Source: a virus
Length of the DNA: 37,702 nucleotides
Direction: 5' to 3' (one strand)
Virus record (IMG/VR): IMGVR_UViG_3300042470_000423
Span: 1-37,702 of that record
Both the position numbers and the translations under genes were made by a program. Positions 1-37,702 of this stretch are shown here, in pieces (position 1 is the stretch's first letter; the number at the start of each line of letters is the position of its first letter). The notes beneath the pieces were generated by a model, which was given only the letters and a program-made list of their open reading frames with translations, was not told the DNA's origin and did not search any database.

Positions 1-148
1 GATTGAATTTGGGTATGGGGAACATTTAATCGTAGAACAAACACCCCATGAAATATTACAAATAATTAGAGACGCTAAACTATTGAATGAGCAAATCAGT
101 CAAAAAGAAGAACAAAATTCAGTTGACAGAATAAATAAAAGTGTATAA
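1..148 (+). CDS. 3' end of an unidentified protein
   Basis: The frame starting at base 2 is open from the window edge to TAA at 146-148 and gives 48 C-terminal residues. The part seen has a short beta-like stretch (GEHLIVEQTP) followed by an amphipathic, charged C-terminal helix rich in E, Q and K. I do not recognise it. It lies 87 nt upstream of gene 32 on the same strand, so it is probably the previous member of the same gene cluster. The N-terminus is outside the window. Confidence 0.6.
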   Translation, partial: IEFGYGEHLIVEQTPHEILQIIRDAKLLNEQISQKEEQNSVDRINKSV

Positions 149-235
149 CATTAAGTTATGCACAGTTTTTCTTTTTATCAGTTGGTAGAAAGAAAGAGGC
201 AAAAACTAAAGGCATATTATTAAGGAGATAACATT

Positions 236-1204
236 ATGGCAACTTTAGCAGAAATCCGCGCTAAACTTCAACAAAGCGCACAAACTCAAATCAGCTCCGG
301 TGACAACGCGATTTTCCCTCATTGGAATATAGCTGAAGGAACTACTACAACAGTTAGATTTCTTCCAGACGGAGATTCCAATAACACGTTTTTCTGGCTC
401 GAACGAGCTATGATTAAACTTCCATTCGCAGGTGTAAAAGGTGAAACAAGTTCAAAACCAGTTACTGTTCAGGTTCCTTGTATGGAAATGTGGGGAGAAA
501 CTTGTCCAATTCTAACAGAAGTTCGTCCTTGGTTTAAGGATAAATCACTTGAAGAAATGGGTCGTAAGTATTGGAAGAAAAAATCATATTTGTTCCAAGG
601 GTTTGTAGTTGACACAAAACTTTCAGAAGACAAACTGCCAGAGAATCCTATCCGTAGGTTTATCATCGGTAGTCAGATTTTCAATATCGTTAAAAATGCT
701 TTGATGGACAGTGAGATTGAAGAATTGCCCACTGATTATGTTCGTGGTCTTGATTTTAAAATCACAAAAACTTCTAAAGGTGGCTATGCTGATTATTCTA
801 CTTCAACTTGGGCTCGTAGAGAACGTGCTCTAAGTGCAGATGAAAAGGCAGCTATCGATCAGTATGGTTTGTACAAACTTTCAGACTTTTTACCAAAGAA
901 GCCAACTGAAGTTGAACTCAAAGTCATCAAGGAAATGTTTGAAGCGTCAGTAGATGGTGAAGCATTTGATATGGAACGTTGGGGTCAATATTATAAACCA
1001 GCAGGAATGGGCGGAAGTGGAAGTTCTACAGGTGATACACAAAAAACAGCGTCTAAACCAGTAACTAAAACCGTCGAAGCTGTACAGGATGATCCCCCAT
1101 TTGAGCCAGATAACAAAGAGCCGGCTACAGAGGCTCAAGGTTCTGATGCCAGCAGTCGTGCCGCAGATATTATCGCAATGATCCGTAAACGCAATCAACA
1201 ATAA
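236..1204 (+). CDS. 32: gp32-like single-stranded DNA-binding protein
   Basis: This 322-residue protein has the layout of T4 gp32 (301 aa). A short basic N-terminal segment for cooperative binding is followed by an OB-fold core (about 25-240) with a Cys pair (C82 and C90) where T4 gp32 has its zinc site. A Gly/Ser/Thr/acidic low-complexity linker (about 255-305) and a short C-terminal helix complete it. In T4 this protein coats ssDNA at forks and recombination intermediates and recruits UvsY, gp59 and the polymerase. An AAGGAG Shine-Dalgarno 8 nt upstream supports the ATG. The zinc ligands are not fully conserved with T4. The uvsX and uvsY genes follow directly, which supports the call. Confidence 0.9.
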   Translation: MATLAEIRAKLQQSAQTQISSGDNAIFPHWNIAEGTTTTVRFLPDGDSNNTFFWLERAMIKLPFAGVKGETSSKPVTVQVPCMEMWGETCPILTEVRPWFKDKSLEEMGRKYWKKKSYLFQGFVVDTKLSEDKLPENPIRRFIIGSQIFNIVKNALMDSEIEELPTDYVRGLDFKITKTSKGGYADYSTSTWARRERALSADEKAAIDQYGLYKLSDFLPKKPTEVELKVIKEMFEASVDGEAFDMERWGQYYKPAGMGGSGSSTGDTQKTASKPVTKTVEAVQDDPPFEPDNKEPATEAQGSDASSRAADIIAMIRKRNQQ

Positions 1205-1216
1205 TTGGAGATTGTG

Positions 1217-1429
1217 ATGGCGAAAACTGTAAAAGTTAATGAGAACTTTTCTCTAAACTATAATAGCCGTGAAGATCAAAGCGGTGATACAGTTATGGAC
1301 TGTAATATTAACTTTGATAATCCCAGAGATGATAGTACAGTCATCAATAGACTGAATACATGGCTCAAGGCTATAGGCAGAACTGATATTGAAGTTGTGC
1401 CCAAAGAATATCCGAAAGGAATAAAATAA
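1217..1429 (+). CDS. small protein between gp32 and UvsX
   Basis: This is a 70-residue protein of unknown function, with no membrane segment or metal motif. The frame is open from a TTG at 1205, but a GGAG at 1207-1210 sits 6 nt before the ATG at 1217, so I take that ATG. The sequence alternates polar beta-like stretches with one likely helix (VINRLNTWLKAIG). It lies between gene 32 and uvsX with gaps of 12 nt and 1 nt, so it is probably co-transcribed with the recombination genes. Confidence 0.75.
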   Translation: MAKTVKVNENFSLNYNSREDQSGDTVMDCNINFDNPRDDSTVINRLNTWLKAIGRTDIEVVPKEYPKGIK

Positions 1430-1430
1430 T

Positions 1431-2489
1431 ATGGGTAAAGCATTTGACATTTCTAAGTTTAGAAAATCGATAACTAAATCGATTGAAGGATTGGGCATTG
1501 GGTTCAATGATCCAACTGACTGGGTATCAACTGGTAATTACGCTCTGAATTATCTCATCTCTGGTGACTTCTTCAAAGGGGTTCCTCTTGGTAAGGTAAC
1601 CGTGTTTGCCGGTGAATCTGGAGCAGGTAAATCATATATTTGTTCTGGTAATATTATTAGACACGCACAAAGTCAGGGTATTTACTGTATCTTAGTGGAT
1701 TCGGAAAATGCCTTAGATAAGGATTGGTTAGAGCGACTAGGTGTGGATACCAGTGATGATAAACTGTTGAAATTGAATATGGCTATGATCGATGACGTAG
1801 CTAAAACAATTAATGAGTTTATGAAAGAATACAAAACGATGCCAGACACTGAACGTCCTAAGGTATTGTTTGTAATCGACAGCTTAGGTATGTTACTAAC
1901 TCCAACAGATATTAATCAGTTTGAAGCAGGCGATTTGAAAGGTGATATGGGTCGTAAGCCTAAAGCACTTACTGCTCTGGTTCGAAACTGTGTTAATATG
2001 TTTGGCTCTTTTAATGTAGGTTTGGTTTGTACAAATCATACATATGCTAGCCAAGATATGTTCGATCCAGATGACAAAATAAGTGGCGGGCAAGGCTTTA
2101 TCTATGCGTCATCGATTGTAGTTGCCATGAAAAAACTCAAACTAAAAGAGGATGAAGATGGTAACAAAGTTTCAGATGTACTAGGTATACGTTCGGCATG
2201 TAAAGTTATGAAAACCAGGTATGCTAAACCTTTTGAATCAGTACAGGTAAAAATTCCATACTCTACAGGAATGAACCCTACTTCGGGACTTATTGATCTT
2301 TTTGAAAAAACAGGCGTGTTGACAAAAGCAGGAAATAAGTTACAATATACAAGTAAGAAGACAGGTGAAATAATTTCAGAGTTTAGAAAAAATTGGACAG
2401 AAGATAAATTATTGTTGATTATGTCAGAATGGGACAGCTCGGCATTACCTGTCACTGCTCCAGAACCTGACGAAACTGAGGAAGCATAA
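1431..2489 (+). CDS. uvsX: UvsX RecA-like recombinase
   Basis: This 352-residue RecA-family strand-exchange ATPase is somewhat shorter than T4 UvsX (391 aa). Walker A GESGAGKS is at 61-68. The Walker B strand VLFVID (145-150) is followed by SLGML. The loop DDKISGGQG and the DNA-binding region come later, and the tail is acidic (PEPDETEEA). UvsX forms the presynaptic filament on ssDNA displaced from gp32, with UvsY as mediator, and drives recombination-dependent replication. The stop codon abuts the start of the next gene (TAA ATG). Confidence 0.95.
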   Translation: MGKAFDISKFRKSITKSIEGLGIGFNDPTDWVSTGNYALNYLISGDFFKGVPLGKVTVFAGESGAGKSYICSGNIIRHAQSQGIYCILVDSENALDKDWLERLGVDTSDDKLLKLNMAMIDDVAKTINEFMKEYKTMPDTERPKVLFVIDSLGMLLTPTDINQFEAGDLKGDMGRKPKALTALVRNCVNMFGSFNVGLVCTNHTYASQDMFDPDDKISGGQGFIYASSIVVAMKKLKLKEDEDGNKVSDVLGIRSACKVMKTRYAKPFESVQVKIPYSTGMNPTSGLIDLFEKTGVLTKAGNKLQYTSKKTGEIISEFRKNWTEDKLLLIMSEWDSSALPVTAPEPDETEEA

Positions 2490-2747
2490 ATGGAAGAAGA
2501 ACTTATTATTGAAGTATGGGAAACTTTTAGAGACTATATTCCTGAAAAGAGTAGAGAAACTGCAGCCAATCAATTCCTTGAATTTTTACAAGGACATGAC
2601 GTAGATTCAGATACACTAGAAGGCCTAAAAGGCTATGATCCCCATCTTGATAATGCTATCGATCTTGTATTAGGTAATGATGAAGTAGAAGATGAGGACG
2701 AAGAAGAAGATTATGATAACTGGAGCGATGAAGACGAGGATTACTAA
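2490..2747 (+). CDS. small acidic protein between UvsX and UvsY
   Basis: An 85-residue protein with an N-terminal helical part and an extremely acidic tail. The last 25 or so residues are nearly all D, E, Y, N or W. It starts immediately after the uvsX stop and ends in a TAATG overlap with uvsY, so translation is probably coupled. I do not recognise the family. The acidic tail could compete for ssDNA-binding surfaces or bind a basic partner such as UvsY, but that is inference from charge and position only. Confidence 0.75.
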   Translation: MEEELIIEVWETFRDYIPEKSRETAANQFLEFLQGHDVDSDTLEGLKGYDPHLDNAIDLVLGNDEVEDEDEEEDYDNWSDEDEDY

Positions 2748-3202
2748 TGTCCTGGTATTCTAAAGTCTCACAAGACATATCTAATCTTCCACTTTGTCTA
2801 GATTACTTTTATAAAGAATTAGATTCAGCAAAAGCAGAGGTTAAAATCCACGGGAACGTGGAAAAATCCTCTGCTAATCTGCCTGGTATTGTTGAACATA
2901 GATTCAACCAACTTCAAGAAATAGAAGCAATCTTAGAATTCCTTAACATAGAACTAAGGCAAATTAAATCTAAATTATTTAAAAAATATTTAGAAAACTA
3001 TCAGCGTGCTTTAAGCTCAAGAGACTGCGAAAAATATGTGGAAGGTGAGCCAGATGTTGTAGATATGGAAAAAATTATCAACGAATTTGCTATGTTGAGA
3101 AATAAATGGTTAGGAATTACCAAAGGGTTAGATATCAAGCAGTGGCAATTAAGCAATATTATTAAACTTAGAACAGCTGGATTAGAGGATATTGTAATAT
3201 AA
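2747..3202 (+). CDS. uvsY: UvsY-like recombination mediator
   Basis: A 151-residue, largely helical, charged protein, close to T4 UvsY (137 aa). The central basic helix (LRQIKSKLFKKYLENYQRALSSRD) and the C-terminal part WLGITKGLDIKQWQLSNI resemble the T4 LDYYSGRGDGDEFS and WGILLDFCSGALDAIKSRG regions. UvsY helps UvsX load on gp32-covered ssDNA. The position one gene after uvsX and the TAATG overlaps on both sides support the call. Sequence similarity by eye is moderate. Confidence 0.75.
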   Translation: MSWYSKVSQDISNLPLCLDYFYKELDSAKAEVKIHGNVEKSSANLPGIVEHRFNQLQEIEAILEFLNIELRQIKSKLFKKYLENYQRALSSRDCEKYVEGEPDVVDMEKIINEFAMLRNKWLGITKGLDIKQWQLSNIIKLRTAGLEDIVI

Positions 3203-4383
3203 TGTTTATAGAAGATTTTATTTCAATTTTATCTAAATCTCAAGGCACGCTATTAAACAAAGATGAAAATATCATCTATAGTTTTGCTAGTCAAATTTTA
3301 AACGGCAACGCTTTAACAGAAAAACAGGCAAATCTGGCTGTAAAGATTTTGAAACGTTATATTGGTTATCTAAATACCGCAGTAGGCTTCGATATAACTA
3401 GTTCTATTGAAAATCCGATATATAAATGGCCATTAAGAGTAGTAAACTACCTTAAACGACTATCTACGGTACCAGATAACGCTCTAGGGAAAGTTTGGAA
3501 ATTAGAATTTCCATATAATGAAGCATGGTTATTAGAACTTCGTGAGGCAAAACAGTCCGGCGTAGAAGGTTTGTGGGATAAAGATCAAAAATCATGGATT
3601 TTTCCTAAAAATGAGACAAATTTATCATTTTTAATCGACTTTACTGAAAAATATCAATTCGAAGTTGATGAAATTTTCCAAGAATATAAAAATCAGGTAA
3701 AATTTATTCATGATAATGTGGAAAAATATGTACCTATGATAACCTATGAAAATAATGACCTCAAAATTGTCAATTTTGACGAAAAAAATGTCAAAATTGA
3801 CAAGAATACTGTTATTTCGACCGTGTTTGAGGCCAGAAAATATGGAATTTTAACTTGGGACGATAATGTCAATAGGTATCTATCTAGTGAGGAAGTTAAT
3901 CCTATTACAAAATTGTTCTTAGATACGGATCCTAGCGAAAATATTCATATTAATCCGGAAAAAATCGGCCTAAGCGATCTAGTCGATCTAATAATTTACA
4001 TGAACCCCTGTGTTTTTGTTATACCGGGAGGTAGTGAATTGGAAAATATTGAAAAAATTTATGACTTCTTAATTGGTATTGATTTTAGACCAGACGAAAT
4101 GGCAGTTATGTTTAGACTGCCCAGTGATACAGGTAAAAATTTTAATGATTTTGTCAGAAATAACGCTTTAAACAATCCTATAACAGAAAATACCAAAATT
4201 GTGTTCTTAAGCGGAAAGGTACCTAAACCCTTTATTAAAAGTAATATGAAATTTAATATCACTATTAATTTAGGATATGATAATGTACACTATACAATGA
4301 GAGAATTTGTTCATAGACAGGAAAATTTAGTATTTTATTCAAAAAAATCACACCAGAAGGAATTTAACTTTGACGAATTGTAG
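3202..4383 (+). CDS. UvsW-adjacent protein, possible degenerate helicase partner
   Basis: A 393-residue protein with no Walker motifs. Residues about 98-150 contain a pattern (polar linker, then WDKDQKSWIFP at 125-135, then a helix) reminiscent of HARP-type substrate-recognition domains of SMARCAL1-like annealing helicases. The C-terminal third (about 265-390) alternates hydrophobic strands and helices like a RecA-like helicase domain 2, but it lacks the arginine-finger motif VI. It overlaps the start of uvsW by 14 nt, so the two are made together. A structural or regulatory partner of UvsW is plausible. The domain assignments are by eye only. Confidence 0.6.
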   Translation: MFIEDFISILSKSQGTLLNKDENIIYSFASQILNGNALTEKQANLAVKILKRYIGYLNTAVGFDITSSIENPIYKWPLRVVNYLKRLSTVPDNALGKVWKLEFPYNEAWLLELREAKQSGVEGLWDKDQKSWIFPKNETNLSFLIDFTEKYQFEVDEIFQEYKNQVKFIHDNVEKYVPMITYENNDLKIVNFDEKNVKIDKNTVISTVFEARKYGILTWDDNVNRYLSSEEVNPITKLFLDTDPSENIHINPEKIGLSDLVDLIIYMNPCVFVIPGGSELENIEKIYDFLIGIDFRPDEMAVMFRLPSDTGKNFNDFVRNNALNNPITENTKIVFLSGKVPKPFIKSNMKFNITINLGYDNVHYTMREFVHRQENLVFYSKKSHQKEFNFDEL

Positions 4384-5821
4384 GATTGTGATTAAAGATG
4401 AAGTTAATGTTAAGATTGAAAATCTAGACCTTGACACAAGAAAACATCTAGTTAAAAAATTTAAGTACGAAGACCCTACTGCTCGATATAGACCGGCCTA
4501 TAAATTAGGCAGATGGGATGGTACTATAAGTTTTTTTGGGTTAGGCGGAACAACCTATCTTAGTATGTTGCCGCAGGTTTTAGAATATCTTGAACAAAAA
4601 AACTATGATATAGAACTACATGATCTTAGGACTTATTTTGACCTAAATTTTGACAAAATTTCCGAAGATTTTTGGGGTGAAAAAACATGGCCCAAAGGGC
4701 ATAGGTTTGAAGGACAAGCAATTAGATTACGCAGTGACCAAGTCGAAGTAATTAATAAATTTTTAGAAAACCCTCAGTGTATTCAGGAGATTGCCACAGG
4801 TTTTGGTAAGACTATAACCACGGCAACTTTGGCGAAAATTTGTGAAAAATATGGTAGAACTATCACAATTGTACCAAATAAATCTCTAGTAGAACAAACT
4901 GAAGAAGATTTTATAAACTGCGGATTAGATGTTGGTGTATATTACGGCGACAGAAAAGACATAGGTCGAACACATACTATTGCAACTTGGCAAAGTTTGA
5001 ATATTTTAGAGAAAAAATCTAAAAATGACGATGAATTATTAAGTTTAGCTGAATTTTTGGATGGCGTTCAATGTGTCATGGTTGATGAAGTTCATATGGC
5101 CAAGGCAGAGGTGCTGAAAAAATTATTAACACAAAATTTATCTAATGCCTGTATTAGGTGGGGACTGACCGGAACTGTTCCAAAAGAGGATTTTGAGTTC
5201 CAAAGTTTACGTGCTAGCCTGGGTGAAGTTGTACATCGTGTGGCCGCTCATGAACTTCAAGAAAAGGGTGTATTAGCACAGTGTCATGTAAATATTGTCC
5301 AAACTGCAGAACATAGAGAGTTTGGTAGTTATGCAGAAGAACTAAAGTTTTTGGTCACAGATTTAGATAGAATGACCTATATCTCTCAATTAATTTCACA
5401 GATCGCACAAACAGGAAATACCTTAATACTTGTAGATAGAATAGAGAGTGGTGAATTTTTACAAACAGAACTAGATAATTCTGTTTTCATATCCGGTAGA
5501 GTCAAAACAAAGGATCGTAAAGAGGAATATAATGAAGTGGCGATTGCGGATAACAAGATTATTGTGGCGACTTATGGTGTGGCCGCTGTGGGTATTAATA
5601 TTCCTAGGATTTTTAATCTGGTTCTTTTGGAACCCGGAAAGAGCTTTGTCCGCGTTATACAATCTATTGGGAGAGGCATTAGAAAAGCTGAAGATAAAGA
5701 CTTCGTCCAAATCTGGGACCTCACAGCATCTACCAAATATGCCAAGAGACACCTTACCGAAAGAAAGAAGTTTTATCGTGAGGCAAAATACCCATTTGAA
5801 ATACAAAAAATCAAATACTAA
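4370..5821 (+). CDS. uvsW: UvsW-like SF2 DNA/RNA helicase
   Basis: A 483-residue superfamily 2 helicase (T4 UvsW has 503). The N-terminal substrate domain contains the typical RYRPAYKLGRWDG stretch (39-51). Motif I is ATGFGKT (142-148), motif II DEVH (239-242), motif III-like GLTGT (265-269), and motif VI is QSIGRGIRKA near 440. UvsW remodels stalled forks, reverses branches and unwinds origin R-loops. The start is TTG at 4370, with AGAAGGA 8 nt upstream inside the previous gene. A GTG at 4388 is an alternative. Confidence 0.93.
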   Translation: MTNCRIVIKDEVNVKIENLDLDTRKHLVKKFKYEDPTARYRPAYKLGRWDGTISFFGLGGTTYLSMLPQVLEYLEQKNYDIELHDLRTYFDLNFDKISEDFWGEKTWPKGHRFEGQAIRLRSDQVEVINKFLENPQCIQEIATGFGKTITTATLAKICEKYGRTITIVPNKSLVEQTEEDFINCGLDVGVYYGDRKDIGRTHTIATWQSLNILEKKSKNDDELLSLAEFLDGVQCVMVDEVHMAKAEVLKKLLTQNLSNACIRWGLTGTVPKEDFEFQSLRASLGEVVHRVAAHELQEKGVLAQCHVNIVQTAEHREFGSYAEELKFLVTDLDRMTYISQLISQIAQTGNTLILVDRIESGEFLQTELDNSVFISGRVKTKDRKEEYNEVAIADNKIIVATYGVAAVGINIPRIFNLVLLEPGKSFVRVIQSIGRGIRKAEDKDFVQIWDLTASTKYAKRHLTERKKFYREAKYPFEIQKIKY

Positions 5822-5837
5822 GAATTTACATTTTTAA

Positions 5838-6803
5838 ATGCCTTTACTCTACGATACAATTAATCAACGTGCCACCGGTGGTACAGAATTAATGATGATT
5901 TGGTTAGAACAACGTATAGAACCCAGTCTGTTAGATGACTTCTATATTTCAAGAAATCTTACCCTATTAAAATCACTACCTGAAGATAAGATTAAAGTTT
6001 TATGGACTCATGAATATCCGCGGCCTTATGAATACGACAAGAGTTATTTTCATGAAATGAAATTTATGACATGGCACAAACTACATCATATGATTACTGT
6101 GTCATATTTTCAACTTCACGAATATATTCATATGTATGAATTTGGAGAAAAAGATTGGTCTCATATGAGTGTTATGAAAAATGCCCTAGAGCCTATTCCG
6201 GTTCATGATAAACCTAAAGGTCCAATAAGATTAATACATACCTCAAGTCCAAACAGAGGACTACGAGTTTTATATCATGCCTTTGAAAAATTAAGCTCTA
6301 AATACCCAGATATAGAATTAGAAATATATGGAGGATTCAGCGCCAGCTTTGATCTTTCTATAAAACAACAACATGAAGAATTACTAAAGATGGTCAGTAA
6401 CCATCCTAAAATAATTTATCATGGTAGAAGGTCTAACCAAGAAGTTAGACAGGCATTACAACGTTGCCATATTTTCGCCTATCCTGCTACCTACCCCGAA
6501 ACTAGTTGTTTAGCATTATTAGAAGCTATGAGTGCTAAACTACTTTGCGTACATTCTGATGTTCCTGCCCTACATGAAACAGGAGCAGGACTTACTAACA
6601 TGTATCATTTCGAAAAAAATGGGCCATTACATGTCGAAAGGTATGAACAATTTTTAGAACAATCTATTCAGCAATATCTTAATGGAGATATTGACCATTT
6701 AGATTTACAAAAACAATATGTAGACAAAGTTTATTCTTGGCAAACACGAATAGCAGAGTGGAAAAATCTCTTGATTAATCTAAAAAAATATTATAAAATA
6801 TAA
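5838..6803 (+). CDS. GT4-type glycosyltransferase (GT-B fold)
   Basis: A 321-residue protein. The C-terminal half has the GT4 signature: RLIHTSSPNRGL (about 135), LEIYGGFS, IIYHGRRSNQEVRQAL, then FAYPATYPETSCLALLEAMSA (about 215-235), which holds the nucleotide-sugar E-x7-E type motif. The N-terminal acceptor domain is short. It would transfer a sugar from a nucleotide donor, with the acceptor unknown. It lies 16 nt after uvsW, in the middle of replication genes. Together with the GT11 gene at 8030 it makes a scattered glycan theme. Confidence 0.85.
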   Translation: MPLLYDTINQRATGGTELMMIWLEQRIEPSLLDDFYISRNLTLLKSLPEDKIKVLWTHEYPRPYEYDKSYFHEMKFMTWHKLHHMITVSYFQLHEYIHMYEFGEKDWSHMSVMKNALEPIPVHDKPKGPIRLIHTSSPNRGLRVLYHAFEKLSSKYPDIELEIYGGFSASFDLSIKQQHEELLKMVSNHPKIIYHGRRSNQEVRQALQRCHIFAYPATYPETSCLALLEAMSAKLLCVHSDVPALHETGAGLTNMYHFEKNGPLHVERYEQFLEQSIQQYLNGDIDHLDLQKQYVDKVYSWQTRIAEWKNLLINLKKYYKI

Positions 6804-6811
6804 AAAAGGAG
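6804..6811 (+). promoter_or_regulatory. strong ribosome-binding site before a non-ATG start
   Basis: AAAAGGAG directly follows the TAA of the glycosyltransferase gene. The next in-frame ATG or GTG is far away. The codon 7 nt downstream is CTG (6819), and ATT lies at 6816. The site therefore points to translation beginning at CTG 6819. Confidence 0.7.
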
Positions 6812-6818
6812 AACTATT

Positions 6819-7322
6819 CTGCAAATACTAACTTTAAACGATGATACGTTTTATTTGAACGATCTACCGGACGAAATTGAAGATGATATGCGATTCGCTG
6901 TGCTAGATAATAGCGATCCGTCAAACCCGGATTATTTCTTTGTGCCGCTTATATTTTTAGAAAGTTTTACCAGCCCGGCGGTAGTGCTCAAAATAGGCCC
7001 TCACGAGGTATCCATGCCATTAGATTGGTGTACAATCGTAGGAGACCCAGAAGGACCAGAAATGGAAGTTTTACCTCTTACCAGTCTAAATGATAGAGGA
7101 TTCAAAACTTTTTGTTTTAATCCTTTAAGCAGTTTTAGACCCGAGTTTCATGACATAGATATTATTGATGTATATCAAGATGTTAAATGGTATTTTCCCA
7201 AAGTGCGTTCCGGACAGCTTCTTTGTACACCTCTAACTTCGGGAAAAAATCCTCTATGTGCTTACTTTGTTAAAGAAATAAGCAGACAAAGTGAGATAGT
7301 TGACTACACAAAATGTTGGTGA
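6819..7322 (+). CDS. unidentified protein with probable CTG start
   Basis: The protein is 167 residues long if translation starts at CTG 6819. It would begin with a short strand-like MQILTLNDDTFYLNDLPDE. A TTG at 6855 would shorten it by 12 residues, but it has no Shine-Dalgarno. The strong AAAAGGAG at 6804-6811 fits CTG 6819 at a 7-nt spacing. The rest is mostly beta-rich with many prolines and three C-terminal cysteines, and no membrane segment. It looks like a globular phage protein of unknown function. It is 3 nt upstream of the next gene. Confidence 0.6.
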   Translation: MQILTLNDDTFYLNDLPDEIEDDMRFAVLDNSDPSNPDYFFVPLIFLESFTSPAVVLKIGPHEVSMPLDWCTIVGDPEGPEMEVLPLTSLNDRGFKTFCFNPLSSFRPEFHDIDIIDVYQDVKWYFPKVRSGQLLCTPLTSGKNPLCAYFVKEISRQSEIVDYTKCW

Positions 7323-7325
7323 AAT

Positions 7326-7583
7326 ATGGGACGATTTACTCCAAATGCTGAATTAATTTACGAATCTCCAGACGGCGGCGACACCATTTATGCTAGAGAG
7401 CAAGGATCTGGTAAACGACATTTAATTTCTATTAGCTCCAATAAGGTCAAGATGCAACAAGACCTTAAAGACACGCAATTATGGCATGAGATTAGGCAAG
7501 CGGCTGAACATAATCCTGCATTGAAAACTGCTCTTGAACAGTGTATACTACTATATCATATAGGCAAAAAAGATGGCAGCTAA
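7326..7583 (+). CDS. small protein of unknown function
   Basis: An 85-residue protein. An N-terminal antiparallel beta-like part (ELIYESPDGGDTIYARE, then HLISI) is followed by a helical C-terminus. Its last 11 nt overlap the start of the gp62-like gene, so translation is coupled. No known motif. Its conserved-looking place beside a clamp-loader-like gene suggests a replication or regulatory accessory, but the sequence does not prove it. Confidence 0.7.
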   Translation: MGRFTPNAELIYESPDGGDTIYAREQGSGKRHLISISSNKVKMQQDLKDTQLWHEIRQAAEHNPALKTALEQCILLYHIGKKDGS

Positions 7584-8037
7584 ATTAGATATCAAAAGGG
7601 AATTGAAGGCAGTAGATCAAAAAAATTATGATTTCTATGCCAATCTCACAGATGAAGAAAAGAAAGCCTTTAGCCCATATGTATTAATGCGTTATGTTAG
7701 TAATGTCCAAGGTCAAGATAGAGATATTCAAGAATGGTTCGTAGAAATGACCAATGATTATGTCAACATTAACCATTGGAATTTAAGTAAAAATCATAAA
7801 GAATTATTATGGCAACTATTTGCCTGTGTAGGAGCAGGCATGGAATGTTATCATCCTTACTTAGCGGCCGGTAAAAAACAAAAAGTTAACAAAATCGAAA
7901 AACTTCTGGCAGAACTGAATCCTACAATGAAAATCAGTGAAATAAAATTATTAGCTTCTATGATGGATAAAAAGGACTGCGAAGAATTATTTGATAAAAT
8001 GGGATTTGATAAGAAACAACGTAAAGACTATGATTAG
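7573..8037 (+). CDS. 62: probable clamp-loader small subunit (gp62-like)
   Basis: A 154-residue helical protein. It has the N-terminal pattern of T4-type gp62 (KNYDFYANLTDEEKKAFSPYVLMRYVSN) and a C-terminal helix pair ending in a basic DKKQRKDYD. In T4, gp62 joins four gp44 subunits to load the gp45 sliding clamp. T4 gp62 has 187 residues, while gp62 proteins of marine T4-like phages are shorter, which fits. Gene 44 is not in this window, so the call rests on pattern similarity alone. Confidence 0.5.
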   Translation: MAAKLDIKRELKAVDQKNYDFYANLTDEEKKAFSPYVLMRYVSNVQGQDRDIQEWFVEMTNDYVNINHWNLSKNHKELLWQLFACVGAGMECYHPYLAAGKKQKVNKIEKLLAELNPTMKISEIKLLASMMDKKDCEELFDKMGFDKKQRKDYD

Positions 8038-8881
8038 TGTGGATCTTAAAGGTAGATTGGGCAACCAACTATGGCAATATGCTGTGTGTAGGACAGTTGC
8101 TGAAAAATTAGGTTATCAGTTTCATATTCCACGAACATGGGCAGGGCAGGATTTATTTAACTGCGACCTTGGAGTAGAGAATGACTTAACTACCGATGTT
8201 TATCCTATCTATAACCCGTGGAACTTTCAACAAGTTTATGATGCTGATATTTTTAATATCCAGGATTATACCAAACTACAAGGATGGTTTCAATCAGAAA
8301 AATTTATAATAGATAATAGAAAAAATATTCTAGAATGGTTCACTATTAAAGATCCTTTTACTAAATTAGAGAAAATTTTATCTCTAGATGAAAATACGTG
8401 TGTAATAAATTTTAGAGGTGGCGATTATCAACAGTTTCCTGATTTATATTTGAACAAGTACTATTATAACAATGCTTGCTATTACATGCAACAGAAAAAT
8501 AAAGATATGAAGTTTATTGTAATTACTGACGATGAACCAACTGCTAAAAAAGTTTTAGGTTCACTGTTTCAATGCTATCACATTGGAATAGATAACGATT
8601 TCTTCGTCCTGACAAAGGCTAAAAATCTTATTTTATCTAATAGTACCTTTAGCTGGTGGGGAGCATGGCTTAATCAAAATGATCCTTACATTATCGCACC
8701 GAAATTTTGGATGAGACATAATACCAGTAATGGATGGTGGTTGCCCTGCGATAGTATAACCAGTATGTTTAATTATATTGATAGAGATGGTATGTATTTT
8801 ACAGCAGAAGATTGTAGTAAAGAAATTACAGAATATAACTATCTTATACATGATGTTTTAGTAGATGATTTCCTTGGTTAA
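8030..8881 (+). CDS. GT11 alpha-1,2-fucosyltransferase-like protein
   Basis: A 283-residue protein starting MISVDLKGRLGNQLWQYA, the hallmark N-terminus of GT11 fucosyltransferases. The donor-binding motif INFRGGDYQ (about 120-130) and the C-terminal LILSNSTFSWWGAWLN (about 195-210) are both present. It would transfer fucose from GDP-fucose to a galactose-type acceptor. I take ATG 8030, which overlaps the previous stop by 8 nt, because an upstream ATG at 7991 would add 13 residues before the conserved N-terminus. Confidence 0.9.
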   Translation: MISVDLKGRLGNQLWQYAVCRTVAEKLGYQFHIPRTWAGQDLFNCDLGVENDLTTDVYPIYNPWNFQQVYDADIFNIQDYTKLQGWFQSEKFIIDNRKNILEWFTIKDPFTKLEKILSLDENTCVINFRGGDYQQFPDLYLNKYYYNNACYYMQQKNKDMKFIVITDDEPTAKKVLGSLFQCYHIGIDNDFFVLTKAKNLILSNSTFSWWGAWLNQNDPYIIAPKFWMRHNTSNGWWLPCDSITSMFNYIDRDGMYFTAEDCSKEITEYNYLIHDVLVDDFLG

Positions 8882-9560
8882 TCAACCCTTCAACTGTGTT
8901 CACTGTGGCAAGAGTTTTATGAAAGACAAAACTCTAATAGCTCATATGTGCGAGCGAAAACGTCGCGCTCTACAAGAAACTGAAAAACGTGTACAAGCAG
9001 GATTTATGGCGTTTAATAGGTTTTGGCAACTGACACAAAGAAATAAAAAGGCTAAAACCTATGATGAGTTTGCCGATAGTTCTTATTACAATGCCTTTGT
9101 AAAGTTTGGTAGTTTTATCAACAATGTAAACCCACTTTACCCAGATAAATTTGTAGATTATGTAATAAAGAGCGGAGTTAAATTAGATCATTGGTGTAGA
9201 GATGAGCTGTACGAAAAATACCTATATGATACTATAAAAACTGAACCAGTGGAATCTGCTTTACAACGCTCAATGACTACCATGATGGAATGGGCCGATG
9301 AACACAAGGCCTTGTTTAATCATTACTTTAATTATGTTAGCCTAAACCGGGCGGTGTATGATATAAAAAATGGACAGGTTAGTCCATGGATTATTTTAAA
9401 TACCGTATCGGGTTACAAAATGGTATCAAATATGAATGACGAACAATTAGAGATGATTTCACCTGCGTTTGATCTTGCATTTTGGCAACGTAAGTTTAAA
9501 GATTCGCCAGCAGATGTAGCCTTGGTCAAAGAAATCTGTAAGGAGGTGGGCATAGAATGA
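8865..9560 (+). CDS. zinc-finger protein of unknown function
   Basis: A 231-residue protein. The N-terminus carries a C2HC/C2H2-like finger, CVHC (11-14) with H27 and C29, then a basic stretch CERKRR. The remaining 200 residues are predicted mostly helical and contain aromatic-rich motifs. The finger and basic patch suggest nucleic-acid binding. It overlaps the GT11 gene by 17 nt and the next gene by 4 nt (ATGA). In T4 the helicase loader gp59 has a similar size and neighbourhood, but I see no sequence match. Confidence 0.75.
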   Translation: MISLVNQPFNCVHCGKSFMKDKTLIAHMCERKRRALQETEKRVQAGFMAFNRFWQLTQRNKKAKTYDEFADSSYYNAFVKFGSFINNVNPLYPDKFVDYVIKSGVKLDHWCRDELYEKYLYDTIKTEPVESALQRSMTTMMEWADEHKALFNHYFNYVSLNRAVYDIKNGQVSPWIILNTVSGYKMVSNMNDEQLEMISPAFDLAFWQRKFKDSPADVALVKEICKEVGIE

Positions 9561-9940
9561 ATGAACAAACAAAAAGTTTCGTTGAAAAACATGACATACG
9601 AATACTAGACAAAAACAAACGTAGTCAGCGTTATAGACCGTTATCATTAAAATATTTTACTAATCCCAAAGATTATAATGAACTACTGCCAGAATATATA
9701 GAATACGATGTAGAACCCGTTTACACAGTAGAGATTAAATTAAGTGAACTTACAAAGATAGCCGAGTTCGAAAGTGAAGTGTTCAACCATATGCGTCAAC
9801 GTGGACACTATGATATGTTCAATTGGATCATGGAACAGAAAGAACGTGAGAAACATTTGAAAGAAAAATATCCAGCTGTGAAAAAAGCCTACGAACAGTA
9901 TAGCCTAATGTTAAAAATGGCAGAGGCGGGGGAACTATGA
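9557..9940 (+). CDS. small charged protein of unknown function
   Basis: A 127-residue, highly charged protein with a helical C-terminal half (EFESEVFNHMRQRGHYDMFNWIMEQKEREKHLKEKY). It overlaps both neighbours by 4 nt (ATGA type), so it is translationally coupled to the zinc-finger protein before it and the oxygenase-like protein after it. No recognised motif. Confidence 0.75.
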   Translation: MNEQTKSFVEKHDIRILDKNKRSQRYRPLSLKYFTNPKDYNELLPEYIEYDVEPVYTVEIKLSELTKIAEFESEVFNHMRQRGHYDMFNWIMEQKEREKHLKEKYPAVKKAYEQYSLMLKMAEAGEL

Positions 9941-10569
9941 GACACCCTGATTTTAAACTAAATGAAAATTTAATATTTCATCATGTAAAAGAAGGGAAAT
10001 TTGAATATTGGTACGCCGATGATTTTTACCTAGATCCTACCTATGTGCTAGACTTTATCAGATGGAAAGATGGATATTGGGATGCTTATAGATCTGTTAA
10101 AGATTTAGCCTTTCATAATAGACATGAGATAATTACACCACGTATTAAACACGCCTATGATTTTTTGTGTAATCAATTTAATATAACATATCCTGAAACA
10201 AGATTACACGAACTATTAATCACTAATGTTATTAAGCAAATTAAAGATACGCCCTATCAAACAAAATTCGACGAGATTCACAAAGATAGATGGTTAGCCG
10301 CCACTGTATTTTTAAATAAGGGAGAATACCCGGGTACAGTTCTTGTTGAACCCAAACCAGGAATTGAAATAGAAAATTGGTTCTGGGATGATGAAAAGCA
10401 AAGAAATGAAGGATGGGTTGACAAAGATAGCTTCGATCATATTATAATAGAAGCAAAATATAATAGATGTATCTTTTATAAATCTATAGAAGTTATGCAT
10501 TGTTGGGCACCAGATCAAAGATGGATTCGAGAAGAACGTGTTAATCAAATGTTTTACCTAGGCAAATAA
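9937..10569 (+). CDS. 2OG-Fe(II) oxygenase-like protein
   Basis: A 210-residue protein with an apparent facial triad: H115-x-D117 in IHKDRWLAATVFLN, and H188 in EVMHCW. A basic residue (R198 or R201) could bind 2-oxoglutarate. The spacing between HxD and distal His (about 71 residues) and the double-stranded beta-helix pattern resemble phage DUF6445-type proteins. It could hydroxylate a protein, sugar or nucleotide; the substrate is unknown. It is followed with a 1-nt overlap by a second oxygenase-like gene. Confidence 0.65.
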   Translation: MRHPDFKLNENLIFHHVKEGKFEYWYADDFYLDPTYVLDFIRWKDGYWDAYRSVKDLAFHNRHEIITPRIKHAYDFLCNQFNITYPETRLHELLITNVIKQIKDTPYQTKFDEIHKDRWLAATVFLNKGEYPGTVLVEPKPGIEIENWFWDDEKQRNEGWVDKDSFDHIIIEAKYNRCIFYKSIEVMHCWAPDQRWIREERVNQMFYLGK

Positions 10570-11126
10570 TGAATATACCACACGGTTTCGAGAATGATTG
10601 GATTATAAAAAACAACATAAAAGATAAAATTAATCTATTTCAGTTACGATCTAAAATAAGCGAAATCATAGCATCCAATAATTTACAAGATTGTAAAGAT
10701 AAACATTCGACCAAAGGCTCACAATCTTATCAGTTCGGATTGAAAGAGCATCTAAATAATTTCTATACACTAGGTATGCTGTGTCAAGATTTGTTAAATT
10801 CATCTAAGATTTTTTCAAAAAATATATATATCAAACCTGATAATGGATGGACTGTGTATGGAGGGGAAGATGGATTTCACACTGTACATAGACATAATAA
10901 AGAAATTGTAGGATACATTGCTGCGGTATTATATTTGACTGAAAGTTATAACACAGAACATAAGCCAGGTAAATTTTTTATCTTCGCAGGTAATCGTGCT
11001 ACTGAATATGTAACCAAAGAAGGAGACCTTATAATGTTCCCTAATCATTTATATCATGGTACCTATCCTCAAGGTCCAGGTCTGAGACAAACACTTAACT
11101 TAGAATTCCAGGTAAACTATGCCTGA
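10569..11126 (+). CDS. 2OG-Fe(II) oxygenase-like protein (2OG-FeII_Oxy_5 pattern)
   Basis: A 185-residue protein with the HxH motif HRH (107-109), the strand GYIAAVLYLT, then MFPNHLYHGTYP with the distal H163 and R173 in GLRQTLNLEF. This order matches the putative 2OG-Fe(II) oxygenase family common in marine T4-like phages. It overlaps the preceding oxygenase by 1 nt and the DnaE-like gene by 8 nt. The substrate is unknown. Confidence 0.75.
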   Translation: MNIPHGFENDWIIKNNIKDKINLFQLRSKISEIIASNNLQDCKDKHSTKGSQSYQFGLKEHLNNFYTLGMLCQDLLNSSKIFSKNIYIKPDNGWTVYGGEDGFHTVHRHNKEIVGYIAAVLYLTESYNTEHKPGKFFIFAGNRATEYVTKEGDLIMFPNHLYHGTYPQGPGLRQTLNLEFQVNYA

Positions 11127-11688
11127 TATTGATATAGACTTTGCGGATAGATCTAAAATACTGGACATTATAAAACATGTACCTGCTAGTTTATCCATAG
11201 ATAAAAAACATAATACCGGTGTATATACGCATGAAATTCCGATTAACCCTTTGACTGGTAATGCCAGCATACATTATCAAGAAGCAGAACAAAGAGGATA
11301 CTTTAAACTAGATTTTCTAAACGTAGGCATATATAAAGATATTCGCAGCGAAGAACATCTCAATGAATTACTGAATAAGGAACCACTATGGGATTTACTG
11401 GAACAGGACGATTTCGTCAACTTGCTATTTCACGTCAACGGACATGGTTCGATCTTAAGAAGTATGAAACCCCGGACGATAGACCAACTAGCGGCAGTTT
11501 TGGCTATGATACGCCCTGCGAAACGTTATCTGATTGGGAAAGATTGGACTACGGTGATGAACGAGGTTTGGACCAAACCCGATAATGACCAATACTACTT
11601 TAAAAAGTCACACGCCATAGCATATGCGGCCGCTGTGGTAGTACAGATGAATCTAATCTGCGAACAAATAAGTTATGATTATGGATAG
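11119..11688 (+). CDS. miniature DnaE (DNA polymerase III alpha) palm-like protein
   Basis: A 189-residue protein that lines up in order with blocks of bacterial DnaE. PDIDIDFADR (2-11) matches PDFDVDF with the first two catalytic Asp. KHNTGVYTHEI (30-40) matches KHAGGVVIAP. GYFKLDFLNVG (60-70) matches VKFDFLGL with the third catalytic Asp (D65). LFHVNGHGSILRSMKP and DQLAAVLAMIRPA match FQLESRGMKDLIKRL and IALVALFRPGP. FKKSHAIAYA (161-170) matches FNKSHSAAYA. The PHP domain, fingers insertions, beta-binding and OB regions are missing. It overlaps the previous gene by 8 nt. The function is unknown; it could be a regulator, a decoy of host PolIII or a minimal polymerase. Confidence 0.8.
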   Translation: MPDIDIDFADRSKILDIIKHVPASLSIDKKHNTGVYTHEIPINPLTGNASIHYQEAEQRGYFKLDFLNVGIYKDIRSEEHLNELLNKEPLWDLLEQDDFVNLLFHVNGHGSILRSMKPRTIDQLAAVLAMIRPAKRYLIGKDWTTVMNEVWTKPDNDQYYFKKSHAIAYAAAVVVQMNLICEQISYDYG

Positions 11689-12062
11689 ACTTTTCTAGTC
11701 GTTCTTACTAATTGAATCGACCTACGCTTGACACGTTTTTCTGCTATATCGCTAAGGTTTACTACAGGTCCGAATATAAGCTCTACATCCTTAGCGTTGA
11801 AAGTCTTAATACTGTATCTGTATGAGCTCATTTCTACTTTTAAAAAAATATTGATTGGTATTTTACGATTACTTTCCCACCACCATACTTCTCCTAGCTC
11901 TAAAAAAACTTTACGATCGGATAGGTCTTTGATTGATTCAATATCATATATACTAGCAATATTGTTATCAAAGTTTATAATGATACCGACGTATTCAATG
12001 TCATTACTTTTAATACAGCTAATGAAAGGGTAGTTTTTTTGAAAGTCGGAAAACGAACTCAT
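11679..12062 (-). CDS. unknown protein with late promoter
   Basis: A 127-residue beta-rich protein with the motif GEVWWWESNRKIPINIFLK in the middle and a very basic C-terminus (KRVKRRSIQLVRTTRK). No family recognised. It converges on the DnaE-like gene with a 10-nt 3' overlap. A perfect late element on the - strand (12107-12100) lies 37 nt upstream of the ATG, so it is probably expressed late, perhaps as a virion or DNA-contact protein. Confidence 0.7.
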   Translation of the reverse strand: MSSFSDFQKNYPFISCIKSNDIEYVGIIINFDNNIASIYDIESIKDLSDRKVFLELGEVWWWESNRKIPINIFLKVEMSSYRYSIKTFNAKDVELIFGPVVNLSDIAEKRVKRRSIQLVRTTRKVYP

Positions 12063-12068
12063 CTTATC

Positions 12069-12076
12069 TATAAATA
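12069..12076 (+). promoter_or_regulatory. T4-type late promoter, 5 nt before ATG
   Basis: A perfect TATAAATA. The ATG of the following gene (12082) starts after 5 nt. In T4 the late element is centred near -10, so the predicted +1 falls on the A of the ATG. Confidence 0.75.
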
Positions 12077-12081
12077 ATTGT

Positions 12082-12915
12082 ATGCAAAATTTGCCAATCT
12101 ATTTATACGCCAATACCTTAGAAGTTACTTTAGATTTGGATGCTACTATCAGAGGGGTTAACAGAGTCATGTACCAACGCGACCTTAATATTCAAAAAGG
12201 TATTAAAAACCAAGTTCGTATTCAGTTTAAGAATAGCGACCAAAAGAAAATCAGCGTTTCATCAACACAGACCTTTGTTTTCTCCATGTATGACGCAATT
12301 AATAGAAGATTGATTTTAGAAAAACCATTGGAAATTTTAGAAACTAATACGGCTACTAGAGGATTGGCACTGTTAACTCTGACAGAAAGTGATACCATAG
12401 ATCTTCTAAAATCCAGTTACCAGTTTAGTGTAAAAATACTAGATGATGATGGTTCATACAGTCCCGCATATTCTAACACCTACTACGGCGTAAATGGTAC
12501 GGCACACATTTTAGAAGATGTATATCCCGTTCTTCAGCCCAGCGTAGATGTATCAGACTTTCAAAAAAGTTTTAATGCGGATACCAATCTTTACGAACAC
12601 AAAAGCGGTAACGTATATGCTAACGCAGAATTTAATGGAAACACAGCACTACATACTGCGGCCCTATATCTACGTAACTACAGAGGAACTGTGTTAGTAC
12701 AGGCTACATTAAGTAACAGCCCTAGCAGTTTTGGCAAATATTCCACAATTCAAACTAGAAACTATACAGGGTTTACTGGAGTTGATTATGTTAACTTTAA
12801 TGGTGTTTATACCTACGTAAGGTTCATTCACATTCCATCTACTAAACCTGGGGATCCAGATAATGATGATCCCGACTACTACGGCGCCGTTGACAAAATT
12901 CTGTACAGAAGTTAA
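12082..12915 (+). CDS. probable tail/baseplate structural protein
   Basis: A 277-residue beta-rich protein. The N-terminal half (about 15-140: LDATIRGVNRVMYQRDLNIQKG, then FKNSDQKKISVSSTQTFVFSMYD and SYQFSVKILDDDG) looks like an Ig-like or BppU-type baseplate domain. The C-terminal half looks like a second beta-sandwich (ALYLRNYRGTVLVQATLS). No Cys clusters or membrane segments. The perfect late promoter immediately upstream fits a virion protein. The exact role is unknown. Confidence 0.7.
   Translation: MQNLPIYLYANTLEVTLDLDATIRGVNRVMYQRDLNIQKGIKNQVRIQFKNSDQKKISVSSTQTFVFSMYDAINRRLILEKPLEILETNTATRGLALLTLTESDTIDLLKSSYQFSVKILDDDGSYSPAYSNTYYGVNGTAHILEDVYPVLQPSVDVSDFQKSFNADTNLYEHKSGNVYANAEFNGNTALHTAALYLRNYRGTVLVQATLSNSPSSFGKYSTIQTRNYTGFTGVDYVNFNGVYTYVRFIHIPSTKPGDPDNDDPDYYGAVDKILYRS
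12100..12107 (-). promoter_or_regulatory. T4-type late promoter (- strand)
   Basis: A perfect TATAAATA on the - strand, inside the first codons of the + gene. Its predicted start is near 12094, which leaves a 32-nt leader for the gene starting at 12062. The two late transcripts would overlap by about 12 nt. Confidence 0.65.
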
Positions 12916-12924
12916 ACTAATAGT

Positions 12925-13926
12925 GTGAACCTTATTGAATCATCACTATTAGCAGTCTTGCCTCCGAAACGTAAAAATACTCCCAGTGGATGGATCAGTT
13001 TCGATGCGCCGTGTTGTCATAACAGAGGTGAAAGCAGAGACACTAAAAAACGCGGAGGAGTATTAATTAGTCCTACCGGTGGGTTTCAATATCATTGCTT
13101 TAACTGTGGATTTAAGGCTGGGTGGTCCCAGGGCAAACTTCTCAGTACCAATACCAAGACTTTATTCAAATATCTAGGTATGCCATCTGACGATATTTCA
13201 AAATTAAACCTTTACGCCTTAAAACTCAAAGAAGATCAACCTGCCGAAGTAAAACAATTAAGTTTGGACTTAGAAGAACGAGATTTACCAGACCAGACTG
13301 TGAGTCTTACAGAGTTATTAGCAGACACAAATCCAGAACTGACAGAAATTCAACATAAATTAGTAAACTATCTAATTGATAGAGGTATGGGTATAGATTG
13401 GTATCCATGGCACTACAGTTTCAGTCCAGGTTATAATGACCGAATACTGCTGCCATTTTATTATCAAGAACGCTGTGTGGGCTATACTGGTAGAAAAATT
13501 GGACCAGGCAAACCCAAATATCTTTCAGAGGCACAACCCGGTTATGTTTTCAATATAGATAGACAGACTGATAATAAAAAATATATAATTGTAGTAGAGG
13601 GGCAATTCGACGCCATAGGTATTGACGGTGTGGCAGTAATGACAAATGAACCAAATCCTACACAGTGCCAACGCATAAACAACTTAGGCAAAGAAGTAAT
13701 CCTTGTGCCTGATAGAGATCGTCCAGGCAGTAGAATGATCACAGCAGCCTTGGAACATAATTGGTCTGTGAGCAGTCCACCGTGGCCCGACCATATCAAA
13801 GATGTAGCCGACAGTGTAAAAACGTTTGGTAGATTATACACACTACAATCTATCATACACTATAGAGAAACAGCAGAATTGAAAATAAAATTACTTAAGA
13901 AAAGACTAGAAAGCATTCATGACTAA
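12925..13926 (+). CDS. 61: DNA primase (gp61-like)
   Basis: A 333-residue DnaG-type primase, close to T4 gp61 (342 aa). The N-terminal zinc-binding motif is C30/H32 and C58-x2-C61 (YHCFNCGFKAGW). The RNA-polymerase core includes LLPFYYQERCVGYTGR. The TOPRIM motif is VVEGQFDAIG (224-232), followed by the metal motif DRDRPG (263-268). It makes RNA primers and pairs with gp41, which follows with an 8-nt overlap. The start is GTG 12925, with no strong Shine-Dalgarno visible. Confidence 0.92.
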   Translation: MNLIESSLLAVLPPKRKNTPSGWISFDAPCCHNRGESRDTKKRGGVLISPTGGFQYHCFNCGFKAGWSQGKLLSTNTKTLFKYLGMPSDDISKLNLYALKLKEDQPAEVKQLSLDLEERDLPDQTVSLTELLADTNPELTEIQHKLVNYLIDRGMGIDWYPWHYSFSPGYNDRILLPFYYQERCVGYTGRKIGPGKPKYLSEAQPGYVFNIDRQTDNKKYIIVVEGQFDAIGIDGVAVMTNEPNPTQCQRINNLGKEVILVPDRDRPGSRMITAALEHNWSVSSPPWPDHIKDVADSVKTFGRLYTLQSIIHYRETAELKIKLLKKRLESIHD

Positions 13927-15370
13927 ACCAAACTACAACACAGACATGCAGAAATTGTATCTAGAAATGTTCATGAGCGATGCCGAAACATTTATTAGAT
14001 GTCAAAATATTTTTGATCCAGAAAACTTTGATCAAAGGCTTAGATCCACAGCCAAATTTATCACAGAATATGTGGACAACTATAAGGTCATGCCCGAGGT
14101 GGTACAGGTCAACGCAGCCTGCCAAACTGAACTGAAAAAAATATCCATACCCAAGGAAAATTATGATTGGCTAATGGACGAGTTTGAAAAATTCAGCAGA
14201 CATAAAAGTCTAGAACGTGCTATATTGCGCTCGGCAGATATGTTGGAGAAAGGTGAATATAACCCAGTTGAAAAATTAATTAAAGATGCGCTACAGATCA
14301 GTCTGAACAAGGACATGGGCACTGACTACTTCATGGACCCTAGACAGAGATTAGAAAGTCTTAAGAATGCCAACGGTCAAATTTCCACAGGTTGGCCCAG
14401 TGTGGACAAGAAACTGTATGGCGGATTTAACAGAGGAGAACTGAATATATTTGCCGCAGGGTCGGGTGGTGGTAAGAGCTTATTTTTGGCCAACTTGGCT
14501 TTGAACTGGGCCCTAATGGGTCTGAATGTAATATACTTGACATTCGAGCTTAGTGAAAATCTTGTGGCCATGAGATTAGACAGCATGACCACAGGTATTC
14601 CCACTAGAGAAATATTTCGTAACATAGATGATGTAGAACTTAAGGTAAAAATGTTAAGTAAAAAATCCGGCAGTATACAGATCAAATATATGCCATCAGG
14701 TAAAAACTGTAATGATGTCAGAGCCTATCTCAAAGAATATCAGGTCAAGAAAGGCATCAGTCCTGATGTTATATTGATTGATTATCTAGACCTAATGATG
14801 CCTTTGTCAGTGAAAGTATCACCTTCAGATCTGTTTGTTAAAGACAAATATGTATCAGAAGAAATTCGTAACCTGGCCATGGAGACACAGTGTATCACAG
14901 TGACAGCTTCACAATTAAATCGTGCTGCCGTGGAAGAAATTGAATTTGATCATAGTCATATCTCAGGCGGCCTATCAAAGATACAGACTGCGGATAATGT
15001 CATAGGTATCTTTACCAGCAGAGCTATGAAAGATCGCGGACGCTATCAGATACAGTTTATGAAGACACGCTCAAGTTCGGGCGTGGGGCAAAAGGTCGAA
15101 TTAGAATTTAATCTAGACACACTGCGAATCACAGACCTTAACGAAGATGACCAACCCCAGTCATCTATGCATGAACAACGATCTAATCCTAATACATTTA
15201 CCTTGAAACGAACCAGCGTGGTAACTACTAGCTCGGAAAATGTTGATCCGGAAACAGGCGAAATACGTATGCCCGATCAGGGCGCCACAGTTCAAAAACC
15301 ACGTGACAGACCCTTGAACACGGCCCTAATTAGATCAATGTTGCCCAAACTTAACCCGGAACGTGACTAG
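13919..15370 (+). CDS. 41: replicative DNA helicase (gp41-like, DnaB family)
   Basis: A 483-residue hexameric helicase (T4 gp41 has 475). Walker A is GSGGGKS (181-187) after the DnaB-type lead-in STGWPSVDKKLYGGFNRGELNIFAA. Motif H1a/E is YLTFELSENL. Walker B is VILIDYLDLM (284-293), and later blocks include ITVTASQLNRAAVEE and the arginine-finger region GVGQKVELEF. The C-terminal 70 residues are polar and probably disordered. It unwinds the lagging strand and activates gp61. Confidence 0.95.
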   Translation: MTKPNYNTDMQKLYLEMFMSDAETFIRCQNIFDPENFDQRLRSTAKFITEYVDNYKVMPEVVQVNAACQTELKKISIPKENYDWLMDEFEKFSRHKSLERAILRSADMLEKGEYNPVEKLIKDALQISLNKDMGTDYFMDPRQRLESLKNANGQISTGWPSVDKKLYGGFNRGELNIFAAGSGGGKSLFLANLALNWALMGLNVIYLTFELSENLVAMRLDSMTTGIPTREIFRNIDDVELKVKMLSKKSGSIQIKYMPSGKNCNDVRAYLKEYQVKKGISPDVILIDYLDLMMPLSVKVSPSDLFVKDKYVSEEIRNLAMETQCITVTASQLNRAAVEEIEFDHSHISGGLSKIQTADNVIGIFTSRAMKDRGRYQIQFMKTRSSSGVGQKVELEFNLDTLRITDLNEDDQPQSSMHEQRSNPNTFTLKRTSVVTTSSENVDPETGEIRMPDQGATVQKPRDRPLNTALIRSMLPKLNPERD

Positions 15371-15933
15371 AACCACTGATTGACTTTTTCTTTGGCTATG
15401 GCCTCTAAACAGGTCTGCCATTGATAATAAGGATCAACATCGAACACCAGTTCTTCTGTGGCACGAATTAATTCCCAACGATAACTGTTCATTTCTATTT
15501 GATCATTATAGATTTCACTGTCTAATCTACCAGATTCCCATAGCCAATAACCGGCACAGGCTCTGAACTTGCTGGGACCTTCGTTACGTGCCATGGCAGA
15601 CAACACACTGATGTCATTGGTTAGGCCAATATTATCCCCAAGTTCTACTGTGCTTAAACCACGCCAATCCAGACTGTGTAGAATATGAATCTTGTGAGTG
15701 TTGACCTGCCCACCGAAGTATATGGGCGACTCTCCTTCATGATCTATGCCTATGTTCTTGCTGATACGACCTATGGTGAGATCTTCATGCGGGTTGTTTA
15801 ACTGCAGACCAACGGCAATGTTTGGTGTGTGCGTGACCAACATGATTACACTTTTGGCCAACTCATTTTTAGGATTGTTGGGATTGGCCAAGAGCAGATG
15901 TCCTAGGTAACTTATATGCGATTCATCATTCAT
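15367..15933 (-). CDS. YqgE/AlgH-family (UPF0301) protein
   Basis: A 188-residue protein with the family pattern GHLLLANPNNP, then SVIMLVTHTPNIAVGLQLNNP, IYFGGQV and a C-terminal FRACAGYWLWESGRLDSEI. The bacterial AlgH/YqgE family (about 185 aa) has the same length and motifs; it has been linked to transcriptional control, but its biochemical role is unsettled. A late element on the - strand ends 5 nt before the ATG. Its 3' end overlaps gene 41 by 4 nt (convergent). A phage copy is unusual and may mimic or interfere with a host regulator. Confidence 0.8.
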   Translation of the reverse strand: MNDESHISYLGHLLLANPNNPKNELAKSVIMLVTHTPNIAVGLQLNNPHEDLTIGRISKNIGIDHEGESPIYFGGQVNTHKIHILHSLDWRGLSTVELGDNIGLTNDISVLSAMARNEGPSKFRACAGYWLWESGRLDSEIYNDQIEMNSYRWELIRATEELVFDVDPYYQWQTCLEAIAKEKVNQWF

Positions 15934-15938
15934 AGCTA

Positions 15939-15946
15939 TATTTAAT
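15939..15946 (-). promoter_or_regulatory. late-promoter element, 5 nt before ATG
   Basis: ATTAAATA on the - strand (6 of 8 to TATAAATA, core TAAATA intact) with 5 nt to the ATG at 15933. It lies back-to-back with the + element 3 nt away. Confidence 0.5.
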
Positions 15947-15949
15947 CAA

Positions 15950-15957
15950 ACTAAATA
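15950..15957 (+). promoter_or_regulatory. late-promoter element, 7 nt before ATG
   Basis: ACTAAATA (6 of 8, TAAATA core intact) with 7 nt to the ATG at 15965. No Shine-Dalgarno fits between element and start. Confidence 0.5.
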
Positions 15958-15964
15958 CAGAACT

Positions 15965-16663
15965 ATGAAGTTTCTAGAACTTTTGAACCCTATTCAACAG
16001 AATACCACACTCAATCCTAAGATTTGGGAACCACGAGGAGAACTCAAGGCCGAGGTGAGAGGCGCTCTACTACGCATAGCCGAAGACTTTGAACAGTTTG
16101 TGGGCATACCGTTTACTGTGGAAGATATAGTGATTACTGGATCAAATGTAAACTATAACTATACAGACAAGTCAGACCTGGATCTACACCTAATCACTGA
16201 CTATGCTGCCTTGGACTGTGCCCAAGAAGCCGAAGAACTGTTCGATGCCAAACGTCATCTCTATGAACAGGAACACGACGTTAAAATTTATGGGATACCG
16301 GTTACTCTATATGTGGAAGATCGGAACACTCCCGGTGTTAGCGGTGGACTATTCAGTGTGGCCAATAATCGCTGGATTACCAAACCACAACGTCGTCAAC
16401 CCAAGATCGATTTGAAAGAGATAGACAATATGGTACTGGTGTGGCACACACTAATAGATAACGCCGAACGTCTACAGGATTTAGACACTGCTGAAACACT
16501 GCTAAAACTAGCAAGAACCTATCGTAAACTGGGCCTAAAACAACCTGAAGGTGAGTTTTCTACAGCAAATCTAGTCTATAAGGTCATGCGCATGGATCAG
16601 AGCCTAGAACGTCTACAGGACCTACGGGATAAACTTCACGATCGTTGGTTGAGCGTGACCTGA
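15965..16663 (+). CDS. nucleotidyltransferase-fold protein
   Basis: A 232-residue protein. ITGSNVNYNYTDKSDLDLHLI (about 56-77) is the classic pol-beta superfamily signature: G-S, then D-x-D in SDLDLHL. A helical C-terminal domain follows (LQDLDTAETLLKLARTYRKLG). A third acidic residue may lie in the VTLYVED strand (about 115-121). Such enzymes add nucleotides to RNA, proteins or small molecules; the substrate here is unknown. It is divergent from the YqgE gene and convergent with the next - gene (28-nt overlap). Confidence 0.75.
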   Translation: MKFLELLNPIQQNTTLNPKIWEPRGELKAEVRGALLRIAEDFEQFVGIPFTVEDIVITGSNVNYNYTDKSDLDLHLITDYAALDCAQEAEELFDAKRHLYEQEHDVKIYGIPVTLYVEDRNTPGVSGGLFSVANNRWITKPQRRQPKIDLKEIDNMVLVWHTLIDNAERLQDLDTAETLLKLARTYRKLGLKQPEGEFSTANLVYKVMRMDQSLERLQDLRDKLHDRWLSVT

Positions 16664-16911
16664 TCCGCAAACCTTAGCAAGAACATACTACAGTACTTTT
16701 CCTTACTGAAACTTACTCCACAGTAGCCACTATTGTGCAGGCTCCACATGCTCCATGTCCATACTGCCCAGTGCGGTCCCACATTTGATTCTAACCAGCT
16801 TTCCATATAGTCCACACTCTGTGTCCAATCTGTGCGACCATTGACAATGACCACGGGCCATGGGGCCACGGCCTTATAGGGCAAACAGGGATGATCCCAC
16901 AGGGCTCGCAA
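16636..16911 (-). CDS. Trp-rich small protein, TTG start
   Basis: A 91-residue protein rich in Trp (eight) with no clear family. It starts 2 nt after the stop of the Ig-like gene at TTG 16911. A GGAGG at the Gly-coding 3' end of that gene lies 9 nt upstream and can serve as Shine-Dalgarno, which suggests coupled translation. It overlaps the 3' end of the nucleotidyltransferase gene by 28 nt on the opposite strand. It may be a small virion component or chaperone for its neighbour, but this is only inferred from the operon. Confidence 0.6.
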   Translation of the reverse strand: MRALWDHPCLPYKAVAPWPVVIVNGRTDWTQSVDYMESWLESNVGPHWAVWTWSMWSLHNSGYCGVSFSKEKYCSMFLLRFADQVTLNQRS

Positions 16912-16913
16912 GG

Positions 16914-17894
16914 TTACGGACCTCCTCCACCCCCTGCTCCCGGATCATAGGCCTGAGCAAATACAAGAACAGAATAAAATCTACTACCTTGGTTGCCTTG
17001 ACTGTCTGTTACTGTAATACTAAACTCTGCTGTGCTATCAGGCCCTTCTAGAGTTAAGGGCGTAGAAGTAAGGCTAGTACCAGTTCCCAAGGGCAATGGA
17101 GTCAGTGTGATAGTTTTTGGATCCACTATGCCCGATGAACTAATCACAGTGGCAGTCCACGTATACGGCTCTATGCCACCAATAACACTGAGCTGGGCAG
17201 ATAATGAATCACCACTGATTACGCTGTTTATAGTCTGCGGCGTGACCTGTATACTGTATCTACTGGGCTTGGCTGATAGTACGGCTAGACTACCAGTGTC
17301 TATTATGGTACTCATTACTGTGGTGCTGGAAAATACTAAATCCTGAGGACAGGCATAGGTACGAAGAATGGGCCCACTGGGCGCACGGTTCCAACTGTCA
17401 ATGTAATACCTAAAACTACCACTGGCCACAGTCCCGGTGCCTGTATAACTGATACGACGAATTCTACCTAATACAATACTGTTTAGGTTTGGTATTAGAG
17501 CACTGACTACAGTGCCCGTGGCCCAGGTTGACGCCGTACTGACACCATTTACATCAGTGAACGTTACTTGACTACCAGTATGCTGAACTAGAGGTGATAC
17601 TCCCATGGCACTGAACACTGTGGAGACCATGTTGGTGGCAGTGAAGGTATTGGTGCTGAACCCACGTAATCCCCTACGTTGATTATATAGGTCTTCTTGA
17701 CGTAGCCCACTGCGAGGTAATCTGGGTAGGTATCGCACTAGAATGCTGACAGCATAGTTGGGGTTACCCGTGTAGGTGAAACTCTCTACTACTCCATACT
17801 GTATGAGGTTACGATCCCCTTGGTATACACAGGCTATATCACCAGACACAAACTGACTACTGATACTGACACTATCTTGATCAAATGTTAACAT
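16914..17894 (-). CDS. Ig-like/tail-associated structural protein
   Basis: A 326-residue beta-rich protein. An N-terminal domain (about 1-120) is rich in Ser, Thr and Tyr. Repetitive Thr/Ser/Val strands follow, then a C-terminal putative-Ig (He_PIG type) domain: LSVIGGIEPYTWTATV, then TAEFSITVTDSQGN, near 225-310. The C-terminus is a Gly-rich tail (GAGGGGGP). This fits a phage adhesin, fibre or decoration protein. A GATAAATA late element ends 5 nt before the ATG, which fits late expression. Confidence 0.7.
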   Translation of the reverse strand: MLTFDQDSVSISSQFVSGDIACVYQGDRNLIQYGVVESFTYTGNPNYAVSILVRYLPRLPRSGLRQEDLYNQRRGLRGFSTNTFTATNMVSTVFSAMGVSPLVQHTGSQVTFTDVNGVSTASTWATGTVVSALIPNLNSIVLGRIRRISYTGTGTVASGSFRYYIDSWNRAPSGPILRTYACPQDLVFSSTTVMSTIIDTGSLAVLSAKPSRYSIQVTPQTINSVISGDSLSAQLSVIGGIEPYTWTATVISSSGIVDPKTITLTPLPLGTGTSLTSTPLTLEGPDSTAEFSITVTDSQGNQGSRFYSVLVFAQAYDPGAGGGGGP

Positions 17895-17899
17895 GAAGG

Positions 17900-17907
17900 T
17901 ATTTATC
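17900..17907 (-). promoter_or_regulatory. late promoter, 5 nt before ATG
   Basis: GATAAATA on the - strand (7 of 8 to TATAAATA) with 5 nt (CCTTC) to the ATG at 17894. The intervening bases carry no Shine-Dalgarno. Confidence 0.7.
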
Positions 17908-18308
17908 GGCCCCGCCCCCGAAGCGCGAAGCGCAAGAATTGGGAAAGACCCTTTTCTTAAATCTTTATCTACAGTGATAACTCTAAATTCTTATATAGCG
18001 TGTAAATTTTTCTGCGTAAAAATTTTTTAGACCCTGATTTTAATCTGCTGGTGACTTTTTTACACCCAGGGGTCTGCGTACTGTGAAATTTTGCTGTGCA
18101 AAATAAAAAAGGTTTGGAGATCTCGGCCCCTGGTGATCTAGTCTAAGTCAGAGTTTTTTAGAGTGGGTTTTTGAGAAAAAACTTTGGGATTTATTTTGAG
18201 AACTTTTGGCAAGCAGTTTGTGCTAGCATGTATAGCGTTATAGTATATGCCCCCACGCCCCCACCGTTGCTCTCATACAACATTTCCCTGTTGTGTGTAT
18301 ACAACATA
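17908..18308. other. non-coding divergent region between late and early blocks
   Basis: About 400 nt without a convincing gene. It contains a GC-rich start with the tandem GAAGCGC GAAGCGC, and A/T-rich inverted repeats (AAATTTTT/AAAAATTT near 18004-18027 and ATTTTGC/GCAAAAT near 18090). A CCAGGGG/CCCCTGG pair lies about 60 nt apart (near 18067 and 18126), and T- and A-runs follow. It separates the leftward late gene from the rightward early promoter. It could hold a replication origin or regulatory RNA, but I see no specific signature. Confidence 0.5.
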
Positions 18309-18337
18309 TTGACATGCTAGTGCTTTTTTGCTATTAT
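18309..18337 (+). promoter_or_regulatory. sigma-70 early promoter (+)
   Basis: TTGACA (18309-18314), 17-nt spacer, TGC TATTAT (18332-18337, extended -10). The predicted +1 is about 18344, exactly the A of an in-frame ATG. Confidence 0.85.
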
Positions 18338-18343
18338 ACATAC

Positions 18344-18727
18344 ATGCACAAAGAGCACACAACTACACAGCAACACGCACAAGCGTGTGCTAATGCTATT
18401 GTGTGTGCTAGTGCTACACTTTTAACTACACGGGACTACACTATGCAAGCACTATGCGCAGACTACAGCAAGGGACTAAACGACGCAGAAGTTGAAGCAC
18501 TGTTTGAGGACTACGACGCTCTCGTAGAGCGCTTTGAGCGTGAGTTTGCAGACTACCTACGAGGTTGCGACTCAGACAATGTGGGGGGTGTTATTGTATA
18601 CTTGCGTGGGGGAGAAGAAGTAGCGTTCTTTGACTATGAGAACGCACATGGGAGCATATACGAGCTTGGGAACAAGCGAGCAAGCGAAGTGCATTGGGAG
18701 TGGGAAGAGCGTGTAGGGATTGCGTAA
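18344..18727 (+). CDS. early small protein, start uncertain
   Basis: 127 residues from ATG 18344, or 94 from ATG 18443 (MQALCADYSKG). The stretch between the two starts is low-complexity (H, T, Q, A, C) and may be leader rather than protein. The core is acidic, with a helix (AEVEALFEDYDALVERFEREFADYL) and a beta part (GGVIVYLRGGEEVAFFDYE). No family recognised. It is the first of two rightward early genes, each with its own consensus promoter, and is followed by a 9-bp hairpin. Confidence 0.6.
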   Translation: MHKEHTTTQQHAQACANAIVCASATLLTTRDYTMQALCADYSKGLNDAEVEALFEDYDALVERFEREFADYLRGCDSDNVGGVIVYLRGGEEVAFFDYENAHGSIYELGNKRASEVHWEWEERVGIA

Positions 18728-18735
18728 TTAAGCAC

Positions 18736-18757
18736 AGTGTGGCAGCAATGCCACACT
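18736..18757 (+). terminator. 9-bp perfect hairpin with GCAA loop
   Basis: AGTGTGGCA / TGCCACACT with a GCAA (GNRA) tetraloop, 9 nt after the stop of the preceding gene. There is no U-tract, so it may be an RNA-stabilising or weak terminator structure. Confidence 0.5.
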
Positions 18758-18758
18758 A

Positions 18759-18787
18759 TTGCCCTCCCTGCAAGTATTGTGTATAAT
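18759..18787 (+). promoter_or_regulatory. sigma-70 early promoter (+)
   Basis: TTGCCC, 17-nt spacer ending in TG-like GTG, then TATAAT at 18782-18787. It drives the gene at 18817, with a GGAG Shine-Dalgarno in the leader. Confidence 0.75.
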
Positions 18788-18816
18788 ACAGACATATAAC
18801 GTAAACGGAGTAAACA

Positions 18817-19137
18817 ATGCACACAGTTACACTAAACACAGAAGAAGCTCCCAATAAGTTTTGGGCTTATAGAGATGCTCGTATGCGCAACTATGCTAAC
18901 TCAACACGCTACGACAGTGCTACAAAGATTAGAGCAGAGCGTATGAAGTTAGTATTAGAGATGTTGTATGCTGCTCGTGCTGTGTATATAGCATATGGGA
19001 AGCGTGGGGTGTCCCTTAAAGTAGACCGTGCTAGTGTGCGAGATCGTAGAGAGCTCGCTGCTATGGAAGCACAATGGGCTAGTGAGGGCACTGTAAAGCG
19101 AGTCAGTGCTCAGGGAGTAATTTATCGTTTTGTGTAG
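18817..19137 (+). CDS. early basic protein of unknown function
   Basis: A 106-residue, mostly helical and very basic protein (many R and K), with a long central helix (ATKIRAERMKLVLEMLYAARAVYIAYGKRG). ACGGAG precedes the ATG by 7 nt. It is followed by a strong intrinsic terminator. The basic character fits binding to nucleic acid or host RNA polymerase, which is inference only. Confidence 0.75.
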   Translation: MHTVTLNTEEAPNKFWAYRDARMRNYANSTRYDSATKIRAERMKLVLEMLYAARAVYIAYGKRGVSLKVDRASVRDRRELAAMEAQWASEGTVKRVSAQGVIYRFV

Positions 19138-19158
19138 TTAGTCGTTGCTTTCATGTTT

Positions 19159-19186
19159 AAGGGCGCAGAGATGCGCCCTTTTTTTT
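19159..19186 (+). terminator. intrinsic terminator
   Basis: AAGGGCGCA / TGCGCCCTT with a GAGA loop, followed by eight T. It closes the rightward early unit where it meets the leftward early genes. Confidence 0.9.
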
Positions 19187-19190
19187 GACC

Positions 19191-19394
19191 TTAGTTGGGC
19201 ACCTTAATGCGCCGCATGCCGTCTATGATACAGAGCGTACACAGTCCTGTGACCCAAGCATCCCAACTTAGGATCGGTAGCTGATCGTTTATGATCAGCT
19301 GCCACTGTTTGACTACCCAAACTAGAGCATATGGCACTATGACCACTGCCGCAAAGGCCAGTAGGATCACGGCCAGACTCATCAACACCTTCAT
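19191..19394 (-). CDS. small membrane protein
   Basis: A 67-residue protein with a strong N-terminal membrane segment (about 4-28, LMSLAVILLAFAAVVIVPYALVW) and a weaker second one (about 45-57). It is the last gene of a leftward operon and overlaps the previous gene by 4 nt (ATGA). It probably sits in the inner membrane. Holin, superinfection exclusion or another early function is possible but unsupported. Confidence 0.7.
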   Translation of the reverse strand: MKVLMSLAVILLAFAAVVIVPYALVWVVKQWQLIINDQLPILSWDAWVTGLCTLCIIDGMRRIKVPN

Positions 19395-19615
19395 AACACA
19401 CCCTCCTCTTCAAGTTCCTGTATGGCTTCATCAAGCAGGCTCTGCCACATGAATACGTCGTTGGCTATGCGTTGGTCCTTCTTTCTTCGACCCAACTTAG
19501 TGCCCTTTTGATAGATCTGCCATAGGTGATCTTCACAATAGTTGCGGCCAGGAAGTTTTTCGTGTGTACAACCTTCTCCCTCGCCAATCCATTCGCAGGT
19601 CATTTCTGTTCCCAT
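19391..19615 (-). CDS. putative zinc-binding small protein
   Basis: A 74-residue protein with C7, C16, H18, C27 and H30 in an arrangement (CEW, GCTH, NYCEDH) that could hold one zinc. A basic patch (KLGRRKKDQR) and an acidic helix (DEAIQELEEEG) follow. It overlaps the TM gene before it by 16 nt and the next by 4 nt. ATG 19603 is an alternative start. The small zinc-module style is typical of phage early proteins that bind host targets; the target is unknown. Confidence 0.65.
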   Translation of the reverse strand: MGTEMTCEWIGEGEGCTHEKLPGRNYCEDHLWQIYQKGTKLGRRKKDQRIANDVFMWQSLLDEAIQELEEEGVL

Positions 19616-19884
19616 TGCCGCACCAACCTCCTAATATCTGATTGTTCCTGTTCGTTCATCTTGAGGAAGGCTGCTATGCCTTCCATTGCGCCTTCTCTGC
19701 GTCCATCCAGTCTACCCAATAGATCGGCTGCTATGGTAAGGGCCAACATGCACCAGAACTGTGGGCTACCTGGGCTCCAACCAAAGACGTCCAGTAAGGC
19801 GCCTAAGGTTAGGTATAAGGCTATGCGAGTGATTACGGCACTCATAGTCTGCGCATACAGGTGGTCTTTGCCATCATCTGCCAT
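19600..19884 (-). CDS. small membrane protein with basic tail
   Basis: A 94-residue protein with two hydrophobic segments (about 14-35 and 42-55) and a charged cytoplasmic-type C-terminus (LGRLDGRREGAMEG, then EQEQSDIRRLVRQWEQK). Its first 43 nt overlap the 3' end of the AAA ATPase gene in another frame. The overlap suggests coupled expression with the ATPase. Confidence 0.65.
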   Translation of the reverse strand: MADDGKDHLYAQTMSAVITRIALYLTLGALLDVFGWSPGSPQFWCMLALTIAADLLGRLDGRREGAMEGIAAFLKMNEQEQSDIRRLVRQWEQK

Positions 19885-20714
19885 GTCAGTGGAAAGGATT
19901 TGCGCAGTCCTGCTAACTTGAGCACCATACGCAGGCTGAGTTCACGCAGTTTGGCCTTGTTTTGGTCTACGAACTCGATTAGCTCGTCCTGTACGCAGGC
20001 ATCAAACTCGAAGTCCTTAAGCATCTCGTTCTGGTTGACCACTTGCCTAATGCGCAGCATCTTTTCACGTTCAGTGTCCATCTGGAGATCAATGTAGTGA
20101 CAACGGCTTTCCAATGCATTAAGGTGGTCACGTAACTTGCGGCTCTTAACGTGTTCGAACTTGATGTTAGTGATAAAGATAGCGGAACCCTTGAACTCAA
20201 AGCGATTAGGCACTCCCTCACTGCGCAACAACCTGCTGTCAGTGTTCCATGAGATGAAGCGTCGATTGCAGCTATCCAATGCGCCCTTGAGCACGTTCAG
20301 TGACACTTCGTCCAGTAGCACTGAGTCGCAGTCATCAAACACCACAACGTTGCCTTTATCTGCGAACTCGTATAGTTTTGAGTAGAGGCCAATCGCTGAC
20401 ATTGCGCCCTTAACGATTTCGTATTTGGGCTTGCGTTCAGCCAAGGTGTTGAACAGATCTTCCTTTTGTAGCACTGCCTCAACGCCGTGTGATTTGCCTA
20501 CACCTGGGGGACCTGACACGATCATAGCAGTGATGTTGCCTTGCTTGACTGCCTTAGTCATCTCAGTGAGTATGCTAAAGCGTTCGCCTAGTCGGGTGAG
20601 GATTTGCTCGTCGGTCTCTTTGGCTACCTCTTTCTCTCTGCGAGCGATAGCCTCGGTGTCAAACTCTAGTATGTTGGTTGCCATTGATGCTTTAGTAGAT
20701 GCCTTAGTTGCCAT
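19842..20714 (-). CDS. AAA-family ATPase
   Basis: A 290-residue protein with Walker A GPPGVGKS (68-75), Walker B VVVFDDCD (123-130), a sensor-1 strand IFITN (179-183) and likely arginine fingers in NRRFISW or ESRCH. It is a small single-module AAA protein, similar in style to phage ATPases next to early genes; the target is unknown. It has its own promoter (20749-20777), an AAGGA Shine-Dalgarno and three overlapping downstream genes, so it heads a four-gene operon with two membrane proteins. Confidence 0.9.
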   Translation of the reverse strand: MATKASTKASMATNILEFDTEAIARREKEVAKETDEQILTRLGERFSILTEMTKAVKQGNITAMIVSGPPGVGKSHGVEAVLQKEDLFNTLAERKPKYEIVKGAMSAIGLYSKLYEFADKGNVVVFDDCDSVLLDEVSLNVLKGALDSCNRRFISWNTDSRLLRSEGVPNRFEFKGSAIFITNIKFEHVKSRKLRDHLNALESRCHYIDLQMDTEREKMLRIRQVVNQNEMLKDFEFDACVQDELIEFVDQNKAKLRELSLRMVLKLAGLRKSFPLTWQMMAKTTCMRRL

Positions 20715-20748
20715 AAATGTGTTCCTTAAGTGTTGTATTTAAGTGTGT

Positions 20749-20777
20749 AGTATACTACCTAGCCTTGATCCTGTCAA
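20749..20777 (-). promoter_or_regulatory. sigma-70 early promoter (-)
   Basis: TTGACA, 17-nt spacer, TATACT. The -35 lies in the coding end of the gene at 20755-20967, and that gene's TAG stop touches the -10. It drives the AAA ATPase operon. Confidence 0.85.
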
Positions 20778-20967
20778 TCAAAATCTCAGCCAAATCAGTG
20801 TCCATAATCTGGTCCATTGAGTGTGCCATAATCAGTTCGTATACAACACGAGCATCGTGTCCGAAGTGTCTGAGCACGGCGTCAACGTCGGATTGGCTTT
20901 GGCATTTGTTCCACAGGGTATCTGCTATGATACGTTGGTTCTTAGTCAGTCCGTGTAGAGTAATCAC
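20755..20967 (-). CDS. small helical protein
   Basis: A 70-residue, all-helical protein (MITLHGLTKNQRIIADTLW, then SQSDVDAVLRHFG). The start is GTG 20967, overlapping the previous TGA (GTGA). The pattern ...QRIIADTLWNKCQSQSDVDAVL is HTH-like, but no family is recognised. Its stop lies between the -35 and -10 of the next promoter. Confidence 0.7.
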   Translation of the reverse strand: MITLHGLTKNQRIIADTLWNKCQSQSDVDAVLRHFGHDARVVYELIMAHSMDQIMDTDLAEILIDRIKAR

Positions 20968-21149
20968 GCTTCATCCTTCATCATAAACATGCCTAGGTTG
21001 ATCAAGCAGGCTGTGACCATCAAGGTTGATAGAACGTTAATAGCTTCGTTGATGCCAGCTTCTGGACCGAGGTTGGTAACATAACCTGAGACACCTACCA
21101 GGGTTAACATACCTACCACTACACCTGCTGTTCCTAATACTTTTCTCAT
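20964..21149 (-). CDS. small two-TM membrane protein
   Basis: A 61-residue protein with two hydrophobic segments (about 6-24 and 36-56). Start ATG 21149 was chosen because GGAG lies 8 nt upstream; the frame stays open further up but would run into the promoter at 21180-21208. Coupled by GTGA to the next gene. Confidence 0.75.
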   Translation of the reverse strand: MRKVLGTAGVVVGMLTLVGVSGYVTNLGPEAGINEAINVLSTLMVTACLINLGMFMMKDEA

Positions 21150-21179
21150 TTCTTTACTCCGTTGTTTCAGTGTAAGTGT

Positions 21180-21208
21180 ATAATAGCACAAAGAGGGGCT
21201 GCTGTCAA
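21180..21208 (-). promoter_or_regulatory. sigma-70 early promoter (-)
   Basis: TTGACA, 17-nt spacer, TGC TATTAT (extended -10). It is followed by ACACTTACAC and an ACGGAG Shine-Dalgarno shared with other units. Drives 20964-21149. Confidence 0.9.
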
Positions 21209-21220
21209 CCCCTGTTGCGT

Positions 21221-21553
21221 TTATGCTACGAATAGATCTTTGTAAAGATCCACTTCTTCGTAGATCTCAACAAGTCCAGCATGTTCTAAATGTCCTTTGA
21301 TGCTGCCAGGCGTGACATTGGTCTTAACGTATTCGGAACTAAATCCAACCGCTTGAAGGATGCCACCGTATCTTCTTTGGAATTCTTGAAAGTCCATTGT
21401 TTCACCTTGTTCGAACACTGCCTTCCATACTGCTTCTACCCTCTTCCATTTAGAGTTGGAGTGACGGTTGCCACCCATAGCAGGAAACTCTCCGTTGGCA
21501 GTCCTGGTACCTGGTTGGTTTGGAATCGTTTTGTGTTTAATCCTAACTTTCAT
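21221..21553 (-). CDS. small basic early protein
   Basis: A 110-residue protein with a basic N-terminus (MKVRIKHKTIP) and a possible winged-helix-like part (WKAVFEQGETMDFQEFQRRYGGIL, then YVKTNVTPGSIKGHLEHAGLVEIYEE). ATG 21553 has GGAG upstream. The C-terminus ends Val-Ala-stop in the sequence that precedes the next promoter, a feature shared by several units here. Confidence 0.75.
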   Translation of the reverse strand: MKVRIKHKTIPNQPGTRTANGEFPAMGGNRHSNSKWKRVEAVWKAVFEQGETMDFQEFQRRYGGILQAVGFSSEYVKTNVTPGSIKGHLEHAGLVEIYEEVDLYKDLFVA

Positions 21554-21582
21554 TTGTTTCTCCGTTGTTTCAGTGTAAGTGT

Positions 21583-21611
21583 ATAATAGCACAAATCTTG
21601 TTCAGTGTCAA
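21583..21611 (-). promoter_or_regulatory. sigma-70 early promoter (-)
   Basis: TTGACA, 17-nt spacer, TGC TATTAT. The -35 contains the TGA stop of the 52-residue gene at 21608-21766. Drives 21221-21553. Confidence 0.9.
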
Positions 21612-21766
21612 CCCCAGCGTGAGCTGATGCTCTTTAGCTCCTTGATCTCTGCGTTGATAGCAGCGATGCGCTCTTCGATTTGGGCGTTGGATTCTGGATC
21701 CAGTTCACCACGCACTTCGCAAAGGTAAACTAGTTCTTCGTAGAGGTTGTCAATAGTGTCAGTCAT
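21608..21766 (-). CDS. 52-residue coiled-coil-like protein
   Basis: The reading is MTDTIDNLYEELVYLCEVRG...RWG. It is almost wholly helical with heptad-like spacing (NAQIEERIAAINAEIKEL). AAGGAG sits 8 nt before the ATG. The stop TGA is part of the next promoter's TTGACA. The function is unknown. Confidence 0.75.
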   Translation of the reverse strand: MTDTIDNLYEELVYLCEVRGELDPESNAQIEERIAAINAEIKELKSISSRWG

Positions 21767-21767
21767 G

Positions 21768-21989
21768 TTAGGCACTCCTTAGGTTAGCCATCAGTCTATT
21801 GTGGATCATGTTCATCTCATCCTGCTCAACGTAAAAGTCCGTCTTTGGGTCGTAGTATTGACCCTCTTTGTTGTCGTAGTAGAGCACACGACCTGAGAAG
21901 TTGAATGGGCCCTCAAGTCCTTTGCGTGGGCCGTATTTGACACGCATCTCGTCCATTTGGAACTTGTCTGCTAGAACTTTGTAGCCCAT
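21768..21989 (-). CDS. small early protein
   Basis: A 73-residue protein starting MGYKVLADKFQMDEMRVKYG, with Tyr/Asp-rich strands (VLYYDNKEGQYYDPKTDFYVE). AAGGAG lies 6 nt before ATG 21989; the longer upstream frame crosses the promoter and is not used. Followed by the 52-residue gene 1 nt later. Confidence 0.75.
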   Translation of the reverse strand: MGYKVLADKFQMDEMRVKYGPRKGLEGPFNFSGRVLYYDNKEGQYYDPKTDFYVEQDEMNMIHNRLMANLRSA

Positions 21990-22019
21990 TTGCTGCTCCT
22001 TGTTGTTCAGTGTAAGTGT

Positions 22020-22048
22020 ATTATAGCAAGTATCAATACCCTTGTCAA
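22020..22048 (-). promoter_or_regulatory. sigma-70 early promoter (-)
   Basis: TTGACA, 17-nt spacer, TTGC TATAAT (fully consensus, extended). The -35 contains the TGA of the 32-residue gene at 22045. Drives 21768 and 21608. Confidence 0.9.
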
Positions 22049-22143
22049 CCGGCGGGTTTCTCAGCCCACGCACGCTCTTGGCTCTCCCGCCAAGTCTTCT
22101 CAACCCACTCTGTCATCTGTTCAGGTGTGATTGGCTTGTTCAT
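22045..22143 (-). CDS. 32-residue peptide
   Basis: MNKPITPEQMTEWVEKTWRE...PAG, one amphipathic helix. AAGGAG is 6 nt before the ATG. The stop is embedded in the following promoter's -35. An 84-residue extension in this frame lacks a Shine-Dalgarno and overlaps the upstream gene. Confidence 0.6.
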   Translation of the reverse strand: MNKPITPEQMTEWVEKTWRESQERAWAEKPAG

Positions 22144-22156
22144 AGTCTGCTCCTTA

Positions 22157-22360
22157 TCAACCAAACTGCCTGATGTCTGCTCGCCAATAGATCTCTGCCG
22201 TACCTGAGTTCCGTGTCCGAGCATAGGCCTCAGCATCTTGACGGTTGGTGAAGATTCTTGTCTCATCTGGACAGAGTCGTTGTCCCCAACCACGCTCATA
22301 CTCTGTTACAGTGACTTCGAACAAGGGACCTTGAATCATTGGACCTTTCATCTCATTCAT
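22157..22360 (-). CDS. small early protein
   Basis: A 67-residue protein: FEVTVTEYERGWGQRL strand, then FTNRQDAEAYARTRNS helix, a compact alpha/beta fold typical of phage early proteins. Both AAGGAG and GGAG precede ATG 22360. No family recognised. Confidence 0.7.
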   Translation of the reverse strand: MNEMKGPMIQGPLFEVTVTEYERGWGQRLCPDETRIFTNRQDAEAYARTRNSGTAEIYWRADIRQFG

Positions 22361-22370
22361 CTCCTGCTCC

Positions 22371-22487
22371 TTATCTAAACAACAGGCCGTATACAATACC
22401 AGACACACAGGTTAGGACGAACACTGCGGGGATGCTGTAGATGGCTAACCAAAACAGTTCATCTAACACTCTATCCAACTTGCTCAT
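22371..22487 (-). CDS. 38-residue single-TM protein
   Basis: MSKLDRVLDELFWLAIYSIPAV..., with one membrane segment (about 11-35). Preceded by AAAGGAC and the promoter at 22518-22546. It is too short for ordinary gene callers. The function is unknown. Confidence 0.65.
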   Translation of the reverse strand: MSKLDRVLDELFWLAIYSIPAVFVLTCVSGIVYGLLFR

Positions 22488-22517
22488 TGTCTTGTCCTTT
22501 TTGTTTACTGTAAGTGT

Positions 22518-22546
22518 ATAATAGCACCTTTCGGTGCTCGTGTCAA
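22518..22546 (-). promoter_or_regulatory. sigma-70 early promoter with spacer hairpin
   Basis: TTGACA, 17-nt spacer, TGC TATTAT. The spacer holds GCACC-GAAA-GGTGC (22524-22537), a 5-bp GNRA hairpin directly next to the -10. Drives 22371 and 22157. Confidence 0.9.
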
Positions 22547-22556
22547 CCTGTTGTTT

Positions 22557-22856
22557 TTATGCTACAACCACCAACTCTTTTGCCGGATAGGTGATCCTAC
22601 CGTCGAATTCGAGCTGATTACGCTCGTCCCGGGTGAGGTAGTCGTCCTCAGCCACATACCAGTCGATGATCCACTCTTGGATGTAATCGTTATCGGTCTC
22701 AACCTGCTCCCGGATGCTATCGAGTGTGGGCTGGATGTTATTGAACTCGGTGAAGTTGGGTACCACATAGGTGTCGCCTCCTTTGCACTTCCAGTGGGGA
22801 CGGATAGCAGTGCCATAGTTCTCGCGGACTTGGGTCTCAACAATGAATTTTGCCAT
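22557..22856 (-). CDS. small acidic alpha/beta protein
   Basis: A 99-residue protein: MAKFIVETQVRENYG, then the acidic helical part TLDSIREQVETDNDYIQEWIIDWYVAEDDYLT. GGAG lies upstream. The C-terminus is Val-Val-Val-Ala-stop, using the GTAGCATAA sequence shared by several early units. The function is unknown. Confidence 0.75.
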   Translation of the reverse strand: MAKFIVETQVRENYGTAIRPHWKCKGGDTYVVPNFTEFNNIQPTLDSIREQVETDNDYIQEWIIDWYVAEDDYLTRDERNQLEFDGRITYPAKELVVVA

Positions 22857-22888
22857 TTGCTCTGCTCCGTGTTGTTTACTATTTTCGT

Positions 22889-22917
22889 ATTATAGCGAAA
22901 AGAGGGAAGCCTGTCAA
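22889..22917 (-). promoter_or_regulatory. sigma-70 early promoter (-)
   Basis: TTGACA, 17-nt spacer, TATAAT. TTTTCG / CGAAAA form an inverted repeat around the -10. Drives 22557-22856. Confidence 0.9.
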
Positions 22918-22962
22918 CCTGTTGTTTTTATGCTACGGTAGGAGTGCCGGGGTCTGTGGCAT

Positions 22963-23193
22963 CTACGCCACAACATACTTTTGTAGGATGCCCACAGTGC
23001 CCGCAATAGCCATTACAACATTTGTAGCAATTAGCGCCTTGTCTCTCATCATTAGAGCAGCCGCTAGCCAAATAAGTCCTGCAATGTATAACAGTGTAGG
23101 ACCCTGTGCATAGCCTGCCTGTGTCATGTAGCCAGCGGGCACTAACAGTGCCGTCGCTGTCCATTTTAAAACGTTTAACAATTTATCGTTCAC
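22963..23193 (-). CDS. small multi-TM membrane protein
   Basis: A 76-residue protein starting at GTG 23193 (reading VNDKLLNVLKW), which overlaps the previous gene's end by 11 nt. Three hydrophobic stretches follow (about 7-22, 29-45, 52-70). The longer upstream frame runs inside the preceding gene and is a shadow. Confidence 0.65.
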   Translation of the reverse strand: MNDKLLNVLKWTATALLVPAGYMTQAGYAQGPTLLYIAGLIWLAAALMMRDKALIATNVVMAIAGTVGILQKYVVA

Positions 23194-23410
23194 CTGTAGC
23201 AATCTCTCTAGCAACTTCTCGTATAGCACGCCCAGCAGCCTCAAAAGCGTTGGTATAAGCATAGTCATCGCTTAAACTGTTAAAGCCACGCCACAAGCGC
23301 CAAATGTCTGCGTCACTGTCATAGTTTTCAACACGGATGTCGTAGGTGTTAGCAAAAGGATCCCCTATGCTTACAACACGCACAAGTCCGTAATCGTGTA
23401 TAATTCTCAT
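23183..23410 (-). CDS. small early protein
   Basis: A 75-residue protein (MRIIHDYGLVRVVSIGD, then a C-terminal helix AFEAAGRAIREVAREIATG). Starts in an ATGA overlap with the gene before it and overlaps the TM gene after it. Part of a three-gene unit. No family recognised. Confidence 0.7.
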   Translation of the reverse strand: MRIIHDYGLVRVVSIGDPFANTYDIRVENYDSDADIWRLWRGFNSLSDDYAYTNAFEAAGRAIREVAREIATGER

Positions 23411-23733
23411 ACTGCCTCCATGCTAGCAAGCTCGTCGTCCTGCATGCCTTGTTCTGTAAAGCTCACTTTAAAGCCTAGTGCTTCGCTAATAGCACGCTCA
23501 AATGCTGTGTCTGTGTAAATGTCCCATTCACTGTCGTGTCCAACATGCACTTGCACATTCACTTCGTTGTCAAATGCAGTCGTGCTAACATCTATACTGG
23601 TTACACGCACTCTGCGTCCTGCTTCGCAGCCCCATAAGCCGTCGCCAGCACACACTACAGTAAAATTGCAGTCAAATCGCACAGTAGTCATATCGTTATG
23701 CTTTTCAAAACTGCTTAGTACTAATTTTTTCAT
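23407..23733 (-). CDS. small early protein
   Basis: A 108-residue beta-rich protein (MTTVRFDCNFTVVCAGDGLWGCEAGRRVRVTSIDVSTTAF) with two Cys about ten apart. AGGAG precedes ATG 23733. It heads a three-gene unit that follows a perfect 10-bp hairpin rather than a TTGACA promoter. No family recognised. Confidence 0.7.
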   Translation of the reverse strand: MKKLVLSSFEKHNDMTTVRFDCNFTVVCAGDGLWGCEAGRRVRVTSIDVSTTAFDNEVNVQVHVGHDSEWDIYTDTAFERAISEALGFKVSFTEQGMQDDELASMEAV

Positions 23734-23754
23734 CTTCGCTCCTAATTTAAAAAG

Positions 23755-23778
23755 TATAGCACAGTTGCCTGTGCTATA
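23755..23778 (-). terminator. 10-bp hairpin with possible -10
   Basis: TATAGCACAG / CTGTGCTATA with GCAA loop on the - strand, followed by CTTTTTAAA. It may terminate the upstream gene, while the second arm (TATACT) could act as a -10. There is no TTGACA at 17 nt. Confidence 0.5.
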
Positions 23779-23789
23779 TTAACTATAAC

Positions 23790-24080
23790 TTAGCCTAATA
23801 CGCAGTTATTAATACGCAAGTAAGTGTTGCCGCCACAGCGTAAAAACGTGTTTTCTTTGCTAGTAGTAACTTTCACTTTGTTAGTATAGCCTGTAAGTGC
23901 AAGTAATGCCTGTAATTCTGTAGCAATCTCTTTTGCTTTGTGTTCGTACACAAAAAATGTAACGTTACGCAAATCATTATTTGTTACATTAATGTCTGTA
24001 TAGCTCTTGCCGTAAATGTTGTCGCCTGCAATGCTGCGCACAAGTTTACGCACAAGTTTAGTGTTAATTAGTTTTTGCAT
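23790..24080 (-). CDS. small basic early protein
   Basis: A 96-residue protein. N-terminal basic helix (MQKLINTKLVRKLVRSIAG), then beta strands (NVTFFVYEHKAKEIATELQALLALTG). AAAAGGAG lies upstream. It has its own promoter. The mix resembles a nucleic-acid-binding alpha/beta fold, but no family is recognised. Confidence 0.7.
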   Translation of the reverse strand: MQKLINTKLVRKLVRSIAGDNIYGKSYTDINVTNNDLRNVTFFVYEHKAKEIATELQALLALTGYTNKVKVTTSKENTFLRCGGNTYLRINNCVLG

Positions 24081-24108
24081 GTTAGCTCCTTTTTGCTAGT
24101 GTAAGTGT

Positions 24109-24137
24109 ATAATAGCACAAATTGTGCAGTGTGTCAA
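24109..24137 (-). promoter_or_regulatory. sigma-70 early promoter (-)
   Basis: TTGACA, 17-nt spacer, TGC TATTAT. The spacer ends in the palindrome GCACAATTTGTGC. Drives 23790-24080. Confidence 0.9.
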
Positions 24138-24144
24138 CCTGTTG

Positions 24145-24321
24145 TTATTTTGCCACAGTGCTTGTCTCTACGCTAAAAGCTTCTGTTGCGTAAACGTCAC
24201 AGCCGTATTCTGCTTGCATCTCTGCTATAACATTTAGTGCAGCTTTGCGTGTGGCATAAGTGCCATAGTGCTCTCTCTCGTTGCTGTCGTTATAAAAAAA
24301 CAAATTATATACTTTTTGCAT
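24145..24321 (-). CDS. small early protein
   Basis: A 58-residue protein (MQKVYNLFFYNDSNEREHYGTYATRKAALNVIAEM), an alpha/beta mini-fold. AGAGAGAG purine run before ATG 24321. The end Thr-Val-Ala-Lys-stop lies in the shared pre-promoter sequence where other genes end Val-Ala-stop. Confidence 0.7.
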   Translation of the reverse strand: MQKVYNLFFYNDSNEREHYGTYATRKAALNVIAEMQAEYGCDVYATEAFSVETSTVAK

Positions 24322-24354
24322 TTGTTGCTCTCTCTTTGTTGTTACAGTAAAAGC

Positions 24355-24383
24355 ATTATAGCAAAATGCTTGCACAGCGTCAA
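24355..24383 (-). promoter_or_regulatory. sigma-70 early promoter (-)
   Basis: TTGACG, 17-nt spacer, TTGC TATAAT. AAGCATT / AATGCTT flank the -10 as an inverted repeat. Drives 24145-24321. Confidence 0.85.
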
Positions 24384-24432
24384 CTGTGGCTCTTTTACAA
24401 CGTGGCTAAAAAACAACGGCCTTGACGCAGAC

Positions 24433-24462
24433 TTGACAACCTAAGTGATTTGAGTCTAGTAT
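24433..24462 (+). promoter_or_regulatory. possible + strand sigma-70 promoter
   Basis: TTGACA (24433-24438), 18-nt spacer, TAGTAT (24457-24462), pointing into the structured stretch that follows. It is the only + oriented promoter-like site between 19 and 31 kb that I noticed. Confidence 0.4.
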
Positions 24463-24575
24463 AAGGGGATGGAAGGGCAATGTCTCCCGACATGCCCTCC
24501 CCACTAACAGCACAGACCGGAGCAAGATCTGTGGCCTCGGGGGACACTACCCCGCCCGAGGACTTTGGAGCAACC
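24463..24575. ncRNA. candidate structured RNA, strand unsure
   Basis: About 110 nt without an ORF and with three strong stems. GGGCAATGTC / GACATGCCC has a one-base bulge and a 4-nt loop (24475-24498). CACAGA / TCTGTG is near 24511-24533. CCTCGGG / CCCGAGG has a second GG/CC step (24535-24561). On the - strand the first loop is GGGA (GNRA). A + strand promoter-like site lies just upstream; alternatively this is the 3' UTR of the - strand gene at 24576. Confidence 0.5.
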
Positions 24576-24851
24576 TTAGGCTAGACCTAGTTGGATAGCC
24601 CTGTAACCTGCGGCAATCAAGCGTCGACTGGGTTGGCTTAGAACATACTCAGTGACTTGAACTCCATTGCCTGCCTTGCGTGAGTTAGCATATACAGCAT
24701 AGCCTGCTTGGCGGATACGACTAACTTCAGCTGAAACATTCTTAATACCAAAACGCTTTTGAGCAACTGCGGGAGTGATAGTCTCACCACTCTTCAATGC
24801 TGTGAACAACTTGTGTGTCTTAGTTCCTTCGTTAATACGATTCAACATCAT
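24576..24851 (-). CDS. winged-helix/HTH DNA-binding protein
   Basis: A 91-residue protein. HKLFTALKSGETITPAVAQKRFGIKNVSAEVSRIRQAGYAVYANSRKAGN matches the winged-helix pattern: helix, turn, recognition helix (NVSAEVSRIRQAG), then a beta wing with basic residues. It is probably an early transcription regulator. It starts with two ATG in a row; AGGAAAG lies upstream. It has its own promoter, which overlaps the stop of the gene before it. Confidence 0.75.
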   Translation of the reverse strand: MMLNRINEGTKTHKLFTALKSGETITPAVAQKRFGIKNVSAEVSRIRQAGYAVYANSRKAGNGVQVTEYVLSQPSRRLIAAGYRAIQLGLA

Positions 24852-24892
24852 TTTCTTTCCTCTTATTATCTACTGCCTTAGCAGTTAGTATA

Positions 24893-24921
24893 ATATTACA
24901 GGACTTCTGCCTCCTTGTCAA
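24893..24921 (-). promoter_or_regulatory. sigma-70 early promoter overlapping a stop codon
   Basis: TTGACA, 17-nt spacer, TAATAT. The -35 encodes Val-Asp of the upstream protein, and the -10 begins with its TAA stop. Drives the winged-helix gene. Confidence 0.85.
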
Positions 24922-25228
24922 CAACTGATTTTGCCAAAACCTTTAAATCTATCTCAATGCTCTTAGGACGAGCTGGCTTGTGTGTCGGCACTGCCAATCC
25001 TTCTGTCTGAGGCTGATCACCGAACTCCTGCCTAGCATAGTAGGCTACCAACTGACGCATAACGATGCCCACTAGTCCTTCCGGTCCATGTTCGTCTGGA
25101 CAGATAAAACGAACAGGACATCTACCCCAGGTTTTGGTAAGTAGGAACTCGTGAAAGAAAGCACGATGGTCCTTGTCCTGCACATCAAAAGCCACCAATG
25201 GACGTTGATAATATTCCAGCCTGCTCAT
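24896..25228 (-). CDS. early protein of unknown function
   Basis: A 110-residue protein: MSRLEYYQRPLVAFDVQDKDHRAFFHEFLLTKTWGRCPVRFICPDEHGPEGLVGIVMRQLVAYYARQEFG, then a polar C-terminus. Two Cys (CPVRFIC) might bind a metal, but no partner pair is seen. It follows a hairpin (25286-25301) and has a GGGG-type Shine-Dalgarno. Unknown family. Confidence 0.75.
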   Translation of the reverse strand: MSRLEYYQRPLVAFDVQDKDHRAFFHEFLLTKTWGRCPVRFICPDEHGPEGLVGIVMRQLVAYYARQEFGDQPQTEGLAVPTHKPARPKSIEIDLKVLAKSVVDKEAEVL

Positions 25229-25285
25229 TTGAATACCCCGCTATAGGTTAAAGTAAGTAGGGGCACATGACCTGTCGTTTAAGAA

Positions 25286-25301
25286 ATCCGGAGTCCCGGA
25301 T
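25286..25301 (-). terminator. hairpin after the 25320 gene
   Basis: ATCCGG / CCGGAT with GACT loop, then TTTCTTAAA on the - strand. A short terminator-like stem between two early genes. Confidence 0.5.
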
Positions 25302-25319
25302 AAGTCCCCCTGAGGCAGA

Positions 25320-25778
25320 TTAGAACGGTGCGTCTTCAATGTCCTTCAATTGTGCTTCAACTTCTGCACGAGTAACAGTGCTCTTCGGAGCACTAGGCTT
25401 GACACCTAACGGAGTCATACCTTCAAGAGCAGGCACTTGCGGAGTGACCTTAGCCTTCTTAGCAGCAACCTTAGCCTCAATGGCTTTCATCGTGGGCTCT
25501 GCTTTTACCTTAGCGGGCTTGTCTGCTCTCTTGTCTACTTCAGCAAGGATAGCCTCATGCACAGCATGATTGGTAACACCGTCGCGGGTGGCAAAGTCAA
25601 TGCTGAGCAAGTAGGCAATGACATCTTCTTTGGTCATTGGGTGGGGCAACTCGAGAATGTCGATATCAGTATGACCATTCTTGATCAGCACCTTAGTGCG
25701 CAGTGCATCATTAGCAAAGCGAACCTTGAACTCACCGTTGAGCTTAGAAACACCAGCATGTGAAAAAGTCTTAGACAT
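25320..25778 (-). CDS. conserved-type early protein, unknown function
   Basis: A 152-residue protein. The N-terminal globular part is MSKTFSHAGVSKLNGEFKVRFANDALRTKVLIKNGHTDIDILELPHPMTKEDVIAYLLSIDF. Then comes a Lys/Ala/Pro-rich linker and an acidic C-terminus (VEAQLKDIEDAPF). AGGAG lies upstream. The linker suggests a two-part protein that binds a partner by its tail. I recall similar proteins in marine T4-like phages but no function. Confidence 0.75.
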   Translation of the reverse strand: MSKTFSHAGVSKLNGEFKVRFANDALRTKVLIKNGHTDIDILELPHPMTKEDVIAYLLSIDFATRDGVTNHAVHEAILAEVDKRADKPAKVKAEPTMKAIEAKVAAKKAKVTPQVPALEGMTPLGVKPSAPKSTVTRAEVEAQLKDIEDAPF

Positions 25779-25837
25779 TTTAAATCTCCTTTACGTGTGT
25801 ATGAATGTCTGTATGTGAATTAATTTACCACTCTATT

Positions 25838-25866
25838 AGTATACTTTGGATTTGGATAGTTGTCAA
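25838..25866 (-). promoter_or_regulatory. sigma-70 early promoter (-)
   Basis: TTGACA, 17-nt spacer, TATACT. The -35 contains the TGA of the 59-residue gene. A 50-60 nt leader with repeated ACATAC/ACATTCATAC motifs follows. Drives 25320. Confidence 0.85.
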
Positions 25867-26042
25867 CCGATATCTTCCTCCATTTCAATCTGTTGTAGAT
25901 CTGCCACACCGAACTTTCTGTCTGCTTCTGCTTGAGCATCACTGTAATATACAGCATCTAACTGCTCAAAGGAACCATCGCTGAACATGGCACTCCAGTA
26001 TGAGGGAGCATCTTCTACCACTGTGACAAGATAGCGCTTCAT
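25863..26042 (-). CDS. 59-residue early protein
   Basis: The reading is MKRYLVTVVEDAPSYWSAMF...EDIG. A small alpha/beta protein with an acidic end. It starts in an ATGA overlap with the gene before it, and its stop lies inside the next promoter's -35. Unknown function. Confidence 0.7.
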   Translation of the reverse strand: MKRYLVTVVEDAPSYWSAMFSDGSFEQLDAVYYSDAQAEADRKFGVADLQQIEMEEDIG

Positions 26043-26449
26043 GCTGCCACCTCTACCTTACAGAACTTGGCAAACTCTGCCCAAGAGCCTTCAAACAAGG
26101 CGGCATTGACTCCAGGATTGAATATGCTGCCTGGACCCAGCACCTTAACCCTATCCTTGTACACATGGTACTCGTAGTCCTGACCACAGTCAGTAGAAGT
26201 CACCGAGTGAATGTAAAAGCCTCCTACGGTCTCTTTGAAGTGTGCTACAAGACTGGCAGCAAGACAACCCATACCGTTAGCAATGTCATTACTCTCTTTC
26301 CCAAAGCCATTGACCAATTTCTTACCTGCGAGGAACTCTGCTAGTTCTGAGCCGTGTCCGCCTTCAATGTATCCGTCATACTGACGATAGAGGTTGAGCA
26401 AGGGCTGGTTGTCTGCGTCATAGACAAAAGTAAGTGATCTAGTTCCCAT
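26039..26449 (-). CDS. MGTRSLTF-type conserved phage protein
   Basis: A 136-residue protein with the conserved start MGTRSLTFVYDADNQPLLNLYRQYDGYIEGGHGSELAEFL, then a Cys-containing middle and VYKDRVKVLG strands. I have seen this N-terminal pattern in many phage and some bacterial small proteins of unknown function. GGAG precedes the ATG by a few nt. The mRNA leader is long and contains a 7-bp stem. Confidence 0.75.
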   Translation of the reverse strand: MGTRSLTFVYDADNQPLLNLYRQYDGYIEGGHGSELAEFLAGKKLVNGFGKESNDIANGMGCLAASLVAHFKETVGGFYIHSVTSTDCGQDYEYHVYKDRVKVLGPGSIFNPGVNAALFEGSWAEFAKFCKVEVAA

Positions 26450-26475
26450 TACATTCTCCTTAGTTGAGTAATTCC

Positions 26476-26517
26476 GCAGGGGTCATCTGCATACGCAATT
26501 TGTCTGTTCGCCCCTGC
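26476..26517 (-). promoter_or_regulatory. stem in the 5' leader
   Basis: GCAGGGG / CCCCTGC (7 bp, 28-nt loop) inside the leader of the MGTRSLTF gene, about 27 nt before the ATG. It could control translation or RNA stability; not tested. Confidence 0.4.
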
Positions 26518-26534
26518 TTCCTTACTATGTTCAT

Positions 26535-26563
26535 ATTATACTACCAATCAATACCCCTGTCAA
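26535..26563 (-). promoter_or_regulatory. sigma-70 early promoter (-)
   Basis: TTGACA, 17-nt spacer, TATAAT (both boxes perfect). Drives 26039 and 25863. Confidence 0.9.
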
Positions 26564-26576
26564 CCGTAGGGTTATT

Positions 26577-26732
26577 TCACTTGCCCTCGGGCAAGTAATC
26601 TCTCAAGTATTCTTTAGGACACTGGGCCAACAAAATCGCCAAGTCTTCAGTCTGCCCAAGTTCAAAGTCCCACTTGATCTGCTCTATAACACTTTCAATC
26701 AACTCGACCAGTTCCGTGTCCAAGTGTTCCAT
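26577..26732 (-). CDS. 51-residue helical protein
   Basis: MEHLDTELVELIESVIEQIKWDFELGQTEDLAILL...PEGK. Highly acidic and amphipathic. AGGAG lies 6 nt before the ATG. The last codons form an 8-bp palindrome (26579-26596). The function is unknown. Confidence 0.7.
   Translation of the reverse strand: MEHLDTELVELIESVIEQIKWDFELGQTEDLAILLAQCPKEYLRDYLPEGK
26579..26596 (-). terminator. palindrome over the stop codon
   Basis: ACTTGCCC / GGGCAAGT with a 2-nt core covers the last codons of the gene before the promoter at 26535. It is stem-loop shaped but lacks a U-tract. Confidence 0.4.
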
Positions 26733-26741
26733 CTCGCTCTC

Positions 26742-26984
26742 CTAATAGTCTACTCTAGTCGCACCCGTGTCTGGGCATACATCTACAAAGACCTTAGTGG
26801 TCTGCTCAATGCCCATTTCCTTGTCAAAGTATTTTACACTATAGCAGAACTGGCCCGCATTAGTAATACCTAAGAACTTGGCACTGGTAAACCTGTCGCC
26901 TCTATAGCCCGTAATCCTAATGCCCTCCGTCAAGTCTGCGGCGGTGAAGGTGCTTAAGATCTCAATGTCTTCTGCCAATACCAT
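26742..26984 (-). CDS. small beta-rich early protein
   Basis: An 80-residue protein (ILSTFTAADLTEGIRITGYRGDRFTSAKFLGI, then CYSVKYFDKEMGI) with an SH3-like or OB-like alternating strand pattern. Its start overlaps the previous stop by 1 nt (TAATG). No family recognised. Confidence 0.7.
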   Translation of the reverse strand: MVLAEDIEILSTFTAADLTEGIRITGYRGDRFTSAKFLGITNAGQFCYSVKYFDKEMGIEQTTKVFVDVCPDTGATRVDY

Positions 26985-27136
26985 TATGCCATCTCCGTAT
27001 AAAGGTTAGTACGCTGCCACTTCCAAAGGTCTGTTATACTATTAAACACAGGGCCAATGAACTCTACAAGTTCTCCCTCAGCATTTACGCTAGCAGTGAC
27101 CCATCCACCTACTACACTCCAACACGCATATTTCAT
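26984..27136 (-). CDS. 50-residue protein
   Basis: MKYACWSVVGGWVTASVNAEGELVEFIGPVFNSITDLWKW..., with several Trp and two or three short strands. AAGGAG precedes ATG 27136. It overlaps the next gene by 1 nt. Confidence 0.65.
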   Translation of the reverse strand: MKYACWSVVGGWVTASVNAEGELVEFIGPVFNSITDLWKWQRTNLYTEMA

Positions 27137-27166
27137 TCATCGCTCCTTGTTATTCACTATACCCAC

Positions 27167-27195
27167 ATTATAGCAAGTTTTGGAACCCTAGTCAA
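27167..27195 (-). promoter_or_regulatory. sigma-70 early promoter (-)
   Basis: TTGACT, 17-nt spacer, TTGC TATAAT. Preceded by ACCCTAAGG, a variant seen before several other -35 boxes. Drives 26984, 26742 and probably 26577. Confidence 0.85.
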
Positions 27196-27223
27196 CCTTA
27201 GGGTCTTTGTTGCGTTATTACAA

Positions 27224-27475
27224 CTACCGGTAGCGGCTGGTGCGTTCTTGCTCGTAGCAGTCGGGCTCAATGCCTGCTTCTTCACCTGCTACAAGTTCGT
27301 CGCTCATGTTAAGGAAACTTTCGCAGGCATTGAATAGTTCTTCAAAACTCTCACGCTCTGAACGCGACAGGTCGTGTAGGAACATAGGGCCCTCTTCCCG
27401 CATAGCATTGAGGATTTGGTGCATAGCAAGTAAAGTGTTCTCGCACATACAGTATGACATATTGGGTCCGCGCAT
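27224..27475 (-). CDS. small helical protein
   Basis: An 83-residue protein (MRGPNMSYCMCENTLLAMHQILNAMREEG, then EEAGIEPDCYEQER). CMC and later Cys might bind metal. AAGGAG precedes ATG 27475; a longer frame runs into the promoter. Confidence 0.7.
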   Translation of the reverse strand: MRGPNMSYCMCENTLLAMHQILNAMREEGPMFLHDLSRSERESFEELFNACESFLNMSDELVAGEEAGIEPDCYEQERTSRYR

Positions 27476-27507
27476 TTGTTTGCTCCTTGTTGTGTTAGTG
27501 TAAGTGT

Positions 27508-27536
27508 ATAATAGCACAAATCTCAGTGCGTGTCAA
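27508..27536 (-). promoter_or_regulatory. sigma-70 early promoter inside a gene end
   Basis: TTGACA, 17-nt spacer, TGC TATTAT. The -35 and part of the spacer encode the C-terminal Val-Asp-Thr-His-stop of the SWIM-domain gene. Drives 27224. Confidence 0.9.
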
Positions 27537-27867
27537 CCTGTTGTTGTTCTGCCACATGCCTACAAGCGCCCCTGTATGTATAGCCAGGGCAGGAGCAGGA
27601 CCAAGATCCGTTGTTTTTCTGCAACGTATAGACTTGACCTTTGCTTCCTTCTACTGTCCGCACATTGGGATCCAGTTTAGGCACTCCGCCCTCCAAGTCC
27701 ACAAAGGTCCTACCTCTTCTATCAAATGCTATAGGTTTCTTAAACCGTTGTAGTATTTTAGAACCCACGGGCACATAGCCAATCATGTTATTGAGATTGT
27801 CATCGCAGACATAGACATGATTGGGAGTAGCACCCTCCCACTTTGTAGTTTCTATGACAATCCTCAC
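27523..27867 (-). CDS. SWIM zinc-finger protein
   Basis: A 114-residue protein. The C-terminal SWSCSCPGYTYRGACRHV has the SWIM pattern CxC...CxH (C91, C93, C102, H104). SWIM domains bind DNA or proteins. The N-terminal 80 residues look like a compact beta domain with a basic patch. It starts in an ATGA overlap with the gene before it. Its end runs past the point where the homologous pre-promoter sequence of sister genes has a stop. Confidence 0.8.
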   Translation of the reverse strand: MRIVIETTKWEGATPNHVYVCDDNLNNMIGYVPVGSKILQRFKKPIAFDRRGRTFVDLEGGVPKLDPNVRTVEGSKGQVYTLQKNNGSWSCSCPGYTYRGACRHVAEQQQVDTH

Positions 27868-28109
27868 GCTATGACCTGCTCACGCTGTTTCTTAAGAGCC
27901 TGCTCTTCCTGCCGCTGTGTAGCACGGATGAAGTCATTGATCAAGCCCTTTTGATATCGCTTGGGCGTATACCTCAACATCTCAACCACAGTGCTCTCAA
28001 GATAGCCTGCGGCATAGGAGTGATTGCCATAGTTGTTGAGACTGGCATCGTTGAACGCCTTGAGAACAATCTTCATCGTGTCCTGATTCTCTGTAGTCCA
28101 CATTCCCAT
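27864..28109 (-). CDS. small helical basic protein
   Basis: An 81-residue protein with a helical middle (YAAGYLESTVVEMLRYTPKRYQKGLINDFIRATQRQEEQALKKQREQV). Coiled-coil-like basic C-terminus. GGAG 8 nt before the ATG. Coupled (ATGA) to the SWIM gene. Unknown function. Confidence 0.7.
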   Translation of the reverse strand: MGMWTTENQDTMKIVLKAFNDASLNNYGNHSYAAGYLESTVVEMLRYTPKRYQKGLINDFIRATQRQEEQALKKQREQVIA

Positions 28110-28139
28110 CTAGTGCTCCTTGTTTGCTAGTGTCTGTGT

Positions 28140-28168
28140 AGTATAGCACCTTTCGGTGCCCTTGTCAA
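28140..28168 (-). promoter_or_regulatory. sigma-70 early promoter with spacer hairpin
   Basis: TTGACA, 17-nt spacer, TGC TATACT. The spacer holds the same GCACC-GAAA-GGTGC hairpin (28146-28159) as the promoter at 22518. The -35 contains the TGA of gene 28165. Drives 27864 and 27523. Confidence 0.9.
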
Positions 28169-28422
28169 CCTAGTAGGCATTTTACAACAATGCCAGGACC
28201 TCTGTCAAACCTATTGTAGGGATTGCCCCGTGTTACTGTGACATTGTCTTTGCCTGCTGCCTTTTGTAGGGCGCGAAGCAGGACTCCGTTGTTGTCAAAG
28301 TAGCATTTGACACGACGCAGAGAGCCTGTATAGGACCTATGGGGCACGGGCTTGTCTGTCCAAATATCTGCACCAGTTGTATGCTTGCGGATGATTTTAC
28401 GAACTTCGGTAGTGGTTAACAT
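28165..28422 (-). CDS. small basic early protein
   Basis: An 85-residue protein (MLTTTEVRKIIRKHTTGADIW, then GSLRRVKCYFDNNGVLLRALQKAAG and PYNRFDRGPGIVVKCLLG). Basic, alpha/beta; may bind nucleic acid. GGAG upstream. Ends Gly-TGA within the next promoter's -35. Confidence 0.7.
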   Translation of the reverse strand: MLTTTEVRKIIRKHTTGADIWTDKPVPHRSYTGSLRRVKCYFDNNGVLLRALQKAAGKDNVTVTRGNPYNRFDRGPGIVVKCLLG

Positions 28423-28453
28423 TTATGTCGCTCCTTTTGTTTAGTGTGTATAC

Positions 28454-28482
28454 AGTATAGCAAATATCAATAACCCTGTCAA
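28454..28482 (-). promoter_or_regulatory. sigma-70 early promoter (-)
   Basis: TTGACA, 17-nt spacer (GGGTTATTGATATTTGC, the same as at 29957), TATACT. The -35 contains the TGA of the 34-residue gene. Drives 28165. Confidence 0.9.
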
Positions 28483-28583
28483 CCTTTGGGTTTCTTAGGT
28501 CCCCACTGTGGCAGATTAGCAACATCCGGCACTCTGCCCTTCTGTAGTATATGCGCCACAGTCCACTCTAATACTTTATTCAT
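28479..28583 (-). CDS. 34-residue peptide
   Basis: MNKVLEWTVAHILQKGRVPD...KPKG. One amphipathic helix and a basic end. AAGGAG 6 nt before the ATG. The stop lies inside the next promoter's -35. Confidence 0.6.
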   Translation of the reverse strand: MNKVLEWTVAHILQKGRVPDVANLPQWGPKKPKG

Positions 28584-28593
28584 ACTCTGCTCC

Positions 28594-29139
28594 TTAGTCA
28601 GTATGGGGACCGATGTTACGGATCCGCTCTAGTTCATCAATCAAATCGTCGTCATCTGTGGGTTCATCTCTATATGAGTCCCACTCTGCCATACGATCGG
28701 TGATAGCATAAAAGTCATCTAGTTCTGCTCCTACGATAGTCCTAATCTCATCTATGTCGGCATTAGCATATTCTCTATAATCATCATCAAACTCATCCTC
28801 GTTGCCTGTAACCTTGCCACAGAAAGCCATACCGGGCTCATCATAGAAAGCCTCTACTTCATAACCCGCCGCACAAAGCGCCTCATATACAGCAACGGGA
28901 GGAGCCCAAGCACTATCAAACATGAAAACAGCGGTATTACGATCCGCTCTACCAACTTCACCTTCTACCTCCCATTTCGTGCCCCAGTTAGAGACACAGA
29001 AGTCATAGTTCCACTCACCATTGGGCAAGGGCACAAAAGTCTCACAGAACTTACCGTCATTGAAGGCTAATACAGCAAGATCAATTTTGCGTGGATCTTT
29101 ATGCTTCAAAGTCAAGTGATTTGAAACCCAGTTAGGCAT
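28594..29139 (-). CDS. DUF1281-like protein (YubB-type ferredoxin-like N-domain)
   Basis: A 181-residue protein. MPNWVSNHLTLKH and the strand-helix arrangement to about residue 110 (VSNWGTKWEVEGEVGR, then VFMFDSAWAPPVAVYEALCAAGYEVEAFYDEPGMAFCGKV) match the DUF1281/YubB ferredoxin-like domain. Phages and plasmids carry this family; its function is unknown. The acidic C-terminus (DEIRTIVGAELDDFYAITDRM, then PTDDDDLIDEL) is additional. AGGAG precedes ATG; its Shine-Dalgarno overlaps the previous stop. Confidence 0.8.
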   Translation of the reverse strand: MPNWVSNHLTLKHKDPRKIDLAVLAFNDGKFCETFVPLPNGEWNYDFCVSNWGTKWEVEGEVGRADRNTAVFMFDSAWAPPVAVYEALCAAGYEVEAFYDEPGMAFCGKVTGNEDEFDDDYREYANADIDEIRTIVGAELDDFYAITDRMAEWDSYRDEPTDDDDLIDELERIRNIGPHTD

Positions 29140-29148
29140 CGTATGCTC

Positions 29149-29337
29149 CTATTCGTCGTTGAGTTCGAGCTGCTCGTCGTACCAATTGTCGTTGATCTGA
29201 TCTTGATAGTTCTCCATGAGTTCACCGCAGGCAATGTCTACCCAGTCCAGAGGCACTCTGTGCTTGTTAGCAATCTGCTGGAAAGTGAGCAGACCCCGCT
29301 CAATGTCCTCTTGTATACCGATAATTACATCTCTCAT
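29149..29337 (-). CDS. small HTH-like protein
   Basis: A 62-residue helical protein: IERGLLTFQQIANKHRVPLDWVDIACGEL resembles a helix-turn-helix (QQIANKHRVPLDWVDI). Acidic C-terminus. AAGGAG precedes the ATG. Possible regulator, moderate support. Confidence 0.65.
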   Translation of the reverse strand: MRDVIIGIQEDIERGLLTFQQIANKHRVPLDWVDIACGELMENYQDQINDNWYDEQLELNDE

Positions 29338-29368
29338 CTATCGCTCCTTAGTGTTTCAGTGTGTTCAC

Positions 29369-29397
29369 ATTATAGCAACTATCAATACCTGAGTCAA
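29369..29397 (-). promoter_or_regulatory. sigma-70 early promoter (-)
   Basis: TTGACT, 17-nt spacer, TTGC TATAAT. Drives 29149 and 28594, and perhaps 28479. Confidence 0.85.
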
Positions 29398-29408
29398 GCG
29401 TAGGGTCT

Positions 29409-29672
29409 TTACATGCTCCAGTATGCTTCTGAACTAGGACTAGCGGCAAAGTGAGTGTCAAATCGCTCCTCATACTCCGCACCCGTCATCAAGTTCCGTC
29501 GCTTTACCATAGTCTTGTGTATCTCATAACGATAACCCTTCTTGCTGGCGAAAGTGTATCGCATGGTGCTGTCTAAGCCCTCCAAGTCATTGGTGTCAAA
29601 GTCCTCTTTGAAGACCATGCGCTCTCCTACTCGAGTCCTAGCGTCCTTCTTGTAAGCGATTACAGTCAACAT
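29409..29672 (-). CDS. small basic early protein
   Basis: An 87-residue protein (MLTVIAYKKDARTRVGERMVFKEDF, then YRYEIHKTMVKRRNLMTGAEYEERFDTHF). Beta-rich, basic middle. AAGGAG upstream. Unknown function. Confidence 0.7.
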   Translation of the reverse strand: MLTVIAYKKDARTRVGERMVFKEDFDTNDLEGLDSTMRYTFASKKGYRYEIHKTMVKRRNLMTGAEYEERFDTHFAASPSSEAYWSM

Positions 29673-29682
29673 AGTCTACTCC

Positions 29683-29925
29683 TTAGCAGTCTGGATCAAA
29701 GTCGTGCCACTCTTGTGCCTCATCGGGCTGACCATCTTCATCCTCATCGTTATCAAGCCAGGTAATATAGTCATTACGGCGAGCAAAATCCGCTACTTCA
29801 CTCTCACTCAGGTAGCCCAACAAGTCCCTAATTAAGGTGTCCTTGTCGATCATGCCGTCCTCTACAAGGCTTATGAGTTCGCAGGTGTATCTGCGGCTGC
29901 GATAACTATCATGTTGTGTCCACAT
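29683..29925 (-). CDS. small acidic early protein
   Basis: An 80-residue protein: helical N-half (CELISLVEDGMIDKDTLIRDLLGYLSESEVADFARRNDY), then an acidic tail (DNDEDEDGQPDEAQEWHDFDPDC). The charge suggests DNA mimicry or binding to a basic host protein, which is inference. AAGGAG precedes ATG. Confidence 0.7.
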   Translation of the reverse strand: MWTQHDSYRSRRYTCELISLVEDGMIDKDTLIRDLLGYLSESEVADFARRNDYITWLDNDEDEDGQPDEAQEWHDFDPDC

Positions 29926-29956
29926 ATGTCGCTCCTTAGTGTTTCAGTGTAAGCAC

Positions 29957-29985
29957 ATTATAGCAAATATCAATAACCCAGTCAA
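29957..29985 (-). promoter_or_regulatory. sigma-70 early promoter (-)
   Basis: TTGACT, 17-nt spacer, TTGC TATAAT. A GGGC-GAAA-GCCC hairpin (29992-30003) lies just upstream of the -35. Drives 29683 and 29409. Confidence 0.85.
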
Positions 29986-29991
29986 GTGAAA

Positions 29992-30003
29992 GGGCTTTCG
30001 CCC
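29992..30003 (-). terminator. GNRA hairpin upstream of a promoter
   Basis: GGGC-GAAA-GCCC followed by TTTCAC, placed between the stop at 30010 and the next -35. Terminator-plus-promoter arrangement. Confidence 0.55.
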
Positions 30004-30009
30004 CCTCCC

Positions 30010-30345
30010 TCAGTCCATTCTGCTGTTAGCGTAGGCCTTAACGCCCAGATGCTCTGTGAGGAACTTGGCCGCGGCCTCGGCAGCCGCCTCAGCGATGTTA
30101 AGGCTTTGGCAGTTAGTATAACGACTTGCACTCATCTCAAGCCCACCGCCATATGCCTTGCGGAACCCTGCCTTAAGCAGAGCCTTGCCCATCTTAGTGC
30201 TACCTTTCTCGTAGACAGTGATGCGAGCGAACCCGCAACAATCCCTGTCCCCATACTTAGCAAAGGCGTCTTGTGCGGCCTTACGGGCGACATCGTGCAT
30301 AACAGAAACAGCAAGCTCTACAGTGTTAAGGGTGTCTTTGCTCAT
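30010..30345 (-). CDS. early protein of unknown function
   Basis: A 111-residue protein: helix MSKDTLNTVELAVSVMHDVARKAAQDAF, then GDRDCCGFARITVYEKGSTKMGKALLKAGFRKAYGGGLEMSASRYTNCQSLNIAEAAAEAAAKFL. Three Cys (C47, C48 and a later one). Start ATG 30345 by AAAAGGAG. The alternation of Gly-rich loop and helices suggests a binding fold, no family known. Confidence 0.75.
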   Translation of the reverse strand: MSKDTLNTVELAVSVMHDVARKAAQDAFAKYGDRDCCGFARITVYEKGSTKMGKALLKAGFRKAYGGGLEMSASRYTNCQSLNIAEAAAEAAAKFLTEHLGVKAYANSRMD

Positions 30346-30374
30346 TTGTTGCTCCTTTTGTTTAGTGTGTAGAC

Positions 30375-30403
30375 AGTATAGCAAATACCTAATTCCCAGT
30401 CAA
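30375..30403 (-). promoter_or_regulatory. sigma-70 early promoter (-)
   Basis: TTGACT, 17-nt spacer, TTGC TATACT. The -35 contains the TGA of gene 30400. Drives 30010. Confidence 0.85.
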
Positions 30404-30591
30404 CCTAAGGGTCTTTGTTGTATCATAACAACATACTCTTCCATCTCTGCTAGTCGTTGCTCATACGCCACAATCTGGCACTCTGCGTTCAAAGCCTCTA
30501 CACTGCCAGGCTCAAAACTGTCCACAAAGCGATTCATGTCGTATTCAAACTCCATAATGTCCTGCTCAGCCATCCATTCTGGGTAACGCAT
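30400..30591 (-). CDS. 63-residue helical protein
   Basis: MRYPEWMAEQDIMEFEYDMNRFVDSFEPGS..., then RLAEMEEYVVMIQQRPLG. Acidic, helical. AAGGAG precedes ATG 30591. The stop lies inside the next promoter's -35; ends Pro-Leu-Gly. Confidence 0.7.
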   Translation of the reverse strand: MRYPEWMAEQDIMEFEYDMNRFVDSFEPGSVEALNAECQIVAYEQRLAEMEEYVVMIQQRPLG

Positions 30592-30607
30592 GTCTGCTCC
30601 TTGTTGT

Positions 30608-30775
30608 TTACTGTAAGGCTATTGTAGCATAAATCAATAACCCGAACAAGCATATGGTTATTATCCATGCCACAATGTTAACGAACCATAGTGTCAAAAT
30701 GCCATACTCTGTTGTACAATACTGACACCGAGTTGACCACATGCTTACAGAGTTCATACAGCGAAAACATAGCAT
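30608..30775 (-). CDS. zinc-ribbon membrane protein, 55 residues
   Basis: MLCFRCMNSVSMWSTRCQYC: C3-x2-C6 and C17-x2-C20 form a zinc ribbon, followed by one long or two short membrane segments (about 26-54, ILTLWFVNIVAWIITICLF...). GAGGGG Shine-Dalgarno; start overlaps the previous stop (TAATG). The complete promoter of the next gene (30621-30649) lies inside its coding sequence. Confidence 0.75.
   Translation of the reverse strand: MLCFRCMNSVSMWSTRCQYCTTEYGILTLWFVNIVAWIITICLFGLLIYATIALQ
30621..30649 (-). promoter_or_regulatory. early promoter within a coding region
   Basis: TTGTTC, 17-nt spacer (GGGTTATTGATTTATGC, nearly the same as the spacer at 28454), TACAAT. Both boxes are weaker than elsewhere, as expected if they must also code for Leu-Phe and Thr-Ile. 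Drives 30400. Confidence 0.65.
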
Positions 30776-31131
30776 TAGTCGCCCCTCACATCAGTGTTCA
30801 ACTCGGGCCGTAACTCACGCCTAATCTCTACTTCCCTCTTGTGTGCTATAGCCTTGCCCCGTAGCAATTCTACAACACGAATCTCTATATCTTCCTTGCA
30901 TGCAAGATCTCTTAATGCTCTACACAGAGCCCAGTCCTTAGTCTCAGTCTTTGCCCTGTAGAAGTGTTTAGCGGCACGAGCACGAACTGACTTCAATACA
31001 GTAGTCTCAGTCTTAGCAGTGACTCCAATGTAGCGGAGTCCGTTTACTACAAGCATATAGACAATGTGCGTACGATCTGAACGCCGTTTACGTGTAGTCT
31101 TTTGCACTAGTTGCTCCGTTTTGCTTAACAT
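30775..31131 (-). CDS. GIY-YIG nuclease-like protein
   Basis: 118 residues from ATG 31131, or 110 from GTG 31107. VYML, then GLRYIGVT, then a helix with R-x-R-A and H, then the REVEIRREL helix reproduce the GIY-YIG order with the catalytic Arg and Glu positions plausible. It could be an early nuclease or a homing-type remnant. GTG 31107 has GGAG 6 nt upstream; ATG 31131 falls on the predicted +1 of the promoter. The basic N-terminus would help DNA contact. Confidence 0.75.
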   Translation of the reverse strand: MLSKTEQLVQKTTRKRRSDRTHIVYMLVVNGLRYIGVTAKTETTVLKSVRARAAKHFYRAKTETKDWALCRALRDLACKEDIEIRVVELLRGKAIAHKREVEIRRELRPELNTDVRGD

Positions 31132-31137
31132 GTCATT

Positions 31138-31166
31138 AGTATAGCAAAATGAGCTCCCACTGTCAA
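31138..31166 (-). promoter_or_regulatory. sigma-70 early promoter (-)
   Basis: TTGACA, 17-nt spacer, TTGC TATACT. Upstream TGTGGC-AAAAGA-GCCACA hairpin. The predicted +1 is 31131, the A of an in-frame ATG. Drives the GIY-YIG gene. Confidence 0.85.
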
Positions 31167-31168
31167 AT

Positions 31169-31186
31169 TGTGGCTCTTTTGCCACA
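31169..31186 (-). terminator. stem-loop upstream of the promoter
   Basis: TGTGGC / GCCACA with AAAAGA loop, directly before the -35 of the GIY-YIG promoter. It may end tRNA transcription coming from the right. Confidence 0.5.
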
Positions 31187-31222
31187 CCGGCACTCCCTCG
31201 TGCTAGATCATATAACTTTGAC

Positions 31223-31320
31223 TGTTATGAGTTATATATTATAGTATTTGTAGTGTTATGAGTTATAGTATATGTAATCTATACTGTTATGAGTTGTATA
31301 TACTGTAGTGTTATAGTGTA
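31223..31320. repeat. AT-rich direct repeats
   Basis: Three copies of TGTTATGAGTTATA (31223, 31254, 31285, the third with one change) at a 31-nt period and a shortened fourth (31309), in an AT-rich stretch with no gene. They lie between the GIY-YIG promoter and the tRNA genes. Candidate iterons, protein-binding sites or a slippage array. Confidence 0.7.
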
Positions 31321-31335
31321 TATACAGTGTAACCT

Positions 31336-31421
31336 TGGTGCCCGTAGCCGGACTTGAACCAGCACGCCCTATGGGCGAGGGATTTTAAGTCCCTTGTGTC
31401 TACCTATTTCACCATACGGGC
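31336..31421 (-). tRNA. tRNA-Leu(UAA)
   Basis: Acceptor GCCCGTA / TACGGGC, discriminator A and genome-encoded CCA. Anticodon loop CTTAAAA reads UAA. A long variable arm (CGCCC-ATA-GGGCG) marks it as class II, and the T-loop is GGTTCAAGTCC. All tRNA-Leu features are present. Leu UUA codons are frequent in the AT-rich part of this genome. Confidence 0.95.
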
Positions 31422-31425
31422 ATTT

Positions 31426-31504
<79 letters not shown>

Positions 31505-31719
31505 ATGTAAAACTGTGTGTTACATTACTTATTGTATACGAAAAATGGGGTCAAATCAAGTGATTTTGGCCAGATTTGATCAGATTTCGCGGCAAATTTC
31601 CAACGGTTTTCTACAGTTTTGGCAGGATTTGAACCTGGTCTGACGACAGGCTATGCTCAAATACTTTCTCACATATTCCCAAAGTTTTCTCACATATTCT
31701 CATCATTCCCACTCATTTC
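31505..31719. other. non-coding region upstream of the tRNAs
   Basis: About 215 nt without a gene. Contains TTTCTCACATATTC twice (31665 and 31686, 21 nt apart) and a TTTCTCAC fragment near 31716. A TTGACC on the - strand (near 31550) with a poor -10 could start tRNA transcription. Little else is clear. Confidence 0.45.
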
Positions 31720-31908
31720 TCACCTAAACCAGCCCTGTCTCCACAGTGTTTTCCAGTCCGCACCGCAGTCCTTACAGCTATAAAAACCGTTGGGTAGTTC
31801 TGGAGTAAGCAGGATCTCAAGCCAAAATCCAATGACTGCGCCTAGCGCGAAACAGACTAGGGCACCTAGCGCAATCCATACAGCGGGGTATTTGGTTTGA
31901 GTAGTCAT
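31720..31908 (-). CDS. small TM protein with CxxC tail
   Basis: A 62-residue protein: one strong membrane segment (about 10-34, AVWIALGALVCFALGAVIGFWL), then a C-terminal CKDCGADWKTLWRQG. The single CxxC could be a half metal site or redox pair. Unknown function; the layout resembles other small membrane proteins of phage lysis or exclusion regions, without proof. Confidence 0.65.
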   Translation of the reverse strand: MTTQTKYPAVWIALGALVCFALGAVIGFWLEILLTPELPNGFYSCKDCGADWKTLWRQGWFR

Positions 31909-31950
31909 AGTAGGATCTGCCTGTTATGGGTCATGGCTACAGCGGGGTTT

Positions 31951-32136
31951 TCACGTTACTCTACAGGTTTTCTTATGTGGTAGACCTGGACAAGTTTCTT
32001 CTATGCAGTCTAGGTATTTGATCAGTCCTTGACTAGATCTTTCTATCTGTATATAGCGTTCATAGACACAGCCTGTATCGCCGCAGCTGATCAGCACAGT
32101 GCACAGCGTAGTATATAGTATAATTTTCTGTATCAT
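31951..32136 (-). CDS. small lipoprotein-like peptide
   Basis: 61 residues: MIQKIILYTTLCTVLISCGDTGC, with a lipobox-like LISC at 15-18, so C18 may be lipidated after signal cleavage. The mature part has four more Cys. Possible outer-membrane lipoprotein (spanin-like or exclusion), but only the lipobox supports it. The longer upstream frame overlaps the GT2 gene and is rejected. A GATAAATT late-like element lies 8 nt before the ATG. Confidence 0.55.
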   Translation of the reverse strand: MIQKIILYTTLCTVLISCGDTGCVYERYIQIERSSQGLIKYLDCIEETCPGLPHKKTCRVT

Positions 32137-32144
32137 AGTTAGTG

Positions 32145-32152
32145 AATTTATC
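32145..32152 (-). promoter_or_regulatory. weak late-like element
   Basis: GATAAATT on the - strand, 8 nt before the ATG at 32136. Two mismatches to TATAAATA. Confidence 0.3.
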
Positions 32153-32163
32153 CCTATTGGTTC

Positions 32164-32171
32164 AGTAAATA
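32164..32171 (+). promoter_or_regulatory. weak late-like element
   Basis: AGTAAATA, 8 nt before the ATG at 32180 of the GT2 gene. TAAATA core intact. Confidence 0.35.
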
Positions 32172-32179
32172 TCCTAATT

Positions 32180-32815
32180 ATGATATCTGTAATCATACCT
32201 ACACTGTGGCGTGCCCATGAGTTATCAGTGAGTATATCTAGTGCTCTGTCTAGGTCTTCAGTCTGTGAAGTCATAGTCATAGACAATGATCCTGTTCGTG
32301 CTCCTCGCTTAGAGCAGTTTGATTCAAGAGTCAGTATATTATCACAGCCTGAGAATCTAGGTGTAGCACAAAGTCGGAACCTAGCCGTAACACAGGCGCG
32401 GGGTGATATAGTCTGTCTACTCAATGATGATGTAGTAGTTGATCCCCTAGTATATGATTGGGTAGCCCGGGATCAGTTATTCACAACCAGTGTATTGGGC
32501 ATGGCCTCGCAGTGTTTTAACTATCATGGTGCGATTCAAATCAATACAGTCACGCTAAGGCCCTATAATTATGGGCAGTGTATGTTTCTACGCAGACAGC
32601 AGTACATACACATACCATTATTACATTCGTTCTTCACTGATGATTTTCTATTTGATCATGTCAGTATAATCATGCGACAGCCCAATCGTGAGTTTTTAGC
32701 CTCAGTAAGGGGTAGACAGTCAGTGACCAGTAGACATTTTCAAGGTCAGTTCATACAGGACAGACAGGCCTATGACCACATCACCGGGTTATATCCCAGA
32801 TATGCCTACAGATAG
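32180..32815 (+). CDS. GT2-family glycosyltransferase
   Basis: A 211-residue GT-A enzyme: MISVIIPTLWRAHELSVSI, VIVIDND (31-37), ENLGVAQSRNLAVTQARGDIVCLLNDDV (58-85) with the catalytic-metal LNDD. Start ATG 32180 rather than 32099, because the canonical GT2 N-terminus begins there. The C-terminal acceptor part is short. It converges on the SGNH-like gene (10-nt overlap). Donor and acceptor are unknown. Confidence 0.88.
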   Translation: MISVIIPTLWRAHELSVSISSALSRSSVCEVIVIDNDPVRAPRLEQFDSRVSILSQPENLGVAQSRNLAVTQARGDIVCLLNDDVVVDPLVYDWVARDQLFTTSVLGMASQCFNYHGAIQINTVTLRPYNYGQCMFLRRQQYIHIPLLHSFFTDDFLFDHVSIIMRQPNREFLASVRGRQSVTSRHFQGQFIQDRQAYDHITGLYPRYAYR

Positions 32816-33420
32816 TTCAGTAGGTATTGTTCCAGGACTTGGAATTGACCAGTATCGTAGTGTCTATATTCTGGTTCTAGTTGTGGGTCTTGGTAGGGCA
32901 CGTCATGTTGGTAGAGCCAGCGATTAGCCACAAATTCAAAAAAGTTCACAGTATGAGCGTCTTGATGTATATGATCAAATTTGGCCTGTGTTTTCCAATC
33001 CATTTGCTCAGGGTCTAGGCCATTACATTGATTATAGATCACGTAGGGTAAGCGTCTGGCTCTAAACAGGCTCTGTAGCAGTATGATCTGATTGGCCAAG
33101 TCGTCCAGTATGGCTGTATAACTCCTATTATTGGTATAGATATCCAGGGCTCGATTCAGTTCTGGATCCTGGGCCGTATTACCTGTGCCCCATATGTCAA
33201 TGGCGCCCTGCTCTGACCAGTATTGATATCTATGTGCGAAGGTCATGCTGATCACAGTGAGCAGGGGTGGTTCGGGTTCAAGGCAGATCTGATCCAGGCA
33301 GACTCTCACTGTTCTATCATTACTGCCGCCGTAGTGACTAAGGTTTAGTGTGTTGAAGGGTAGGCTGGCGAATTGCCAGCCCACAGTGTAGCTACAGCCC
33401 AAGATCAGGATATAGCTCAT
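32806..33420 (-). CDS. SGNH/GDSL-like hydrolase-related protein
   Basis: A 204-residue protein. MSYILILGCSYTVGWQF gives the block-I Ser (GCSYT in place of GDS). YGGSNDRTVRVCL fits the Gly/Asn blocks II-III. Near the C-terminus DPQLEPEYRHYDTGQFQVLEQYL may give the Asp/His of block V. It might deacetylate or esterify glycans, fitting the neighbouring glycosyltransferases. Similarity is by motif only. Its start overlaps the small TM gene by 29 nt. Confidence 0.65.
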   Translation of the reverse strand: MSYILILGCSYTVGWQFASLPFNTLNLSHYGGSNDRTVRVCLDQICLEPEPPLLTVISMTFAHRYQYWSEQGAIDIWGTGNTAQDPELNRALDIYTNNRSYTAILDDLANQIILLQSLFRARRLPYVIYNQCNGLDPEQMDWKTQAKFDHIHQDAHTVNFFEFVANRWLYQHDVPYQDPQLEPEYRHYDTGQFQVLEQYLLNYL

Positions 33421-33529
33421 CTGGATCTAGTTGAATAAAATCTTGCAGTGACAGCAGCAGCACCATGGCAGTGAAAAAGATCACCCATGTCCATTCTGCT
33501 CGGACCATGAGATCTATGAACGTATCCAT
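33392..33529 (-). CDS. 45-residue single-TM protein
   Basis: MDTFIDLMVRAEWTWVIFF..., one membrane segment (about 14-28), then an acidic end (DPDELYPDLGL). Starts inside the end of the oxygenase gene (16-nt overlap) and ends inside the start of the SGNH-like gene. The nested packing argues that it is translated. No function known. Confidence 0.6.
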   Translation of the reverse strand: MDTFIDLMVRAEWTWVIFFTAMVLLLSLQDFIQLDPDELYPDLGL

Positions 33530-34260
33530 GGAATTTCCAAACTTTCGCCGTCGTCAAATTCTTCCAGACTGATTTCGGCCATCATGTCCCAGGGTTTGAT
33601 ACAGCGTTGATTGCGACGGCTCACACGGGCCAAGACATATTCTCTAATAAGGAAGTCAAAGCTGAGACTGACTCTGGGTTCTGTGCCCGTATACTCTGGT
33701 ACTTGGTGTGGTATACAGCTTTGGAATATGGTTATCTGTCCCGGGGACTGTTCCACGCGATGTGGTTCTGGTTTGATTATACAGTTTTGGGGATTGTGAT
33801 ATTCAATCACACTAGGTGAGCCCTGTAACAGTAGGTTGCCACTGAGATAGCTATATTCTGAAATATCGTGTAGGTGTAGATTGATCTGCTGTCCCGGTCT
33901 AACAATGTTGGCCCAGCACTGTAGGTACATGGGTTGACGAACTATTTTCAGTGTTTTATGAAATTCTAGGTATAGGGTATAGATTTTTTCCCTAAGGTTC
34001 ATGATCTCATCACTGTGAGTCCATGTCAGTGGGTTGTAGCTGAGAAAACGGCTGGTTATTGAGTCCAAGCCCAGTCCGGTACCACCATCGTGTGTGGCCG
34101 GTAGTTCACGCAGCATCTGTTCTTCACAGTCAAGAAACATCTTGGCCAGACCTGGAAAATCTATGTCCTCTATGTGTGCGTCTGCGCCGATATATCTATA
34201 GCGTGGGGCGAATGGGCTCTGTGGTTCTGAGTTTTGAAACTGCCAAAATTTAAGGCTCAT
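33514..34260 (-). CDS. 2OG-Fe(II) oxygenase-like protein (2OG-FeII_Oxy_5 pattern)
   Basis: A 248-residue protein. INLHLHDISEYSYLSGNLLLQG (126-147) gives HxH (129, 131), and FQSCIPHQVPEYTGTEPRVSLSFDF gives H185 and R196: the marine-phage family pattern. An N-terminal extension of about 100 residues and a polar C-terminus are additional. Start ATG 34260 (GAGGAG upstream) rather than 34359, which is a shadow extension into the neighbouring oxygenase. Substrate unknown. Confidence 0.75.
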   Translation of the reverse strand: MSLKFWQFQNSEPQSPFAPRYRYIGADAHIEDIDFPGLAKMFLDCEEQMLRELPATHDGGTGLGLDSITSRFLSYNPLTWTHSDEIMNLREKIYTLYLEFHKTLKIVRQPMYLQCWANIVRPGQQINLHLHDISEYSYLSGNLLLQGSPSVIEYHNPQNCIIKPEPHRVEQSPGQITIFQSCIPHQVPEYTGTEPRVSLSFDFLIREYVLARVSRRNQRCIKPWDMMAEISLEEFDDGESLEIPWIRS

Positions 34261-34262
34261 GT

Positions 34263-34829
34263 CTAAAAGTCTCCTCGCGGTGGCCTGACCAACTGTATCA
34301 CGTCTATTCTGGCCAAGTCCTGATCCTTGTGAACAGCCTCGATGCGCCAGGGTACCCAACTGGGGAATATGATTATTTGGTTGGGTCCCATGATGGGTTG
34401 ATAGTCATAGTCAGGGAATTCAATATAGCCCCCAGGGTCGTGTGGGTTCTTCCATATAGTATATATCACAGTAAGGGTAGCCGGGTCTATATGTAGAGGA
34501 AAGTCGGCTCCCTTACTGTATAGAGTCAACATGAGATCGTGCTCCTGTGTGATCATATAGTTCAAATAGGAATAGGCCTTGAGGTCTTGTTCTTTGGCCC
34601 ATGATCTAGTAAAGTAGTTGACCATCTTGATCATTAGGCTGTACTGCCCCTGATCCTTGGCAAAGTGTCTATTAAGATTGACCATTACTCTATTGGGCAT
34701 GGGATCAACCAAGGTACCCCTTATATTGTTGACTTCGCTCAATAGTTGATTGCTAACACTGAAATTTGGTATAAAGTTCTGTACAATAGTATGGGGGAAG
34801 GGTTGGTCTAGGTGTTGTTCTGTCAGCAT
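34263..34829 (-). CDS. 2OG-Fe(II) oxygenase-like protein lacking distal His
   Basis: A 188-residue protein. H113-x-D115 (LHID) and FPSWVPWRIEAV with R174 in RID fit the prolyl-hydroxylase-like fold, but the distal iron ligand expected at position 161 is Trp (FPSWVPW), where relatives have His. H167, six residues on, may or may not substitute. It could be an inactive scaffold or a divergent enzyme. It overlaps the GT9-like gene by 1 nt and precedes the second oxygenase by 2 nt. Confidence 0.7.
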   Translation of the reverse strand: MLTEQHLDQPFPHTIVQNFIPNFSVSNQLLSEVNNIRGTLVDPMPNRVMVNLNRHFAKDQGQYSLMIKMVNYFTRSWAKEQDLKAYSYLNYMITQEHDLMLTLYSKGADFPLHIDPATLTVIYTIWKNPHDPGGYIEFPDYDYQPIMGPNQIIIFPSWVPWRIEAVHKDQDLARIDVIQLVRPPRGDF

Positions 34830-35608
34830 CAGGTACCGCTTCTAAATATGGTAATACGTTTTTTAACTTCGGGTCCTGGGTCTAACCATGTCCAAGATCC
34901 GCCCAATACTGGAGTTAGATGAATGTGGCTACGTGGTATGAAATAACAGTCCAGCCTATCAGTCCAGTTCATTTGATCTATCAAGTTACTGAACACTGAG
35001 TCAGTACAGATCACGGCCTCGGCACGTTCAATCACAGTGAGCCAATCAAAGATTGAATCTGTCATAGGTTTGATCTGAATGGTCTTTAGGTCTGTTGGAA
35101 CCCAGCTGGGATCAATTTCCGCTCTGTGATCAGACCCCTCCAAATGTACCACCACATAGGGTTCCCTACTTGGGTTGATCACATCATTGAGAAAGGCCTC
35201 TTCCTTGTGATGATCCCTCGTGATACATTGGGACAAGCGCCACTTCTCAGTGAAGGGTACCCCGGCTGCTATATACTTGATTTGGTCAAATTTGGTTATC
35301 TGTGCTTCTGGCCTGCTGATTAGGTCAGGGTGGCCTGTGAGGCTTTGATATAGGCATAGGGTATCATCCACCCCGAGGTCATTGAGCAGGCCCAATGGGG
35401 TATTATAAAAGTATTGGCCCTGGTCCGCAGTTAAGGGTAGCCAATTGACCCAGGGCACACTGGGTGCCAGGCTGGGTATGAATGTTTGATCAACGGGCCA
35501 GTATATGGGTCGACCCTGGTCATAGTAGTGTCGAGCTATGGGTAGGGCGATTATGATATCGCCCAGGCCCCTACTTTGAATTATTCCTAGTGGTGCTTGA
35601 TTATTCAT
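34829..35608 (-). CDS. GT9-like glycosyltransferase
   Basis: A 259-residue GT-B-like protein. IIQSRGLGDIIIALPIARHYYDQGRPIYWPV (about 9-39) is the heptosyltransferase-type N-terminal start. The C-terminal domain has VVVHLEGSDH and AEAVICTDSVFSNLIDQM, the GT9 nucleotide-sugar region. It is shorter than bacterial heptosyltransferases (about 320-350). GAGG lies 4 nt before the ATG. It overlaps the 49-residue gene by 8 nt. Confidence 0.75.
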   Translation of the reverse strand: MNNQAPLGIIQSRGLGDIIIALPIARHYYDQGRPIYWPVDQTFIPSLAPSVPWVNWLPLTADQGQYFYNTPLGLLNDLGVDDTLCLYQSLTGHPDLISRPEAQITKFDQIKYIAAGVPFTEKWRLSQCITRDHHKEEAFLNDVINPSREPYVVVHLEGSDHRAEIDPSWVPTDLKTIQIKPMTDSIFDWLTVIERAEAVICTDSVFSNLIDQMNWTDRLDCYFIPRSHIHLTPVLGGSWTWLDPGPEVKKRITIFRSGT

Positions 35609-35750
35609 CTATCCTCGTATAGTTTAACACATTGCCCACACCATATTGAGCCTCGCCCAACATCTTAGCGGCATAGTCATTTTCAGCCCAAACAATGGTG
35701 TTCACAGTTTGGTAATCGTTGATACGGACCCAAAGTTGGTATTTGTACAT
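35601..35750 (-). CDS. 49-residue protein heading the glycosylation operon
   Basis: MYKYQLWVRINDYQTVNTIVWAENDYAAKMLGEAQYG..., a compact strand-helix fold. GGAG 7 nt before the ATG, consensus promoter 34 nt upstream. It overlaps the GT9-like gene by 8 nt. Similar short alpha/beta proteins occur in the early region. Unknown function. Confidence 0.7.
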   Translation of the reverse strand: MYKYQLWVRINDYQTVNTIVWAENDYAAKMLGEAQYGVGNVLNYTRIDE

Positions 35751-35783
35751 GATTTACTCCGATTAAAAGTTGTTAGTGTTTAT

Positions 35784-35812
35784 ATTATACACAATAACGC
35801 TCTCAGTGTCAA
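35784..35812 (-). promoter_or_regulatory. sigma-70 early promoter for the glycosylation operon
   Basis: TTGACA, 17-nt spacer ending TGTG, TATAAT: full consensus. It stands alone among late-type genes and starts a leftward unit of six genes (35750 to 32806). Confidence 0.9.
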
Positions 35813-35820
35813 GCCTGTGG

Positions 35821-36591
35821 TTAGAAATAGTGTAATTTGATATTATGTGGGAAGTAGCACTCGTTGATTTCCAAGGGCATGTCCACTCTCTGTTCCACAT
35901 GGATCAAAGGCTCATTTAGAGCCACTGCCAGGGCCAGTCCTAGACTTTGATTTCCTATGAACTGTTCGGCGCCCTTGATATACTGTGCCATTTCCAGCAT
36001 GTTTGACACTGGTTGGTAGGGAATGTTCCATCCTGTTTTCTGTTTGAATATATCATACTCTGAGGGTAGGCCAAGGAAGAAAGCACGATCCATCCAGCCC
36101 TTGGCCTTCATCCTACTGTAGCCAAATGGAGGTATGGGTTGAACCCACCGTGTGCTGCGATTGACTGCGATGTCTCGTCCCTCCACATACAAGGGTTCGG
36201 GCACAGTCAGCCAGGCTGTATTTTGTATGGTATTTCTCAGTTCAGAATCCATTATACCGAATGTAGTGCAGTAGGTATCTAGATAATTTTCATTATGTTT
36301 TTTGAATAATGGTCTAAAGTTATCTAGGTTATGAGTTATCTCGGCAGTATTATCTAATACTAGAAATTCTGTGATGTAATCCTGTGCTTCCATCAGAGGT
36401 CTGATAAATTCGTAGTCTGCTTGATTTAGCCTACCCTGATGGTATTGATCAGGTAGATAACCATAATAAAAAGTACCCACCCAGTTCATTTGATCCAGAT
36501 GTAGATAAAATTTACCTGGGCCTAGATGTTTGACCACAGATAGTCCATAGATTAAATCGCCAAAGGCGCCAGAGTGTTTATATGAGTTCAT
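35821..36591 (-). CDS. GT9-like glycosyltransferase, second copy
   Basis: A 256-residue protein. YKHSGAFGDLIYGLSVVKHLGPGKFYLHLD (3-32) is the GT9-like start, and MAQYIKGAEQFIGNQSLGLALAVALNEPLIHVE (about 210-240) resembles the heptosyltransferase C-terminal region. Start ATG 36591 rather than 36615: a GTTAAATA late element ends 5 nt before it. It is related in layout, not closely in sequence, to the gene at 34829. Confidence 0.7.
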   Translation of the reverse strand: MNSYKHSGAFGDLIYGLSVVKHLGPGKFYLHLDQMNWVGTFYYGYLPDQYHQGRLNQADYEFIRPLMEAQDYITEFLVLDNTAEITHNLDNFRPLFKKHNENYLDTYCTTFGIMDSELRNTIQNTAWLTVPEPLYVEGRDIAVNRSTRWVQPIPPFGYSRMKAKGWMDRAFFLGLPSEYDIFKQKTGWNIPYQPVSNMLEMAQYIKGAEQFIGNQSLGLALAVALNEPLIHVEQRVDMPLEINECYFPHNIKLHYF

Positions 36592-36596
36592 AAAAT

Positions 36597-36604
36597 TATT
36601 TAAC
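36597..36604 (-). promoter_or_regulatory. late-promoter element, 5 nt before ATG
   Basis: GTTAAATA on the - strand (TAAATA core) with 5 nt (ATTTT) to ATG 36591. It overlaps the 5' end of an alternative frame start at 36615. Confidence 0.5.
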
Positions 36605-36617
36605 AATTCTAACATAA

Positions 36618-36625
36618 GATAATTA
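36618..36625 (+). promoter_or_regulatory. possible late element, 5 nt before ATG
   Basis: GATAATTA (2 mismatches to TATAAATA, one in the core) with 5 nt to ATG 36631. Weak alone; the exact 5-nt spacing matches the other sites. Confidence 0.35.
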
Positions 36626-36630
36626 AGATT

Positions 36631-37702
36631 ATGAATGAAATTACCCTAGTGGATCAGGAACTAGTTAAGCAGATACAGTGGACAGGCGACAGCAAACAAT
36701 ATGATCTAGAACTACAGAGTTTAGGGCCCAAGCATGAGCCTTTCATAATTATGAATCCCTGGGTCAGTGACAGTAGACCTTTTTATTTTATAGAAGATTT
36801 TCCTGACACCAGACAGTGTGTGGTGTGGACCTATGAAGGCGAATGGATAGCAAAGATGTTCCCTGTAGGTTGGACTCCTGACAAACAGTACCTTAGTATA
36901 GAGATCGTCTTACCCAGAATGAAATGGGTAAGGAATCCTAATCTCAGTAAACACTATAACTTTCGAGGCACAGAATATAAGCAGGAATTCTTGTTAGATG
37001 CCTGGCAGAGTAAAAACGAACTGGTATGGTATTTAGATCCTGAAGTTAGTCCTATTAGGGAAAAGGTCTGGGCCTTTAAATTAATGCCTGTGGGCAGAGA
37101 ACCTGTTGGTATAATAGACATGGGCCTAGTTATGCCTAGATTACCCCGTGTGCTAGATGTAATTTTTATCAGTTACCAAGAGCCTAACTGTGAAGAAAAT
37201 TGGCAGCGTGTTTTAGAGAAAGCACCATATGCCAAACGTGTTCATGGAGTCACAGGTATATTCGAAGCACATAAGGCCGCTGCCTACCTCGCAGATACTG
37301 ATATGTTTTATGTGGTAGATGGAGATGCTTGGTTAGTAGACGATTGGCGGTTTAATTTCAAAGCCGAACTGTTTGATAGAAATATTACCTATGTATGGAG
37401 ATCCCGCAATCCTTTCAATGATCTAGATTATGGATATGGTGGCGTGAAATTGTTTAATAAACAGAAATTATTGCGCACCAAACAGTGGACTACCATAGAC
37501 CTAACTACGACTATTACTAAACATCTCAAAGTAATAGATAGATATAGTGTGGAGACTAGATTTAACACAGACAGTTTCGCCACATGGCGCAGTGCCTTTA
37601 GAGAAGGCTGTAAACTTTGTCTACTAAATGATCAGATGAGGTTAGATCAGTGGGTGACCAAGCCCAAGGTCAAATACAGCGCAGACGCTCGTCGGGGTAT
37701 AA
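36631..37702 (+). CDS. GT-A-like glycosyltransferase-related protein, 3' cut
   Basis: 357 residues are seen and the frame is open at the window end. The N-terminal half (about 1-170) is beta-rich and lacks motifs. From about 175 (VLDVIFISYQEP) a GT-A-like domain begins, with ADTDMFYVVDGDAWLVDDW (221-239) holding a DxD-type VDGD. The remainder is aromatic- and Arg-rich. It is probably a large phage glycosyltransferase of the type seen in marine T4-like genomes. Divergent from the GT9-like gene. Confidence 0.7.
   Translation, partial: MNEITLVDQELVKQIQWTGDSKQYDLELQSLGPKHEPFIIMNPWVSDSRPFYFIEDFPDTRQCVVWTYEGEWIAKMFPVGWTPDKQYLSIEIVLPRMKWVRNPNLSKHYNFRGTEYKQEFLLDAWQSKNELVWYLDPEVSPIREKVWAFKLMPVGREPVGIIDMGLVMPRLPRVLDVIFISYQEPNCEENWQRVLEKAPYAKRVHGVTGIFEAHKAAAYLADTDMFYVVDGDAWLVDDWRFNFKAELFDRNITYVWRSRNPFNDLDYGYGGVKLFNKQKLLRTKQWTTIDLTTTITKHLKVIDRYSVETRFNTDSFATWRSAFREGCKLCLLNDQMRLDQWVTKPKVKYSADARRGI

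Follow-up and report, generated by a model that had tools for sequence, protein, structure and literature searches.

Late promoters of the T4 type abut start codons in a clade of T4-related jumbo phages, predicting leaderless late mRNAs

In the Thermus phage phiYS40, middle and late transcripts are reportedly leaderless, as mapped by primer extension, and a shift in translation mode, associated with increased IF2 and decreased IF3, is said to have been proposed for this phage. Phage AR9 has leaders of 26 to 491 nt, and in T4 the late promoter element occupies positions -13 to -6 (PMC1524935). Here, we analyzed a 37,702-nt virus record (the window), a fragment of a T4-related phage genome in which SSB, UvsX, UvsY, a UvsW-like helicase, a primase, and a DnaB-like helicase are recognizable. 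Its UvsX is nearest to those of the jumbo phages Phosso, Vibrio 2.275.O, and Atu_ph07 (63 to 68% identity), and a megablast search of positions 12000 to 22000 against phage records returned no match.

A sequence-only reading of the window had placed T4-type late elements exactly 5 nt before the ATG of five genes and 7 nt before a sixth. The octamers at 12082+, 15933-, 17894-, and 36591- are present as described and solid (Table 1), and so is the gap of 7 at 15965+. An additional element precedes ATG 32180, whose product begins MISVIIPTL and is glycosyltransferase-like; it had been overlooked. The fifth proposed site, before 36631+, did not hold: GATAATTA-N5 is there, but TAATTA at -11 is not enriched in related phages (3 versus 1.4 in the background), which leaves this site unsupported. 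If 36631 were real, it would form with 36591 another back-to-back pair of leaderless genes, an arrangement with start codons 26 to 56 nt apart that we found 14 times in the relatives and the window (e.g., 15933-15965). ATG 36591 is internal to a longer ORF, the first ATG of which, 36615, has neither a TAAATA element nor a Shine-Dalgarno (SD) sequence upstream. Position 36591 is therefore probably the true start codon of this gene, for which close homologues are absent. Overall, TAAATA occurs 21 times in the window. Four of these copies have a gap of exactly 5 to an ATG that opens at least 60 codons (0.07 expected, P = 9e-7), and six have a gap of 4 to 8 (0.35 expected, P = 2e-6). Because the motif was picked after inspection, these P values are only indicative, and the relatives serve as the independent test.

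Table 1. Late elements, associated features, and early promoters in the window
Feature	Position	Strand	Remarks
Late element TATAAATA	12069..12076	+	Gap 5 to ATG 12082, virion structural gene 12082-12915
Virion structural gene, phrog_14467, predicted leaderless	12082..12915	+	Based on orthologue spacing and PA5oct homologue
Opposite-strand late element TATAAATA	12100..12107	-	Leadered, gap 37, gene 11679-12062; inside 12082 coding region
Late element ATTAAATA	15939..15946	-	Gap 5 to ATG 15933, AlgH-like DUF179 gene
Late element ACTAAATA, core CTAAATA-N7	15950..15957	+	Gap 7 to ATG 15965
Late element GATAAATA	17900..17907	-	Gap 5 to ATG 17894
Sigma70-type early promoter run, TTGAC-N17-TATAAT-like	20749..30403	-	Mostly 29-34 nt before ATG
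Late element AGTAAATA	32164..32171	+	Gap 8 to ATG 32180
Late element GTTAAATA	36597..36604	-	Gap 5 to ATG 36591, an in-frame internal ATG of ORF 35821-36615
GATAATTA, weak and unsupported	36618..36625	+	Gap 5 to ATG 36631

The spacing scan in related phages suggested by the sequence-only reading was run on 80 loci fetched by UvsX plus the whole records of many of them (125 sequences, 1.71 Mb, many of them partial contigs). Gaps between NATAAATA and an ATG heading an ORF of at least 60 codons were counted after removal of duplicates. Among the 311 deduplicated copies, gaps of 4, 5, 6, 7, and 8 nt were found at 13, 65, 8, 20, and 3 sites, respectively, that is, at 109 ATG starts with a mode of 5. 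No site had a gap of 9 to 11, 4 had a gap of 12 to 14, and 89 had a gap of 15 to 34. We refer to gaps of 4 to 8 as the near class and to the distant sites as the far class. The near class comprises 35% of the NATAAATA copies, while permutations of the seven letters reach at most 4%, except for a shifted copy (14%). The same element emerged from a motif-free ranking, since TAAATA at -11 was the top position-specific 6-mer upstream of 1251 ORF starts (92 versus 3.65 in the background), above the SD 6-mers. Similarly, when the 12082 protein was used to fetch another 80 loci and the 12082 gene itself was excluded from the scan, 85 sites were found at gaps of 4 to 8 and none at 9 to 20. In a 353-kb relative (G021), NATAAATA stands at gaps of 4 to 7 at 22 sites, at 8 to 13 at none, and at 14 to 38 at 24. 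The late element of the clade is a TATAAATA-like octamer with a TAAATA core and relaxed first two bases. A second variant, TAAGTA, is enriched at -11 in the relatives (14 versus 0.7), indicating that the core accepts G at its fourth base. In the profiled region upstream of the element, which lies downstream of -35, T-richness at -15 to -19 was all that was seen.

Given the position of the element in T4, a gap of 5 would make the A of the ATG the +1 nucleotide, in agreement with the earlier proposal. Transcription usually initiates at a -1 pyrimidine/+1 purine step, and 94 of the 95 sites with TAAATA at -11 have a pyrimidine immediately upstream of the ATG, compared to 54% of other ORFs. At a gap of 7, A-Y-Y usually precedes the ATG, so that the RNA could start at the ATG or 3 nt upstream; at sites with gaps of 4, 7, or 8, the choice of start site would have to be somewhat flexible. 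We infer from the geometry of the promoters and from the -1Y/+1A initiator that the RNA 5' end lies at or within a few nucleotides of the AUG. The absence of an SD, also claimed from the window, was confirmed in the relatives: affinity for the anti-SD upstream of near-class ATGs is at the level of shuffled DNA, whereas far-class leaders bind the anti-SD strongly. Furthermore, starts at gaps of 4 to 8 in the relatives head 110 ORFs with ATG, 3 with TTG, and none with GTG. The empty zone in the predicted leaders of the clade resembles that in Lactococcus cremoris, where none of the measured leaders is 4 to 14 nt long (PMC10986495).

We consider it very likely that in one widespread clade of T4-related jumbo phages, T4-type late promoters are placed such that +1 coincides with the A of the AUG or lies within 0 to 3 nt of it, and that the resulting leaderless late mRNAs are translated via their 5'-terminal AUG without an SD. 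Host RNA polymerase with a phage gp55-like late sigma factor would read these promoters and start on the A of the AUG, and the 5'-terminal AUG itself would recruit the ribosome. Each late promoter of the clade would thereby exist in one of two states, leaderless (gap of 4 to 8) or SD-leadered (gap of about 14 or more).

The constant spacing to the ATG and the lack of an SD at near-class genes would also be seen if TAAATA were an SD-independent translation element on an mRNA with an ordinary leader, namely an AT-rich ribosome site of the kind suggested for Bacteroidota. This is improbable, as the identical octamer is found in the same genomes 15 to 34 nt upstream of the ATG, in front of SD-bearing leaders, and as it equals the gp55 element in a clade that encodes gp55. 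Moreover, the -1 position is occupied by a pyrimidine, as at an RNA start, rather than lying in the expected A-rich context, and other genes use AAGGAG.

Placement of late promoters on start codons is conserved gene by gene. TAAATA lies at a gap of 4 to 8 in all 58 distinct orthologues of the 12082 virion gene, and the protein is conserved from the first Met. The DUF179-like 15933 gene has a gap of 5 to 8 in 43 of 48 distinct orthologues, the 15965 gene keeps its gap of 7 in 31 of 42, and a distant homologue of the 17894 gene (in L272) likewise has a gap of 5. Even in the distant Pseudomonas phage PA5oct, ATAAATA-N5-ATG precedes the homologue of the 12082 gene, the product of which is marked in the PA5oct record as found by mass spectrometry. 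Judged by conserved N termini and kept spacing, the near-class start codons are real. This bears on the possibility that the promoters are genuine but the true start codon lies downstream, with an ordinary SD leader hidden inside the called ORF. Starts were called mechanically, and the 36591/36615 case shows that miscalls can occur; protein conservation from the first Met onward in 58 orthologues and the fact that 65 of 68 gap-5 ATGs in the relatives open an ORF of 60 or more codons nevertheless make this explanation highly improbable. Chance juxtaposition in AT-rich DNA, to which the few sites of the window alone and the choice of motif after inspection might have pointed, has next to no probability left, being refuted by the relatives (motif-free k-mer ranking, permuted motifs, independent locus set) and by the lack of the pattern in the AT-richer phages T4 and PA5oct.

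The start of the 12082 gene has further features. Positions 12062 to 12107 hold head-on overlapping late promoters, with a conserved minus-strand TATAAATA inside codons 7 to 9 of the 12082 gene, and the predicted RNA 5' ends of the pair would be complementary over about 13 nt. In the relatives, this minus-strand family is mostly found at gaps of at least 35. The wobble bases of codons 5 to 8 of the 12082 gene are nearly frozen. A downstream ribosome signal was considered for this conservation and rejected, since the opposite-strand promoter explains it better and other leaderless families lack it. A-rich or CA-rich codons after the AUG were likewise rejected as a leaderless signature, since they are the same in leadered genes.

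In a UvsX tree, the carriers fall in one clade (support 98/95) beside Phosso, Vibrio 2.275.O, and Atu_ph07. Within this clade, the near class is scarce or missing in two contigs (G013 and G016), which may reflect their short length. A gp55 homologue is encoded in 12 of 13 large clade contigs; no gp55 gene was detected in the window fragment. T4 and Syn9 have no near-class sites, and the examined part of P-SSM2 has a single weak one. Neither Phosso nor Vibrio 2.275.O nor Atu_ph07 has a gap-5 site, and PA5oct has two.

Late elements precede late (virion and packaging) genes, including those for terminase, tail, adaptor, and virion proteins. Near-class genes belong to 82 families, 29 of which have at least two near-class members. 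The terminase large subunit is near-class in 21 of 21 cases, and a head-tail adaptor, a tail-tube-like protein, several virion proteins, and a nucleotidyltransferase are other examples. The tail sheath and main tail tube (with SD leaders) and very long proteins of 2000+ amino acids are leadered. The families phrog_14467, phrog_14802, and Ad2 adaptor occur in either state, depending on the phage, indicating that the state changes in evolution, with no intermediate leaders seen; the few counts at gaps of 9 to 10 in these families are second hexamer copies in TAAATAAATA.

These data bear on the idea of a switch in translation mode between early and late infection. Early genes of the window do have sigma70-type promoters; their leaders are about 24 nt long and nearly all carry AAGGAG-like sites, so that the early/late contrast seen there stands locally. 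Across whole genomes, SD leaders are retained at about half of the late promoters, including those of the tail sheath and main tail tube, and leadered sites in G021 are about as numerous as near sites, which argues against a wholesale switch. Leaderless late mRNAs by promoter placement are thus well supported across the clade by spacing, SD absence, AUG-only starts, the -1 pyrimidine, and conservation, but for only about half of its late promoters.

A likely consequence would concern timing. Lacking an SD, near-class genes should stay silent on RNA arriving from upstream, and their translation would be tied to the late promoter. Read-through RNA from early promoters would then yield no product of these genes, whose translation would depend solely on their own late transcripts. 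Such read-through is plausible, as the predicted leaderless 12082 gene lies directly before the primase and helicase genes. In T4, a hairpin over the ribosome site of gene e solves the same timing problem (PMC3014915). Gene orientation was tried as a test of the timing role, and no difference was found. The primase (GTG start) and DnaB-like helicase genes (12925 to 15370), directly after the virion gene, lack a clear SD; they may be translationally coupled, or their starts may be misplaced. On the other side of the virion gene, positions 11119 to 11688 encode a 189-amino-acid protein kept near the same place in G021, whose sole match is the small PHROG phrog_11778, labelled DNA polymerase.

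IF3 disfavors leaderless initiation in E. coli (review PMC9031893), which makes its distribution an attractive lead. IF3 is encoded by Phosso, Vibrio 2.275.O, Atu_ph07, and RaK2 (records W01, W02, W03, and W05), and no IF3 gene was found in the 32 clade-side records (G000 to G031), including ones of 323, 353, and 364 kb. This absence is only a lead, because it represents one event on the tree and because the leadered phages T4 and PA5oct have no IF3 gene either. It is conceivable, though rather unlikely, that an IF3 gene once carried by the clade was lost and many late promoters were shifted onto start codons, and that altered late initiation (less IF3, 70S initiation) gives leaderless late mRNAs an advantage over the SD mRNAs of the host and of early phage genes, amounting to a phage-built translation switch. 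A phage initiator tRNA was rejected as a partner, as a C1-A72 initiator-like tRNA-Met is encoded by G021 but also by the leadered Atu_ph07 and PA5oct, and not in the window; bS21 was rejected as a distinguishing factor because it is found in both groups. The tRNA-Met of G021 (L527:4455-4530) is initiator-like in having C1-A72 but lacks the three G-C pairs of the anticodon stem, and G021 encodes 32 tRNAs covering all 20 amino acids.

The arrangement is of interest because a lytic phage lineage appears to have fused a whole promoter class to start codons, with two-state leader lengths visible from sequence alone. Both the avoidance of 4- to 14-nt leaders and the purpose of leaderless initiation become testable in one genome, with leaderless and SD-bearing late genes as built-in controls and with phrog_14802 and the Ad2 adaptor switching state between relatives. 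Furthermore, gene starts can be corrected, and a promoter-plus-start model is available for annotating many uncultured jumbo phages.

Compared to known systems, the clade shares with T4 (gp55/gp33/gp45) the TATAAATA-type element, a gp55 homologue, and virion genes downstream. T4 late sites, however, lie at least 12 nt before the ATG, with none at 4 to 8, whereas about half of those in the clade abut the start codon. By UvsX, the nearest known relatives are Phosso, Atu_ph07, Vibrio 2.275.O, RaK2, and PA5oct, in which the near class is absent or rare; in the first three, most late motifs are about 17 to 38 nt before the ATG. Lambda cI and bacterial leaderless mRNAs resemble the predicted transcripts in having a 5'-terminal AUG and no SD, but they represent single or host genes, while here one promoter class of lytic phages is fused to start codons (PMC9031893). 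A search of the literature found no paper linking leaderless mRNA to T4-type late promoters. Phage phiYS40 is unrelated and uses host sigma-type promoters, in contrast to the T4-type late promoters of the clade, which are known from sequence only. A shift like that of phiYS40 calls for most late transcripts to be leaderless, and the clade departs from this, with only about half of its gene-linked NATAAATA sites in the near class. Overall, leaderless late phage mRNA was already known, and its clade-wide, two-state version on T4-type late promoters appears to be new.
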